Source: Omphiscola glabra
Taxonomy: Eukaryota; Mollusca; Gastropoda; Lymnaeidae
Reading direction: 5' to 3'
Length of the DNA: 64,000 bases
Assembly: GCA_964017045.1 (NCBI GenBank)
Contig: OZ024806.1
Span: forward strand, 27,187,503-27,251,502
In this document: positions 1 to 64,000 of the stretch, piece by piece
Numbering within the stretch: position 1 is the stretch's first letter
Layout of the letters: every line of letters begins with the position of its first letter
Program-made: the position numbers and the translations under genes
Notes under the pieces: model-generated
The model's database searches: none
The model's input: the letters and a program-made list of their open reading frames with translations, nothing else
What the model was told of the DNA's origin: nothing

Positions 1-1600
1 ATTTTTTTTCAAATTTGTAAAAATGTGTTAAGATACATTTTAGCTAATACGGCTTCAGAAGAGATAAATTAATTAATGCCTTGATCATGTACAAACTGCA
101 ATATCCTCATGCAAGGATTAACCAGTAAACACCATAAGTTATTGCATTCGGCTTTACGAGAAAAGGGACAACATAAAAATGCGCACATTATAAAAAAAAT
201 GAAATAGACTTTGTAAATCCTAAAATGCAAAAATAGCAGAATAGTTCAGATTGTGGTCTATACCGTCTGACGTTTCCCATTTATTCACCTTTTGGGCATC
301 TGAAATTGACATTTATTATTTAGATTAGTGAAAAGATTATTGATGCTTAACAAGATGACATTAATTGTCACCAGCATGTCTTTTGTTTAAGTATAGATTA
401 AGCGTAGAATGATGCAAACCTAAAATCAGGTATGCGATAAAATATATCCCTGCATTTTCAATTTCCAAACTGCGCCATCCACTTTTTTCCATGTTAATTT
501 TTCAGCCTTCGGCGATCTATATGTCTGTTTCAAAATTTTGAAGAAGCAATAAAAATTGCTTTAAACATGTCATTTTATGAATATCAGGATGATAAAAATC
601 TTAGAATTTACAGCTTTGCTTGATTAAATTAATTTTAAAATAGAAATATAACACATAAAATGCAGTTTTATTAATTTCAAAGATAAAATATTTTAAAACT
701 AACGAAGTCTTAGAATTACCCTGCAATTATTCTCAGACACATATACTCCTATGACGTCTCTCTCCACCCCCGCAACTTAAATTTTCTCGCACTTTTCCCT
801 CCGCTAACAACCCCCCCCCCCCCACCACCGCCCTCGTACATAAGATACTTGGCAGCAGATTATCTTAAAGTCACTTGAAAAAAAAAAATTCTAATTAACC
901 GTCACTCACATGACTCAGTGTAGCTATTAATAAATTGGCTTTTTAGACAAGACAAACATTACTGGAACCTTCATAGGGGTTCCAATACAAATTAAATCGT
1001 TCCTTTCTGTATAAGTCGTATGAAGTTCTTATTGGCAAGAAAGTAGAGAGCGAAATTCTTCTGGTTTCTTAACTGGATACAATGCTTGGCAATAAATAAA
1101 AAGTGTTTTTTTTTAATTTGAGAAATCTGGACCATGAGTTGGGCGAGCTGTATTGCACAGATAACCGTATGGAATTTCAATTGCTTTAGACGGCTGCATG
1201 AATGAAGCGTCCTAAAAACATATTGAACACCTTTTTTAAAAACATTTCTATAATAATAGTAAGATGCTAAGTAATAGATAACTATAGAATATAGATTTTA
1301 CAAATTGTGACAGCTTAAACTGATTATAACTAATTTTAATGAGTTTTTACACAAATTCGTTGGTGATTTGTAAATGTAAGGAAAATATTTAGATCATATT
1401 CTCCTACAATCCCGATGGCCGTATTAAAGTCCCAAGGTAGCCGCATCTAAAGAGTGGACCATAGAATGAAGCGTGAACCATATAATGCACATCTCAGGAT
1501 GGTAGAGGAAAGGGCGGGGCTATGTGGTGGGCTACATGAATAGGGAACAAGGTAATATGACAGATGTGTTAAATTTAAACACATACATGCAATGAGGCAA
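1..1600. other. AT-rich stretch without recognisable gene
   Basis: I see no supported exon, RNA gene or complete mobile element here. The stretch is AT-rich with poly-T, poly-A and a C-run near 810. The longest open frames are under 65 codons and look like chance. Confidence 0.6.
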
Positions 1601-1611
1601 ACGTGTCCTGG

Positions 1612-1962
1612 CTTTGCACAAATACATGCAATAAGGACGCACACATAGATGCAATAAGGACGCACACATATATGCAATAAGGAAGCACACATAAATGCAA
1701 TAAGGACGCACACATAGATGCAATAAGGACGCACACATAGATGCAATAAGGACGCACACATAGATGCAATAAGAACGCACACATAGATGCAATAAGGACG
1801 CACACATAGATGCAATAAGGACGCACACATAGATGCAATAAGGACACACACATAAATGCAATAAGGACGCACACATAGATGCAATAAGGACACACACATA
1901 AATGCAATAAGGGCGCACACATAGATGCAATAAGGACGCACACATAAATGCAATAAGGACAC
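1612..1962. repeat. 23-bp minisatellite
   Basis: About fifteen head-to-tail copies of a 23-bp unit built on ACGCACACATAGATGCAATA. The period is not a multiple of three and the unit lacks stops on the minus strand, so three long minus-strand frames open across it; they are artefacts of the repeat. Confidence 0.92.
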
Positions 1963-2259
1963 GTGTGCTAGCTTTCAACACAAAAATGCCGTTAGGCAAA
2001 GTGTGTTTGCTTTGAACACATACATGCAATATGGCCAAACGTGTGAGCTTTGAACACGCAAATGCAATTTGAACAGCAAAGAATGTTTAAAACTGACAGC
2101 TTATTAAGACCGACGTCCATGTAATTGTTTTATTTCTTTGTAAGTGTCACGATATAGCCAACTAAATTGATGTTAATATTTCTTATGCAGCAGAGTAATA
2201 CTTTAATCTAAGACTCCTTTAATTAATAAACATGCGTAGTTTGCAGCTCCGAAATATGA

Positions 2260-2357
2260 TATAAATAAAACTCTGAATTATTGGGAACCGCAGACACTCG
2301 TTAGCATTGCATTCCACGCATTTGCCAACTCACATTTCCTTTCAACAACTCACATTG
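2260..2357 (+). promoter_or_regulatory. Proposed TATA box and untranslated first exon of locus A
   Basis: TATAAATA at 2260-2267 is followed about 90 bp later by a consensus donor (CACATTG then GTAAGTAG; exon end 2357). Transcription would start near 2290. The exon 3' end (CCAACTCAC, TCAAC, ACTCAC, ATTG, donor) closely resembles the proposed first exon of locus D at 32149, which supports a real shared 5' exon. Start site and exon are inferred. Confidence 0.5.
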
Positions 2358-2587
2358 GTAAGTAGATCGTGAGTTGTGCTTAGATCTGTACATATGTGGC
2401 TATGTTTTGCTATGGGGTACCGCGCTAAAGACTACTGTAAAAGTAATAAGGGTATTTTGTAATAGCAATCGGCTTCTTCGACACCAATTTGTTTTAGTGT
2501 TTGTAATTTATATAATATTTTTGTGTAATGATTTTCAGTATAAAGTATACAAAATGTTTAGTGTATCGCCTCCTACGATGATACATT

Positions 2588-2795
2588 GTAAAGACATCTA
2601 GTGTATCTAATTCTAAAATGACAAGTAATAAAGACATTTATTGCAACGCATATTAAGATAAGAAATAGTAAATGCATCTAGTTTATCGCATTCTAAGATA
2701 AGAAATAGTAAATACATCTAGTGTATCGCATTCTAAGATAAGAAATAAAAAAGACATCTTGTGTATCGCATTCTAAGATAAGAAATACTAAAGCA
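2588..2795. repeat. 40-bp minisatellite in proposed intron 1 of locus A
   Basis: About five copies of a 40-bp unit containing GTGTATCGCATTCTAAGATA, the first copies degenerate. It lies between the proposed first exon and the leader exon of locus A. No coding role seen. Confidence 0.85.
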
Positions 2796-2932
2796 GTTCA
2801 CAACTAGAAACTTAATTTTTTATTCGATAGTAATTTTAAAAAAAAATAAAATAAAATAGAAATACAAATTATGTTGTTTTTTTTAAAGCTAATTTTCAAT
2901 GTTTTTAAATTAAACTATTCACTTACAGCAAC

Positions 2933-3001
2933 ATGTCGAGGAATACATGCGTCCTGCTTCTCTGCATCATTGGGACAGCGGTCAGCACTCCCGGCTTTCT
3001 G
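2933..3001 (+). CDS. Locus A leader exon (signal peptide)
   Basis: This 69-base exon encodes a 23-residue secretion leader (MSRNTCVLLLCIIGTAVS, predicted cleavage after the last Ser, then TPGFL). It is preceded by a 3' splice site (TTCACTTACAG) with exactly four bases (CAAC) between AG and ATG, and ends in phase 0 at CTG|GTATGC. The leader is related to those at 11786, 21616, 30702, 39038 and 44991: basic residue, hydrophobic Leu core, VTxV-like end, small residue. The start is chosen because it is the first ATG after the acceptor. It should splice to 4658. Exon calls are by eye; no RNA evidence. Confidence 0.72.
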
Positions 3002-3319
3002 GTATGCCACCAGTAGTTTTAAGTTAAAATGAATGTTGAAAAAGAGACCCTGCAAATGTCTTAATGCTTTTCAAATTCAGTTAATGAATCGATGGACCCT
3101 TTTGGAAAGGATATTGTTGTCATTTTTAAAAAAATAAGTCGAAGATTTAACGAAATAGACTGGATAAAGAAGTGTGATATTAAATGCGATAAATCATAAG
3201 CGATGTGTAAACAGATGAGAGGAACATTTCGTTTCGTCAAATTTCTTTTTGAACGCTCTATAGTAAAACAAAATAATGCGTTGGTGAAAAAGGCAGAGAC
3301 AGGTTAGGGTCATGATTAC

Positions 3320-3740
3320 AAGTTGCTGTTAAGGGATATGAGGCGAGAGGCTGGGGTGGAAGTCTCTGGCCGATGATTCTAGATACGAAGCCCTGAGAAA
3401 GCTGCTCCTAGGCAACCGTTTCGTCTCAGCTACTTCGCAAGCTATCTGATAGGTGGAAGACCACTGTAGAACCCCGTTCATAGGGCGTCCGATGCTTTCC
3501 CGGGATAGGTGGGGGAAGATCTTTGGACGTAATTTACCATCCCAACTCCTAGTAAAGTCGATCGTGGCCACTGCGTCTATGCGCAGTGTCGGGCCGACCG
3601 GGTGTCCTTCGGTCATGGCGACCCCCAGCATAAATCCCGATCCAGCGGACTCGGGTGGGGGGCGTCCTGGCTTCGCGTCAAAATACTCGTGCTTAAAAGG
3701 GGGGGGGGTGTTGCTTTGGGGAGGGCATAAAGAGTAATAG
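3320..3740. other. GC-rich island in locus A intron 2, unidentified
   Basis: About 400 bp of much higher GC than its surroundings, with a G-run near 3700. A 100-codon minus-strand frame (3329-3631) and an overlapping plus-strand frame cross it, but neither resembles a protein I recognise. A degraded interspersed repeat is the likeliest explanation. Confidence 0.4.
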
Positions 3741-4657
3741 CTCGACGGCCTGCTGACACCATTTTCTAATGTGACATTTCAATACGCTCAAAAAGAAAAT
3801 TGACGCAATATTTTAACGTGTGTACTGAAGAAAAAGATTCGACGGAATTTCGTTTAAACAAATTACCTAATACGCTTATTCCTCTTTTTAATTTACCTTC
3901 TTTCTACCTACACATCTGTGAACTTTGTGGCTTTGGGCCCTAATTTTGTTGTAGCCGCACGTGTCATCATACGCGTTTGATCACGGATGATGGCGTCCGA
4001 CTCATGGAGGGAAATGGTGAGAGCTGTAGAATTTTTAGTTGGGGTTGTTCGTAGGGTGTTAGAGGAAGGGCATACGGCAATTAAACTCGAATTAGACGCA
4101 GACCATCAGAGCTATAAAACACAGCAGTCCTTGTATCTAGTTTTTAGCTCTATACATAGGAAAATGTTAATTTATCTGAAGCGGTCTCCTGTTTGTTTTC
4201 GTTGTTTTAAAAATACGAGTAAATCATATTACTTTTGTCTATATTTAATAAGTGCAATGTTAAAACTAAACAAAAATAATTAAACATTTTTTTTTAAATT
4301 TGTTTTTTTAAAGTTCCATCATAGACGCGTTTTATTCACAAAGAAATAGAAACTCTACCGAAGGTTCTTTGAATGCATTACGCAAGGAGAATCTGTACAG
4401 AATATAATTTTTTTTAAAATACAAATACAAAATAATAATTAAAATCTCGTCTAAAGCTTTAGCTACATACTGTTTTCTACTACACTTCTGTACACACTTT
4501 CTTATGAATTTCATGAAAATTTAATTTATTTTTCAATTTTTAGTTATTTTACGATTGTCTCTGATAGACTGTCGTTTGCTTAATTATGTTTAAAGACCTA
4601 TTATAAAATGTAAATTGATTTTGTGATTGTCTCACGTGAATTACTCTTAATAAATAG

Positions 4658-5725
4658 TGGGGACACAATGAGCATGAAGGATTTGGGAAACCAGTTGAAG
4701 ATGCAGCAGCGACAGCAGCGACTGCAGCGACATCTGCTACAGTAGCAAGGCCAGCGAGAGTTGCAACACCAGCGACAGCCGCGACGCCGGCAACTGCGGC
4801 GAGGGTTGGTAGGGCTGCGACAGCAGCGACAGCAGCAACAGCGGCCACACCAGCAACTCCTGCATGGGTTAGAAGAGCCGCTACAGCGGCAACACCTGCA
4901 ACACCAGCAACTGCAGCGAGAGTTGGTAGAGCTGCGACACCAGCGACTCCGGCGACACCAGCAACTCCTGCAGGACGTAGAAGAGCCCTCACATCAGCAA
5001 CTGCGGCGACACCAGCAACCGCGGCCACACCAGCAACTGCGGCCACACCAGCAACCCCGGCGACACCAGCGACTCCGGCGACACCAGCAACTCCTGCAGG
5101 GCGTAGAAGAGCCCTTACATCAGCAACTCCGGCGACACCAGCAACTGCGGCCACACCAGCAACTCCGGCGACACCAGCAACTCCTGCAGGGCGTAGACGA
5201 GCCCTTACATCAGCAACTCCAGCGACACCAGCAACTCCTGCAGGGCGTAAAAGAGCCCTTACATCAGCAACTCCGGCGACACCAGCAACTGCGGCCACAC
5301 CAGCAACTCCGGCGACACCAGCAACTGCGGCGACACCAGCAACTCCTGCAGGGCGTAAAAGAGCACTTACATCAGCAACTCCGGCGACACCAGCAACTGC
5401 GGCCACACCAGCAACTCCGGCGACACCAGCAACTCCGGCGACACCAGCAACTCCTGCAGGGCGTAGAAGAGCCCTTACATCAGCAACTCCGGCGACACCA
5501 GCAACTGCGGCGACACCAGCAACTCCTGCAGGGCGTAAAAGAGCCCTTACATCAGCAACTCCGGCGACACCAGCAACTGCGGCCACACCAGCAACTCCGG
5601 CGACACCAGCAACTGCGGCGACACCAGCAACTCCTGCAGGGCGTAAAAGGGCAGCGCAACCACCCCGTCCAGCCATTCCAGCAACCTTAGCCACTTTAGC
5701 GACAGTACCCGTCCCTGGGAAGTGA
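4658..5725 (+). CDS. Locus A cargo exon: Ala/Thr/Pro-repeat secreted precursor with GRRR/GRKR sites
   Basis: The frame opens at TGG after a candidate 3' splice site (AATAAATAG, 4657) and joins the leader in phase 0, giving a predicted 378-residue secreted protein. After a short acidic start (WGHNEHEGFGKPVED) come repeats of ATPATP/ATPATA. Eight times the repeat ends in PAGR(R/K)R, with Gly codons at 4973, 5099, 5189, 5243, 5351, 5459, 5531 and 5639, and seven of these continue ALTSAT. Spacings are 126, 90, 54, 108, 108, 72 and 108 bases, all multiples of 18. Gly followed by a basic triplet is the classic signal for convertase cleavage and C-terminal amidation. The end is AQPPRP...PGK and a TGA. 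No Cys. Function is unknown: peptide precursor, mucus or matrix protein are possible. A 413-codon antisense frame (4549-5790) is a shadow of the repeat. Confidence 0.72.
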   Translation, partial: WGHNEHEGFGKPVEDAAATAATAATSATVARPARVATPATAATPATAARVGRAATAATAATAATPATPAWVRRAATAATPATPATAARVGRAATPATPATPATPAGRRRALTSATAATPATAATPATAATPATPATPATPATPATPAGRRRALTSATPATPATAATPATPATPATPAGRRRALTSATPATPATPAGRKRALTSATPATPATAATPATPATPATAATPATPAGRKRALTSATPATPATAATPATPATPATPATPATPAGRRRALTSATPATPATAATPATPAGRKRALTSATPATPATAATPATPATPATAATPATPAGRKRAAQPPRPAIPATLATLATVPVPGK

Positions 5726-5814
5726 TTACATAAGGAACTCATGTAATTGGGTTTGTCCTTACTAGTAAGTATATTTATCCGTGTGTTCATCTTAATGTAT
5801 GTGTGTTGTTACAG

Positions 5815-6101
5815 GGTGCTGGGTGGCCGAGTTGTCTAAACTGAGCAAATCTCAAGTTAATGGTCAAAGCCCAGTCAAGCAAAAAATACCACCAGCACCC
5901 CGGGTGGATGGGACTCGTTAACATTGGATGGCAACTCATCTAAGAGAAGGTAACTCTGAATTCAAAGATGGTGAGATGGAGTTCACGTGCGCCTAACAGG
6001 CAGCAGTGAGACCTCTCGAACATCGAACTTCAGAGCGCCTTGAGCATGCTACCATAGCATGGAATGAGCGTTATATAAGTACTCCAATCAATCAATCAAT
6101 G
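5815..6101 (+). mobile_element. tRNA-derived SINE, copy 1
   Basis: Begins GCTGGGTGGCCGAGTTGTCT, which resembles the 5' half and A box of a tRNA-Leu/Ser gene, and ends in (AATC)n. The tRNA-like head is nearly the same as the minus-strand copy at 9455-9755, but the B-box region is partly deleted and the 3' half is different, so this is a different subfamily. Confidence 0.72.
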
Positions 6102-9100
6102 TGTTTGTAACACTGTGTCTGTAATAGTGTGTCAGCAATGATGGGTCTGTATAAATGTGCCTTTAGAAAATTAGTTGAATACTGATGCGTCTGAACGTAC
6201 GTTTCCGAGCTGTCTCTAGATTTTTAAGACTGTTTGGCAATGTTTGTATGTGGTGATGTGTGTGATGTATGATGGTACACACATATTCTGTAGAAAAACT
6301 AAGCATTGTCAGTTATATAAAACTATCGTTAGAGTGCAACGAGATGTAGTAACTAACTAACAATTTTGGAAGGTGTCGGGACACTCTTTGTCATGAATCA
6401 TTTTAGGGAAAATCAAAATTATTTCATTTTTTTTTTTTTAAACTTAAGCTTTCAGATATAAAAATTTAGAATTAAAAAAATATGTTTCTTTTTTAAATTT
6501 ATTCTTTTATGGTATTTAATGAACATTTTTTTAATTATAAAATGTTAAGTGAATGTTTATAATGAATTTTATTGAATAACAGTGTGTATAATTTTCTTCA
6601 AAAAGTAATGTGAATACCAGAGGGCTGGTGTTTAAAATAAAATCACTAACATGTATATAGTTTAATATTTTTCTCTCTTTTATTTACAGATATAATAGAA
6701 ACATAAGCATGTACTTGATGTGTCCTTGTGTGCATTGCTGATGGTGGGAAAATGCTTCACTGTCTATTAAAAACAAAGATTTTATTAGAAAAAAAAAAAT
6801 AATTGAGCAAAATAAATCCTGCCTGTTGGCTAAAATTTTGAATCAAAATGTATTAATTTATTTATTAATAGATTTAAACTGTTATATTTTACATGTGTTT
6901 TACATCAAAGAAATATGTAGAAATGTAGCATTTAAAAAAAATAATAATAATGTTACATACGTTTTTCGGCCTGTCAGACATTTGTTCGATATCATATTAT
7001 ATTTTTGTCTGATGTAAATATGTTTGCATGATGTCAAATTTGTTTGTAGATGTCAAGTTTGCTAATTTGTGTTGAATAATGTTAATATTTTATCTCCGTA
7101 AGATATTTCAAAAGCTACAAAGCCTTTAGGAATAAAGAAATTAAACATAACCGTTTGAAGCCATCATTTATGGCGCAGCAATATTCACTGTTAAGGAAAT
7201 GATACATTTTAAAATTACTTTTCTTGCCACTCAAAAATCCGTGAGATTTATTTTCTTCTCCATATGTGCAGCCTAATTTCCGACATCACAATACCACGTG
7301 AGAACGAGGCAGTCGCGTTCTCTTTCCATTCAAAATCCGTCAGGTTTTCTCTTCCACACGGTGTATTTTTGTAGTCCTCCCGTGACTCACTCAAGACGAG
7401 GCATGCGCGTCTGTGTGGTTGACACTGTTGGAGAGTACCACAAGAGGTACAACTATGGCCAAATGACATAGTCGCATGCGCAAGATAAAACAAAACAAAA
7501 AATGCCACTAATTCATTTGCAAAATATTCCCAAAAATTTCATACAATACTTAAAACTATTACATAAACAATGCAGACAAGCTGGCAACCTTAAGCACATA
7601 AAACATGACAGTAATATAGATGATGATCTGAAGATAAGATGATGTAATACATTATTAAATATAATGTTCTAATTAAGTGTACACCCAAAAAGTGTGAGAG
7701 AGAGAGAGAGAGAAAGAGAGAGTGTGTGATAGAGTCCGTTTGAAAAAAAATACAATGATTCTCATATCATGGGACGTTAACTCCTCCAGCCATCGACCTG
7801 CTCCATTCACTCTGGATAACCATACTCTTTTTATTTCCTTCTTGATGTTAACCATTCTTGTGTCCAATCTGCACAACACTACAACCAACTGAAAGGTGGT
7901 TCACGTACAAATGAGATGACTCTACATTGTGTCATTTATCCCGAGTTTGTTTACTAATTTTGTTTGCAAGGTGATCCTCCATTTAAGTTGATAATTTTCC
8001 TTCGGCTGATTATTGGTTGAATCAACAGTCGTTGATATTTTTTTCAATGTCATATCTACATAATAACACTTGACAAGTTGCGGTGACCCACAGCCACGAG
8101 TATGCCTAGATGTTGATCAATTTTATATTAAAATAGCGTCAGTATATCTAAGCATGAATCATAGTAAGTTCATGTAGCTGTTATGTAGTCAATGTGATTG
8201 ACAATAAAATTAAAATGAAATGTATACAATTACAATCACGGTGAACATTTGTACAACAACAACAAAGAATATATAAATTTAAAAAATATAAATATTTATA
8301 ATAAATCTCAAACAATTATACCACTACATCTGCCTAAAGCCGAGAGGGTTGTGATCACCAGATTGTCCAAGATAGCTTTTTCTCTCTTATTGTTATGTAA
8401 TGATTGAAGAATTAAATACTTATGTTTTGGTACTGCTCTTCTCTTTTTTTGAGGGCCATAAGAACGATGCATTAATTATTCTGGCTCATATGTTCTTTAC
8501 CTTATTGTCAGTTTTAGAATCCATAAAATGTTAACTATTTACATTTATAATATATGTGAATCAATTTAATATATATTTTTAAAAGAGGAAAAAAAGTTGT
8601 TTTTTTTAAATTTCGAAACATTTATTTTTGTTTTGCTTGAAATGTATTATTTTTAAAATAGGAAGTCAAATAACCTTATAAATTAAAATTAAAATAAAAT
8701 CCATCTTTTAATTCTAAGAGGATCGAACTGAAAGACTTGAGATACATTTTACGGTCACTGCGCATCTACAAGTATTGTTCCTCTTTACTTTGATGCAGTA
8801 AACTTTAAAAAATGGCAAAATGACTACTAAAAAATAAACACTAGAGAGCAACACCTATGTATCTTTGGTGTCGTCAAACTATATCTCTATCAGAATCGTT
8901 CAGCTGACCTCATCAAACTTGGCCACTTTTCCACGTCCACTTCTATACGTGCGATAATAATTATCAACTAAGAATATGGTTTCCTCTGTTGAGAGACATT
9001 TTTCAGAAATTATTAACTTTCTTTTCAGTACTTAGAACAAATGCTTGCTAGATTTATGACCTATGGACCATATTAGAGAGTTACATTAGGTAAATTTTGG

Positions 9101-9450
9101 CGCACTCTCGAGCTGGTCATCTTAATGCATAAGGCCTCTTCAATGGGTAAAACAATAAATATTTTGTTTCTGGATGGATACGAGTTATTGTGTATGAATG
9201 GTAAAAAGATGTGAATAATTATGGATGAATGTAAATAAATTGGATGAATGTGATGAATGTTAAAAAATGTGAATAAATGATGATGTATGTGATAAATGTG
9301 GATGTTTGTGAATAAATGTGGATATGTGTGTGTTTTACCGATGTTACCAATGTTTGCTGGACCTTAGGATGTGAGATGTTTACTATAACGCTACTGGATA
9401 TATATGTTGTTTTTTGTTGTTTTTTTGCTGGCATCCGTCACGCGTCACAA
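6102..9450. other. Gene-free AT-rich stretch
   Basis: The first 200 bp contain degenerate GTGTNTGTAATA-like repeats resembling those downstream of loci E and F. AATAAA at 6636-6641 could serve as a distant polyadenylation signal for locus A. The rest, including a GA-rich microsatellite near 7695-7725, shows no supported exon, RNA gene or transposon ends. Confidence 0.45.
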
Positions 9451-9454
9451 GGTG

Positions 9455-9755
9455 ACGATGGTATGGAAATCGCAGGACGAATCCACAAGGCCTGGGATTA
9501 TTCTTCTGGTTCCCAACAGCAAGTCTCTCCACGTGGCTGGATAATCCCAAAGGAGCATCATGTGGATGATACAGCTTGGCGTCGCATTTCCGGGTTTGAA
9601 TTCAGAGTTGCCTTCTCTTAGATGAGTTGCCGGTAAGCGGGTCCCATGCACCCGTGCTGGTGGTGTTTTTCCTTGACTGGGCTTTGGCGGGGATTGAACT
9701 CCAGACCATCAGCTTGAGATTTTCTTAGTTTAGACCACTCGGCCACCCAGCACCA
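9455..9755 (-). mobile_element. tRNA-derived SINE, copy 2
   Basis: On the minus strand it starts GGTGCTGGGTGGCCGAGTGG (tRNA-Leu/Ser-like A box), followed by GGTCTGGAGTTCAATCCCC (B box), a middle part shared with copy 1 (GGCAACTCATCTAAGAGAAG) and a unique 3' part. The internal RNA polymerase III boxes look intact. Confidence 0.78.
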
Positions 9756-9869
9756 GGATATATATGTATGGCTGTGTATATCATATGAACTGACATATAA
9801 ACAGATGGTCTTGACTGGAAACAGATCCGAGTGTGGCGGGAATGAAACCTCAATCAAGATTCCCATCGA

Positions 9870-11340
9870 AGACTAAAGCGTTTATTGAAGTATTGGACAA
9901 TGTCAAGGAAACAATACGAGGTAAATGGGTCCCTGTCAGTTTCTGAAAATATCATTTTTATGGATATTTAATGAATAATTGAGCTCAGTATAGGATTGAA
10001 ATGACAAAGGGTAAGTAGTAAATGGTTATTCAGAACACTTGATGACAAGGAGATTGTATTTGCTGATTACGAGCAGCTATGTGAAATAACATGGGAGATA
10101 ATTCACACGATTGTCACATTTGTTGACGTCATCAGGTGGAATTCGTTTAATTAATTAACTTTTAGAATGCACAATTGTTTAAATTGGCTATAAATTAAGC
10201 TGCAAAAAAAAATTAACCTGTTATGTTCACCACATTTCTCAACGTTACATTCAAGTGTTATTAATTCGTTATTCATATACAAAAATTAATAAGATATATT
10301 TGCAAGTATAATTTTTGTATGCATTTTAAATATATTTCTCTTCTGGTGCATCCTGCTTCCTCTTCTAAACTGCAAGAAGCTCTATATGTTTTATATTAAT
10401 TGTTGTTGTTCGTCCGTCAAATCGATTAGGACCATCCAGTTATCCGGTTAGTACTGAGTGAAAAAAGACTGTCACTCAGCGAGCTTCATGAGTGACGGTT
10501 GAACTCCGGTAAAAAAATTATTTCATGGGCATGTAACTACTATTCGGTGTTGTTACTGTTCGTGCTCCTCGTACACGCAGAAGGCTCCATGCGTAGCGTC
10601 TGAACTTGGGGAAAAAAGCCGATATTTTAGTTACACTGTGAATGTTATTTTTTATATCTTTGTTATAAAATGAACATTATCTTCTGTGTCCACGGGTTTT
10701 TGCACACCGTAATCTCTATTCCAGGATCTGGAAAGTACCTGTTCCTATCTGTGGGTTATTTCTTGACACAAACGGTTGACAAGGGCAATGCACTCTTACT
10801 ACGAAACAGGGCAGCAGATTTCAATGCATGTTATAGAAAATGAGAAGTTAACTCTATCTTTTTGTAACACATGGACCCACCGGGTTTGATCTCAAAATAC
10901 CCGGACCCGGGTGTAAAAAAACAACAACCACACCCTTGCTAATCCCTCGTATTTAAATATTATACCAAATCGTGACATGCTTTAACCGTCACTTGTGAGC
11001 CAGAATAAAATTATGTTTCATTTCACTGCATCTGAGGTCGGCGAACCAGGGCCAAGTATCCCTAGTGGGGCTAGAAAGAAAATGTATGTGTGTGGAGCGC
11101 TCAATAAACGGAAATAAATTTATTTAAAATTGATGCAGATTATAGCAAATGAGAAGTTGGCTCTTTCTTTCCTAACACTTGAACGTTCAGGGTAGTTTTG
11201 TCTAAAACCTGGATCCGGTAAAAAATAAAAACTTATCTGTTCATGGTTGACCGACTAATCTTTGCTCTTGTTTAGTTAAGAGGCTCTAATTTTTCAGTGG
11301 AACGATAACATGTGTACATGTATGTGTATTTTGTTAATGT
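9870..11340. other. Gene-free stretch with two diverged repeat copies
   Basis: No exon supported. Segments around 10830-10920 and 11130-11240 share the order GCAAATGAGAAGTT, CTTT(C)CTAACAC, then an (A)CCCGG-like or CCTGGATCCGG core, and resemble the reverse complement of 36580-36670. They are probably copies of one dispersed element whose ends I cannot place. Confidence 0.4.
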
Positions 11341-11347
11341 TTTGGTG

Positions 11348-11444
11348 TATAAATAGACTTAGTTTATCATAATAAAAAAATTGATCATAAGCATTTCTTT
11401 GTATTAAACCTAATCAAAATGTAATTAAACTAATACATCGTTTG
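11348..11444 (+). promoter_or_regulatory. Proposed TATA box and untranslated first exon of locus B
   Basis: TATAAATA at 11348-11355 lies 97 bp before a donor (CGTTTG|GTAATA, exon end 11444), the same TATA-to-donor distance as in locus A (98 bp). The donor is weaker than in A or D. Inferred, no transcript support. Confidence 0.4.
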
Positions 11445-11705
11445 GTAATACCTGGGACAAAAATGTCTTAGTTAGTACATTAAAACTAATCACAATGTAA
11501 TTAAACTAACACATCGTTTGGTAATACCTGGGACAAAAATGTCTTAGTTAGTACATTAAAACTAATCACAATGTAATTAAACTAATACATCGTTTGGTAA
11601 TACCTGGGACAAAAATGTCTTAGTTAGTACATTAAAACTAATCACAATGTAATTAAACTAATACATCGTTTGGTAATACCTGGGACAAAAATGTCTTAGT
11701 AAGTA
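11400..11705 (+). repeat. 76-bp tandem repeat carrying a candidate 5' splice site
   Basis: Four near-identical 76-bp units (ACATCGTTTGGTAATACCTG core). Each carries the same donor-like site, with GT at 11445, 11521, 11597 and 11673. The array sits between the TATA box and the leader exon of locus B, so it looks like tandem duplication of the first-exon 3' end. Confidence 0.88.
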
Positions 11706-11785
11706 CACAGTTTACTTTTAGTTCTGCTAATTTTGTAAAAAAAAAAATGATTGATGTTTTATCATTAGATAACACGAACAGGGAC

Positions 11786-12109
11786 ATGTTGAAGTTGATG
11801 TGCACCCTTCTTCTCATGGTCATTGTGACCTCTCAACCGTTTCGTCTTAAAGAGTCCAAAAGCATTAATCGCCACACCAATCCACCAAGCCGTCACAACG
11901 AAACTTATCAACCCGATCAACGCCAGCAGTCTGATGAACCCATCAGGCTCCTTGAGGAGACGAAATCCAAGCCACAGAAACCTTATAATAAACCTTACGA
12001 ATCCAATAGACAGTATCCGGCAAACAGTCAGTATCCACCCAATTATGTGTACACGCCGAATCAGAGGTACGCACCCAGACGACCGTGTCAGCCACTTGAA
12101 AACCTTCAG
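11786..12109 (+). CDS. Locus B leader plus Tyr/Pro/Gln-rich exon
   Basis: 108 codons from ATG 11786 to a phase-0 donor (CTTCAG|GTACGT). The ATG is again four bases (GGAC) after an AG (GAACAG, 11781); an in-frame ATG at 11747 would add 13 non-hydrophobic residues and lies in the intron by this model. The leader MLKLMCTLLLMVIVTS is cut before QPFRL. The mature part is hydrophilic, with one N-glycosylation sequon (NET), then a Tyr/Pro/Asn-rich end (for example NKPYESNRQYP, SQYPPNYVYTPNQRYAP) and one Cys. Unlike the other leader exons this one already carries about 90 residues of cargo. Unspliced, it would stop at 12128-12130. Function not recognised. Confidence 0.7.
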
Positions 12110-12130
12110 GTACGTCACTTGACAGTTTGA

Positions 12131-12970
12131 TTGCTTAATTATAAGAGTGTTGGACTCACGTCCTTTAAATTCATCTTAACTCGGTTTGTGTCGGGTGTTT
12201 GGCGCCCACTCTTATTCTCTTTAGGTAGGCAACTTGTATATACATTTTATTTAAATTTAATCCATATTTTTTTCAAATGTTTTCTTTTCCGTACCAAGGA
12301 AGGCATTTGTCCAAAACATTGAAATTTGTATTTTGTAAAAACCTGAATTATAGCTGAACGTATATTGTTTTATTAACACAAATTGTTTGCGTACAATTAA
12401 TCTTTTTGTTTAATTACATGTTGTATATATTGTGGGGGCAGACGAAAGTTAGTGCAGTGCTCAGAAATCAAAGAAAGATTGCTTCAATTGATCAGATTAA
12501 TTAATTGATTTACTCACTTTATTTATTTAATTTCTTATTGTGGGATGGTGCGGGTTTGTTGGGAAATCACCTTTTAGAAATGAAACACGTGAAATTTTGA
12601 ATCGTTAAAAAAATATGATATAACATAAAATCTCGTTAAAAGTATGAGCTAAAGTAGGCCACATATTTTAATTAATTTTTTTAAAAAACGTAATACGCGT
12701 GAAATCATACGTAATCATTATTTTGTTATATGTTATGATTATCATCACCATGCCTCTGCCCCATAACTGCTAACATAATTTCTTCTCTTTCAACTCCTAA
12801 CGTATTGCGCCCGCCTCCACCCCCTTTTATGACTCCCAACACCTCACCATCGACCTCCAAACTATAACCTTACCCCTCCCGATAAACCTTAACAAAAAAT
12901 TAGGCCACGTCTCCACCTATTCACTCCTACATCCCAATAACAACTTTCTACATATTCGCCCCCAATACCA
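12131..12970. other. AT-rich intron sequence of locus B
   Basis: I see no supported feature; a 63-codon frame at 12131-12322 is not conserved-looking. Lies within the predicted intron 12110-14903. Confidence 0.5.
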
Positions 12971-12974
12971 AAGT

Positions 12975-13655
12975 CTCTAATTAATCACCCCTACTCCCAA
13001 TAGCAACTCTCTACCTACTCGCTCCTACCCCCAATAGCAACTCTCTACCTACTCACCCCTACCCCCAATAGCATCTCTCTACCTACTCACTCCTACTCCC
13101 CCAATAGCATCTCTCTACCTACTCACTCCTACCCCCAATAGCATCTCTCTACCTACTCACTCCTACCCCCAATAGCATCTCTCTACCTACTCACTCTTAC
13201 CCCCCCAATAGCATCTCTCTACCTACTCACTCCTACCCCCCCAATAGCATCTCTCTACCTACTCACTCCTACCCCCCCAATATCATCTCTCTACCTACTC
13301 ACTCCTACCCCCAATAGCATCTCTCTACCTACTCACTCCTACCCTACCCAATAGCATCTCTCTACCTACTCACTCCTACCCCCAATAGCATCTCTCTACC
13401 TACTCACTCCTACCCCCAATAGCATCTCTCTACCTACTCACTCCTACCCCCAATAGCATCTCTCTACCTACTCACTCCTACCCCCAATAGCATCTCTCTA
13501 CCTACTCACTCCTACCCCCAATAGCATCTCTACCTACTCACTCCTACCCCCCCCCCCAATAGCATATCTCTACCTACTCACTCCTACCCCCAATAGCATT
13601 TCTCTACCTACCCACTCCTACCCCCAATAGCATCTCTCTACCTTCTCACCCCTAC
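12975..13655. repeat. 34-bp pyrimidine-rich minisatellite
   Basis: About twenty copies of a unit built on TACCTACTCACTCCTACCCC then CAATAGCATCTCTC. The plus strand is almost purely C/T/A, a long pyrimidine-rich tract within the sense strand of the locus B intron. Confidence 0.93.
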
Positions 13656-13754
13656 CTCCAAAAGCAAGTCTTTCTGATAGTCAGTTTCATCCTACAATTT
13701 CTACTGCTTTACCACCTTTACATCCTACTTTTCCACCTTCACAAGCACTTTCTA

Positions 13755-14190
13755 TGTTTTTTTCAACTTTAACCCATAAACTCTACGTTGTCCAACTTTA
13801 CCCATGCATCACATTGTTTTTCAACTTTAACACATAAACTCTACGTTGTTCAACTTTACCCATGCATCACATTTTTTTTTCAACTTTAACCCATAAACTC
13901 TACGTTGTCCAACTTTACCCATGCATCACATTTTTTTTTCAACTTTAACCCATAAACTCTACGTTGTCCAACTTTACCCATGCATCACATTTTTTTTCAA
14001 CTTTAACCCATAAACTCTACGTTGTCCAACTTTACCCATGCATCACATTTTTTTTCAACTTTAACCCATAAACTCTACGTTGTCCAACTTTACCCATGCA
14101 TCACACTTTTTTTTCAACTTTAACCCATAAACTCTACGTTGTCCAACTTTACCCATGCATCACATTTTTTTTTCAACTTTAACCCATAGA
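13755..14190. repeat. 57-bp minisatellite
   Basis: About seven copies of a unit containing CAACTTTAACCCATAAACTC and TTTACCCATGCATCACA, with a variable T-run. Intronic in locus B. Confidence 0.93.
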
Positions 14191-14903
14191 GTCCACGTTT
14201 TCCATCTTAACCCATAATCTTAGACACTACGCTTTTCTACTAGACACATGCACTATTACTTTACCTTTTACAAACGCACACTAGCCTTAATATTAATTAA
14301 ATAATTATTTATCTTTGTTGCTCCCGTGAACACAATTTGACCAAAAGAAAGACATGAAATTTTAAAGAGAATGAAGACAACAAACCTCATCCCTCAAAAT
14401 TCATTAAAATAAGTTATACCACAAAAGTTATATCTAATTACCATTAAGATAAACTACCTTCATTTCGTAAGAGAATTTGATAAAATGTCTTAATTTAGCA
14501 GTTGAGAATAAATAAAAATCGCCTTGTTTGTTCCCTTTCTGGATATACAACTTTTAAATGATTTTAATTTGAACACAATTCACTGTTTGATTTAAGAGTG
14601 AACTATAGTAAACAAATATTTGTGGCTTCAAGTTTAAGAATTTAGCGCACAGACATATATACATTTTCACACATATATATTTATAATGTTATCTATACAT
14701 GAATGTGAGTTAGCGTGATTCTATTTATATTTTAATATCAGCGATAGTTAACAAATAAAATAATTAACATTACAAGCCTACATGTATAGTATAGAGCATC
14801 GTAATATCATTTTTTTGTTGAACATTTAAGGTGATGCTAATCTGTTTTGCTACATTGAACTTTTGTTTTCTATCACTTGTCCCGTGCTTGACTCGTATTA
14901 TAG

Positions 14904-15242
14904 TTTGGAGCCTATGTTAACAAAACACCTTACACATCTGGGAAAGCGACGGTAGTGACACTAGCCACGGGAGCGACAGCAGCAACCTTAGCAACCACGG
15001 CAACGGCAGCAACAGCATCGACAGTAGCAAACGCAGCGACAGCAGCAACGGCAGCGACATCAGCAAACCTAGCAGCAACAGCAACGGAAGCAACTGCAAC
15101 GACAGCGGCAACTGCAGCTTCCAAACCGTTGCCATTACCGAAGCGAAGGCAGACTGATCTTCAACGTCAGCAAGAACAAGAACGTCGTCGTCTGCTGCAA
15201 ATTCGACGAAAGTTTGAACAACATGCTCTTGATTTGATCTGA
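14904..15242 (+). CDS. Locus B cargo exon: Ala/Thr-rich repeat with basic Gln/Arg-rich tail
   Basis: The open frame starts at TTT just after a good 3' splice site (CTCGTATTATAG, 14903) and joins the exon at 11786 in phase 0, giving a predicted 220-residue protein. Residues: FGAYVNKTPYTSGKATVVT, then about 55 residues of Ala/Thr triplets (ATAATLATTATAAT-like), then PLPKRRQTDLQRQQEQERRR and LLQIRRKFEQHALDLI, stop. The Ala/Thr part resembles the cargo of locus A; the tail is predicted helical, basic and Gln-rich. AATAAA signals lie at 15544-15549 and 15591-15596. No enzyme or domain recognised. The tail resembles the exon at 16684. Confidence 0.66.
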   Translation, partial: FGAYVNKTPYTSGKATVVTLATGATAATLATTATAATASTVANAATAATAATSANLAATATEATATTAATAASKPLPLPKRRQTDLQRQQEQERRRLLQIRRKFEQHALDLI

Positions 15243-15485
15243 AGTACTACCTATCTGAATTACTACCTATCTGAAGTACTACCTATCTGAAGTACTGCCT
15301 ATCTGAATTACTACCTATCTGAAGTACTACCTATCTGAAGTACTACCTATCTGAAGTACTACCTATCTGAATTACTACTATCTGAAGTACTACCTATCTG
15401 AAGTACTACCTATCTGAAGTACTACCTATCTGAAGTACTACCTATCTGAATTACTACCTATCTGAAGAACTACCTGTCCGAAGTA
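15238..15485. repeat. 16-bp minisatellite 3' of locus B
   Basis: About fifteen copies of CTGAAGTACTACCTAT starting at the stop codon of the cargo exon. The last coding bases (GATTTGATCTGAAG) grade into the repeat, so the 3' untranslated region is made of it. Confidence 0.92.
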
Positions 15486-15616
15486 CTAGCTTTGACATGA
15501 TTAAATAGATGTGATGTGCTATTTACTAATATAGTAGTATTAAAATAAATTGTGTGCACCAGTATTGTGTATTCGTTCATACTACAATACAATAAAGTTG
15601 TTGCGTCTGAAGATGT

Positions 15617-15838
15617 ATGTCTGTCTCCATAAGCATTAGTTTATTCATGTCACCTGTGACTTGTCTGTCTCCATAAGCATTAGTTTATTCATGTCACATG
15701 TGACTTGTTTGTCTCCATAAGCATTAATTTATTAATGTTTCCTATGACTTGTCTGTCTCCATAAGCATTAATGTATTAACGTTTCCTGTTACTTTTCTGT
15801 CTTCATAAGCATTAGTTTATTAACGTTTCCTGTGACTG
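15617..15838. repeat. 44-bp minisatellite
   Basis: Five diverged copies of a unit containing GTCTGTCTCCATAAGCATTA and GTTTATTCATGT. No gene. Confidence 0.85.
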
Positions 15839-16192
15839 GCGCCGTTGTCTCGTCGTGGGAGTTCCACCGAAGGCACGTGATCCGAATGTAGGGTAAGAGG
15901 AAATGCCTGTGTCCGGTTGGTCAGTGCTTCTAGAACTGGTGGATAAATCGAGGTAGAGCACGCATGAGCTGCTTTCAGTTCTTCATTTCCCATTTAGCCT
16001 TGGCAAGAGTTTAATGAGCGCCTGCGTTCAAAACATTAAGCTGATGTGGCAGCTCATGCCAGTAGTCCAACCCCCACCACGGACAGCTTGCTGGACATTT
16101 GGCTTGAAAGAAACTGTTTGCCGGAGCGATTGGCCACTATGACTCTTTTTACTCCGCGGATTTCGAACACGATATTTAAATAAAATAACATT
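15839..16192. other. Moderately GC-rich unique stretch
   Basis: No exon or repeat boundary recognised; the base composition is higher in GC than the neighbours, which could mark an old element remnant. Confidence 0.35.
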
Positions 16193-16422
16193 TAGGCTCA
16201 AGGGAAAGACCAGTGATGTCAGGTTTTGAGAAAAATGATAATAAAGTTGGAAAATTCCTCATAAAAGCATCAAAATATTATTTTTTTAAAATATTTATTG
16301 ATTGACTACGCTGCTTTTTCAGTTGGACCTATGTGTCATATTCTATTGAATGGTATGTAGACACACTTGAGATAGCTTGCAAATTTCGAAAAATTGACAT
16401 CACTGGTTTTTCCCTTGAACCC
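16193..16422. mobile_element. MITE-like element with ~25-bp terminal inverted repeats
   Basis: GGCTCAAGGGAAAGACCAGT near 16194 is mirrored by the reverse complement of TGACATCACTGGTTTTTCCC near 16394-16415. The ~230-bp interval is AT-rich and noncoding. I could not identify a clear target duplication, so the superfamily is open. Confidence 0.6.
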
Positions 16423-16683
16423 TTCATTTCTGTTAAACAAAAGAAAATATTACTTCACCAAATGAACGTGCAGTATTTTCAATAATCTCATTTGCAGCAG
16501 GTATCGGCATTTTTATTTTTTTGAAATCAGCAATATCTGGTAGCGTTAAGTTAATTTTTACACAGAGAATGACATGCTTTGCTCTGATTCTTATATATAT
16601 ATATATATTAACTTTGATAACAACAATTATAATTATACTTCTTTTAATGTCGCTCTTACAACGTTGTTGATTCTTAAATATAG

Positions 16684-16845
16684 CCTGGATCATCTTTAAG
16701 CAAAAGACATCTCAATGGAAGACAGCTGAATCAACAGCAACAGGAGGAAATTCGGAAGCAAGAACAGCAAGAGAAATTTAATCAACAGCAGGCACAGCAT
16801 CCACATCGTAATCCAAAAGACAATCCATTGCATAGAAAGGGGTAA
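16684..16845 (+). CDS. Candidate alternative last exon of locus B (Gln-rich)
   Basis: After an AG (TTCTTAAATATAG, 16683) a phase-0 frame runs 53 codons to TAA: PGSSLSKRHLNGRQLNQQQQ, then EEIRKQEQQEKFNQQQA, then HPHRNPKDNPLHRKG. It resembles the tail of the exon at 14904 (KRRQTDLQRQQEQERRR) and has no ATG of its own. There is no leader exon between 15243 and 16683 that I can find, so it may be a mutually exclusive terminal exon of locus B (protein of 161 residues) or a decayed duplicate. The polypyrimidine tract is weak. An antisense ORF (16696-16890) is a shadow. Confidence 0.5.
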   Translation, partial: PGSSLSKRHLNGRQLNQQQQEEIRKQEQQEKFNQQQAQHPHRNPKDNPLHRKG

Positions 16846-17262
16846 TCGTCGCGACGGCAGCTGCTTCATGAAAAGGAGAGACTTGACCAAGAGAGAGCGG
16901 CGTCGACCGCCGCGCGAACACCTCTACGTCAGTGTCTGGATTCAACCTGGAGTTCTTTTGTTCACGTGTCTGTATTGATATGCGTCTTTCCTTTTCTATG
17001 GTAGATGTTATTAAATTATAATTTTAACATCAATTCCTTGTACTCATTCATTCTAATTGTAGTAACGCGATGTCATTCGTCATAAGTGGTGAGATGTCAG
17101 ATGCGTTCAAGATAATGTGTTATGTGGAAGAAACGCATTTCGGACAATTGAGAAATGCCAAGATTCGGAGATCCGGGTTGTCGAAGGAAAAGTGTTTAAT
17201 GAGATCCCGTGTGAAGTGTTCTATCGGGATTTCACCGAGACACAACTTGAACATAATAAGAA

Positions 17263-17845
17263 CAGGGGTTACCAAACCACGGCCTGCGGGCCGGATGTGT
17301 CATTTAATCAGGCCCGACGACTGTACTTAAATTTGCTTGATAACACTTATGGAACACGAAGTGTTGTGTTAAATATGAAACATTATATTTAGAATACTAG
17401 GAGAACTTCACACGAGCGGAGACCTCTTGGCTGCTAAGCGCCTAAATTGTCCCTTTTTTCAATTTTCAAACAAGTATCTAGATTTTCCTGTTAAAAGCGT
17501 AATGTTTTGCCAATCTCATTAACATTTTTTGCTGCTTAGTTTGTGAGATTAGAATATGTGCGCACTAGATCTTATGTAATCTTCTTTTTGTTGACCTCGC
17601 CTTCTTTGATAACTGTTTTAGTAAAAACAAATATTAATAAGTTATTTGTCTTTAGAGTGTTCTGTGTGTGAATTGCTCGGCACTCACCCATGATTGACAT
17701 GGAATACTAAACTTAGTTTTTGTTCCTTTTTACTTCACAGAGCTTTCATTCTATCTTGCAAGTAATGTACATAACGATTATGCGGCCGGAGCTCGACATT
17801 TTTTCAGTTATCTGGCCCCCTGTGAAAAAAAGTTGGTGACCCCTG
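17263..17845. mobile_element. Non-autonomous hAT-type element, 583 bp
   Basis: Ends CAGGGGTTACCAA and TTGGTGACCCCTG form a 13-bp inverted repeat with one mismatch. The flanking 8-mers (AATAAGAA and AGCTAGAA) match at 5 of 8, an eroded hAT target duplication. Inside are GCCTGCGGGCC- and CGGCCGGAGC-type subterminal motifs and no transposase frame. Confidence 0.75.
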
Positions 17846-17849
17846 AGCT

Positions 17850-18960
17850 AGAAGCTTTATTAACTCTAAAACTCCAAGAATGATAACATCTCTAGCTTCA
17901 GCCAAAGTTCAGGGCCTTTGAGGAATATAAACTTTTAACTAAAAATAGAAATACATACATTTTGAATTGGTTGAAATGAACTATTAACCAAGTGAGCCAA
18001 AGTAACAGTTTCCATTATTCAGCTAGTTTGAATCAGCTGTTTGAATCAGCTGTCTGAATCAGCTGTTTGAATCAGCTGTTTGAATCAGCTGTTTAAATCA
18101 GCTGTTTGACACAACCATTGCTAAGTTTGTGATGCCACAAGTTGACTGGGCGTGCGACGTCAAATACAATCAACCAATCAGCACGTCACTTTAAAACTGC
18201 CTGCTTCTTTGGGTTTTCTAAATATGAACCATTATTAAAAATGATTATTGTAAAATTAAACACGTTTTGGATGATACATCCCACTTTTTTCAACACAGAT
18301 ACTTATGAGCGGCCCGTTCGGGGCGATTTCTTTCCGTCAGGGCGAGGACTGAAAGATATACACATTGTTTTGTTCCCCAAGCTGTAAGAATTTACAAGCG
18401 AGCTTCCTGAAGTCACAAATCTAGTTGAGAACTAATAAGTCCCTGATATGGTTAAGAGAATTTACTCAATGGTTGTTTTTTTCAATAGTGAGCTAATTTA
18501 ATATAAATTTCTGGTGTTCAAATTGTTTTATTAATGTGCGGAAAATGTACAATGCAATGACAAAAACATTTCCATTTATTTGTTTCAAGAAAAGAATCTC
18601 ATCTTATATTAACTTATATTATCTTATTAGCCAAAATGAAGTTTGAAATTAATGTAATGCAAAAGCCGCACATATCTCTAATAGCATGCTTGCTATTGTT
18701 ATTGGTTGTAATGTTGAATCAATCATTTGATATAATACATTTTTTCTACATTCAAACATATACGAGCAAATAACAAGCAAAATAAATGTACTTTCTAGAC
18801 ATACCAGATGCCATATACATAAAGGTAAGGCTAGTGCCATTGTGAGTCTTATGTAAACACGTATAAAGAACAGATAACGTCATTATAAACTCTACTTTAT
18901 TTGTATTACTACAATAGATCAGATCCTTGAATAACAGTGTGTAGACGATGTAAGACATTC
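17850..18960. other. Gene-free stretch with a 13-bp array
   Basis: Seven copies of TTTGAATCAGCTG lie at about 18024-18105. The rest is AT-rich. Small frames (18142-18387, 18649-18840) lack any support as genes. Confidence 0.55.
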
Positions 18961-18964
18961 CTAT

Positions 18965-19095
18965 GGTGTTTAGCATTTCGACAGACACATAAGTATAGAC
19001 ACAGTAGTACAGACACAGTAGTATAGACAAAGTAGTACAGTCACAGTAGTACAATACAGTAGATCAGACACAGTAGTACAGACACAGTAGAAAAG
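18965..19095. repeat. CACAGTAGTA-type short tandem repeat
   Basis: Degenerate 14-bp units (AGACACAGTAGTAC) produce cysteine-rich minus-strand frames that I regard as artefacts. Confidence 0.8.
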
Positions 19096-19229
19096 GCACC
19101 TCAAATACACCTGTGTGTGCAGAGACGATAGAGCAACCCGAGTGCCTCTCTTTGTTAAAAAGTCCACCTAGAGACACACTATTGGGCACTTTAGTGCACA
19201 GTCATTAGAAGAGACATACCGGTACGTAC

Positions 19230-19410
19230 AAGTGCGTAAAGGAGCATTGATGAAGATTAATCTCTAAAGATACATTAGAAAAGGACACAGTACTAATATC
19301 GTATCTCTAAAGATACCTTAGAAAAGTACACAGTACTAATATCGTATCTCTAAAGATACATTAGAAAAGGACACAGTACTAATATCGTATCTCTAAAGAT
19401 ACATTTCTAA
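19230..19410. repeat. 43-bp minisatellite
   Basis: About four copies of a unit with CTCTAAAGATACATTAGAAA and GTACTAATATCGTAT. Confidence 0.88.
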
Positions 19411-19659
19411 GGCGACATGACTAAAGCCTCATTGATAAAGGAATAATTAACTAAGACATTGTACTAAAAAGACATGTCACTAATAGCACGTGACTACTAT
19501 CACCGTACTTAAGACACATTATGAAACACCGATCTATAATTTTATTTGGGCTATATCAGGTAATATCGAGATATTTTTCTGGACTGTTTGCCAAACGATC
19601 TTTTCTCAAACAGTTAAAATTGATTTCCTCTAAGCTGGTGTGTTTAAATCGATCTGGAT

Positions 19660-19856
19660 CAGCGGTTCTCAACCTGAAGGTAACGGCACCGTTAGGTGTC
19701 GAATAACCCTTTCCCACGGGACGCTTAAGACCATCGTAAAACACATATATTCTACAGTTAAGAAGTAGCAAAGAAAATAATTTTGTTGTTGGGGGTCGCC
19801 ACAACATGAGGAACTGTATTAATGTGTCGTGGCATTAGAAAGGTTGAGCACCACTG
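19660..19856. mobile_element. hAT MITE (CAGCGGTTCTCAACCT family), copy 1
   Basis: 197 bp with ends CAGCGGTTCTCAACCT and AGGTTGAGCACCACTG. TCTGGAT occurs on both sides, seven bases of an expected 8-bp duplication. Same family and same length as 57342-57538. Noncoding; the ORFs crossing it are chance. Confidence 0.85.
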
Positions 19857-19929
19857 TCTGGATGATTATTGTGCCATAGGTGTGAATGTTAATAACGCAA
19901 ATTCCCTTGCACTGGGGCCATCATTAGGG

Positions 19930-20160
19930 TCAATGTATCATCTTAGGAGCAGTTGATCATCTTAGGAGCATTTGGTCATTTTAGGAGCAGCTGGTCATCT
20001 TAGGAGCAGTTGGTCATCATAGGAGCATTTGGTCATCTTATAAGAAGTCGGTTTTAGGAGGAGTTGGTCATTTAAGGTATACTTATCAGCATTTTGTCTT
20101 CTCATGTGTACTTAGCAGCATTTTGTCTTCTTAGGTGTACTTAGCAGCATTTTGTCTTCA
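19930..20160. repeat. Two short minisatellites 3' of locus C
   Basis: A 19-bp unit (CATCTTAGGAGCAGTTGGT) up to about 20065, then about three copies of a 29-bp unit with TTTTGTCTTCTTAGGTGTAC and TTAGCAGCA. Confidence 0.82.
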
Positions 20161-20228
20161 TAATCAAAAGTGCAGTTCATAAAGTTGTATTTAAATTCAT
20201 CATTGCTGTGATTTGTATAGATTTATTA

Positions 20229-20696
20229 TTATGGTCTAAAACGTGCTGATCGCCTAGAAGGTGTTGTAATGGTGGCAACGGTTGGTGTTCCAGGGGTTGG
20301 TGGCGTCGGAATAGTCGTAAGAGTTCCTATCGTTAGCAATCGTATTGTTCCAGGTGGTGGTAGTGTCTGTAGTGGTCGAGGCGGTGGTAGTGTCTGTAGT
20401 GGTCCAGGTGGTGGTAGTGTCTGTAATGTGGGTAGTGTCCCCATGGTTCCAAGCGTTGGTGTACCTGGTGTCCCTGGCGTGCTAGGTGTGCTAAGTGTTG
20501 TTAGAGTGGAAGATGGCGGCCTTCTAGGTCCACCATGTCCTGGTGGGTCCCTGCTACTCCCTTCAGTCGGTCTATTTAACTGTGAAGGCCCAGTGGACGT
20601 TGGTGGCCTTCTAGGTCCCCCATGCCCTGGTGGGTCCCTGTTACTCCATTCTGTCGGTCTATTAAACCGTGAAGATGGAGTAGACGTCATAGGAGG
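20229..20696 (-). CDS. Locus C cargo exon: Pro/Thr-rich secreted repeat protein
   Basis: On the minus strand an open frame starts at CCT just after a strong 3' splice site (ATATTATTCCCAG) and joins the leader at 21616 in phase 0; the predicted protein has 178 residues. It starts with two imperfect ~29-residue repeats (NRPTEWSNRDPPGHGGPRRP and NRPTEGSSRDPPGHGGPRRP), continues with [18 protein letters not shown], three LQTLPPP-type repeats and PTPPTPGTPTVATITTPS, and ends RRSARFRP. No Cys. AATAAA (20222-20227) overlaps the stop region. The Thr-rich parts are likely O-glycosylated (inference). The plus-strand ORF across it (20269-20706) is a shadow. Confidence 0.75.
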   Translation of the reverse strand, partial: PPMTSTPSSRFNRPTEWSNRDPPGHGGPRRPPTSTGPSQLNRPTEGSSRDPPGHGGPRRPPSSTLTTLSTPSTPGTPGTPTLGTMGTLPTLQTLPPPGPLQTLPPPRPLQTLPPPGTIRLLTIGTLTTIPTPPTPGTPTVATITTPSRRSARFRP

Positions 20697-20819
20697 CTGG
20701 GAATAATATAAACAATATCAAATACATATCAGCATTTTGAAGGTATTATTTTAAAATATGTCTTTTTTTTAAATGTTGGTTTTGGTAGTGTTTATAAAGT
20801 ATTTTCTGTTGGAAAAGTT

Positions 20820-21400
20820 TTGTTAATAAGATTGGCAGAATAATGCAACTAGAAGCGTGAGGCGCCCTAGAGGCGTGATGCCCTCTTGGGGCGTGAAGCC
20901 CTCTCGATGATGAGGCCACCTAGAGACGTAAGCCCGTGAGAAATTGCGCAGTGTGCCCATGTCTTAAGACGGCACTGCTTTTCTACTCTAGTTTTACTAT
21001 TGGGTACGGATTGGTTGTGTGGTTAGTGCTATTACAACAAGGGACTAACATCTCAGACCAACATGACTGTAAACACAAATTCTCAATCTACTTTTTCGAT
21101 TCATATATGAAAGTATTAAAACTGGTTGACGAGAGTTTTTACACTTAAAAAGTATCCAACTTGTGATTCGTAATATTATATTATTAATAATATTGTATTG
21201 TGCCGATAATATCGTGGGTTACAATTGGGAAAAGTGCTGTCCACTCACTTTTAAATCAAATTCAATTGCCAAAATCTGTCACTGTCATGAACAATATTTG
21301 CAGCATGATGCCTCTAAAAGAATGAGTCTCCTAGAAGCACGATGCTCTCTAGAAGCGTGAGGGCCTGGGCCAGTGCACATTGGGCACATCCCTGGCGAGG
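20820..21400. other. Locus C intron with diverged short repeats
   Basis: Within the predicted intron 20697-21615. Two blocks (about 20850-20940 and 21305-21372) carry the same GAAGCGTGAGG / GTGATGCCCTCT-like units. A 70-codon plus-strand frame at 20936-21148 has no support. Confidence 0.45.
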
Positions 21401-21615
21401 GCACTGATTGTTACATCTACAAAGCATACGGTGTATACTGATAGTACATGCGTAAATGTTTCATTCCGGAATCAGCACAACATACCCCCCTCCCCACCCC
21501 CAAAGCAGACTGATGTTAATGAGGAATATTATTTATAAATATAGGTGTCTATCATAGATTGCCTGTTGCATGTGCATAGCCCATTCTTATACGTGTCAAA
21601 AGGACAGAAACTTAC

Positions 21616-21690
21616 CCGAGCGAATTGAGAGCTGACCATCGTCACACTCACCACAAGAAGCAGGATGCGGAGACATCTGGTCATGGCCAT
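21616..21690 (-). CDS. Locus C leader exon (signal peptide)
   Basis: On the minus strand MTRCLRILLLVVSVTMVSS (cleavage predicted before QFAR) ends in phase 0 at CGG|GTAAGT. From the second ATG (21684) the exon codes for 23 residues in 69 bases, exactly the size in loci A and D; the first ATG (21690) adds Met-Ala. A 3' splice site (CTAATTTTCAG) precedes it, but here the AG is about 19 to 25 bases from the ATGs rather than four. The DNA core CCTGCTTCTTGTGGT and ACGATGGTCA is shared with the other leaders. Spliced partner: 20696-20229. Confidence 0.74.
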
Positions 21691-21759
21691 GTGTGGTTTA
21701 TGTGCCAAGCTGAAAATTAGCCCATTCGATAAATGAGTCATATAGAAAACAAAACAAGA

Positions 21760-23340
21760 GGAAAACTATAGCAGTAACGGAAGTTCAATGTCGACATCTC
21801 TACGCACTTATTATGTTTACTCTTTTCAAATGTACAACCCACACTCGGGAACTCAACAGTTCCGTACAATTATGGGATGAAAGTCTTGAAACAGAATGTT
21901 TTAAAGGAAACGAACAGCTCAAGGCCGAACCAAAATATGTCCGATGAATGAAAAGAGAAGTACACATTTATTTTGATCAATAAAATGATCGTATCTTATC
22001 ACCTTATCTTAACTAATCTTGCCTTATATTCATTAACCTATCTTTTCTTATTTTAACTAATCTTATGTTAACTAATTGTATCTTATCTTATCTTATCTTA
22101 CAATTTAAAACATATAATATTCCTGATGTTTTCCAGTTGTACAACTGAATGTCCTATTCCCACTTGTTTCTCACCTCCACTAAACAAAAATTGTGTCATC
22201 AAACTATATAATTTGATATAATAGGCGGCTTTAGTTGTTCAATGAAATGTCAAAGAAGAGACGTTCTAATTTTTAGAACTTATTTTGTTTCAATGTTAAA
22301 ATTTACGTTGGCGTCTTCATTGTGAGTTTATCTAATCGCTGAAAGGTTTAAGTGACCGAGAAGTCCAAACTCGAATTACCTTTATACGCAACGACAACCA
22401 GACTAGTAGACTATTACATCGCACTTTAATTGACCTGAAAAGGTGGTGATGAGTCCAGTTGGAACTACTTTACTATGCAATAACAAGCAGCTGCAAATTG
22501 TTGAATATATAGATGTATTTTATTGTTGAAGCTTACTAAACTATATAAATAATTTCAATAAACTGAACTTACAAATTATTGAGGTATTTCTTTAAACTTT
22601 ATTTTCCTGTTATTTTAGTAACGTCAACAAGATTAGTAAGGCTATTGACTTCCCTGGATGTAACAAACATCAGTGGCTCCCAGACCTTCATAGCTTTAAA
22701 GACCTATTATATTGCCATTTGCTAAGACGAGGGGCCATCACCCATGCGGTTTAGGAAACACGCTTGCGTGGGTTGTAGGACATCATTTAAGCAGGCAGTG
22801 TTTACGATACAAGCGCGCATTAAATGTACTTGATCAACTCGTGTCAACTTACGAAGCTTTGAAGAAATAGTGTCAAATATCGTTCTGTTATTTGTTGCAT
22901 TTATATTTGTGTTTGATGTTGCTGTATTTCGAATGTTGCTATTTCATTTCATGAGAAAAACACATGCGTTAATAAAATTTAATTATTATTTGGGCTCATA
23001 CTTTGGTGGGCGGTGTCACCTGGGTTTGGGAGTGGAGCTGAAGACCAAGAAATGTTAGCTGCTACGAGCTACAGAATGTTATAATCTGCAGCCAACTCTC
23101 TACAATATATGTAGCCAAACTCACTTACAAGATCTTTTTGTTACACTCTTCTATCAGCAATATTGTCATACTCTTATACAAGCTGTGTAGCCTCACTATT
23201 CTAACAGCGATGTTGTCCCACTGTTGTAACAGATATGTTGCCCCACTCTTCTACCAAATGTGTTGCTGTTACAGGCACTTCTGATGCCTATTTACTAATA
23301 GGAATAAGTGACACTTGGAAACAAATGTATTTAAATTTTT
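21760..23340. other. Gene-free stretch upstream of locus C
   Basis: TTATC repeats lie near 22060-22105. I could not place a convincing first exon or TATA box for locus C, though it should lie here. Nothing else supported. Confidence 0.5.
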
Positions 23341-23349
23341 TTTTTTTTT

Positions 23350-23433
23350 CTTGGCCGCTTCTTTGGTAGAGATTAAACTCCAGACCAAATTCTTGGGATG
23401 ACTCAGTTTAATCCACTCCGCCACAGGGCTTAC
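23350..23433 (-). mobile_element. tRNA-derived SINE fragment, copy 3
   Basis: On the minus strand GCCCTGTGGCGGAGTGGATT (A-box-like) is followed by GGTCTGGAGTTTAATCTC (B-box-like) and a poly-A tail. It matches the head of the 9755 copy in layout but is diverged and short. Confidence 0.65.
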
Positions 23434-23654
23434 TAGAGTGTATTCCAGTGCCTAGTGGAGTCATGTGTAGGTAAAATTATACTAATCTATCTAAACGAAA
23501 AGTGGAATGTGTTACATGTATTTATGTTTTCACTTTAGATTATAGAGGTATTTAATTCACTTACATTTTTTTTAAAATCAGCAATCTCTAATTTATTTTT
23601 TGCTTCTGGTGCATCGTGAATCCACTTTAAATATTTCATTTTAAGATGTCACTA

Positions 23655-23905
23655 TTTTTATTGAGTCTTTCTCCTGCGGCTGCGCACCACACATAACTGT
23701 CGCTGCACACCACACAGAACTAGGGGCTTCACACCACACAGAACTAGAGCTGCACAGCACACAGAACTGTGGCTGCACACCACAAAGAACTGTGGCTGCT
23801 CACCACACTGGACAGGGACTGTACACCACACAGAACTGGGACTGCACACCACACAGAACTAGGGTGCACACCACTGGGGCTTCACACCACACAGAAATGA
23901 AACTG
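23655..23905. repeat. 23-bp minisatellite
   Basis: About ten diverged copies of CACCACACAGAACTGGGGCT-type units. Confidence 0.85.
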
Positions 23906-24409
23906 TACACCATACAGAACTGGATCGCCATACCACAAAAAACTGAATCTTGGGCCGTCCTTTAACTTAGGGCACATATTCCCATGCGAGTCGTTTTCGT
24001 AGCCTGACACAGGAAGGTATTGCTATTTTCATTACACTGCGACTGTTGTTTGATAACGCTTTATTATAAAAGGAATGACTTTATCGTCTCTGTCAAGGGC
24101 CCAATAAACAGAAATACATATATTTGAATTTGCGATCCTTGTTACGATAACATTTATGTCCGTGTAACACTGCTATTTGGTCAGTGTACAAGAGATAGCA
24201 CCCACCTTGTTGTGGCCAGTAGTGGCCTGGCAGTTAGCTTGGCCCCGCATTTGTCTTATGCGACAGCATGTCTCGTTGGCCAAGTCACCTGTTTTTAAGC
24301 TAACCTGTTTAGAGTATTGTATTACTATTATTGTATTCTATCTGTTACACACATTTTTATATTACAACTGTATTTTCCTCGTGAATACATGCGATTGACA
24401 ATATCATTT

Positions 24410-25440
24410 GTTTAGCCATCCAAAAGGTCGTCTTTCCATTTGGCATCCAGAATGACTTCATGTTATTTTTTTCATCCATAAAGACGTCGTGATATTTCAG
24501 CCATCCACAACAAGGCACTGCTGTTTTGACCATCCACAATGACGTATTTCTGTTTTGGTCATCCATAATTACATATTGCTATTTTGGCCATCCATAAAAA
24601 TGTTTTGTTGTTTAGGCCAATCATAATGACGTACTGCTGTTTAGCCATCCATAAACACGTAGTGATGTTTTTGTCATCCATAATAATGTTTTACTGTTTA
24701 AGCCATCTATAATGACTTATTGCTGTTTAAGCCATCTATAATGACTTATTTAGGAAATCCGTAATGACGCATTGCTGATTTGACCATACATAATGACATA
24801 TTGCTGTTTTGGCTATCCATGATAAAGTTTTGCTGTGTAGGCCAACTGTAATGACGTATAGCAGTTTAGGCCATCCATAATAATGTATTGCTATTTAGGC
24901 CATCCTTAATGATTGAATGCTGTTTTTGACATCCAAAATTACGTATTGTTCGTTATCCAAGTCAAAATGACTGGTGGCTGTTTTGGCTATCCGTAATGAC
25001 GTAGTGCTTTTTTTTGCCATCCATAATGACGTTTTGCAGTTTAGGCCATCTATAATGAATTATTGCTGTTTAGGTCACCCATAATGACTTATTATTGATT
25101 AGTCCATTCTTAATTATTTATTGTTTTTTAGGCAATCCACAATGACTTCTTGCTGTTTAGGCCATCCTTAATGACTTATTGACTTTTAGGCCATCCATAA
25201 TGACTTGTTGCTGTTTTGGGCATCCTTTATCGCTTATTGCTGTTTATGCCATCCATATTGACGTTTTGCTTTTTTGCCAACCATAATGACGTATTGCTGT
25301 TTAGGCCATCCATGATGAAGTTTTGCTTTTTTGCCAACCATAATGATTTTTAGCTTTTTTGCCATCCATAATGACGCATTGCTGTTGTGGCCATCCATAA
25401 TGATGTACTGCTAATTGGATGTCCGTAATGACGCCGTGCT
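24410..25440. repeat. ~29-bp degenerate minisatellite, 1 kb
   Basis: About 35 diverged copies of TAATGACGTATTGCTGTTTA then GGCCATCCA. Copies are 25-30 bp with many point changes, so the array is old. No coding frame of note. Confidence 0.88.
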
Positions 25441-25879
25441 ACACTTACTGATTTTTTTCCCTCCTCCTCCCTATATCGTCATTAATTTTTACAACATTTC
25501 AGAAACTCTCATCAAAATAACGTCACAAATTCTCGATATGGGCGGCCTCGCTCTCGCTATCTCTTTCTTTTCTACTGAAGATCGACGATAACAAATACAT
25601 TTTGTGGCGACAACTAAGTAAAACCTCTCACGTCCCTTGATTGGAAAGTCTTCTTTTGTTCGTTTTCTGCAATGGCTTATTTCAAGACGTTTCTTTTTTA
25701 AAAAGTTAACAACAATTCTGCATTTCAGATTGACTTTGGAGACACGAGAGCGTCAAATGTCTGAACTAATTAGGAGATAGTCTGTTCGAACAGTTTTAAA
25801 TTGAAGAAAATATATATTAACTTGAACATGTGAATTAATTAACATTTGAATTATCATGCTCTTTTACAATAAGATAGTC

Positions 25880-26045
25880 TGCTGATGTAGTGGCTCTAAA
25901 TGTAGGATGCTGATGTAGTGGCTCTAAATGTAGGATGCTGATGTAGTGGCTCTAAATGTAGGATGCTGATGTAGTGGCTCTAAATGTAGGATGCTGATGT
26001 AGTGGCTCTAAATGTAGGATGCTGATGTAGTGGCTCTGAACATAA
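25880..26045. repeat. 28-bp minisatellite
   Basis: Six nearly perfect copies of GCTGATGTAGTGGCTCTAAA then TGTAGGAT; the homogeneity suggests recent expansion. Confidence 0.93.
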
Positions 26046-26049
26046 TCCC

Positions 26050-27265
26050 ATACAAGTCAAGTGCCCAATTGTTTGTTTAAGTACTTTATTTTTAAAAATG
26101 TGTCTCCTGTGTTTCCTTCTTCTGTTGGTATTTATCGTAGAGTGGTCGCTTCGAGGTAGAATTGATAGGTATACACAATGTAAGGTATATACTTAATGTT
26201 CATGTTGTGTTTTTTTTGTGTGTCCTTAACACAGTCAATTCACCGCTGGCTTCGTCGTCCCGTCACACTGAAACTGGAGTGACAGCAATTGTAAGCTTGC
26301 AATACAGGTTGGTTGACCGGCAATCTGACCAGTCTGGACAAAGCAATTCGTTTGTATTTTTTAGACCATATGATGGCTTTTTTGAAAGTATAAGATAGAA
26401 AATTGTATCACGTTCTAGCTAGGTTCAACAGTAGACACGTTTAACCTAAGTTACATAGATAAAAGTAACGAGGCTACCTCACATAGAACCTCTTACAAAT
26501 TGATTCAAATGTTTTTTAACAATCCGTGCCTGATTCAAGCATCACTAAAATCAGTGCATAATCAAGTGATTATTTTACAATCGTTCCAAAATCGATTCGT
26601 GAGCCTATGTGTTCAAATCCATCAGAGTCAAAAGATTTTAAAAAAAAGATTTTCTTAAAACTCTCTCTTAAAATTAAAATGTGTATGATCCAACTGTTCT
26701 GCAGGTGTAACTTAAACTTATATAATCACAAACTCGAATATAAAAGGAACACGCTCAAAGAAATATTTCATAGCTTGAGTTTATTCCGACAGGTAGGACC
26801 TAAACATGTTACATAGGTGAGTAACTAAACATTGCACATGGGTGAGTAACTAAACACTTTACAGGAGTTAGTAAGTAAACATTTGACAGAAATTCTTCAA
26901 AATCACATCGTCCAACAATCTAATTGCCATTGTATACGTGTTTTATTAAAATAATCTTTGAAGATTAGATGCAATGACATGGGACAAATTAGGACTTATA
27001 CTTTAGCAAAGTCGTGTAACACCAAAAAATGTTGTACGTGACATTAATAACAAAACATTTGTACATAATTAACCAAAGATAAGCAATGCCAACAGTTGAG
27101 TGCACACACCAGGAGATGGACCATAACATATGCCTGCGTACACACATATTATGTCACACATAGATTATGAAGAGTGTTTTATGAAAATTGTATTTTTTTG
27201 CTTTACGAGATTTTCGTGGTGTTCCAATGGTTTTAGGTGTCTAGACATATTTATAAATATTGTTA
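26050..27265. other. No supported gene; weak leader-like frame
   Basis: A frame at 26162-26290 contains a hydrophobic run (NVHVVFFLCVLNTVNS) and meets a GT (ATT|GTAAGC), but its DNA is not like the six leaders and no partner exon is seen. A short GTGAGTAACTAAACATT repeat lies at 26815-26880. Confidence 0.35.
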
Positions 27266-27742
27266 TTATTGGTTTTCCAGGTGTTCCAGGTATGCCACCT
27301 GTTGAATGTTTTGTGTTGATACTTTCGGAGTGCTGGGTGTTCCTGGTGTAGATGGTGTTGTAAGCGTTGAAACAATCGGTGTACTAGGAGTACCGGGTGT
27401 TCCAGGTGTGGCAGGTGTTGAAAGTGTTGATACTATAGGTGTACCAGGAGTACCGGGTGTTCCAGGTGTGGCAGGTGTTGAAAGTGTTGATACTATAGGT
27501 GTACCAGGAGTACCGGGTGTTCCAGGTGTGGAAGGTGTTGAAAGTGTTGATACTATAGGTGTACCAGGAGTACCAGGTGTGGAGGGTGTCGTAACATTTT
27601 CAATTCTCGGCGTACTGGGTGTCCCAGGTGTCGTAAGTGTGGAAAATATCGGTGTTACAGGAGTACCAGGTGTAGATGGTGTCGCAAAATTTTCTGTTGT
27701 CGTTTCAGTAGATTCTGATGACGTGGTAGATATAGGTAGGGA
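27266..27742 (-). CDS. Locus D cargo exon: [13 protein letters not shown] repeat protein
   Basis: On the minus strand the frame begins at TCC after a good 3' splice site (TGATTTACTTTCAG) and joins the leader at 30702 in phase 0; 158 residues here, 181 in all. It opens with a Thr/Ser/Glu stretch ([20 protein letters not shown]), then 60-bp repeats encoding [20 protein letters not shown]. There is no Cys and almost no charge. The C-terminus ([15 protein letters not shown]) is out of character: the GTPGTP-type sequence continues in another frame ([10 protein letters not shown]) right after a CAG|GTGGCA site, suggesting either a further splice or a frameshift. Probably a heavily O-glycosylated secreted protein (inference). 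Confidence 0.73.
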
Positions 27743-27779
27743 CTGAAAGTAAATCATAAAATCAAAGAAATTTCTATAC

Positions 27780-28500
27780 GTCACAGCCTCGTGTTCAAAT
27801 GTTGTCAGTGTTTGGTGTGTGCGTTCCTGTGTGTTGGTGTATATGTGTGATGTTCTTTCTGGGTATTATATTTGTGTTGTTGATAAACAGAGTTGGTGCT
27901 GTTATTGGATTTATTGATGTTGCTAGTGATGGCGATCTCCTTAATTTAGTGGCATTGATTGTGAATATCGTACTGATGTAGCTGCTGTGACGTCTTTCTT
28001 ATTTTCTCTTGACGCTTTTGAAATAGTTATACACATTTTATTGGTCAGTTTAACATCTTAAAAGTGGACATAACAATTTATCTCGGATAATGTATGGTTT
28101 TGGTAAGTTAATATGTACAGGAAGTTAATTAGATCATGATTTAATGTCATGCGCAGAAGTAAATCAGACGAATGGCTATGCAGGATGGACGATTTTAGGC
28201 TCAGGCCATAATTCATTGTTGTCCTCTTATAACATCGTGTGATTTATCTGTGTGAAGGAATACGACAATTTATGTTATATTTTCTGAAGTTAGGAGACTT
28301 ATTATTATTATTGCTCTTTGTGCCAAGTCGATGAATAAAAAAAAAAGGTGATGTAAAATCGTGACGATCTGACTCGTGTCTTTGAGGATAGTGTGAAAAC
28401 TATGAAAAGTAATTAATTAAAGGGATACCAGCTAAACATTGATATATCCAATCTACAAGTAAATATAAATGCAGCATCCCAATAAATGATGTTGTTACAG
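27780..28500. other. Locus D intron sequence
   Basis: Part of the predicted intron 27743-30701. A hydrophobic 60-codon plus-strand frame (27799-27981) has no support as a gene. Confidence 0.4.
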
Positions 28501-28504
28501 TCAG

Positions 28505-28965
28505 ACTAGCTATCTTATATGTACACATTTCATCGGTCAGCCTAGATTTCTGATATATACACATTTCATCGGTCAGCCTAGCTTTCTGATATATACACAT
28601 TTCATCGGTCAGCCTAGCTTTCTGATATATACACATTTCATCGGACAGCCTAGCTTTCTGATATATACACATTTCATCGGACAGCCTAGCTTTCTGATAT
28701 ATACACATTTCATCGGTCAGCCTAGCTTTCTGATATATACACATTTCATCGGACAGCCTAGCTTTCTGATATATACACATTTCATCGGACAGCCTAGCTT
28801 TCTGATATATACACATTTCATCGGACAGCCTAGCTTTCTGATATATACACATTTCATCGGTCAGCCTAGCTTTCTGATATATACACATTTCATCGGACAG
28901 CCTAGCTTTCTGATATATACAAAGTTCATTGGACAGCCTAGCTTTCTGATATATTAATAAATATA
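28505..28965. repeat. 36-bp minisatellite in locus D intron 2
   Basis: About twelve copies of CAGCCTAGCTTTCTGATATA then TACACATTTCATCGGA. On the sense (minus) strand of locus D the frame stays open as ARLSDEMCIYQK repeats (201-codon ORF, 28400-29005). The unit also carries ATATATATCAG, which looks like a 3' splice site. I call it intronic repeat; exon use is not excluded. Confidence 0.9.
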
Positions 28966-29029
28966 ATTTGATTGATTTTTTAAAAATTGTTAATAACACA
29001 AACACAAATGTTAGCTGTGTATTTTTAAT

Positions 29030-30465
29030 ATTTAATATTTTTAAATGTTTACTTTTTAAAATTCAAATAATATATTTTTACAAATAAACATCTATTTATC
29101 AATTTAGAAAACCAATGGCTTTAACAAATCGTGGGTATATTTACACAATAATACCCCTGAATATCAAAACAAAATGGTTTTACTCACTTTAAAATTTAAC
29201 TTTAGAAAAGAGGGAAGGGTTAATATTTATTTTCTTAAACAAATTGAAACATATTGTTTTTACTTTACGAAAAGTAAAGTTGGTGCGTATTTTTATGAGA
29301 TTAACAACTTATAAAAAAAAAGAACTCTCAGGTCTGTTATAGACGTAAAAGAACTCTCAGGTCTGTTATAGACGTAAAAGAACTCTCAGGTCTGTTATAG
29401 ACGTAAAAGAACTCTCAGGTCTGTTAAAGACGTAAAAAACGGATGCGAGATTCTGCTTTAGATTAAATAATTCTTTTTTTTTTTTTTACTAATTTCAGTT
29501 AATGTATAACTAAAAAAAAAAAACAAGGCAAAAGTTTGCTAACATTTTGATGACGATATCAATATATCAAATTCCATTCAAATAAAATATATTTTATCAA
29601 ACAATGTATACATATTTTTTTATAAATACAAGAATAAGTTTTCACAATTTTTAGTTTAAGAAAATGTAGTTCAAGGGCCCGAAAAGTGGTAGGGAAGGCC
29701 CATCATTAAACAATTTTTAAAAAAATGACATCTAAAGTATTTCTCAAGCGTAGAAATCTTTGCTCAACTAAACTCTTAATGACAATAATGATATAATTAG
29801 TGATAATTTAGATTGTGTAATTGAAGGTCATGTTTAGCGGAAAAAAAATGTAGTTATGGGAGCGTGAAAATGAGTACGGTAGGCGTATAATATATAGCAG
29901 ATATATATTTCTCAAAACTTAATTGTGTTAAAACGTAAATATCATAACATAGATACTTCTTTTTACATGTAGGAATTTTGATGAGCTTTTGCAAAAGCAT
30001 ATATAAATTATCGCAAAGTACCTACCTATCAGGTGATACGTTCTAGTAGTATAATATATGGATGTTGCTGTGTCATTAAATTTCACATATCAAACATAAA
30101 TATTGACCTCCTAATTTTCTCCCATTAAAAAAACTGAGAAGATATGTTTGGCTTAACGTCGACATATAACTGCAACCACTACTATTGACGTTATTAAATT
30201 CTATTAGATATTCCTTAATGTTCACATCTCTTAAAACTGTTCGTATCATACCATCTTTGTTATATGAAGCTTCCATATTATTGAAACTGTCTAGATCAGG
30301 CCGGTCATGGAATAGGTGACACTGTTGCATTTCTCACAGATTAATTCCTTTTTTGCCAGCGGGAAGATGATCAGAAATTCCCATACCCTCATAAAAAAAA
30401 GAGCATGCACATTATGTTCATTGTATGCGAAGACGCATAATATGCGCATCTTTACGACGCATTCA
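29030..30465. other. AT-rich intron with a 29-bp array
   Basis: Four copies of AAAAGAACTCTCAGGTCTGT then TATAGACGT lie at 29318-29440. Otherwise AT-rich intron of locus D with nothing recognised. Confidence 0.55.
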
Positions 30466-30474
30466 AATCGTGAA

Positions 30475-30656
30475 CAGTGGCGTAGCGAGCTTAATTCGCG
30501 CCCGGGTCACAATACCTTTTTAGCGCCCCCCAATACCTTTTCAGCGCCCCCCCCCCTATTCGAAAACAATACAATATTATAGTAAAATATACCATTTGGC
30601 GCTCCTTTGTGATTAGCTCCCGGGGCATGATGCCCCCCCCCCTCACCACGCCACTG
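30475..30656. mobile_element. hAT MITE with perfect 8-bp target duplication
   Basis: 182 bp from CAGTGGCGTAGCGAG to CACCACGCCACTG (inverted ends), flanked on both sides by ATCGTGAA (30467-30474 and 30657-30664). Noncoding. It lies in locus D intron 2, 45 bp downstream of the leader exon donor. Confidence 0.9.
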
Positions 30657-30701
30657 ATCGTGAATTATTTTTTTTTTCCTAACATAAGGAGGGCCACATA
30701 C

Positions 30702-30770
30702 CTGGACGGTTCGAGAGTTGGTCATTGTCATGGTGACCAGCAGAAGCAGGGTGCTGAGAAACCGTATCAT
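30702..30770 (-). CDS. Locus D leader exon (signal peptide)
   Basis: Minus-strand 69-base exon encoding 23 residues: MIRFLSTLLLLVTMTMTNS, predicted cut, then RTVQ. A 3' splice site (TTTCTCTGACAG) lies four bases (GAAA) before the ATG and the exon ends in phase 0 at CAG|GTATGT. DNA core CCTGCTTCTGCTGGTCA is the same as in locus F. A longer frame reaching ATG 30812 is rejected because it would read through the acceptor. Partner exon: 27742-27266. Confidence 0.78.
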
Positions 30771-30847
30771 TTTCCTGTCAGAGAAATATGTTCTACAATA
30801 TGTACTATACACTTTTGGAACTTAGGTGAATAGGTAGCATCGAAACA

Positions 30848-31070
30848 ATATACATTGACTATATAAAATAGCATACCAAAGCTACGGCTATACGCCACTA
30901 TACGTACATACACATAAAATAGCATACCAAAGCTACGGCTATACGCCACTATACGTACATACACATGAAATAGCATACCAAAGCTACGGCTATACGCCAC
31001 TATACGTACATACACATAAAATAGCATACCAAAGCTACGGCTATACGCCACTATACGTACATACTTAACC
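30848..31070. repeat. 51-bp minisatellite in locus D intron 1
   Basis: Just over four almost identical 51-bp copies (ATAGCATACCAAAGCTACGG then CTATACGCCACTATACGTAC). It starts about 75 bp upstream of the leader exon on the sense strand. Read on the minus strand it has no stop and contains TTTG|GTATGC, a donor-like site. Confidence 0.93.
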
Positions 31071-31439
31071 AATATTGTTCATAGGATTTTCTTTCCGTTG
31101 TGCCACAAAGAGTGTCAAAATCTACAGTTTATTTTTGAAATGTCTATGTTTCTAGCACGTGCCTGGTGTTTCCAGTGCGAATAATCACAACTCACCGACC
31201 CCACACACTTTCTTATTCCACTGCAAAATATAAAAAATAATTTAACTGCAGTTGTTTTTGTTTTTGTTTAAATGTATTAATACAATTTAATATAACCATA
31301 CATAATACGTTAAAGCATTGTTTACAACTGAAATTTTGCAGAGAAAATGTATTAATTGTAAGGCTGTTATTTTTAATACTATATGTTTTTAATATTGACA
31401 GTAAAACAATATATTCCATATTGCTATACTATAAACTGC

Positions 31440-32165
31440 ATATGAATGTATTGAGTTGACATGTGAGTTGACATGTGAGTTGACATGTGAGTTGACAGTA
31501 ATACAATGATTTTAAATGTGCCATGCATTTTAAACTACTTACCAATGTTGTGTGTTGACGTTGGCCATGCACTAATAAAGTACTTACCAATGTAGTGAGT
31601 TGACAGGTGAGTTGGCCATGCACTATTAAAGTACTTACCAATGTAGTGAGTTGACAGTTGAGTTGGCCGTGCATTATTAAACTACTTACCAATGTAGTGA
31701 GTTGACAGTTGAGTTGGCCGTGCACTATTAAAGTACTTACCAATGTAGTGAGTTGACAGGTGAGTAGGCCATGCATTATTAAACTACTTACCAATGTAGT
31801 GAGTTGACAGGTGAGTTGGCCATGCATTATTAAACTACTTACCAATGTAGTGAGTTGACAGGTGAGTTGGCCATGCATTATTAAACTAATTACCAATGTA
31901 GTGAGTTGACAGGTGAGTTGGCCATGCATTATTAAAGTACTTACCAATGTAGTGAGTTGACAGGTGAGCTGGACATGCATTATTAAACTACTTACCAATG
32001 TTGTGAGTTGACAGTTGAGTTGGCCATGCATTATTAAACTACTTACCAATGTACTGAGTTGACTGTTGAGTTGGCCATGCATTATTAAAGTACTTACCAA
32101 TGTAGTGAGTTGACAGGTGAGTTGGCCATGCACTATTAAACTACTTACCAATGTAGTGCGTTGAC
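31440..32165 (-). repeat. 51-bp minisatellite whose every unit carries a 5' splice site
   Basis: About thirteen 51-bp units. On the minus strand (locus D sense) each reads CCAACTCACCTGTCAACTCA then CTACATTG|GTAAGTA, a consensus donor; one unit has GTAATTA instead. Most units also contain CAG|GTGAGT on the plus strand. The minus-strand unit resembles the 3' end of locus A's proposed first exon, so the array looks like amplified first-exon ends. The 251-codon minus-strand ORF (31429-32184) is the repeat read through. Confidence 0.92.
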
Positions 32166-32290
32166 AGGTGAGTCCCAATTGCAAAGAAACTGTGTCTCCA
32201 ATGTAACGTAGCGACTAAATGTGAAGTGCAATGGTTAAATTTGTTTAATACAAAAAGGCAATGATAATTTTATTTAATAAATGTTTTATA
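32149..32290 (-). promoter_or_regulatory. Proposed TATA box and untranslated first exon of locus D
   Basis: On the minus strand GTGTATAAAAC (TATAAAA at 32284-32290) is followed by an exon of about 105 bases (start near 32255) ending CGCACTACATTG|GTAAGTAG at 32149. It aligns in outline with the locus A first exon (CATTGCA...CTCAC...TCAAC...ATTG, donor). The exon end is the first, most upstream unit of the 51-bp array. Confidence 0.55.
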
Positions 32291-32711
32291 CACCATTTAA
32301 CAATGTGTTCTTGCGTTAATGTTGTTGTCCGTTTTTCAGAAAAAGAGTACATCAAATAAAAAAAATAATAAGTTAGTAAGTTAGCCTGGATTTTAGTAAA
32401 AAATGAATGTCTCTCAAACTATTTAGTTTAAGGGATTTAATATGATTATTGATTCAACAGGGGTTGGGAGTGGGAGTTAAGTATACAACTAAAGAACCAT
32501 CATTGTGCGAAATGTCATGTTATATTCAGCCATTATTTTTCATTTTCAGTCACATTATGAATACTGTAAGTAATCCCTTGTCAAATTGTGAGTTAATAAA
32601 ATTAATTAAAAAAATAAACTATATTTCGTTATTTGTAGTTAACCAGTGGTGAGTGGAAACTTCCAGTTTCAAAACATAATCAACCCACGCGGTTAATTAT
32701 ACATTGAAAAC

Positions 32712-33620
32712 ATATTGATGTTGTGTTTATGTTGTGTTCATATTGTTTTCATATCGTGGTCATGTTGTGGTCATATTGTGTTCATGCGGTGGCAATTTTG
32801 TGGTCATGTTGTGTTCATGATGTGGTCATGTTGTGGTCATGTTGTGGTCATGTTGTTTTCATGTTGTGGTTATGTTATGTTCATGATGTGGTCATATTAA
32901 TGTCATGTTCTTTTCGTGTTGTGGTCATGTTGTGTTCATGATGTGGTCATATTAAGGCCATGTTCTTTTCATGTTGTGGTCATGTTATGTTCATGATGTG
33001 GTCATATTAAGGTCATGTTCTTTTCATGTTGTGTTCATGATGTGGTCATATTAAGGTCATGTTCTTTTCATGTTGTGATCATGTTGGGGTCATGTTGTTT
33101 AAATGTTGTGGTCATGTTGCGTTCATGTGCTGGTCATGGTGTGGTCATGCAGTGGTCACGAGGTGTTCATGTTGTGTACATTGTAGTTTTCATATTGTGG
33201 TCATGGTATTTCTGTTGTTATCATGCTGTGTTCCTGTTATGGTCATGGTGTGTTTATGTTGTGGTCACGTTGTGGTCATCTTGTGATATTGCTGTGTTCA
33301 CTAGTGTTTATGTTGTGATATTGCTGTGTTCATGTTGTGGTCATGTTGTGGTTATGTTTTGTTCATTTTAGTGTTTATGTTCTGGTTATGTTGTGTTCAT
33401 GCTGTGTTTATGTTGTGGTCATATTGTGTTGATGAGGTGGTCATGTTTTTATCATGCTGTAGTCATGTTGTGGTTATGTTGTGTTCATTTTAATGTTCAT
33501 GTTGCGGTCATGGTGTGTTCAAAAAGTGCTCCTATTGTGGTAATGTTGTGTTTCTGTTGTGATCATGCTGTGTTTATGTTGTGGTCATGGTGTGGTCATG
33601 TTATTGTAATGAGGTTGTTA
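32712..33620. repeat. 12-bp minisatellite (TCATGTTGTGGT)n, 0.9 kb
   Basis: About 75 degenerate copies of TCATGTTGTGGT. Overlapping open frames rich in Cys, His, Val and Met are a by-product of the 12-bp period. Confidence 0.93.
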
Positions 33621-33644
33621 ACCGTAGTAAATTATTTCAAATTT

Positions 33645-34060
33645 TGAAACTCATCTGTTACCAGACAAACTCATCTGTTACAAGACAAACTCATCGGTTT
33701 CCAGACAACCTAATCTGTTCCAAACAAACTCATCTGTTTCCAGACAAACTCATCTGTTTCCAGACAAACTCATCTGTTTACAGACAATCTCATCTGTTTC
33801 CAGAGAAACATATCTGTTTCCAGACAAAAACAGCGGTTTCCAGACAAACTCATCTGTTTTCAAACAAACTCATCTGGTTCTAGACAACCTCATCTGTTTC
33901 CAGACAAACTCATCGGTTTCCAGACAAACTCATATATTCGAAACAAATGCATCTGTTTCCAGACAAACTCGTATGTTTCCAAACAAACTGATTGGTTGCA
34001 AGACAAACGCATCTGTTTCTAGACAAACTCATCTGTTTCCAGACAAACTCATATCTTTGA
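33645..34060. repeat. 20-bp minisatellite
   Basis: About twenty copies of CCAGACAAACTCATCTGTTT, several diverged. Follows directly on the 12-bp array. Confidence 0.92.
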
Positions 34061-35585
34061 ACGGCACATACCTATTATAAATCCTTATTCATGATGTTTA
34101 TTCTCAAAACGATATACTACACCATTCATAATATGTATCCCAGGGTACATATAAATAATTAGTCATGCATATCTAATACCATTACACTTTGTGACGGACC
34201 GATGCTGGGAAGCTTACACCATAGATGCAATGTGATAAGGCAGATTATGGTAGCTCTACACCATATATACAATGTGATAAGGCAGATTATGGTAGCTCTA
34301 CATTATAGTGACATTGTGGCGTGTGAACGCTAAATAATAAATATACTCTCATGAAATCATACTGAAAATACCAAAGCATCTGTGGTACATTTTCCAGCGT
34401 GTATATTAGAATTAACGCAATATTAATTTTTTTTTTTTTTAATTACAAATGTTGGACTTTATTTATGGTTACACAAAATACACATTTAAACGTTTTGCAA
34501 ATGTCTTCATCAGCACAAGAAAAAGTCTTGATATAAATTAAATGTACGCCTAAATAATATGTTTCCTACCTAAAAATTAAAGAAGAATGCAGAATGATAA
34601 TAGAAAACCAAACAGTTCGCAACAAAAAAATTCTCATAAAAATAGTTCATGCTTATATATTCTCATTATGCTAATAAGACAAAAACAACGATGATGATTA
34701 CTGTTGCACAGATTTCCCTTTCATCCCAGAATACAAATGAATCGAGTGCCATGATTTTGCGCTGCGGCTAGTTCGGTCATGTAAGATTTTATTGGTGTGC
34801 ACAAACGAACGTCTTTCCTGCGTGCCATGCGTAAGTCAGCTTCCCTCATTACAAAAGAACGTTGTGTTGTGTGTTAATTTACTTACGCATCTAACATTGT
34901 GAAATTTGTCATTTTTTGAATAATTATTCCTAGAGTTGAGTGAGCAATCATTCCCCCCCCCCCACACCCCACCACGCAAAAACCACAATTCACGGCGAAT
35001 GATAAGTGACATTAGCCCCAATATACGCAAATCATTAAACACCACGATCAAATAAAATCAAATGAAGAAATAATCCCATTTTAACCCAACTTAAATGTGA
35101 AATTTGACATTTTGTTTTCATTAACAAGCTAAAACACATTTGGGTCAATATTTTTACTCAATTCTCCAGTCACAGCTCATCACTACCTCTAAACATTCCA
35201 TCAACAGCATATTTGAAATACATATTTTTGATTGATGAACCCAATTTTTGATAGTGTTGATTCACAGATCAAAGTTGATCCAAACATCAAAATAGATAAT
35301 TAAGTGTACAACGATGTCACTAACGCCAAGAGATGGTGATGATCTCATAAATAAATTTCCAGATAACTGTACTACATGACATCATTTGAAACATCATGAG
35401 CTTTGTCCGTAATATTTTATTTTCTCGTACGTCAATAGTCTCATTTTTTTATAAATGGAGGTGGGACCTAATATATTTCTAAATTTTAGAAGCTGTGGCG
35501 CATCTATTTGTGGGGAAATAAAAGACTGACTATAAGTGTCCTTCAAATGGATGGACAGTGATAATGACTTCATAATCCATTACAT
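34061..35585. other. Gene-free stretch between loci D and E
   Basis: Two 42-bp copies with AGGCAGATTATGGTAGCTCT lie at about 34215-34300. The segment near 34468-34530 (ACACAAAATACACATTTAAA then CGTTTTGCAAATGTCTTCAT) resembles 42778-42850, so both are likely ends of one dispersed retroelement. No exon seen. Confidence 0.5.
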
Positions 35586-35589
35586 GTAA

Positions 35590-35792
35590 CTAGTATGTCG
35601 AGGTACCAATGTAAATTATTACCACTGCGGGTGCTTTAAATATAATTAAAGGATTTCGATTAAGTCAACTGTCCCACAATGTTAAAATGTATTATTTAAA
35701 GAGGACAGTTCCGGTTCCTCGTATCTCAAATGTTTCTCGTATCTCAAAATTTTGGTAGATCAGGACACTCGTATGTCGAGGTGCCACTGTAG
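35590..35792. mobile_element. Tigger/pogo-like MITE remnants
   Basis: GTATGTCGAGGTACCAATGTA (35595-35615) and GTATGTCGAGGTGCCACTGTA (35771-35791) are two copies of one terminus in the same orientation; the second is preceded by CCTCGTATCTCAAA-type sequence. Ends of the form CAGTGGNACCTCGACATACGA are typical of pogo/Tigger-type elements. The elements are incomplete. Confidence 0.5.
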
Positions 35793-35879
35793 TTGCCACC
35801 TACTGGATTGTGCTTTATTCTTAGACTTTTGTCAATGTAATCCTGTAAAAGCCGAGTAGAGAAGGAATTAATTAGATAT

Positions 35880-35975
35880 GCATATATATATATACATATA
35901 TATAAATATTTATATATATACAAAGAGAGAGAGAGAGGAGGGAGGAGGGATAGAGAGAGAGAGAGAGAGGGCGGG
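35880..35975. repeat. (TA)n/(GA)n microsatellite
   Basis: TATATATA tracts followed by GAGAGAGA tracts; simple sequence. Confidence 0.9.
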
Positions 35976-36699
35976 GTGATAGAGTAAGAGAAAGAGAAAA
36001 CGATTTTGTCACGGTTCACTGCCTATAATAATATATATGAAGTCAAGGGGAGTGTTGACCCCAAGGTCATGTGATTCAACACTTTATTGCTCCTAGGACA
36101 ATTTACAAACACTCACCCATTTAACTCCTGCATTTGTTAGACACGTTGAATTATCACCTTGTCATAAGAACATTAATGTCAACGATATTATCCCAAGGGA
36201 CACCAGTTACGCAAACAGCTGCCAGCCACACATCATCGCTTTGAGTGTTGTGAAGAAACATTTTTTTTTTCTTCTCGTATGTAAATAAACCAGAAATACA
36301 CATATAGTAACACCTGGAAATAGCGCAAACGTTTGGCTAAAGCAAAAAAAAAATATATTATTTAAACTTTTTAAATATCGTTACAACGGTGTTGAATTGC
36401 GATGAAGCTTTTAAGGAGAATAATGAGACACAAAGAATATGAGTAAATAAAAGGAGTACATGTGAGCTTTCAGAAGACCGTTTCTCGCTGTGGGGTGGGT
36501 TACTTACATACCAGGCTAAGTTTTGTTTCAATTCTCGTTATTTCCAGGTTTCACGGTACAATTTGAAGCATAATAATCTAACCAGGGCTTAACCGGGTGC
36601 GGTTATTTTGAGAAAATACCCGGTGTGTACAAGTGTTTAAATAAGTTAACTTCTCATTTTTCTATAACATATGCCGGCCTTTAAATAATAGGCCTACTG

Positions 36700-37035
36700 G
36701 AAGCCCTATAGACAGTTCTAAAGACAGTCCTATAGTAAGTCATGTAGACCGTTTTATAGACAGTTCTAAAGACAGTCCTATAGTAAGTCCTATAGACAGT
36801 CCTATAGAAGGTCCTATAGACAGTTCTAAAGACAGTCCTATAGTAAGTCCTATAGTAAGTCCTATAGACAGTACTACAAACAGTCCTAGAGTAAGTCCTA
36901 TAGACAGTTCTAAAGACAGTACTATAGTAAGTCCTATAGACAGTCCTATTGACAGTCCTATAGTAAGTCCTATAGACAGTCCTACAGACAGTCCTATAGT
37001 AAGTCCTATTGACAGTTCTAAAGACAGTCCTTGGC
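36700..37035. repeat. 12-bp minisatellite CCTATAGTAAGT/CCTATAGACAGT
   Basis: About 27 copies of a 12-bp unit alternating between two variants, one containing GTAAGT and one ending in ACAG. Located 2 kb upstream of locus E. Confidence 0.92.
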
Positions 37036-38845
37036 CCTACCCGTGGCTCTTTACTGAATAATAAATAGTCGCCTTAGAAAATATTCAACCTTACTCCCTG
37101 AGTTTAACCGGCAAGCAAAACGTCTCGCAGCTTGACAGCTTTTTTCCCCACTCAGTACTAGTAATATAACACATTTTGAGTCGGATGGGGCGGTTGTAAA
37201 AAGGTAGCAGGACACACCAGCAGCAAAATATATAAGAGATTGTTACAGTGAGTTTAAGTAATGACATTATTTTATTTTATTTTTTTTTTAACTGGGTTGA
37301 AAGCGTTATGCTCAGACCCTCATGGCAGGTGAAATCATAGCTTGGTAATGTTAGTGTAAATTATATTACTTATGTAATTTATCGTTTTTGATCGTTATGG
37401 TTGGTGAGCATGTCATTCCCCAAACCCATAAATGTATGTGTGAGCAAGTTGTTTGATGAAATACCTGGTAGTTAACTAAAGCAATTAACAAATACTTCTT
37501 TGAAGAAATCCAGGCACACTTTAGTGTCTGGTATTTTCCTCTCCGATTAATACAACGCTGCGTAGTATGCCTGTCTTGAAAAGTGTTATAAATTAAACCG
37601 TAGATAGCCAGAAGCTAAACATAATATTCAGCTCTGTGTCCAAGGCATTAAAACAAAAGAAAAGAAGACAATTATAAAGATATTTCTCATTTGAATCATT
37701 GAACACGTAAGGTATTTTTTTTTAAATTTGTATCATGCTTCTCATAAATATTGTTGTAAGTTTTTGAATGGTGGGTTCCTCTATGATTTCATTGGGATCT
37801 AGATTGAAGGTAATAATGTATATACAAATGTGGAAAAGAAAAAAAAGGGCATATGTCATTCTCTGAAGTCAATCATTGTTATGTATATATGATTATGCCA
37901 TTAAAATCAGGTGTGCGTGTAATGAAACGGGTTGACGTTAATTTTCGCGGAGATATGAGCTAATACATTGGTTCAGGTTGATTCCATTGGTTGCTGCAAT
38001 GGTTTGACTATGTGAATTTGGAAGGGATGACGATACACGTTGATTGAAAGTGTAGATATTGTACACTTTTAAAATAAAGTATTTCAATAATGATTTCGGA
38101 ACAATTCGATTTGATAAAAGTGATAGTCGCTCAAGGGCAAGCTACCCTGACAAAAATTTGGACGTACCTCCATACAAAGTTGCGTCATCTCTTATATATT
38201 ATACTTTTTTGTGATGTGACTGCTTCCATTTACGGATAGCGCGCAAAATATAATTCCCGATTACTACGCTAAAATGATCTTTACAAAAAAAAAGTATGGC
38301 AACTGCGTTTGGTGCGTATCATTTTATGTTATTTTTAGAAATGAAATCATCTTAATTTAAATATCTTGTAAAAACTATTCGGTTTAAAAGTGGTCAATTC
38401 ATAAGAATGGTAATATATTGCATGGACGTCAAGTAAAACGTGTGCAGTAGCGTATCATGGTGGGAAGGGGTGTAGCAAAAATTAGGTATTTCAAATGTGA
38501 GTTACTTGAGTTCATGTTTCGACAAGTAACGTTAGTAAATGGGACGGTCGGGGCATTGCTGTCGCCTATATTTTGCTAGCTGTAACTAGTCATATATATA
38601 GTGTGCGAAGATAAAACAGCACACATGTATGGTATCTTTTTTTTTTTTAAATTTTAACTGAAAAGTAGATCTATAAGAAATATCACGTATGTGGTTTCTA
38701 TGATAATTTTATTGTTATTATTTGTATTTTATTATATTTTTTTATAATTATTTGTTAGGTTTGGGGGTGGGAATGGAAAATGAATTGACTGATACATTAT
38801 GTGTACGTCTAAAATACGATTCGCAAGGGATATATGTTTAAACGG
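37036..38845. other. AT-rich stretch upstream of locus E
   Basis: A first exon of locus E should lie here. TATATAAG near 37230 with a GTAATG site near 37345 has the right spacing, but the evidence is too thin to call. Nothing else supported. Confidence 0.35.
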
Positions 38846-38849
38846 GCGG

Positions 38850-38975
38850 CGAGTGTGATAGTGTTTGGTGTGGGTGTGGTTGATGGGCGTGTGGTTGGTG
38901 TGGGTGTGGTTGGTGTGGGTGTGGTTGGTGTGGGTGTGGTTGGTGTGGGTGTGGTTGGTGTGCATGTCGTTGGTG
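38850..38975. repeat. 15-bp repeat, Thr/Pro-coding on the minus strand
   Basis: About seven copies of GGTGTGGGTGTGGTT. The minus strand reads TPTTPTPTTP, like the cargo exons of E and F, ending at a stop at 38809. There is no minus-strand leader exon next to it, so it may be simple repeat or a stranded inverted cargo exon. Confidence 0.75.
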
Positions 38976-39037
38976 TTGGAAGATCGCTTTGCATCCCCAT
39001 TATTAACCTCTGCTTATTCTGTTAACCCATAAGGACC

Positions 39038-39133
39038 ATGTTGAAGATTACAAGCGTCTTGCTTTTGCTCGTCATTGTCACGATGGTCAACTCTAGTTAC
39101 ATACCACACATACCACATGGGTCACACCTTGGG
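39038..39133 (+). CDS. Locus E leader exon (signal peptide plus His/Pro spacer)
   Basis: 32 codons: MLKITSVLLLLVIVTMVNS, predicted cut, then SYIPHIPHGSHLG, ending in phase 0 at GGG|GTGAGT. The ATG is four bases (GACC) after an AG (AACCCATAAG, 39033). The leader DNA is very close to that of locus F (AAGATTACA, TGCT..TGGTCAT). An unspliced frame would continue to 39223. Partner exon: 41241. Confidence 0.76.
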
Positions 39134-39789
39134 GTGAGTTTTTCAGTCATTTCTTATATGTATATATATTTTTTGGCGACTGCACATTCTATGCAGGGAA
39201 TATTATTAATCAATCGACAGTAGCCACATTGTCGGGACAAAGGCATCCCATGCAACATAAACAATGGTGTAACTGGCTCTATTACTTCACTACTTCTTTA
39301 AAAATATGGAATTTAATAGTAACATTATCTAAACAAGTTATTATTTAAGAGTCATTGCTTTTAAATCCCTTCTTAAAGTGCATTAAAATCCTTTTAAAAC
39401 GTTGTTACCCCCCTCAACGCATGACATTTCTAGTAGAATTTTATTTGCATATTAAGGTTGTTGTTTTTTTTTTTTTAATTGAATTTTTTTGTAGGTTTTT
39501 TTCGGGATACAGGACGATTTTTTGTAAACGTTGTCTTATATTCCGCCTGGTCTAATAATATCGATCGCGATTCATTGATGCCTAATATTCCGATGGCGAC
39601 TCTTTGATGGTCACAACATGGACCAGTGTGATTCAAAACACTAAAAGGTCATTGTACATTATGGTGTTGTTTTTTGTGACAGAGCAACTTGATCCACATT
39701 GAAATTGATACATGAATACATTTGGCAGGAAATTATTATCCTCCGCAAAAAGCCCACAGCAAAGTTATCTAAGAAATAATATCCTCCCT

Positions 39790-40148
39790 GTGGCTTGCTC
39801 TAGCTCAGACTGCCTCTCTAGCTCAGACTGCCCCTCTAGCTCAGACTGCCTCTCTAGCTCAGACTGCCCCTCTAGCTCAGACTGCCTCTCTAGCTCAGAC
39901 TGCCCCTCTAGCTCAGACTGCCCCTCTAGCTCAGACTGCCTCTCTAGTTCAGACTGCCTCTCTAGCTAAGACTGCCCCTCTAGCTCAGACTGTCCCTCTA
40001 GCTCAGACAGCCTCTCTAGCCCAGACTGCCTCTCTAGCTCAGACTGCCTCTCTAGCTAAGACTGCCCCTCTAGCTCAGACTGCCTCTCTAGCTAAGACTG
40101 CCCCTCTAGCTCAGACTGCCTCTCTAGCTCAGACTGCCTCTCTAGATT
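39790..40148. repeat. 18-bp minisatellite in locus E intron
   Basis: About twenty copies of AGCTCAGACTGCCTCTCT with TCTCT/CCTCT variants. An 85-codon plus-strand Ser/Cys/Asp frame (39712-39969) reads through it and is probably meaningless. Confidence 0.92.
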
Positions 40149-40149
40149 C

Positions 40150-41240
40150 CTCGTTCACTCTCCGCACAAAAATCGTTGTCTCGCCTTTATCACCAGAATT
40201 TCACGCACCCGTCCATGACTTGAAAGGAGTTCACGATCGTTCCCATAACCCAATTGTCACCAATCACAGGACACACCGCATCGCTGATTCCATGACCTTG
40301 ACACGCATTTTTGGGCGAATTATTATGACATGTTCATGTGTATGGAGCCATCTTATGGGGTTTTTAGGGATTGCGATGATCACCTCTGTAACCACACACC
40401 GTCTTGTGGCATCTGTAGTGCATTCAATTAACCAATCGTTTCCTTTGTTAACTTTAATAATCGATTATGTTGTTTTGAGAATTGTATGACTGCGGCTGTT
40501 CATTGAATGTACCGTGCTACTTTTCCGGTACATTCTAGTGCCTTGACATCCCTGGTAAGGTTAGCCAGGAGTGAATACTTTTTAAGGAATGTATTTTTGT
40601 TTCATTGGCGGTGATTTTATTGTTGCATTTTTAAGGTGTTGACGCACAACTTACGGAAACTAAAATGGGATGAAGTATTATGGATTCAATAGCAGCAGCT
40701 TCCACTTCATTACTGCTGAAAATTCACGGGGTCTTCAGAGCTCACTACATGCGCTGCATGGCTCAAGACTTGGGCTGCAGAGATTACCTCAGGCTCGGTT
40801 TAAGAACTCTGTTCTATACAATAGCTTGCATATAAGGTAATAAGAGGAGAGACGGCAATCAAGAGAGCACAAAGGAAATTAGTAAAACAAAGTAAGGTTA
40901 AACCTGCAAAAAGGAACGCAACAAAACAACGAACGTGTTGGCAGGAAGCCTTGGTCAGCGAAAAAACAGAATAAAATTTAAAAAAATTGCTTTTAGCTGA
41001 GAAGTAGTATCCTAGAGGGCAGCAAAAAAAAGTGTGACATAACGTAAGTGAGGGAGAGATTAAATAGGAAAGAGGGAAAGATACGAGAAGTAAGTCCACT
41101 GCGATATGTCGTGACGTGGAGGGCGGGGCTAGGTTCAAACTGTGACTAGAAAGAGACATGGCGTTCATGTATATTAGGATTGAAATACGAATCATTAATG
41201 ACAATGAAGATTGAAATGTGAATCACCATTTTGTTTTCAG
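40150..41240. other. Locus E intron, no exon seen
   Basis: Mixed-composition intron. A hydrophobic 134-codon minus-strand frame (40800-41204) lacks any homology I recognise and lies antisense to locus E. Confidence 0.4.
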
Positions 41241-41432
41241 ACCCCTGGGACACCCGGAACACCCACCACACCAACCACACCAACCACACCAACCACGCCA
41301 ACCACTCCTGGGCTCGTAGGAGCACATGGAAAGCATTCTCCCCACGGGATGCCTGGCTCACAGCCTGAGCCGAGAAGACGACGGACCACCGCGGACCCAC
41401 ACCACCACCACAAAGACAATAACCAGGTATAG
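41241..41432 (+). CDS. Locus E cargo exon: TPTTP repeat, basic and His-rich tail
   Basis: After a strong 3' splice site (ATTTTGTTTTCAG) the phase-0 frame reads [11 protein letters not shown] with further TTP repeats, then GLVGAHGKHSPHGMPGSQPE, RRRR and ADPHHHHKDNNQ. It can end in two ways. The codons GTA TAG stop it at 41432 (95 residues in all), or those same bases are a donor (CAG|GTATAG, exon end 41426) leading to the exon at 42073 (109 residues). The four-Arg run is a candidate furin site and the His cluster could bind metal (both inference). No Cys in this exon. Confidence 0.74.
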   Translation, partial: TPGTPGTPTTPTTPTTPTTPTTPGLVGAHGKHSPHGMPGSQPEPRRRRTTADPHHHHKDNNQV

Positions 41433-41439
41433 CAAGCTT

Positions 41440-41800
41440 ACCTGTAGCAATTACGGATGTCTTAATATGGGCATATCCTAATCTTTAAGTACTCGAGTGT
41501 GTGCACCTACGTGTAGGTGTACTAATGTATCGGTACTATTGTGCCAGTACTATTGTAACTGTACTCATGTTCTAAGATTTCCGTGCAAAAATGTGTGTAC
41601 TGATGTGTTGGTATTAAATTTTCAGTTATAGTGTGACTGTTCTTATATATTTGCATACATTTGCCTTACTTCTTTGTTGGTACATATATTATTATCTGTG
41701 TACTAAAGTATGGGTACTGTATGTGTTTTACTCATGTATTATACACAAAAATGCGTACTTTTTTTTTGTTTACAAATATTTTTAATGTAAGGGTCAGTAA
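41440..41800. other. Degenerate GTGTACTAATGT repeats
   Basis: Loose ~20-bp repeats of the type GTACTAATGTGT(C/T)GGTACT. Similar sequence follows the cargo exon of locus F (46390-46680), suggesting E and F are duplicates that extend past the exons. Confidence 0.55.
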
Positions 41801-42072
41801 TAATGTCTCCGTTTTTATGTCACTGTAAGGACACGATGGTAATAAAGTGGATTTTACACTTGTATTTGTACTAGTATGTTTGTTCTAGTGTTTCTCTATT
41901 CGGGTTTCTGTTCTAGGGTTTATGTACTAATATCCTTTTGGATCACGCGATCTCATGAAATAAAAGACTTTTATTCTTAGCTTTCGGGTCATGTGATCTA
42001 CAAGAATCCCAGCATGTCATCTTAAATATTTTTTTTTTAAACTCGATTTTAATTTCTTTTTTTCCGTTTCAG

Positions 42073-42120
42073 GATTCCGAAGATTTCCATGGAGTCTTGA
42101 GGTGTGTGTGGGAGAATTGA
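42073..42120 (+). CDS. Candidate last micro-exon of locus E
   Basis: A strong acceptor (TTTTTTTCCGTTTCAG) opens a phase-0 frame of 15 codons, DSEDFHGVLRCVWEN, then TGA. It would follow the donor at 41427. AATAAA at 42465-42470 could end the transcript. The tail has one Cys and one Trp. A comparable short exon follows locus F at 47676. Confidence 0.5.
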   Translation, partial: DSEDFHGVLRCVWEN

Positions 42121-44070
42121 TGAGATTTCTGTACGGTGTCACCTAATAATACGTCTTGTAAAAACGCAACATTTGTTTTCAACTACTCACCCACAGATGT
42201 GTCGAAGTGGCTTCATTTTAATCTTCATGGATTCAACTTGTTTTCCAATTTAAAACAATTTGATGAAATCATTTTTTTTGTTGAAAAAAAAAAAAGAATT
42301 AAAAAGAATTGTATAGCAGTTCAATTATTTTATTTTACTTTTTTTTTTCCCATTTACTTTTATGTCTTTTCATTACCATCGTTCACAATATACAGACGTG
42401 TTGTTTTTTTCATTAAGTTCTTAAGGCCTGGAAAGAACTGGGATGCGTTTTCAAAATAATTAGTAATAAAGAAAATAATAATGTTCAGCCAGATTTCTTA
42501 ACGTTTATTTACTATGTATAAACAAATAGCAACTAAGATTATGAAATACAATTTATTAGAAGAAATTGTAAAATGATGTGTTTTTTTTCATAACAAAAAC
42601 CCCCGTGAATCTCCTAGGTATTTATCAGTTTAGTAGATCAGTTTAACTCGAGGAAAACTAGAATAGAGTAGCTTTGTTCTAAGCAGTTTTCTCTTAACAC
42701 TTCATGAATATTCAAATTAATCTGATACAAAAAATTTTGTGTAAATGATATAACATATTTTTAGCTGTAATCGAAGGTACACAAAATACAAATGCAAACA
42801 TTTCGGCGAAGTTCCTTTCATCTGTACAACAAAACACACAAAAACAACACTTATATATAACATATAGAAATTTAAAAAGAGGGACTATTAAATCCTAAAG
42901 TGAATGCAATCAAAGTTGACAAATTGATGAAAAGTGTTAAACCGCCTCAAGATAAGTTTAGAAACAGAGAATGTAAGTACAATACAAGTTATATAAAAGG
43001 TTTGTTCATAAAAAAAATATGTATGTACTTTCACAATTGACATTGCGTGAATCTTGTACTGAAAGTGCAAAGACGGGATAGATGGTGCCCCGGTTGCCTA
43101 TGCGTCACTTTGAGTCGCCTGTGAACCTGAGGCCCCTGAACAAGGCAAGAGGTTTTGAGTCGAAATTTGAAGAGTCAAATATAAACATGCTGCCCAAAGA
43201 ACACGATGATCATGATCATATTTAAAAGTAGACAACAGACAAAGTCTGAGTTTGACGAACTATTAAATAAAATCCTAATTTTTTTTAAAGAAACTAACTT
43301 TTTTTGAACTCAAAAGTATATATTAATTATATGTATACATGATCTGGTTTAGATTTAATTGCACGTAAACGTGAACACTGTTTTAATAAAATTATTTTTG
43401 TTTATTTTCTATTTTAGATATAAAATAATAAATTCTAGTATGCCCAACAACAGCAATAACAGAAACATATGTCTGTGTAAGTGGAAAGACATAAATCTAG
43501 CTTGCTAGTTAATTAAAGCAAGTAAAATTATTTTCAACGGAACAAGATGGCGTCAACAAAAAAAAAAAAAAAAATGCCGTTTATTTAGAAGTTTAAATTA
43601 TTTACGAGACAAAATAACTTCTATAGATATGAAAACATCATGTAAACAACATTCCGGGGTTGGTCGGAGATTAACGTCACAGAAAATTAAGTTCCATATT
43701 GGAGGTTCCCAAACCATGAAAATGGTCCCTGGGAAGTTGCTTTTTCCTGATAGCTGGGCTGCGAAGTGAAAACTACAGGATTTTTCCTAGGGCAATTGCT
43801 ACAATTTTACATAGCGCACCTTGGAAATCATAGATGCAGAAAGGGCACAAAGATTTTTTTAATGCAATTTCTATCTTATATAATTTATTATTTTCCTTAA
43901 TGGTAGACGCTTCATTTCAGAGTACATGTTTTGTTTTAAATGAACTCATTAACCCCTCCTGCAATAACTGACAAACATAACGAACTATTTTAATGGAATC
44001 TATTAATACCGTTAATTGGGGATTTGACTTATTAATAAAGTGATGCGTGTTTGCCTATCCCTCCAAAAAT
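42121..44070. other. AT-rich stretch between loci E and F
   Basis: Probable 3' untranslated sequence of E up to about 42490, then AT-rich DNA. 42778-42850 shares a motif with 34468-34530. No further exon supported. Confidence 0.45.
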
Positions 44071-44072
44071 GC

Positions 44073-44206
44073 TATAAATTAAACTGGAAATATTTTTTGC
44101 AGCGTTAGAAAATATACATTGCAGTATTAAATAGGCTTTTTAAACGAACATTCCTTTGCGTTTCAAGGTATATTTCATTTGATTTTTGTGACAATACATT
44201 TAATTG
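44073..44206 (+). promoter_or_regulatory. Proposed TATA box and untranslated first exon of locus F
   Basis: TATAAAT at 44073-44079, then a donor AATTG|GTAAGTG with exon end 44206. Spacing and donor type match those of A, B and D. A second TATA-like site (44872, TATAAAAG) close to the leader exon is an alternative start. Confidence 0.38.
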
Positions 44207-44523
44207 GTAAGTGTATTAGGGGCGTAAGCTACATCTTCACCACCTGGTTGGTAAGCAGCCTCATGACTAACGGTTAAAAATAGTTCAATTTAATGGTTGA
44301 GATAACTTTTATTTTAAAACAACAACAATAACGAAATATAAGTCTAACACCTTCGTTTATTTATTTTCAATATAAATTTATAAAGTGAATTATTTATGTA
44401 ATTTTTAGACGTAAATTTACTAATAACACAACTGTACGCGCATACAAGTAATTCTATGTAACATCCTTGTAACATCTAGATTTACTTTATCTAATACATT
44501 TTTTTTTTTGCAATTGTATAGGT

Positions 44524-44729
44524 CAGTGATCGGCAAAGCGTGGCTTGCGAGCCGCATGCAGTTTATTAGCGACCTGAGTGCGGCTCGACCAGTCGACCAC
44601 TAATCGGTTTTGACTCCGAACAACGTGGTTATCGACAGGTTCTTGCAAACAAATTTGGCTCTCAAATTTTTTAAAATCGTTTTTCCGCTGATTTTCGGCT
44701 CTTTTGACTGATGAGTTTGCCAACCACTG
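44524..44729. mobile_element. hAT MITE (CAGTGGTCGGCAAAC family), copy 1
   Basis: 206 bp from CAGTGATCGGCAAAGC to TTTGCCAACCACTG, flanked by GTATAGGT and ATATAGGA (6 of 8 identical). The same family lies inverted at 52261-52439. Inserted between the proposed first exon and the leader of locus F. Confidence 0.8.
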
Positions 44730-44990
44730 ATATAGGAATCAAAGTAGTTTTAAAACAAATATGACAAGAGATATACACTATATTGTATACTCGACGTGTG
44801 AACTTTTTATCAACAAAGTTTTTTTTTTTTTTTAAAGTTTAGTTTAAATTATAAAATCAATCGAATGGTATATTATAAAAGTTTAAAAATCCAACAATAA
44901 ATGGGGCTAGAGCTTGTGGGGAAGGGTCCTTGTCAATACATAATTTACAGTGTTGACTTTACAGTGTTATCATATTTACTTTATAGGACA

Positions 44991-45047
44991 ATGTCCAAGA
45001 TTACAGGCATCCTGCTTCTGCTGGTCATCGTTACGACGGTCATAGCG
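44991..45047 (+). CDS. Locus F leader exon (signal peptide)
   Basis: 57 bases encoding 19 residues, MSKITGILLLLVIVTTVIA, ending in phase 0 at GCG|GTATGT exactly where signal peptidase is predicted to cut. The ATG is four bases (GACA) after an AG (ACTTTATAG, 44986). It is the cleanest example of the family layout: one exon is the signal peptide and nothing else. An in-frame ATG at 44901 would need to read through the acceptor. Partner exon: 46152. Confidence 0.8.
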
Positions 45048-45104
45048 GTATGTAACCATTTAGGGTTTTTTTTTGTTTTTTTTTGTTTAATGCTCAATTC
45101 TTTG

Positions 45105-45620
45105 TAGGACATTTGAGTGTGTCACTAAGTCTGGTGCTACGTTATATTATTTATTGGTCAATGCTTAGTGTGTCACTAAGTCTGGTGCGACGTTATATTA
45201 TTTATTGGTCAATGCTTAGTGTGTCACTAAGTCTGGGGCGACGTTATATTATTTATTGGTCAATGCTTAGTTTGTCACTAAGTCTGGTGCGACGTTATAT
45301 TATTTATTGGTCAATGCTTAGTGTGTCACTAAGTCTGGTGCGACGTTATATTATTTATTGGTCAATGCTTAGTGTGTCACTAAGTCTGGTGCGACGTTAT
45401 ATTATTTATTGGTCAATGCTTAGTGTGTCACTAAGTCTGGTGCGACGTTATATTATTTATTGGTCAATGCTTAGTTTGTCACTAAGTCTGGTGCGACGTT
45501 ATATTATTTATTGGTCAATGCTTAGTGTGTCACTAAGTCTGGTGCGACGTTATATTATTTATTGGTCAATACTTAGTGTGTCATTAAGTCTGGTGCGACG
45601 TTATATTATTTATTGGAATA
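45105..45620. repeat. 51-bp minisatellite in locus F intron
   Basis: About ten very homogeneous 51-bp units (GTGTCACTAAGTCTGGTGCG then ACGTTATATTATTTATTGGT). The sense strand frame stays open (SLVRRYIIYWSMLSVSL repeats, 180 codons). It begins 60 bp after the leader donor. Confidence 0.93.
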
Positions 45621-46151
45621 AATGAGGGACATTGTAGAATGATCGTTACATTTAATACATCAACAACTTTTTGCTAATGTTAAAATGTATTGATTTCTTC
45701 TAATATTTGCCTGGTAATTCCGACATCAAGTAGTTTCCAATACCTCGTCAATGTTCGCTTGAAAAATACTTTCAACCATTTTGGTTGAACCTTTTCTAGT
45801 TTAAAGTTGTGTCCTATAATAGCAGGCGTTTATGTTTATATTTTTTTAATGATCAATACATTTTTCAAAAGTCTCTTATGTTAATGTATGGTATCTTGCT
45901 TATCTGATGTAACTTATGTTATGTATCCTATATTACGTATCTTATGTATCTTATCTTATATATTCTATACTACTTATCTTACTTATATTATCTTACATAT
46001 CCCTTATTACTTATCTTATTTATATTATCTTATATATCCAATCTTACTTATATTTTCTATTTTATCTTATAAGCTAAATTTGAATTATCCGATTCCAAAT
46101 AGGCATTTAAAAAAAAAAAATTGTCACGTGACTTATGCTTTGGACTTTCAG

Positions 46152-46358
46152 ACACCACCCACACCAACCACACCGACCACACCGACCACACCGACGACAC
46201 CAACTACACCTGGGACCCTGGGAACACCTCCAAGGGCGGGAACGCCATCCAGACAGCGTCCAGGCCAACCACCAACACCATCCAAGCAGCTGACCCCTCT
46301 CTCACCTAACCGCAACGTGACCGCTCCTTCCCGCCCGATCCGCCCACCCCGTCCATAA
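46152..46358 (+). CDS. Locus F cargo exon: TPTTP repeat secreted protein
   Basis: A strong 3' splice site (GCTTTGGACTTTCAG) starts a phase-0 frame of 68 residues: TPPTPTTPTTP with further TTP repeats, GTLGTPPRAGTPSRQRPGQP, PTPSKQLTPLSPNRNVTAPS, RPIRPPRP, then TAA. With the leader the protein is 87 residues, so the mature form is about 68 residues, very Pro/Thr-rich, basic and Cys-free, with one sequon (NVT). The start resembles the cargo of locus E. Short Pro/Arg-rich secreted peptides of this kind can be antimicrobial or matrix proteins, but nothing here decides that. The antisense GVVGV frame is a shadow. Confidence 0.8.
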   Translation, partial: TPPTPTTPTTPTTPTTPTTPGTLGTPPRAGTPSRQRPGQPPTPSKQLTPLSPNRNVTAPSRPIRPPRP

Positions 46359-46379
46359 TAACACGAGAACACCTTCAAA

Positions 46380-47670
46380 ACAAGGATACCGCTATTGGGA
46401 TTGTATCCATCTGTAAGTGCTGATGTGTCTGACGTGCCGTGTCGGTACAAATGTGTCGTGCCCGAATGACTGTTCTGGTGTGTTAGTATTGACGTGACCG
46501 TGTACGGATGTCATACGTATGTCCGGTATTGATTTTTGAGTAACATCATGTATGTGCCAATGTGCTTGTATAGACATGTTTTTACAAACGTTCGTCGATA
46601 AAATGTATGTGCTAATGTGTTGTTGCTAACTTATTTACTAATATGTGAATTCCAATGTGTATGTGATAATATTTTAGGTTGTTTGTAAGATTTTTTCTGA
46701 AGCTGGTGGATACAAAAACCTAGGTTTTTTTAATTTGTATAGATGGGGCCTGGGGGGGGGGGGGGGGCGTAGTTGTACCAGGTCTAAACAAATCGATCGA
46801 GACTTGGCTGCATGTTCAGTTCCTAGCTTGCATTGAGGCACAATCATCAGCAAACATGACGTCTAAAATAATCATTCTTAAACTTGCGTAATGGCTTGCA
46901 GGCTCCTAAGATTAATTAGATCTCCGTGTGTCCAGTATATCATAGTTACGCCGTCATTATTGTGAAGATAAAAATCAGTCAGCATTGCTGTGAATACGAT
47001 GCTAAACAAAGTTTTGCGGCTTGAACACTGCCTTGTTTTACGCCATTTGTTACAAGAAAAGCCATATACTCATTTCCTTGATCCATCACCCCGACCATCA
47101 TACCATCATGGAGTTTAAGTACTATTGCAATAAATCTACTCGGTGTGTCTGTACTAGCATGGCTGTCCAATTGTGTCAGTACTGGTGTGTCTGTACTACA
47201 GTGTGTACAGCCGTGGCTGCATTAGCACATATTTTCAAAGGTGTCTATACTGGTGTGTCTCATTACTCTGTGTCCGTATTAACATGTCTGTTGAACTTTT
47301 TAGGCACTGGTTTATGTGTATCAGCATGCATGTTCAAGTTGTTCTTATGAATTTTATTACCATGTGTGTTATATTGTGTCAGTACAAGAGTGCATGCCTT
47401 AATGTCTCAGTATTTGTATGACTGTACTTGTGTCTCTGTGTGTGTGTGTGTCTGTAACTGTATCTCTGTATGTGAATGTCTGTACATGTGTCTCTGTATT
47501 TTTTGTGTCTGTACTTGTGTCTCTCTGTTTGTGTGTCTGCACTTGTGTCTCTGTTTTTGTGTGTCTATACTTGTATTTAAAAGTCTGCCCTTCAGTCACT
47601 AGTGTTAGTAAAGCATATTTCGTTATTGTTAGAACGCTATCTTATTATTATTTTGTATTTGTTTTATACC
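46380..47670. other. Degenerate TGTGTCTGTACT repeats 3' of locus F
   Basis: Loose repeats (GATGTGTC.GACGTG, TGTGTCTGTACTTGTGTCTC) at 46390-46680 and 47140-47600, separated by a G-run at 46749-46767. Small frames across them have no support. Confidence 0.55.
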
Positions 47671-47675
47671 TGCAG

Positions 47676-47720
47676 GAAGTACCAAAAGAGTTACGTATGG
47701 CTGACCTAAGGATTTTTTAG
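47676..47720 (+). CDS. Candidate last micro-exon downstream of locus F
   Basis: A good acceptor (TTTTATACCTGCAG) opens a phase-0 frame of 14 codons, EVPKELRMADLRIF, then TAG; AATAAA follows at 47880-47885. It sits at the same relative place as the micro-exon of locus E (42073). The F cargo exon has its own stop and no obvious donor, so this exon would be used only by another isoform or be a relic. Confidence 0.33.
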   Translation, partial: EVPKELRMADLRIF

Positions 47721-47974
47721 ATCGTCCCGTCAAAGGACTACCAAAGAACATCAATGAAAATTTATAAGAGACGTTTTCAGCTAGGCGAGCACTAATGTGT
47801 CCAAGGGATGTTGGTTTTTTGGGGTTTTTTTTTTCAATCTCGGAGGAGTAGATTTGTTTTTAAATTAAAAACAGGTTAGAATAAATCATTTGGTAAAAAA
47901 ATAAAATAATTTCGTTTCATTTTGTCTTATGTGATTTTTTTGAACAAAATGTACGCCTATTTTAATTTGTACTA

Positions 47975-50945
47975 GCGAGTACCCGGCATGCGTTGCAATG
48001 CCACTCATCGAAATAAAGTGTCTGTGTTTTAATAATTTTTGTGTAAGTTCTTCTAATAACCACCTTTTTTTATCTGTCTGATGCGTATTCGAATTAATTA
48101 GAAGGTTTTAAGAAGTGTCAGCAGACCACACGCAGCTGTCAGTGTGGGAAGCATGGATTTTCCAAATTTAGTCCCAAAACTTATAGCGATTGATCCCCCC
48201 ATGCAATAGGTATGTTTAAAATTATATTTATATGGCTCATTTATTACATATAAACAAATGTAGGGCCCCGGCCCCAAAAGTAATATTGTGAAATATTTGT
48301 ACTAAATCAGAAACCTATTTATTAAGTCACATATACAAAATGAAATGTCACAGTTTATATTTAATGTAATTCTCCGACTTATGCAATAGCTCTGCTTGAC
48401 GTTATATTTACATAGCTCATATACGAAAAAAAAAAGAATTTAAGGCCCCCGGCCCAAAGCGGAATATTGTAAAATATTTGCACTTCTTTAGAAACCTAAT
48501 GCGGGCCTGCACACAACAACTCACTGAAAGTTTATCACATTCAGATGAATAGTATAGGAATTCATACGGAAATTATATTTAAATAGCTCATATTAGAAAG
48601 AAAAACTACTATAGGGCCCCGGTCCAAAACTGGTAATTCTTTGTAAAATGAATGGATTTTGATATTCATGGATATACTTTTGTAAATGTATGTAAGTTTT
48701 GTTAACGTCATTGTTTTTCTTAATTCGTAAAATGAGAATATAGCATCTATTTTTGACAACAGTAATATCATTGGATTTAAAGATATAAAATTGTACATAC
48801 CCTATTTCCTAACCCCCATATATATGTACCTAAGAAGGCAAATTATTTGTCAAATTCCTTTTGAGACGTATAGTGTGCTGCCATGTGCAAATTAAACTAT
48901 TGAATTACACCTTCCCCCTCCCCAAAAAAGAGTTTTAAAGAAATTAATAAAATCATCCACGGGATTGTAATCTACTTACTTACGCAAAAACAATTTTTTT
49001 GCACATCAAATGCTTTGTTCTTATTTAAATGAGTGATAAGTGCATTAGTGGATGCTATTTGGATATGTAGTTTCGCTGTACTCATTGCATTAAACGGCAT
49101 TTTCGTATTAAAAGTATATTTAAAGGTTAGGTTTTTTTTATTATTTTACTAATTTATAAATTTCATAAATTTATATTTTTGGAAAGAATAAAAGTAAAAA
49201 TTTATTAAACGATAAAAATAAAAAGCAAAAATTGTATTTCATTTTTTTTAAATTGTAGCAATTTAAAAAGCAATCTATTATATTATTAATTTTACTTTAA
49301 GGAAGGGGGAAATACATTATCAATTTTATTACGCGCAGTTATTAAATCAGATAAATTTTTGCATTGAATAAATAGAAAATTTGAGTTCTGAGGTCATTTG
49401 CATTATTATTTAGAACAAATTAGTTTTACTTTTATTACGCAATATTTGGAACGTACTTAAAAAATGCACTAAAATCAATAGATGTTTTGGTTTCCCCGAT
49501 AAATGTGATTACAGTGCAATTCTTTGATCATAATTTGTTTTTATTAATTTTCATAACTTTCAACCACATATAAAATGTTTAAAATAGTTCCTTAGTTGTT
49601 ACTCCAAATTTATTTGTAATTTATATTATTAATACTTAAAATTTTATTAAAATTAAAGCGAATATATAATATATTTTTCGCATTACCATTGATTCGAGTT
49701 CCTTAAAATAATAGAAGATAACTATGATTGTTTTAAAAAATGGGAACGTATTTAAATCGTATCGGTTCTTTGGAGTTACGGTCAGCATAGATCATTCTTA
49801 TATAATAGATGTATAACTACATCATTGCTATTCAAAATCACAACACATTTACAAAGCTATATCCGATTCTAAAATACGTCACAAAATTCAAGCTTATTTA
49901 TAAAAAAAACAAAACTGCTCTCTACACTAAACATGCAAAAACGTGTTTTCCCTGCTCTTGCTACAAATTGATGTCTGTTGACATTTGTGCAAGGGCGGTT
50001 GAGTTGATTGCTCTGTTTGAAATTATTTTGATAAAGTTTGTTAAAGAAAACAAAACGAATTTAAGGACATCGGCCCATGCGAAATATTTTAAAATGTTGT
50101 TCAAATTTAGAAACATTTGAGGGAGCGCGCATTTCAATTCACCAAAGTTTTTATCGCAATCGGATGAATGGTATAGGAATGCATACGATAATTATATAGA
50201 TAATATAAGGGTGGAAAACGAATTAAGGCCCTCGGCCACAAACTGAATATTGTAGAATTGTTGTATTACTTCAGAAACCTACTTATTATATCACAAAAAT
50301 AAAATAAGAGAACATATTACTGAAGTTGTATCGCATTCAAATAAATGGTATAGTAGCGCATACGGATATTACTTTTTATAAAGCTCATATAAGAAAAATA
50401 ACGATTTTGGGGCCAACGGCCAAAAATTGATTATTTTAAAAGTGTTGTAATTAATTCAGAAACCTACTTATTATGTCACACACACAATTTAATGTCGCTA
50501 TTTGTATTTGATTAAAAATCTATCCATACACACATTAGCTCTGTTTGAAATTTTATTTGTATATCTGATATAGGAAAAATAGAACATAGGGCCCCTGGCT
50601 CAAAACGGAATATTTTAAAACGGTTATAATTATTTCCAAACCTTTTTGGGCGTGCTTGCAACATTTTACCAAAGATTTAGCGCATTCAGACGAATGGTGT
50701 AGGAGCGCAGATAGAAATATTTTTTACAAAGCTCGTATAAGAAAAAGAATGAATGAAGGGCCAACCGCCGAAAACGAAATAATTGAAAAGTTTTTTTAAT
50801 GACGCAGTTAAATGCCCAGGTAGGTGGCCAACAACTCACCAAAGTTTTCTTGCAATCGCTTAAATGGTGTGGGAGCGCATATGAGACAAACAGACATACA
50901 GACATACATACAGACATACATTCATTTTTATATATATAGATAGAA
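47975..50945. mobile_element. Unclassified ~3-kb interspersed repeat with internal direct repeats
   Basis: Starts ACTAGCGAGTACCCGGCATG and CGTTGCAATGCC, ends in ATACAGACATAC and TATATATATAGAT. Inside are about eight diverged units with the order: GAATGGTATAGGA.CGCATACG, AGCTCATAT.AGAAAAA, GGCCC(C)GGCC.AAAACGG, AATATT, CAGAAACCTA(C)TTATTA. The middle (48900-49800) is AT-rich and lacks units. No transposase or reverse transcriptase frame. Confidence 0.55.
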
Positions 50946-51414
50946 TAGATACGGTACCCCTCCCCCCACCTTCTTTTATTTTTTTCCGGAAAGCCCCAAT
51001 TTTTATTGTTACTTATTCTTTAAGTGCTTAAAAAAGATAACTAAATATAGATCCGCATTTTATTAAAGAAGTACTTTTAAGAAAATAATTGACACATTTC
51101 GATTTCAGAAAATATCAATAAATATATTACCCAGCATGTCTGCGTTGTTGAACATTTATCAACGAAAAAAAATCAAACTTACATGTATTTACTATAAAAA
51201 TACATTTGAAAAATAACTTTTCTTACTCTTTTATAGAATCAGAGTTAGGTAGTATGTAGATTTACATTCAAAACCTAAGAAAATGGTTTTAAAAGCCTTT
51301 GTAAAATGCAGTTTTTTTTTTCAAAGAATCCAATCTTATCTAGCAGTGAATTTATGTCATTATATCCAGCAGTTCAAAGATCAGCACTGAGTTTTACGTG
51401 TAAAGTTTAGGTAC

Positions 51415-51560
51415 GTGCACACTCACACACACACACATGTACCCACACACGCACACACATACACACACACGCACCCACACACACACACACACACTCACAC
51501 ACACGAACACACGCACGCACCCACACACCCACGCACACACCCACGCACACAAATTTATAT
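51415..51560. repeat. (CA)n-rich microsatellite
   Basis: CACACA/CGCACA/CCCACA mixture; Cys/Val-rich minus-strand frame is an artefact. A 31-bp tandem duplication (AGATGTTAGCCATAAACAAT) follows at 51655-51715. Confidence 0.92.
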
Positions 51561-51719
51561 TTATAGTTCGTTCCATTTAACCTGAGATCAATTCACGTTT
51601 TTAGGAATGAGAATACACAGATAAGCATATAAAACAACACAGTGTAAACAATAGACAGATGTTAGCCATAAACAATGTAAACAATAGACAGATGTTAGCC
51701 ATAAACAATGTAAAGACAA

Positions 51720-52255
51720 CGCAAAGTTAAAAATGCAAAAAGTATACAATACCCCTGTATACACCGCACAGTGTAAAAAAAAACAGAATGAAGACAACAC
51801 ACTCGGGATGTATTCAACATGTGTAAGTTGTTTACTTTTAAATCTCTCTTTACAAATAATAATCACCGACTTTGCCTGCATTGAAATTCATTTTTTTTTA
51901 AAAATGTGTATAATAAGTGTGTTCCTAAGTCACAAGACAAAACAACTCAACATGTATTATTACATAGCGTGTCTTTATTTCAACTCAGTGCAACGTGGTG
52001 GTCTGGCACACCGGCTCGATATCTGTCATGGAATTATTATAATTTTTTAAATTTAGAGTCCAATAGATCAATCACTTGTGACTGGCTCAATATGAATACT
52101 TCCTGTCAATCCAAAAGAAATGAACAGATATCATCATGATGCAATTTTTATGTTTGATTATGCTGTTAGCATAGATGTGTGTGTAAGGTGGGAACTGAGG
52201 CAGGATTCTTGTGGTGGAACTTGAGATAGAAAAAAAAAAAAAAAAAAGATTGGTT
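51720..52255. other. No supported feature
   Basis: Small overlapping frames (51733-52139) with no recognisable protein and no splice context. An A-run lies at 52231-52246. Confidence 0.4.
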
Positions 52256-52260
52256 TAAAG

Positions 52261-52439
52261 CAGTGGTCGGAAAACTCATAATTCAAATGAACCAAAAAAT
52301 CAGCAGCAAAACGATTAAAAACAATTTGAGAGCCACATTTTTTTTCAAGAACCTTTTGAGAACAATGTTTTTAGGAGTCAAACCCGATTTGTGTCCGACT
52401 GACAGAACCGCACTCACGTCACTAAAGAGCTGACCACTG
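52261..52439. mobile_element. hAT MITE (CAGTGGTCGGCAAAC family), copy 2, inverted
   Basis: CAGTGGTCGGAAAACTCAT to GAGCTGACCACTG, flanked by GTTTAAAG and ATTTAAGG (6 of 8). Internal sequence (AAAACGATTAAAAA, TTTGAGAGCCACA) matches the reverse complement of 44524-44729. Confidence 0.78.
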
Positions 52440-52714
52440 ATTTAAGGTATGGAAGGAACTATAATATTGGACTCTGACATGGTATTGCGGGATAGACTTG
52501 GTTTTGCAAAACAGATGTGTATCTAATGTTTGGGACTGATAATGAATGATTCATGAGTGTAGAGTGGGAAATGATTTAAATACGTTTTGTGTGGGGGTCT
52601 GAATACTGATTTATGATAATGGATATTGGTTTTATTTAAACAAAGAAAACTGGTTTGGGACTGTACATTATTTCTGGCGTGACAGCGGGGTCTGAATTTC
52701 ATTAGTTGATTACG

Positions 52715-53925
52715 AATACACAATGACCTATGGGGTGGGAGCGATTATAGGCTTATTCATTAACACCTATCATTGACTTATTGAGTGGGATCGGTTATTG
52801 ATTTATTCATTAAGAACTATCATTGACTTATGGAGTGAGACCGGTTATAGACTTATTCATTAAGACAAATCATTGACTTATGGAGTGGGACCGGATATAG
52901 ATATTTTTATGAAGACCAATTGTTACGTACTGTTATCAAAATGGAGAATTTAATCTCTTATTTAAGTGTATGGCTCGTTCTAAAACAGTACACAACAAAA
53001 GACGATACTAAATGATAAATACAATAACAAAGAACACGATACTCAAACCAGGGCTAATTACAATTAATACGTTTTAATATGTTAATTATAATCAATCATA
53101 AAATGAAAAGAAATATGCTTAAAACTATTGACTTACAATATATTCTTTGGCTGGTACCGGTACGATGTTAATAAAATAAAATGTGCACAAGTTGTACAAT
53201 GAAGAAAAGAAAGCTACACACACGCAGTAAACAAAGCTCGGTCTCGTAGCACAAATAATACACACACGTATCTCGTGCTAAATGATCTGCCTCTCTCTCT
53301 CATTCAATCTATCGGCCTTTTATAGTCGTTTTATACTGATATCTCTAGAACCGCCTTGCGCATAGTACTCGCTTCTGGCTTTTTTTCCAATTTTCTGCCA
53401 TGTTCCAAAACGAACAGACTATACATTTGTCAACTGTAGCCGAGGTCAAAGGGAGACTATTTTTTAGCCACACACACCCTAAATTCAAAGTACGTGTAGA
53501 GAATGAAGCAAACAAGTCGCCTACATAACACCTATCATTGACTTCTGGAGTGGGACCAGCTATAGATTTATTCCTTAAGACATATAAATGACTTCTGGAG
53601 TGGGACCGGTTATAGATTTATTCATTAAGACATTTTAGTGACTTATGAAGTGGGACCGGTTATAGATTTATTCATTAAGCCATATTAGTGACTTATGGAG
53701 TGGGACCGGTTATATTGACTTATGGAGTGGGACTGGTTATATATTTATTCATTAAGACATATTAGTGACTTATACTTATGGAGTGGGACCGGTTATATAT
53801 TTATTCATTAAGACATATAAGTGACTTATGGAGTGGGACCGGTTATAGATTTATTCATTAAGACATATTAGTGACTTCTGGAGTGGGACCGGTTATAGAT
53901 TTATTCATTAAGACCTATCAGTGAC
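52715..53925. repeat. ~50-bp minisatellite split by an LTR
   Basis: Units of GTGACTTATGGAGTGGGACC then GGTTATAGATTTATTCATTA then AGACATATTA on both sides of the 52921-53530 insertion: about four diverged units to the left, about eight to the right. The right end reaches the stop codon of G1. On the minus strand most units contain AATAAA. Confidence 0.9.
52921..53530. mobile_element. Probable solo LTR, 610 bp
   Basis: Starts TGTTACGTACTG and ends CGCCTACATAACA, so it has TGTTA...TAACA inverted termini. It interrupts the minisatellite and is flanked by CCAAT and CCTAT (4 of 5 identical; CCTAT is the repeat's own sequence). It has a TTTTATA element near 53319 and no coding frame. Superfamily not determined. 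Confidence 0.68.
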
Positions 53926-55728
53926 TTAAGGAGTGGGAGTTGGGTTTGGTGTGGGCGTGGACTCCGTGTCCTGCTCGTCAGAGGTTGCGTTGTAGTAGCG
54001 GTGCTCCAGAACGCTGCTGCAGCTGTCCGATGTGTCGTGTGAATCATAGTTAGACGCGCTATCAAGCAGCGGTTCCGTCGCCTGTGGAGTTAAGGGTGAC
54101 GAATCCACTGACGATTTCGTCGTGTCCCTTATGGAGTCGTAATCGTTGTTGCTCCGGGTTTGCCCTGAATTCGAACCAGAGTTCTGCGGCGAATACAAAA
54201 TGTTGGCCTCCTTGCAAGAGAGACACAGATAAACTATGGAGGCGATTATCAGGGGAAGTAAGACGATTGAGATTACTCCAGCAAGTAAGTAGTAGGCGGA
54301 AACTATACTGATTTTAGTTCTGCCCATGCGGACTACAGCATTAGCGGTATCGGAAAGGTCGTTTGAGGTAATTATATTTACTTGGTGCATGAAGAAGGCT
54401 GTGTTAGATTGGACGGACGTGGCGGTGGATAGAGCTGTGGCTGTAGCCGTACACATACATACTGTCCTATGAAATGTGTGGTCCCCGGGTACATGAAAAG
54501 GAACGGTTGCTTCCGATCGACTCAACTTCAGATTGATTTTGCCGTTGATATCCCTACACGTCACATTTATCTGCACTCTAATTGGATGCGGGACGTTGAC
54601 GTTGCACTGAAAGCTGGAGTTCGCCTCCTTGGAAACCGAATACACTTCCGGAAGTTGTGAGCCGTTCACGTGTTGGAACGTGGGATTCAGACTAATGATG
54701 CGCCCTTGAATTTCCAGGACGGGTGGGTACGCCTCTGTCACGACGCGAACAGTCATCCGCTTTGTGACGCAGTGACCTCGGTCAAGATGAGCCGTACAAT
54801 CACACTTAGCCCCGTGATAGGATTGATTACCGTACACAGTAAAGCTCACACGAGAGGCCGATGTCCCGTGAAACAGAATATTGAGATTCGACCCGACGCA
54901 TGTAACGTTTAGCTTCACTGCTCGGCCCTCTACGCCACCAGTTTGTGAGCACGTTATTTTGGAGTAGGTTCCGATGAAAAGTGTATGCATCCTTGTTATA
55001 ACCTCACCCGGGTCCAATTTAAACACTACACTGGGTCCTAGACTTTGTGTGATCATTTCGGTGACCATACTCCGCGGGTGCTGTCTATATCCGGTCACAT
55101 AATAGTGTGCCTTACACTCAATAACTACACTTCTACTCTCACATCCTAAATCGAGTTTGGAGACGATCTCGTTTATGAAATAAGCACCTTTACTATATTC
55201 GCGGGCTACCGTCGACATATACACATCACCGTCCGTTCTCATGGTTACGTTGATTTGGTCGGGTTTCCAAAGCCACGCCCAGGTACAGTTCAAGGTCACA
55301 TCTGAGTCTTCGCACTGGAGGGCAGGAGAGGGAAGCGTCTCTAGAGACAGCGACGGAAGGCTGACAACTGAAACTTTGTTCGTGCGGAGTCTGTCCGCGA
55401 ACGGAAATATCTCGATGAGAAAACTGTAATATCCTGCCGCCCGTGGGTAATACGTCAGACCGCACACCCCGGAGGTGTATCCATCTTGCTGGGTGAAATT
55501 GTAAGACGGTGAGCCCAGGGCCTCGTTCGTGTTGACATCGTTGAACAACGAGCAGATCTCACAACGAGGCTTGCTTCGGGATGGCGGTACGTGGCAGGTA
55601 ACGATGATGCCTTCGAAGTCCAGCTTGGTGGACAGACAGTGGGGACGGTCTGATGCCTTTAGTATGGCAGACGTATGGATGACGTTTAAAACTGTGATGC
55701 AGACGACTAAAATGAGTAAGATGCCCAT
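53926..55728 (-). CDS. G1: type I membrane protein with Ig-like and CxC domains
   Basis: An uninterrupted 600-codon ORF. Residues 1-20 are a signal peptide (MGILLILVVCITVLNVIHTS). Domain 1 (about 28-120; Cys31, 45, 56, 59, 89) and domain 2 (about 125-215; Cys139, 148, 196, 205, with Trp150) look Ig-like. Domain 3 (about 245-335) and domain 4 (about 365-450) carry NVTC ... CxC (CDC at 309-311, CMC at 424-426). A membrane helix lies at about 480-504 (AGVISIVLLPLIIASIVYLC), then a Ser/Thr/Asp-rich tail with YDSI (530-533) and TPTPNPTPTP. At least eight N-glycosylation sequons. It aligns with G2 throughout the ectodomain and membrane helix. Likely a surface recognition receptor; ligand unknown. 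An intronless gene of this size is unusual in an intron-bearing animal genome. Confidence 0.87.
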   Translation of the reverse strand: MGILLILVVCITVLNVIHTSAILKASDRPHCLSTKLDFEGIIVTCHVPPSRSKPRCEICSLFNDVNTNEALGSPSYNFTQQDGYTSGVCGLTYYPRAAGYYSFLIEIFPFADRLRTNKVSVVSLPSLSLETLPSPALQCEDSDVTLNCTWAWLWKPDQINVTMRTDGDVYMSTVAREYSKGAYFINEIVSKLDLGCESRSVVIECKAHYYVTGYRQHPRSMVTEMITQSLGPSVVFKLDPGEVITRMHTLFIGTYSKITCSQTGGVEGRAVKLNVTCVGSNLNILFHGTSASRVSFTVYGNQSYHGAKCDCTAHLDRGHCVTKRMTVRVVTEAYPPVLEIQGRIISLNPTFQHVNGSQLPEVYSVSKEANSSFQCNVNVPHPIRVQINVTCRDINGKINLKLSRSEATVPFHVPGDHTFHRTVCMCTATATALSTATSVQSNTAFFMHQVNIITSNDLSDTANAVVRMGRTKISIVSAYYLLAGVISIVLLPLIIASIVYLCLSCKEANILYSPQNSGSNSGQTRSNNDYDSIRDTTKSSVDSSPLTPQATEPLLDSASNYDSHDTSDSCSSVLEHRYYNATSDEQDTESTPTPNPTPTP

Positions 55729-55789
55729 CTAGAAATTTTGAATCTTTTTTCTCAATCGTATTCATTAAAAGCGAAATAACGAGGAGCTC

Positions 55790-55796
55790 ATTTATA
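55790..55796 (-). promoter_or_regulatory. TATA box of G1
   Basis: TATAAAT on the minus strand, 62 bp upstream of the G1 ATG. A start about 30 bp downstream would leave a very short 5' untranslated region, consistent with an intronless gene. A CTAG directly before the ATG could instead be a 3' splice site. Confidence 0.5.
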
Positions 55797-55799
55797 TTT

Positions 55800-56930
55800 G
55801 TTCGTCATTTTTTTCGCCTGGCAATTTGAAAGCACATCTTACAGACGGTCCTTACAATGCACATATGCTACATGGATACAGTGGTGGTGTAACGTTCAGT
55901 ACTATGGGAACTGCAATTATATGTGTTATAAGCCCAGGCACAGATGGTGACTTTAGATAAAATTGCTGTAGATGATTAGGTGCATATTATGATTGCAGAT
56001 ACTGGTAGGTTGTGGCTGGTAAAAGTTGATAACTGCAAGTAACTGTGCCGCATGGCTTGGTGCAAGTGCAAGTATCAAGAGAAGGTGGTTATGGTTAGGT
56101 AAAGATGGCAACTACGAGTATGTACGCTAGCTGCGAGGTAGCCAATGAAGTTTCATTTATACCATCTTATCACTCATCTCATTGCTTGACTCCACTCCAA
56201 GCGTCTGTAATTACAAGAATACATTTAGTATCAGACTCTCGCGTAGAATGACTCTGATGACAAACTGTGCCGATAAACCTTGTCAATAAAATCGGCATGA
56301 AGTAAGAGTTTGTCATAATATACGTCAGTTTGATTTGAATTTTTATGTCTATTTATACAAAAATTACTAAATTCATTTTATATTTTCATGTATTGCCATT
56401 TGAAAATTAAAAAAAAAATTCATTTTGCAAATAAAATTTTAAAAAAATATATTTTTCGTGATTCTTTAAACTCACTATGATTTACGTGGTTTTACAGAAT
56501 AATTAAACATTATACCAAACTTACCTCTTTCAATTCAAAAATTACAATGATGATATTTTCTTTCGAAGCTTCAAGTGATTTCAAATAAATACTATTTTGT
56601 TTCTTTGAAATAAGCACACTTTTCGTGTGCTGCTACTAACCACATTGTGTTATAAAATATTTGTCCTGAATTCTTTCAGTGTGCAACACATATATCGACT
56701 TGCACGACGTTAGTCTAATAATGTGTATAATGTTAATCGTTGTCAGATAATAAATAGTACTCTTGTCCTAACCTCCAGCCAACAGTCGTTACGTCCATAT
56801 CTCACCATGATGTCCATATCTCAAACACGTTCCTACAGGCAGTTCTGTATGAGTCATTTGTGAAACAATTTCACTGCCCTGTATTGACCTTGATTTCCGG
56901 ATAACACATGTTTTAATACCGGAACGCAAG
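55800..56930. other. Gene-free stretch upstream of G1
   Basis: AT-rich; degenerate GATNACTG(C/T)AAGTA-like repeats near 55890-56110. No exon supported. Confidence 0.45.
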
Positions 56931-56934
56931 GAAC

Positions 56935-57590
56935 AAGGGGCTTACAGTGTTCAACTACTACATGAACACAAGGAACAGGCGGCTTACAGTATTTAACTAC
57001 TACAGGAACGCAATGAACAAGGGGCTTACAGTGTTCAACTACTACAGGAACACAAGGAACAGGGGGCTTACATTGTTACTACTACCGGAACACAAAATGG
57101 CTAAGGGGCTTACAGTGTTCAACTACTACAGGAACGCAAGGAACAAGGGGCTTACAGTGTTCAACTACTACAGGAACACAAGGAACAGGGGGCTTACAGT
57201 GTTCAACTACTACAGGAACGCAAGGAACAGGGGGCTTACAGTGTTTAACTACTACAGGAACGAAAGGAACAATGGGCTTACATTGTTACTACTACCAGAA
57301 CAAAAAAGGGCTAAGGGGCTTACAGGGATCAACTACTACAGCAGCGGTTCTCAACCTTTCTAACACCGCGACCCCTTAATACAGCTCCTGGCATTGTGGC
57401 GACCCCCACCCACAAAATTACTTTCGTTGCTACTTCTTTAGTGTAGAGTATATGTGTTTTCCGATGGTCCTAGGCGACCCCTGTGAAAGGGTCGTGCGAC
57501 CCACAAAGGGGTCGCGACCCACAGGTTGAGAAACGCTGTACTACAGGATCACAAGGAACAATGGGCTTACAGTGTTCAAAGTTGTCAGTG
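56935..57590. repeat. 42-bp minisatellite interrupted by a hAT MITE
   Basis: About ten units of GGCTTACAGTGTTCAACTAC then TACAGGAACGCAAGGAACAA. The period is a multiple of three, so a 138-codon plus-strand frame opens across it. One unit is split by the element at 57342-57538. Confidence 0.92.
57342..57538. mobile_element. hAT MITE (CAGCGGTTCTCAACCT family), copy 2
   Basis: 197 bp, ends CAGCGGTTCTCAACCT and AGGTTGAGAAACGCTG, with a perfect 8-bp target duplication TACTACAG (57334-57341 and 57539-57546). It landed inside a minisatellite unit. Confidence 0.95.
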
Positions 57591-57594
57591 ACAG

Positions 57595-59930
57595 TTTTTA
57601 ACGAGATTTAGAATGGTCTTTCAGGAAATAACGCAGCACCAACTTAGGACACTGCTATCGAAAGATTCGTGCTATGATCAAGTGTTTCTAATTTATGTGT
57701 CATAGTAAAACATTTTTTTTTAAAATTAAGCGTCTCACCCTGTTGACCGTTTCCTTTGACATGAGCAACAAGAAAAGACAACAAATGTCCTTTTTAAGGG
57801 GATAGCTACGAGGATAAAATTAATAGTAAAATAACGCAAACGAAGGATTTCGTGTGTATGGATTATTGAAACCACGCAGCAAAAACTCGCTTTCTAATTA
57901 AAAGTAAAAATATTAAATAAAATATTCTAGTTTCTTACTTTTAAATGAAAGTACACAGATAAATGTATGTATTTTTTTTTTTAAATATTAATATGAAATT
58001 ATATTAAGATACAAATAATTATCTATAAATGTATACGTATGACGACAAAATGCTGCTAAATATTTAAAAGTAACAGCATATTTAAAAAAAACAAATGCAC
58101 GAAAAGTTGCAGCTGAGATGTCATAACAGGTTGTGTGATATCCGCACCTTGGCCCAATGTCTTTGCTATCGTTGAATTATCTTGTACTACAACTTAATTC
58201 TTTGGCCTCGTTTTAAAATCTTCAAACGTGCTTACACTTTAACAAAAAATGTCAATTTTTGGAAAGTAACACTTTTTAAAAATCCAAAAGTAGTGTTAAA
58301 ATAATTTAGATGATTCTTTCTTTTAAATACATTTACATGAAATTCATTATTAGTTTTAGTGGCAGGGATCCACTCCACAGATTAAGACTTGAAATATTTG
58401 CCATGCCTCAATGCAACAAGTAAATAACCTATTTATTTTTGTTGATTAAAAATATATAAGCCAACAAATTCTAATGACATAGCAGAAAATAAATGTCAAA
58501 TTAAAAACTCGAAAATACAGAAAGAAATAATTGGTATAATGCAATAATTTCATTTACAATAAGCAATTTAGTCCACAACAATTTGATTATTTGCATCATA
58601 CGTTTCTCATCAAATCAGTTCATGTCAAATTTTGCGGGAAAACAGATAAGGAGGTAACTGTTTAAGATATATATATATATATATTTAACCGAATTTTACG
58701 AATCTTCAAATGTGTTATTATTTAAAAAGGTAATCATGTCGTATGCTATTTTAAAAGCTTGTCTCGAAAATTTAAAAAAAAATTGTGAACAGAATATAAC
58801 TTTTTTAAAACTCAATCCTCTCATTGAACACGTTGCGACTAAAATGTAGCATATGGACAGCAACTAGTTTCTCCATTCTATTTAGTCACAATTATTGTTA
58901 TCTTGTGTCACATTACACGATGTTTAAAACATAAAATTGCTTTAGAGATATAGCTATAAGTGAGAACGACAATTTTGTTTGAGAATCACATAACAGAAGC
59001 GTTTGTCCATCTCAAAGTTACTAATCTATTTAACATTAATACTGCGGAAATTGATACTCTTTAACTAAACAAGTGTATTACAAAAGTAGCATATAATTAT
59101 TTTTATTATTTTCCTTTTGCAGACAAAACAGGACCAACTAATAATGTAAAAAATAAATAAAATTACTTTCGATAATTTTGACGATAACCCATCCATTTTA
59201 GAATTCATTAATTAAGGGGGTATAATCCATGTCTTCATAGACAATGCTAAGGAAACTCGTTGATGACACCTGTTTACATTTCAATTGTATGTGTCAAACT
59301 ACAGATATTTGATTGGTTTATTTCCAGCTAACTCCAGATATTTGATTAGTTTCATACCCGTCAAACTCCAGTTATCTGTTTGGTTTAATTCATCACATGA
59401 AATTTCACTAATTCGCATGTCACTATACACCGAATTAAGCACAAGACCTTTTCCATTAGTTATGTAGCTTTGATGTACAAAAGTACAAATATATCTAGCA
59501 GGCTGTGCATTAAACTAAACACTTGTATAGCGAAGCTCGCTACAAGAGAGATTAATACAGAACTTTCCGCTATTTAGGATCTGTCAACGACTGCTGAAGA
59601 ATGAGCACGTACGCCAAAGCAAGTCTAAACAATACGTCATACTTGCTATAAAATGACATCATCAAAGGAAATGGCGTTAATTAACGACCAAATAATTTTC
59701 TAAAAAAAATCACCGCGCACCAAAAAACACAATATCCATGTAGTCAAACACAGTGCGTGACACTATCCAGTCAGCTGTTGACCCATTCTCGGGACGACCC
59801 CGGACTATTCATACCTGCTGTATCTTGAATCCAAGGTAGAATAATGCATAACATAAGCTTAACGATTTAAAGTTGAATAATTTTGAAAAGAAAAAAAAAT
59901 GTATATAAAATGTAAGTAGATACAAGTTTA
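57595..59930. other. Gene-free AT-rich stretch between G1 and G2
   Basis: Poly-A/T runs and an (AT)n tract near 58665-58684. No exon, RNA gene or transposon ends recognised; small frames are chance. Confidence 0.55.
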
Positions 59931-59937
59931 CAGTCAC

Positions 59938-60006
59938 CAATATAAAGACCAGCATCAGGAGAAATGACACCAGAAAAACACTAAGTGTATTGACACAAAC
60001 ACACAT
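59938..60006 (-). other. Possible seventh leader-like exon
   Basis: On the minus strand ATG at 60006 opens exactly 23 codons (MCVCVNTLSVFLVSFLLMLV, FIL) up to TTG|GTGACT, the same length and phase as leaders A and D. However, there is no AG four bases before the ATG and the DNA is not clearly related; the frame runs on to 59809 unspliced. Low confidence. Confidence 0.22.
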
Positions 60007-60446
60007 GATTAGATAATGTTGCTTTGTAAAAAATCTATTTTAAAATATATCTTGTCTTTATGTATAGATGCTTTTAAAGACTATGCGTGCAGCTTAGGAC
60101 CATCGTTCTTAGCTTTGATTGCGTTGTAATGGTTGTGGCAGTGGTAGATGTGACTTTAAGGCAGTCAAACTTTTAATTAACGAAAACCTGGGACCAAAAC
60201 TATAACGGATACTATTTGCAGGGATTGTGCTATTTTCAGGTCGATTCTGTGTTCAAACAAACCGTACCTTCCCGAGTTGAGTTCGAGCGCATGACAGGTG
60301 CGGTGCTAATTCAAAGTTCCGTTATTTCCAGGTTTTCACAGCTTTTAAGGCGGCGACAGCTAAGTCTGTGATAGCTGACGCGTTAAGAACCGTTACTTGC
60401 TAAAAAGTAATAATCAATTTCGTGTAAAAGTCCGAATTTCTTTTTA

Positions 60447-62138
60447 TCAAGTCGGAACTTCTCGTACCTCACTGTAGATATGGTGGCTGTCGCCCGTACT
60501 CACGTTTTGATCCAATGAAGTCATTGACGTTGCCTGAACCTGTTCATAATAGTGCTTCTCTGCTCCAAAAACATAATAGTAAGAGTAGAGTCTGGTCCAG
60601 TTCTTAACGATATAAAAGAACAGTCCGAGAATCAGTGGTAGCAGGAAACAGGAAATGGCTCCGACGATGACGTAATGGAGGGGCATTTGGATCAAGCCTG
60701 ACGCAGAAGTTGGCGGTGTTCTCATTAAGTGAAAGAATACGTACGATGTAGATACACAAAAGTCATTTGAGTAGTTTACGGCGCATGCGCAAACGCTTCT
60801 GTCAACAGACGGGTCAGAACGGAAAGAGAAGCCGAGTGATGAAGATTTGTTCATTGTTGATAACCACACAGTGCCAGTGAAGTCCTCGCAACATACGCCG
60901 ACCGACGTCACCTGACCGTGCCTTGAGCCAGACGAGCATTCAAGGGTCACGTTTTGGCCGTCGACCACGCGCTGGCTGATGCCTAAGCAGACTCCGTGGA
61001 CGTCTTTGAAAACGGGTCTCAAACGGGGACAGTCATCCTGCGCAAGAAAGGGCGTATACATCTCCGTGACGACCAGCAGGGTCACGTTTTTCATGAGGTT
61101 GTAGCACCCCGACGCATGGTGGCCGGCGCAAACGCACGTCGCTCTGTGGTAAGTTTGATTCCCGATCAAGGTGAAGGTTATTTCGTTCTCACTTGTCACG
61201 GTGACCAAACGCGACTTACAGTTTTTGTCATAACACGAGAACATAATAGAAATGGCCTTCTCTTGACCTTGAACCGAGCAACCAAATGTTACAGCTTCTC
61301 CCTCAAATAGTTTAAAAGACGGCTCATTATAAACTGCAGATTTCACCATAAGTATCGGAGGTCTGACTTTAGGTATGTTTAGAATATTCAGTTTAAGGGT
61401 ATCGTAAAGCGAAGGATTCCCCGACTGTGTCGGGTCCGAAGGGTCAGAATTTTGGCATCGAATTACCGATAAGTTATCGGAAGACACCAATGTTAAATGT
61501 ATCAAGGAAATCACCTCGTAATAGGGTGAGGAATTTTGTCTGAGAATCGTGGTCATTTCAGGATTATATTTAGTTATATCGATACCGCTCATAAACCAAA
61601 GAACACTTGGAGGCACAAAAAACCATTTGGCCGTACATTGGAAAGTAATCGTCCTGTTGTCAGTGCACAGTGCGATATCGTCCTGATGTTTAATGGTTAT
61701 TGTCGGTACCTTTGTAATCGTATTCGAATTAGTTCTGACTTTTAATATTGCGTTGTTCGTTTTGTTTTCCTCACAGTTTGAATCTGTTTTAAATGTAATC
61801 GATACTTCGAAGACGTATTCTCCGATTTCCGTTGGATAGACTTCTCGGACGCAGTAGAAATTATCACCTGAGTTTCCCCAAAGACGTCGGATTGTGGACA
61901 CATTAAAAAAATTGAATGTTTTCGATAGAAATCCGTTGACGAACATGGCCGAGTCACACGCGACGATAGCGCGAGTGATGTCCCTTGGAGTGTGACATCG
62001 GACCAACAAAACTCCACCCCGAGTCAGATCGGCATCACACGTAATCCACCTGGTGTCGGGAACGTGACATTTTCCCAGACAAAAGCCGAAACGGACCACC
62101 CCGGCAACAATGGTTACCCACAAGAGCTCTAGCATCAT
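60447..62138 (-). CDS. G2: type I membrane protein, paralogue of G1
   Basis: An uninterrupted 563-codon ORF. Signal peptide at about 1-20 (MMLELLWVTIVAGVVRFGFC). Domain 1 (about 24-118; Cys24, 34, 48, 61, 96) and domain 2 (about 145-250; Cys158, 168, 228, with Trp172 and Trp181) look Ig-like. Domain 3 (about 275-358) and domain 4 (about 384-471) have CVC (335-337) and CAC (450-452). The membrane helix is at about 488-511 (IVGAISCFLLPLILGLFFYI). The tail has two similar motifs, HYYEQV (Tyr531) and HHIYSEV (Tyr555), resembling SH2-binding/ITIM-like sites. About ten sequons. Shared with G1: TLIGNQTYHRATCVC versus TVYGNQSYHGAKCDC, and GxISxxLLPLI in the helix. The start is the first of two Met codons; no TATA seen. 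Ligand unknown. Confidence 0.87.
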   Translation of the reverse strand: MMLELLWVTIVAGVVRFGFCLGKCHVPDTRWITCDADLTRGGVLLVRCHTPRDITRAIVACDSAMFVNGFLSKTFNFFNVSTIRRLWGNSGDNFYCVREVYPTEIGEYVFEVSITFKTDSNCEENKTNNAILKVRTNSNTITKVPTITIKHQDDIALCTDNRTITFQCTAKWFFVPPSVLWFMSGIDITKYNPEMTTILRQNSSPYYEVISLIHLTLVSSDNLSVIRCQNSDPSDPTQSGNPSLYDTLKLNILNIPKVRPPILMVKSAVYNEPSFKLFEGEAVTFGCSVQGQEKAISIMFSCYDKNCKSRLVTVTSENEITFTLIGNQTYHRATCVCAGHHASGCYNLMKNVTLLVVTEMYTPFLAQDDCPRLRPVFKDVHGVCLGISQRVVDGQNVTLECSSGSRHGQVTSVGVCCEDFTGTVWLSTMNKSSSLGFSFRSDPSVDRSVCACAVNYSNDFCVSTSYVFFHLMRTPPTSASGLIQMPLHYVIVGAISCFLLPLILGLFFYIVKNWTRLYSYYYVFGAEKHYYEQVQATSMTSLDQNVSTGDSHHIYSEVREVPT

Positions 62139-62414
62139 GGCAGAGGATATCGGTTTCTCGTCTTTGGATTTGAATGTTCATGTGATCGTAGCCATCCTTT
62201 GTAGCAAACGTTGATGTTAATTCACCTTGATGACTTCTTGTTTACTTCGTACATACGCATCCTTGGCTTGAGTAAGTCTGTTACTTCTTATTATTGACAG
62301 AATGGTTCTTTTTTTTTTTCCTACACAGATGTTTATCTTCAACCAAACTTTCACAACCTGCAGTGTTATACTCTTAGTTGTTTACTTTTTGACATTTTCA
62401 GAGAACGTTCCTTT

Positions 62415-62670
62415 GAAAATAGAAATTATAATTGTGAAAATAGAAATAATAATTGTGAAAATAGAAATTATAACTGTAAAAATAGAAATAATAATTGTGA
62501 AAATAGAAAGTATAACTGTAAAAAATATAAATAATAATTGTGAAAATAGAAAAATGCAAAAATTAAAAGTATAACTATAAAAATAGAAATTATAACTGTG
62601 AAAATAGAAGTTCTACAAAACTAAAAATTATAAAAAAAGAAAGTATAACAGTGAGAAGGAAGTTAAAAAG
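62415..62670. repeat. ~20-bp A-rich minisatellite
   Basis: About twelve diverged copies of GAAAATAGAAATTATAATTGT. The 62302-62574 frame is a by-product. Confidence 0.88.
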
Positions 62671-62869
62671 CTGCCTAAAATTAGAGTTGAGTAAATAAAC
62701 ATTTGGGCCACAGATGATGAGAGACGGGATGTGGGATAGAACGTTTTATGCAACAAGAGGCTTTGTGTGTTTAACGGTTTTAGCGTGGTTCACACTAGAA
62801 TATCGGAGGTCATTATTGGACATTATTCAGTGGTGTGTCGCACGATTTCTTCATTGGTTGATGTGACAG

Positions 62870-63170
62870 CCAATGAGGATCATTGCTTCGGGTATTGGGG
62901 TGTACAATGAAGAGCATGACTTGGGGTATTGGGGTGAATATGATGAGCATTACTTTGGGTATATGGGTGAACAATGAGGAGCATGACCTGGGGAATTGGG
63001 GTGTACAATATGGAGCATGATTTGGGGTATTGGGGTGTACAATGAGGCGCATTATTTAGGGTATTGGAGTGTAAAATAAGGAGCAGTTCTTGGGTCATTG
63101 GGGTGTACAATGAGGAACATTACTTGGGGTATTAGGGTGGACAATAAGGAGCATTACTTGGGGTATACAA
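62870..63170. repeat. ~30-bp G/T-rich minisatellite
   Basis: About ten diverged copies of GGAGCATGACTTGGGGTATT then GGGGTGTACAATG. Minus-strand frames rich in His/Pro/Cys reflect the repeat. Confidence 0.88.
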
Positions 63171-63319
63171 TGGCAGTATCTTTGTAGGGTTTAAATTGAT
63201 AAAAAGTTAGTTTTTTTAAAAGAGTCAACAGGTAGTGCATTTCCATGAACTTGTAGATCACTAATATCAGATTTGTTGTAGCTTATTCTTACTGGGGTTG
63301 CTTTATAGTATTGTCATTA

Positions 63320-63835
63320 AGGGTTGCTATTTAGGGTTTCCATTTAGGGTTGCCATTTAGGGTTGCTATTTAGGGTTGACATTTAGGGTTTCTATTTAGG
63401 GTTGCCATTTAGGGTTGCTATTTAGGGTTGCCATTTAGGGTTGCTATTTAGGGTTGCTATTTAGGGTTGCTATTTAGGTAACTATTTAGGGTTCTATTTA
63501 GGTAACTATTTAGGGTTGCCATTTAGGGTTGCTATTTAGGGTTGCTATTTAGGGTTGCCATTTAGGGTTGCTATTTAGGGTTGCTATTTAGGGTTGCTAT
63601 TTAGGGTTGCCATTTAGGGTTGCTATTTAGGTAACTATTTAGGGTGCCATTTAGGGTTGCTATTTAGGGTTGCTATTTAGGGTTGCCATTTAGGGTTGCT
63701 ATTTAGGTTTGCCATTTAGGTAACTATTTACTGTTGCCATTTTGGGTAGCTATTTAGGGTTTCGATTTAGGTTACTATCTAGTTTTGCAATTTAGGGTTG
63801 TATTTAATGTAGCTATTTAGGGTTGCGAGTAAGGG
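63320..63835. repeat. 13-bp repeat containing TTAGGG
   Basis: About 38 copies of TTTAGGGTTGCTA or TTTAGGGTTGCCA, with GTAAC variants. It includes the metazoan telomere hexamer once per unit but is not a telomere tract. The final 165 bp of the window hold only G-runs and no gene. Confidence 0.92.
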
Positions 63836-64000
63836 GTCTCTATATAACAAACGACTGAAGCGATAGGATGTTGTCTAAGAAATAAATGACTGACTATTTT
63901 TGTTTTTAAATGGTTCGAGGAAAGGTGTGTGGGGAGGGGGAGGGGATGGCGTGAAAAAGGGGGGGGGTCACTCTTTTATTCCGAATTCTATGTATGGTAC

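Follow-up and report, generated by a model that had tools for sequence, protein, structure and literature searches.

Six short, signal-peptide-like exons lie within a 64,000-nucleotide stretch of the Omphiscola glabra genome (the window), and the question they raise is whether they head a single gene family and, if so, what its proteins would do. A first-pass annotation had read them as a six-locus family in which one conserved leader exon is spliced to unrelated repetitive cargo exons. The analyses below bear out the core of that reading, since the sequence gives good support for a family of secreted repeat proteins that has duplicated and diverged and whose members share a leader exon, and they alter its account of the family's size and cargos.

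The leader exon and the extent of the cluster

When a weight matrix was built from five leaders and scored at all window positions, the omitted leader ranked sixth in every case, directly after the five training leaders, as expected if the six are homologous. The DNA core that they were said to share was recovered in part: an 18-mer core at ≤3 mismatches had four matches, all of them leaders (genes b, d, e, and f; 0.03 expected), but missed those of genes a and c. A matrix from the six window leaders revealed seven further leaders at 57-71 bits in 264 kb (reversed-sequence maximum, 11.1), and one from 14 leaders gave two unused strong leaders scores of 59.5 and 65.5 (reversed maximum, 8.3). 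Altogether, 20 leaders were found in 344 kb of the same chromosome: 16 are strong, 3 are weak, and the frame of 1 (m130) is altered. The family is therefore not confined to six loci; about 20 members, most of them left of the window, span at least 221 kb, and the window genes are best explained as the right-hand part of this one cluster. Genome-wide, 11 of 13 matches to the leader pattern at 0-1 mismatch fell inside the cluster, 6 of these 11 being the leaders from which the pattern was built. At ≤2 mismatches there were 72 matches outside the cluster vs. 33 for the reversed pattern genome-wide, and some of the six that were translated resemble ordinary signal peptides; distant relatives elsewhere in the genome are thus possible.

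Judged by eye, the leaders appear to have a basic n-region, a hydrophobic core, and small residues at the end, as in signal peptides. Among 16 leaders, codons for the same residue at the same position agreed in 702 of 1105 pairs (permutation mean 418, largest 476, 1000 permutations), and mean pN was 0.28 vs. a pS of 0.44. The latter comparison favors the proposed conservation of the leader, but the leader exons of gene a and its copy m25 (47/69 identical) are no better conserved than their alignable intron (~66%), and greater conservation of the leader than of its surroundings appears moderately supported. Cargo class did not cluster on a leader tree in which 12 of 15 inner branches were drawn open (4 changes vs. 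a shuffled mean of 4.5-4.6), a pattern as compatible with cargo swapping as with its absence.

Gene models and the a/m25 pair

For 18 of the 20 leaders, a phase-compatible exon rich in threonine triplets lies downstream on the same strand, the case of m157 being weak. Leaders -111975 and -167507 have no convincing cargo, which, with the altered frame of m130, suggests that the family may include dead genes. Minisatellites abound in the region. For leader -79984, a nearby (PTPVSV)n tract was rejected as cargo, an AAT exon 1071 nt downstream being preferred. Across the family, donors are in phase 0 and cargo exons are open, and the six window models (Table 1) read open to a stop through the phase-0 joins predicted earlier, including 3001/4658 and 45047/46152. 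Leaders end at GT donors, as had been noted, except in gene b, where the first exon runs 108 codons before its donor; Q/P/Y/N-rich extensions are carried by four members. The acceptors of m87, m157, and m117 are weak, as are those of the ATAG type. Of 18 leaders examined, 17 have an AG ≤9 nt upstream of the ATG, which may mark the end of an additional 5'UTR intron; [CT]AG precedes the ATG in 14 of the 18, vs. a background rate of 0.21. From these models we infer that leader and cargo are joined by splicing and that the proteins are secreted. When upstream and 3' flanks of the six genes were compared (30 pairs, 60 shuffles), only the AT-rich a/e upstream pair was clearly above the shuffles, with a/c upstream, e/f upstream, and e/f downstream marginally so.

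Table 1. Exons of the six window genes (all junctions are models made from the DNA).
Feature	Position	Strand	Remarks
Gene a leader exon, MSRNTCVLLLCIIGTAVSTPGFL	2933..3001	+	donor GTATGC; copy at -24697 with same donor
Gene a cargo exon, (T-P-A/T-A-A)n cut by GRKR/GRRR-ALTS spacers	4658..5725	+	stop 5723-5725; acceptor AAATAG also in copy
Gene b first exon, leader plus ~90 codons rich in Q, N, P, Y	11786..12109	+	donor GTACGT at 12110
Gene b cargo exon, degenerate AAT repeats, then Q/R-rich basic tail	14904..15242	+	stop 15240-15242
Gene c leader exon	21616..21684	-	donor GTAAGT
Gene c cargo exon, PPGHGGPRRP units, TPG/TLP triplets, basic tail	20229..20696	-	
Gene d leader exon	30702..30770	-	donor GTATGT
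Gene d cargo exon, peptide repeats, no R-x-x-R or dibasic site	27266..27742	-	
Gene e leader exon	39038..39133	+	donor GTGAGT
Gene e cargo exon, peptide repeats, RRRR and HHHH tail	41241..41432	+	
Gene f leader exon	44991..45047	+	donor GTATGT
Gene f cargo exon, TPTTP repeats, Pro/Arg tail	46152..46358	+	

Gene a and m25 (leader -24697), a gene outside the window, are segmental copies that have diverged. The two are about two-thirds identical, and both keep the donor, the acceptor, and an open cargo frame (355 and 239 codons). Their cargos match at best at 68%, and the idea that their introns do not align was rejected, since 778 of 1656 intron bases of gene a fall in the ~66% matches. With exons no better conserved than the intron, the pair displays no exon-specific conservation, only kept frames and splice sites.

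It could be argued that the locus is non-genic, with segmental duplication having spread fragments that resemble signal peptides along with adjacent repeat tracts, or with dead genes having left relics in a minisatellite-rich region. Abundant minisatellites, the altered m130 frame, the two leaders without cargo, and the roughly equal divergence of exon and intron in a/m25 all fit such an origin. However, leader and cargo occur together on the same strand in 18 of 20 cases, 18 cargo frames are open, and those of a and m25 have stayed open in copies only two-thirds identical. Moreover, when triplets are compared within each of the six window cargos, agreement is lowest at the third codon position, with the clearest difference in gene a (at lag 3, 0.66, 0.72, and 0.23 for positions 1, 2, and 3). 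We consider a non-genic origin highly improbable.

Threonine triplets in the cargo exons

The cargos, described earlier as unrelated, follow a common rule. Threonine recurs at period 3 in all six window cargos, its lag-3 autocorrelation is 0.50-0.90 in all 13 of the 18 family cargos for which it was computed, genes c to f have TPG/TPT triplets in common, and gene a has its copy in m25. In 344 kb, loose threonine-triplet tracts fell in cargo exons in 53 of 53 instances (14 of 18 cargos; 7 tracts in reversed sequence), a tally that stood at 48/52 before two cargos were recognized via the tracts themselves. Strict T-[A/P]-A tracts did so in 19 of 19 (6 of 18 cargos; none in reversed sequence); cargo exons were partly chosen by T/P/A richness near leaders. 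Two groups can be distinguished: (T-A-A/T-P-A)n cargos, some of them cut by R-x-G-R or G-R-K-R spacers, and mucin-like TPT/TPG cargos (c, d, e, f, and m59).

A search of the whole genome with the gene a cargo returned at least 159 matches (114 of 8819 candidates scored). Among those listed, besides gene a itself, only the cluster (m69, m25) reached 66-69% identity; the others, many in very long frames, had 25-48%, and triplet-like composition is therefore not unique to the cluster. None of 11 family proteins (one represented by its first exon only) scored above the Pfam cut-off, and Rfam at gathering scores and a tRNA scan found no match in the window. Residues 1-60 of m25 had no homolog among 5.8 billion proteins, a set without sign of holding this lineage; a neighboring Ig-like protein likewise had none there, nor among solved structures.

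In their repeats, several cluster proteins look strikingly like the antifreeze glycoproteins (AFGPs) of polar fish, and an antifreeze role for the family is possible. The (T-A-A/T-P-A)n members might be independently evolved AFGP polyproteins, cut at basic spacers, binding ice, and protecting body fluids or eggs. Threonines lie within T-[A/P]-A at 85% in gene a, 89% in m25, and 80% in m45, and the longest unbroken tripeptide runs reach 11 (a), 10 (m25), and 12 (m9). Gadid AFGPs are described as consisting of T-A-A/T-P-A and being cleaved at Arg/Lys (PMC8622921), four triplets are reported as enough (PMC4340617), and a tick protein has already been named an AFGP from its AAT repeats (PMC3302814). 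Against this, T-[A/P]-A accounts for ≤6% in 6 of 18 cargos (c, d, e, f, m59, and m157), and runs of at least four occur in only six (a, m25, m9, m117, m69, and m87), the other 12 including m45. In addition, four members have the Q/P/Y/N-rich extensions, AFGP linkers are without Gly in the published accounts cited here, and the repeat by itself is no proof of ice binding. This reading seems unlikely to us. Its wider form, in which an invertebrate lineage would have acquired independent, clustered AFGP polyproteins (T-A-A/T-P-A rods, convertase-cut and amidated) from or alongside an adjoining mucin-like secretory family, is doubtful.

Cleavage-like sites and the proposed function

A glycine ahead of basic residues is the rule for amidation. 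Of 84 cleavage-like sites, 58 have Gly before the basic run and 26 lack it; 53 of the 58 belong to m69 (38/40), a (10/12), and m45 (5/6), as added by hand. Gly-basic sites are numerous in only 3 of 18 cargos, and most are copies within repeats; the TPT group has 8 cleavage-like sites, none with Gly. Cleavage-like basic sites separate repeat blocks in m69, a, and m45, are lacking in m9, d, and m59, and number 1-5 in the rest. Precursors of peptide hormones or neuropeptides with dozens of amidated copies, e.g., ...IPRL-amide (m69) or ...ARY-amide (m45), might look like this, and m69 indeed has a signal-peptide-like leader followed by 40 R-x-x-R or dibasic sites, 38 of them after Gly. Conserved signaling ligands, however, are unlike a set of ~20 diverging neighbors with low-complexity repeat bodies, three of which (d, m59, and m9) have no site at all, and we hold such a role to be very unlikely.

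Cargo net charge (+75 in m69, +31 in a, +11 in c and m45) could instead point to cationic, convertase-released, fast-diversifying peptides, myticalin-like, that act against microbes or control the microbiota. A multigene family with a conserved signal peptide and variable cationic cargo would suit this role, in myticalin genes, too, a 5'UTR intron lies immediately upstream of the ATG (PMC5577615), and the tick IAFGP has been described as having antimicrobial activity (PMC7238099). Yet the basic residues of m69, a, and m45 sit in the spacers, not in the repeats, the cargos of d, m130, and m9 are net acidic, and no amphipathic pattern was apparent at a glance; an antimicrobial function is accordingly rated improbable, if a little less so than the roles of hormone or neuropeptide.

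The explanation we favor, at somewhat better than even confidence, is a clustered exocrine family whose threonine-triplet proteins are probably O-glycosylated, some being polyproteins that convertases would cleave into products likely to be amidated. The leader would direct export; with threonine at every third residue, its side chains would line a single face of a rod resembling polyproline II and would bear O-glycans there. Some AAT/ATP members, chiefly a, m69, and m45, would be cut by convertases at R-x-G-R, G-R-K-R, or G-R-R-R, and the leftover Gly would be amidated, releasing repeated short glycopeptides, while the TPT/TPG group would remain as short mucin-like proteins. The role would most likely be mucosal or glandular secretion, i.e., lubricating, adhesive, or protective, and slippage and unequal exchange would diversify the family.

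Annotation easily overlooks low-complexity genes whose first coding exon is tiny. A cluster in which a shared leader exon heads both AFGP-like and mucin-like triplet genes would provide a natural series for the origin of a repeat, its expansion, and the gain of convertase sites, and it predicts repetitive, possibly amidated glycopeptides that are directly searchable in secretions. Were the AFGP reading true, a path from mucin-like secretion to ice-binding glycopeptide would become visible; AFGP triplet polyproteins are reported from two fish groups and, by repeat content, an AFGP from a tick, in the accounts cited below.

Comparison with known systems

Amphibian skin peptides combine a shared leader, divergent cargo, and multiple genes. 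In most conopeptide superfamilies, the mature peptide has a cysteine framework; 15 of the 18 cargo exons contain no cysteine (m176 has 3, m9 2, and m157 1). The likeness to conopeptides proposed earlier applies to the general layout of shared leader, divergent cargo, and multigene organization (PMC10561478), and is limited to it because the cluster cargos are of low complexity and mostly free of cysteine.

Closer parallels are found in the Drosophila glue and new-glue genes, mussel myticalins, and AFGP polyproteins. As described in PMC10835880, the Drosophila Sgs and new-glue (ng) genes encode a signal peptide and Thr-rich or mucin-like repeats, are clustered, and undergo copy changes near repeats, and ng proteins share with the cluster an Arg/Lys-rich C-terminus. 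By the same account, the Sgs intron is in phase 1 inside the signal peptide, in contrast to phase 0 after it in the cluster, and the C-terminal Cys motifs of Sgs are incompatible with the 15 cysteine-free cargo exons. Among the 11 family proteins, 3 matched Pfam New_glue at 11-13 bits (E 0.09-0.36; cut-off 31) and 8 had no match. Myticalins have a conserved signal peptide, a hypervariable cationic repeat region, the pre-ATG 5'UTR intron, and pseudogenes within the family; however, signal and mature peptide are described as lying in the same exon, with a KR site and an acidic tail after them (PMC5577615), whereas the cluster encodes leader and cargo in separate exons, and no KR site with acidic tail was seen by eye in the family proteins.

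The IAFGP of Ixodes scapularis has a signal peptide, AAT repeats, and predicted O-glycosylation (PMC4340617, PMC3302814); by these descriptions it resembles the cluster as an invertebrate protein with signal peptide and AAT repeats, and the cluster differs in its ~20 genes and two cargo classes. Gadid AFGPs are reported to comprise a signal peptide and a tandem Thr-Ala/Pro-Ala tripeptide polyprotein cut at basic residues, and gadid and notothenioid AFGPs, like the cluster, to form gene clusters with codons variable between repeats (PMC8622921); the sequence comparison made here covers the repeats. Unlike the fish AFGPs, the cluster has Gly before many of its basic sites, and TPT/TPG and Q/P/Y/N-rich members coexist in it.

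Leaders and gene models

Homology of the six signal-peptide-like exons (leaders) of genes a–f, which the first-pass annotation had read as one family, was borne out by leave-one-out matrix searches: when every window position was scored on both strands, the omitted leader ranked directly after the five trained on in all six runs. With the matrix of all six, the lowest member scored 66.7 bits, compared to 6.8 bits for the best other place in the window. In each of the six genes, as previously suggested, the leader can be joined in phase 0 to an exon open to its stop, across GT..AG introns of 919–2959 nt. The modelled junctions are 3001/4658 (a), 12109/14904 (b), 21616/20696 (c), 30702/27742 (d), 39133/41241 (e), and 45047/46152 (f). 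The leader of gene b, however, does not end at the donor as then proposed; its first exon has 108 codons, with a Q/N/P/Y-rich stretch before the donor. In four members (b, -8797, -58744, and -167507), the leader is followed by a stretch rich in Q/P/Y/N.

Since an AG lies within 9 nt upstream of the ATG in 17 of 18 leaders, and [CT]AG precedes it in 14/18 (background rate, 0.21), the family's genes probably have a leading 5'UTR exon, and the intron after it would end immediately upstream of the start codon. An intron at the same place is described for mussel myticalins (PMC5577615). Predicted acceptors of a, b, m9, m25, m45, m80, m130, and m176 (m-names give kb left of the window start) end in -ATAG and have weak pyrimidine tracts; this common ending may speak for them.

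Leader constraint appears moderate (mean pN 0.28 vs. pS 0.44). The leaders are short, and their tree leaves 12 of 15 inner branches open. Among 19-codon leaders, the same synonymous codon was used by position in 702 of 1105 comparisons (e.g., CTT at codon 9), against a permutation mean of 418. Position-specific synonymous codon agreement is also a property of conotoxin signal sequences, and common descent alone may account for it here.

Coordinates of family members and other features (window positions unless a contig is named; negative values lie left of the window start)
Feature	Position	Strand
Gene a leader	2933	
Gene b leader	11786	
Gene c leader	21684	-
Gene d leader	30770	-
Gene e leader	39038	
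Gene f leader	44991	
m25, ATG	-24697	
Member with altered leader frame	-130176 to -127934	+
Long frame, first	53929-55728	-
Long frame, second	60450-62177	-
Rhodopsin-type receptors	93313-161710	
Minisatellites	1-64000	
Long repeat frames, C1	C1:35.82-35.86 Mb	
Long repeat frames, C12	C12:27.93-27.96 Mb	

Extent of the cluster

To the window (C14:27187503-27251502) we added 280 kb of surrounding sequence, giving a leader scan of 344 kb in total (leftmost position, C14:27007503). In the first 264 kb, the six-leader matrix found seven further leaders at 57–71 bits (reversed-sequence maximum, 11.1). The final scan of all 344 kb with a retrained matrix gave sixteen leaders of at least 56 bits (reversed maximum, 8.3); 14 of these were the training set, and the other two scored 59.5 and 65.5. 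Three weaker leaders scored 21–23 bits; for the one at -167507, the top-scoring register was displaced from its ATG by 3 nt. The twentieth candidate, -130176, is like the -117054 leader but differs in reading frame. Its cargo, i.e., the downstream threonine-triplet repeat exon, keeps an intact (AATFPTAATFAT)n frame, while the leader frame is altered relative to that at -117054; it is possibly a dying gene. All 20 candidates lie between -175727 and 44991, and no leader was found in the 119 kb scanned rightward of the latter.

A leader pattern built from the six window leaders was also searched against the genome (744,774,263 bases, 37 contigs). With 0–1 mismatch it gave 13 matches: the six, five more in the cluster, one on C1, and one on C13. 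With up to two mismatches there were 87, 15 in the cluster and 72 outside. Because these 72 exceed the 33 of the reversed pattern, other parts of the genome may contain distant relatives or ordinary signal peptides that resemble the leaders in sequence. All six outside matches that were translated resemble generic signal-peptide starts. Among the 72, some are tandem or low-complexity copies and some are like signal-peptide starts. About 9 Mb of C14 (32.6 Mb) left of -175727 held no match to the pattern, which missed 5 of the 20 cluster candidates, so the cluster may end near that position.

Cargo exons

An open Thr-rich exon lies downstream on the same strand in 18/20 candidates (weakly in m157), a choice resting partly on T/P/A richness; none was found for -111975 or -167507. 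Although the cargos had been described as unrelated, they instead follow a common Thr-triplet rule. In all 13 of the 18 cargos for which spacing was computed (all but m9, m80, m130, m157, and m176), 0.50–0.90 of Thr residues had another Thr three residues on, compared to 0–0.40 at one or two residues. We searched all six frames of the 344 kb for runs with Thr at every third residue (five or more in a row) separated by Ala or Pro. All 53 tracts obtained lay inside cargo exons on the right strand (reversed sequence, 7), although the -130176 and -175727 cargos were recognized via the tracts themselves (earlier count, 48/52 in 304 kb). The tracts fell in 14 of 18 cargos, with none in c, m45, m95, or m157. 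Strict (T-[A/P]-A)4+ tracts numbered 19, all within six cargos (reversed sequence, 0). When cargos alone were compared, the third codon position agreed least between triplets in all six window cargos; in gene a, agreement at three-codon distance was 0.66 (position 1), 0.72 (position 2), and 0.23 (position 3). This is as expected if amino acids are what is kept.

Two classes recur. In the AAT/ATP class, m69 has 888 residues with 38 R-[LPV]-G-R spacers between AATLATAATPATLATIP-like units, gene a has eight GRKR/GRRR spacers, and m25 is almost pure AAT; T-[A/P]-A holds 80–89 percent of Thr in a, m25, and m45. T-[A/P]-A is almost absent from the TPT/TPG class (c, d, e, f, and m59), whose cargos have 0–5 cleavage-like sites each, none after Gly. 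By hand summation, the 18 cargos contain 84 R-x-x-R or dibasic sites; Gly precedes 58, and m69, a, and m45 together account for 53 of these.

Genes a and m25 correspond in donor, acceptor, first cargo residues, and upstream tandem repeat and, on this evidence, are diverged segmental copies. Their leader exons are identical at 47/69 positions, the best cargo match is 68 percent, and intron matches of about 66 percent cover 778 of 1656 bases. Exon conservation is no higher than that of the intron, and the frames are open in both copies; that they stayed open despite such divergence favors real genes. Sequence from the 40-base array that precedes gene a also has a match ahead of m25. The C-terminus AIPATLATLATVP-x-PGK is common to genes a and m45.

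Neighborhood and similar frames

The window is dense in minisatellites (101 overlapping tandem-repeat rows, units mostly differing by place). Two long uninterrupted frames resemble signal-peptide, membrane-anchored proteins; the first matched no Pfam family, and the second has a weak Ig match (Ig_3, E 1.2e-6, just under the cut-off) and no homolog in a search of 5.8 billion proteins. Right of the window are several long single-frame rhodopsin-type receptors (7tm_1 in both tested). Together with the Ig-like protein, the predicted introns, and the size of the genome, these receptors indicate an animal, perhaps a mollusc, going by what is generally known of such loci. Very long open repeat frames on C1 (4645 and 5831 residues) and C12 were among the matches listed for the gene a cargo, at roughly 31–39 percent, and are possibly giant mucins.

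Proposed role and known systems

The sequence carries leader homology, phase-compatible open exons, the triplet rule, and spacers. Judging the leaders by eye, the proteins would be secreted, with chains cleaved at the basic spacers and amidated where basic residues follow Gly. Glycine before basic residues generally leads to C-terminal amidation. Thr would be O-glycosylated and, by analogy with antifreeze glycoproteins (AFGPs), which are reported to have about three residues per turn (PMC5274654), the repeats would form polyproline-II-like rods whose Thr residues share one face. Most likely, the family supplies a secretion of glands or mucosa; antifreeze, antimicrobial, and hormone roles are less likely rivals, each compatible with the sequence. 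Among the papers listed in a non-exhaustive search of open-licence literature, no account of clustered AFGP-like triplet genes from any other invertebrate was found. Gadid AFGPs are described as T-A-A/T-P-A repeats with Arg/Lys cleavage (PMC8622921), and the tick protein IAFGP, with AAT repeats, as protecting against cold (PMC4340617, PMC3302814). Drosophila new-glue (ng) genes are described as encoding a signal peptide, an Ala/Thr-rich middle, and an end rich in Arg/Lys (PMC10835880).
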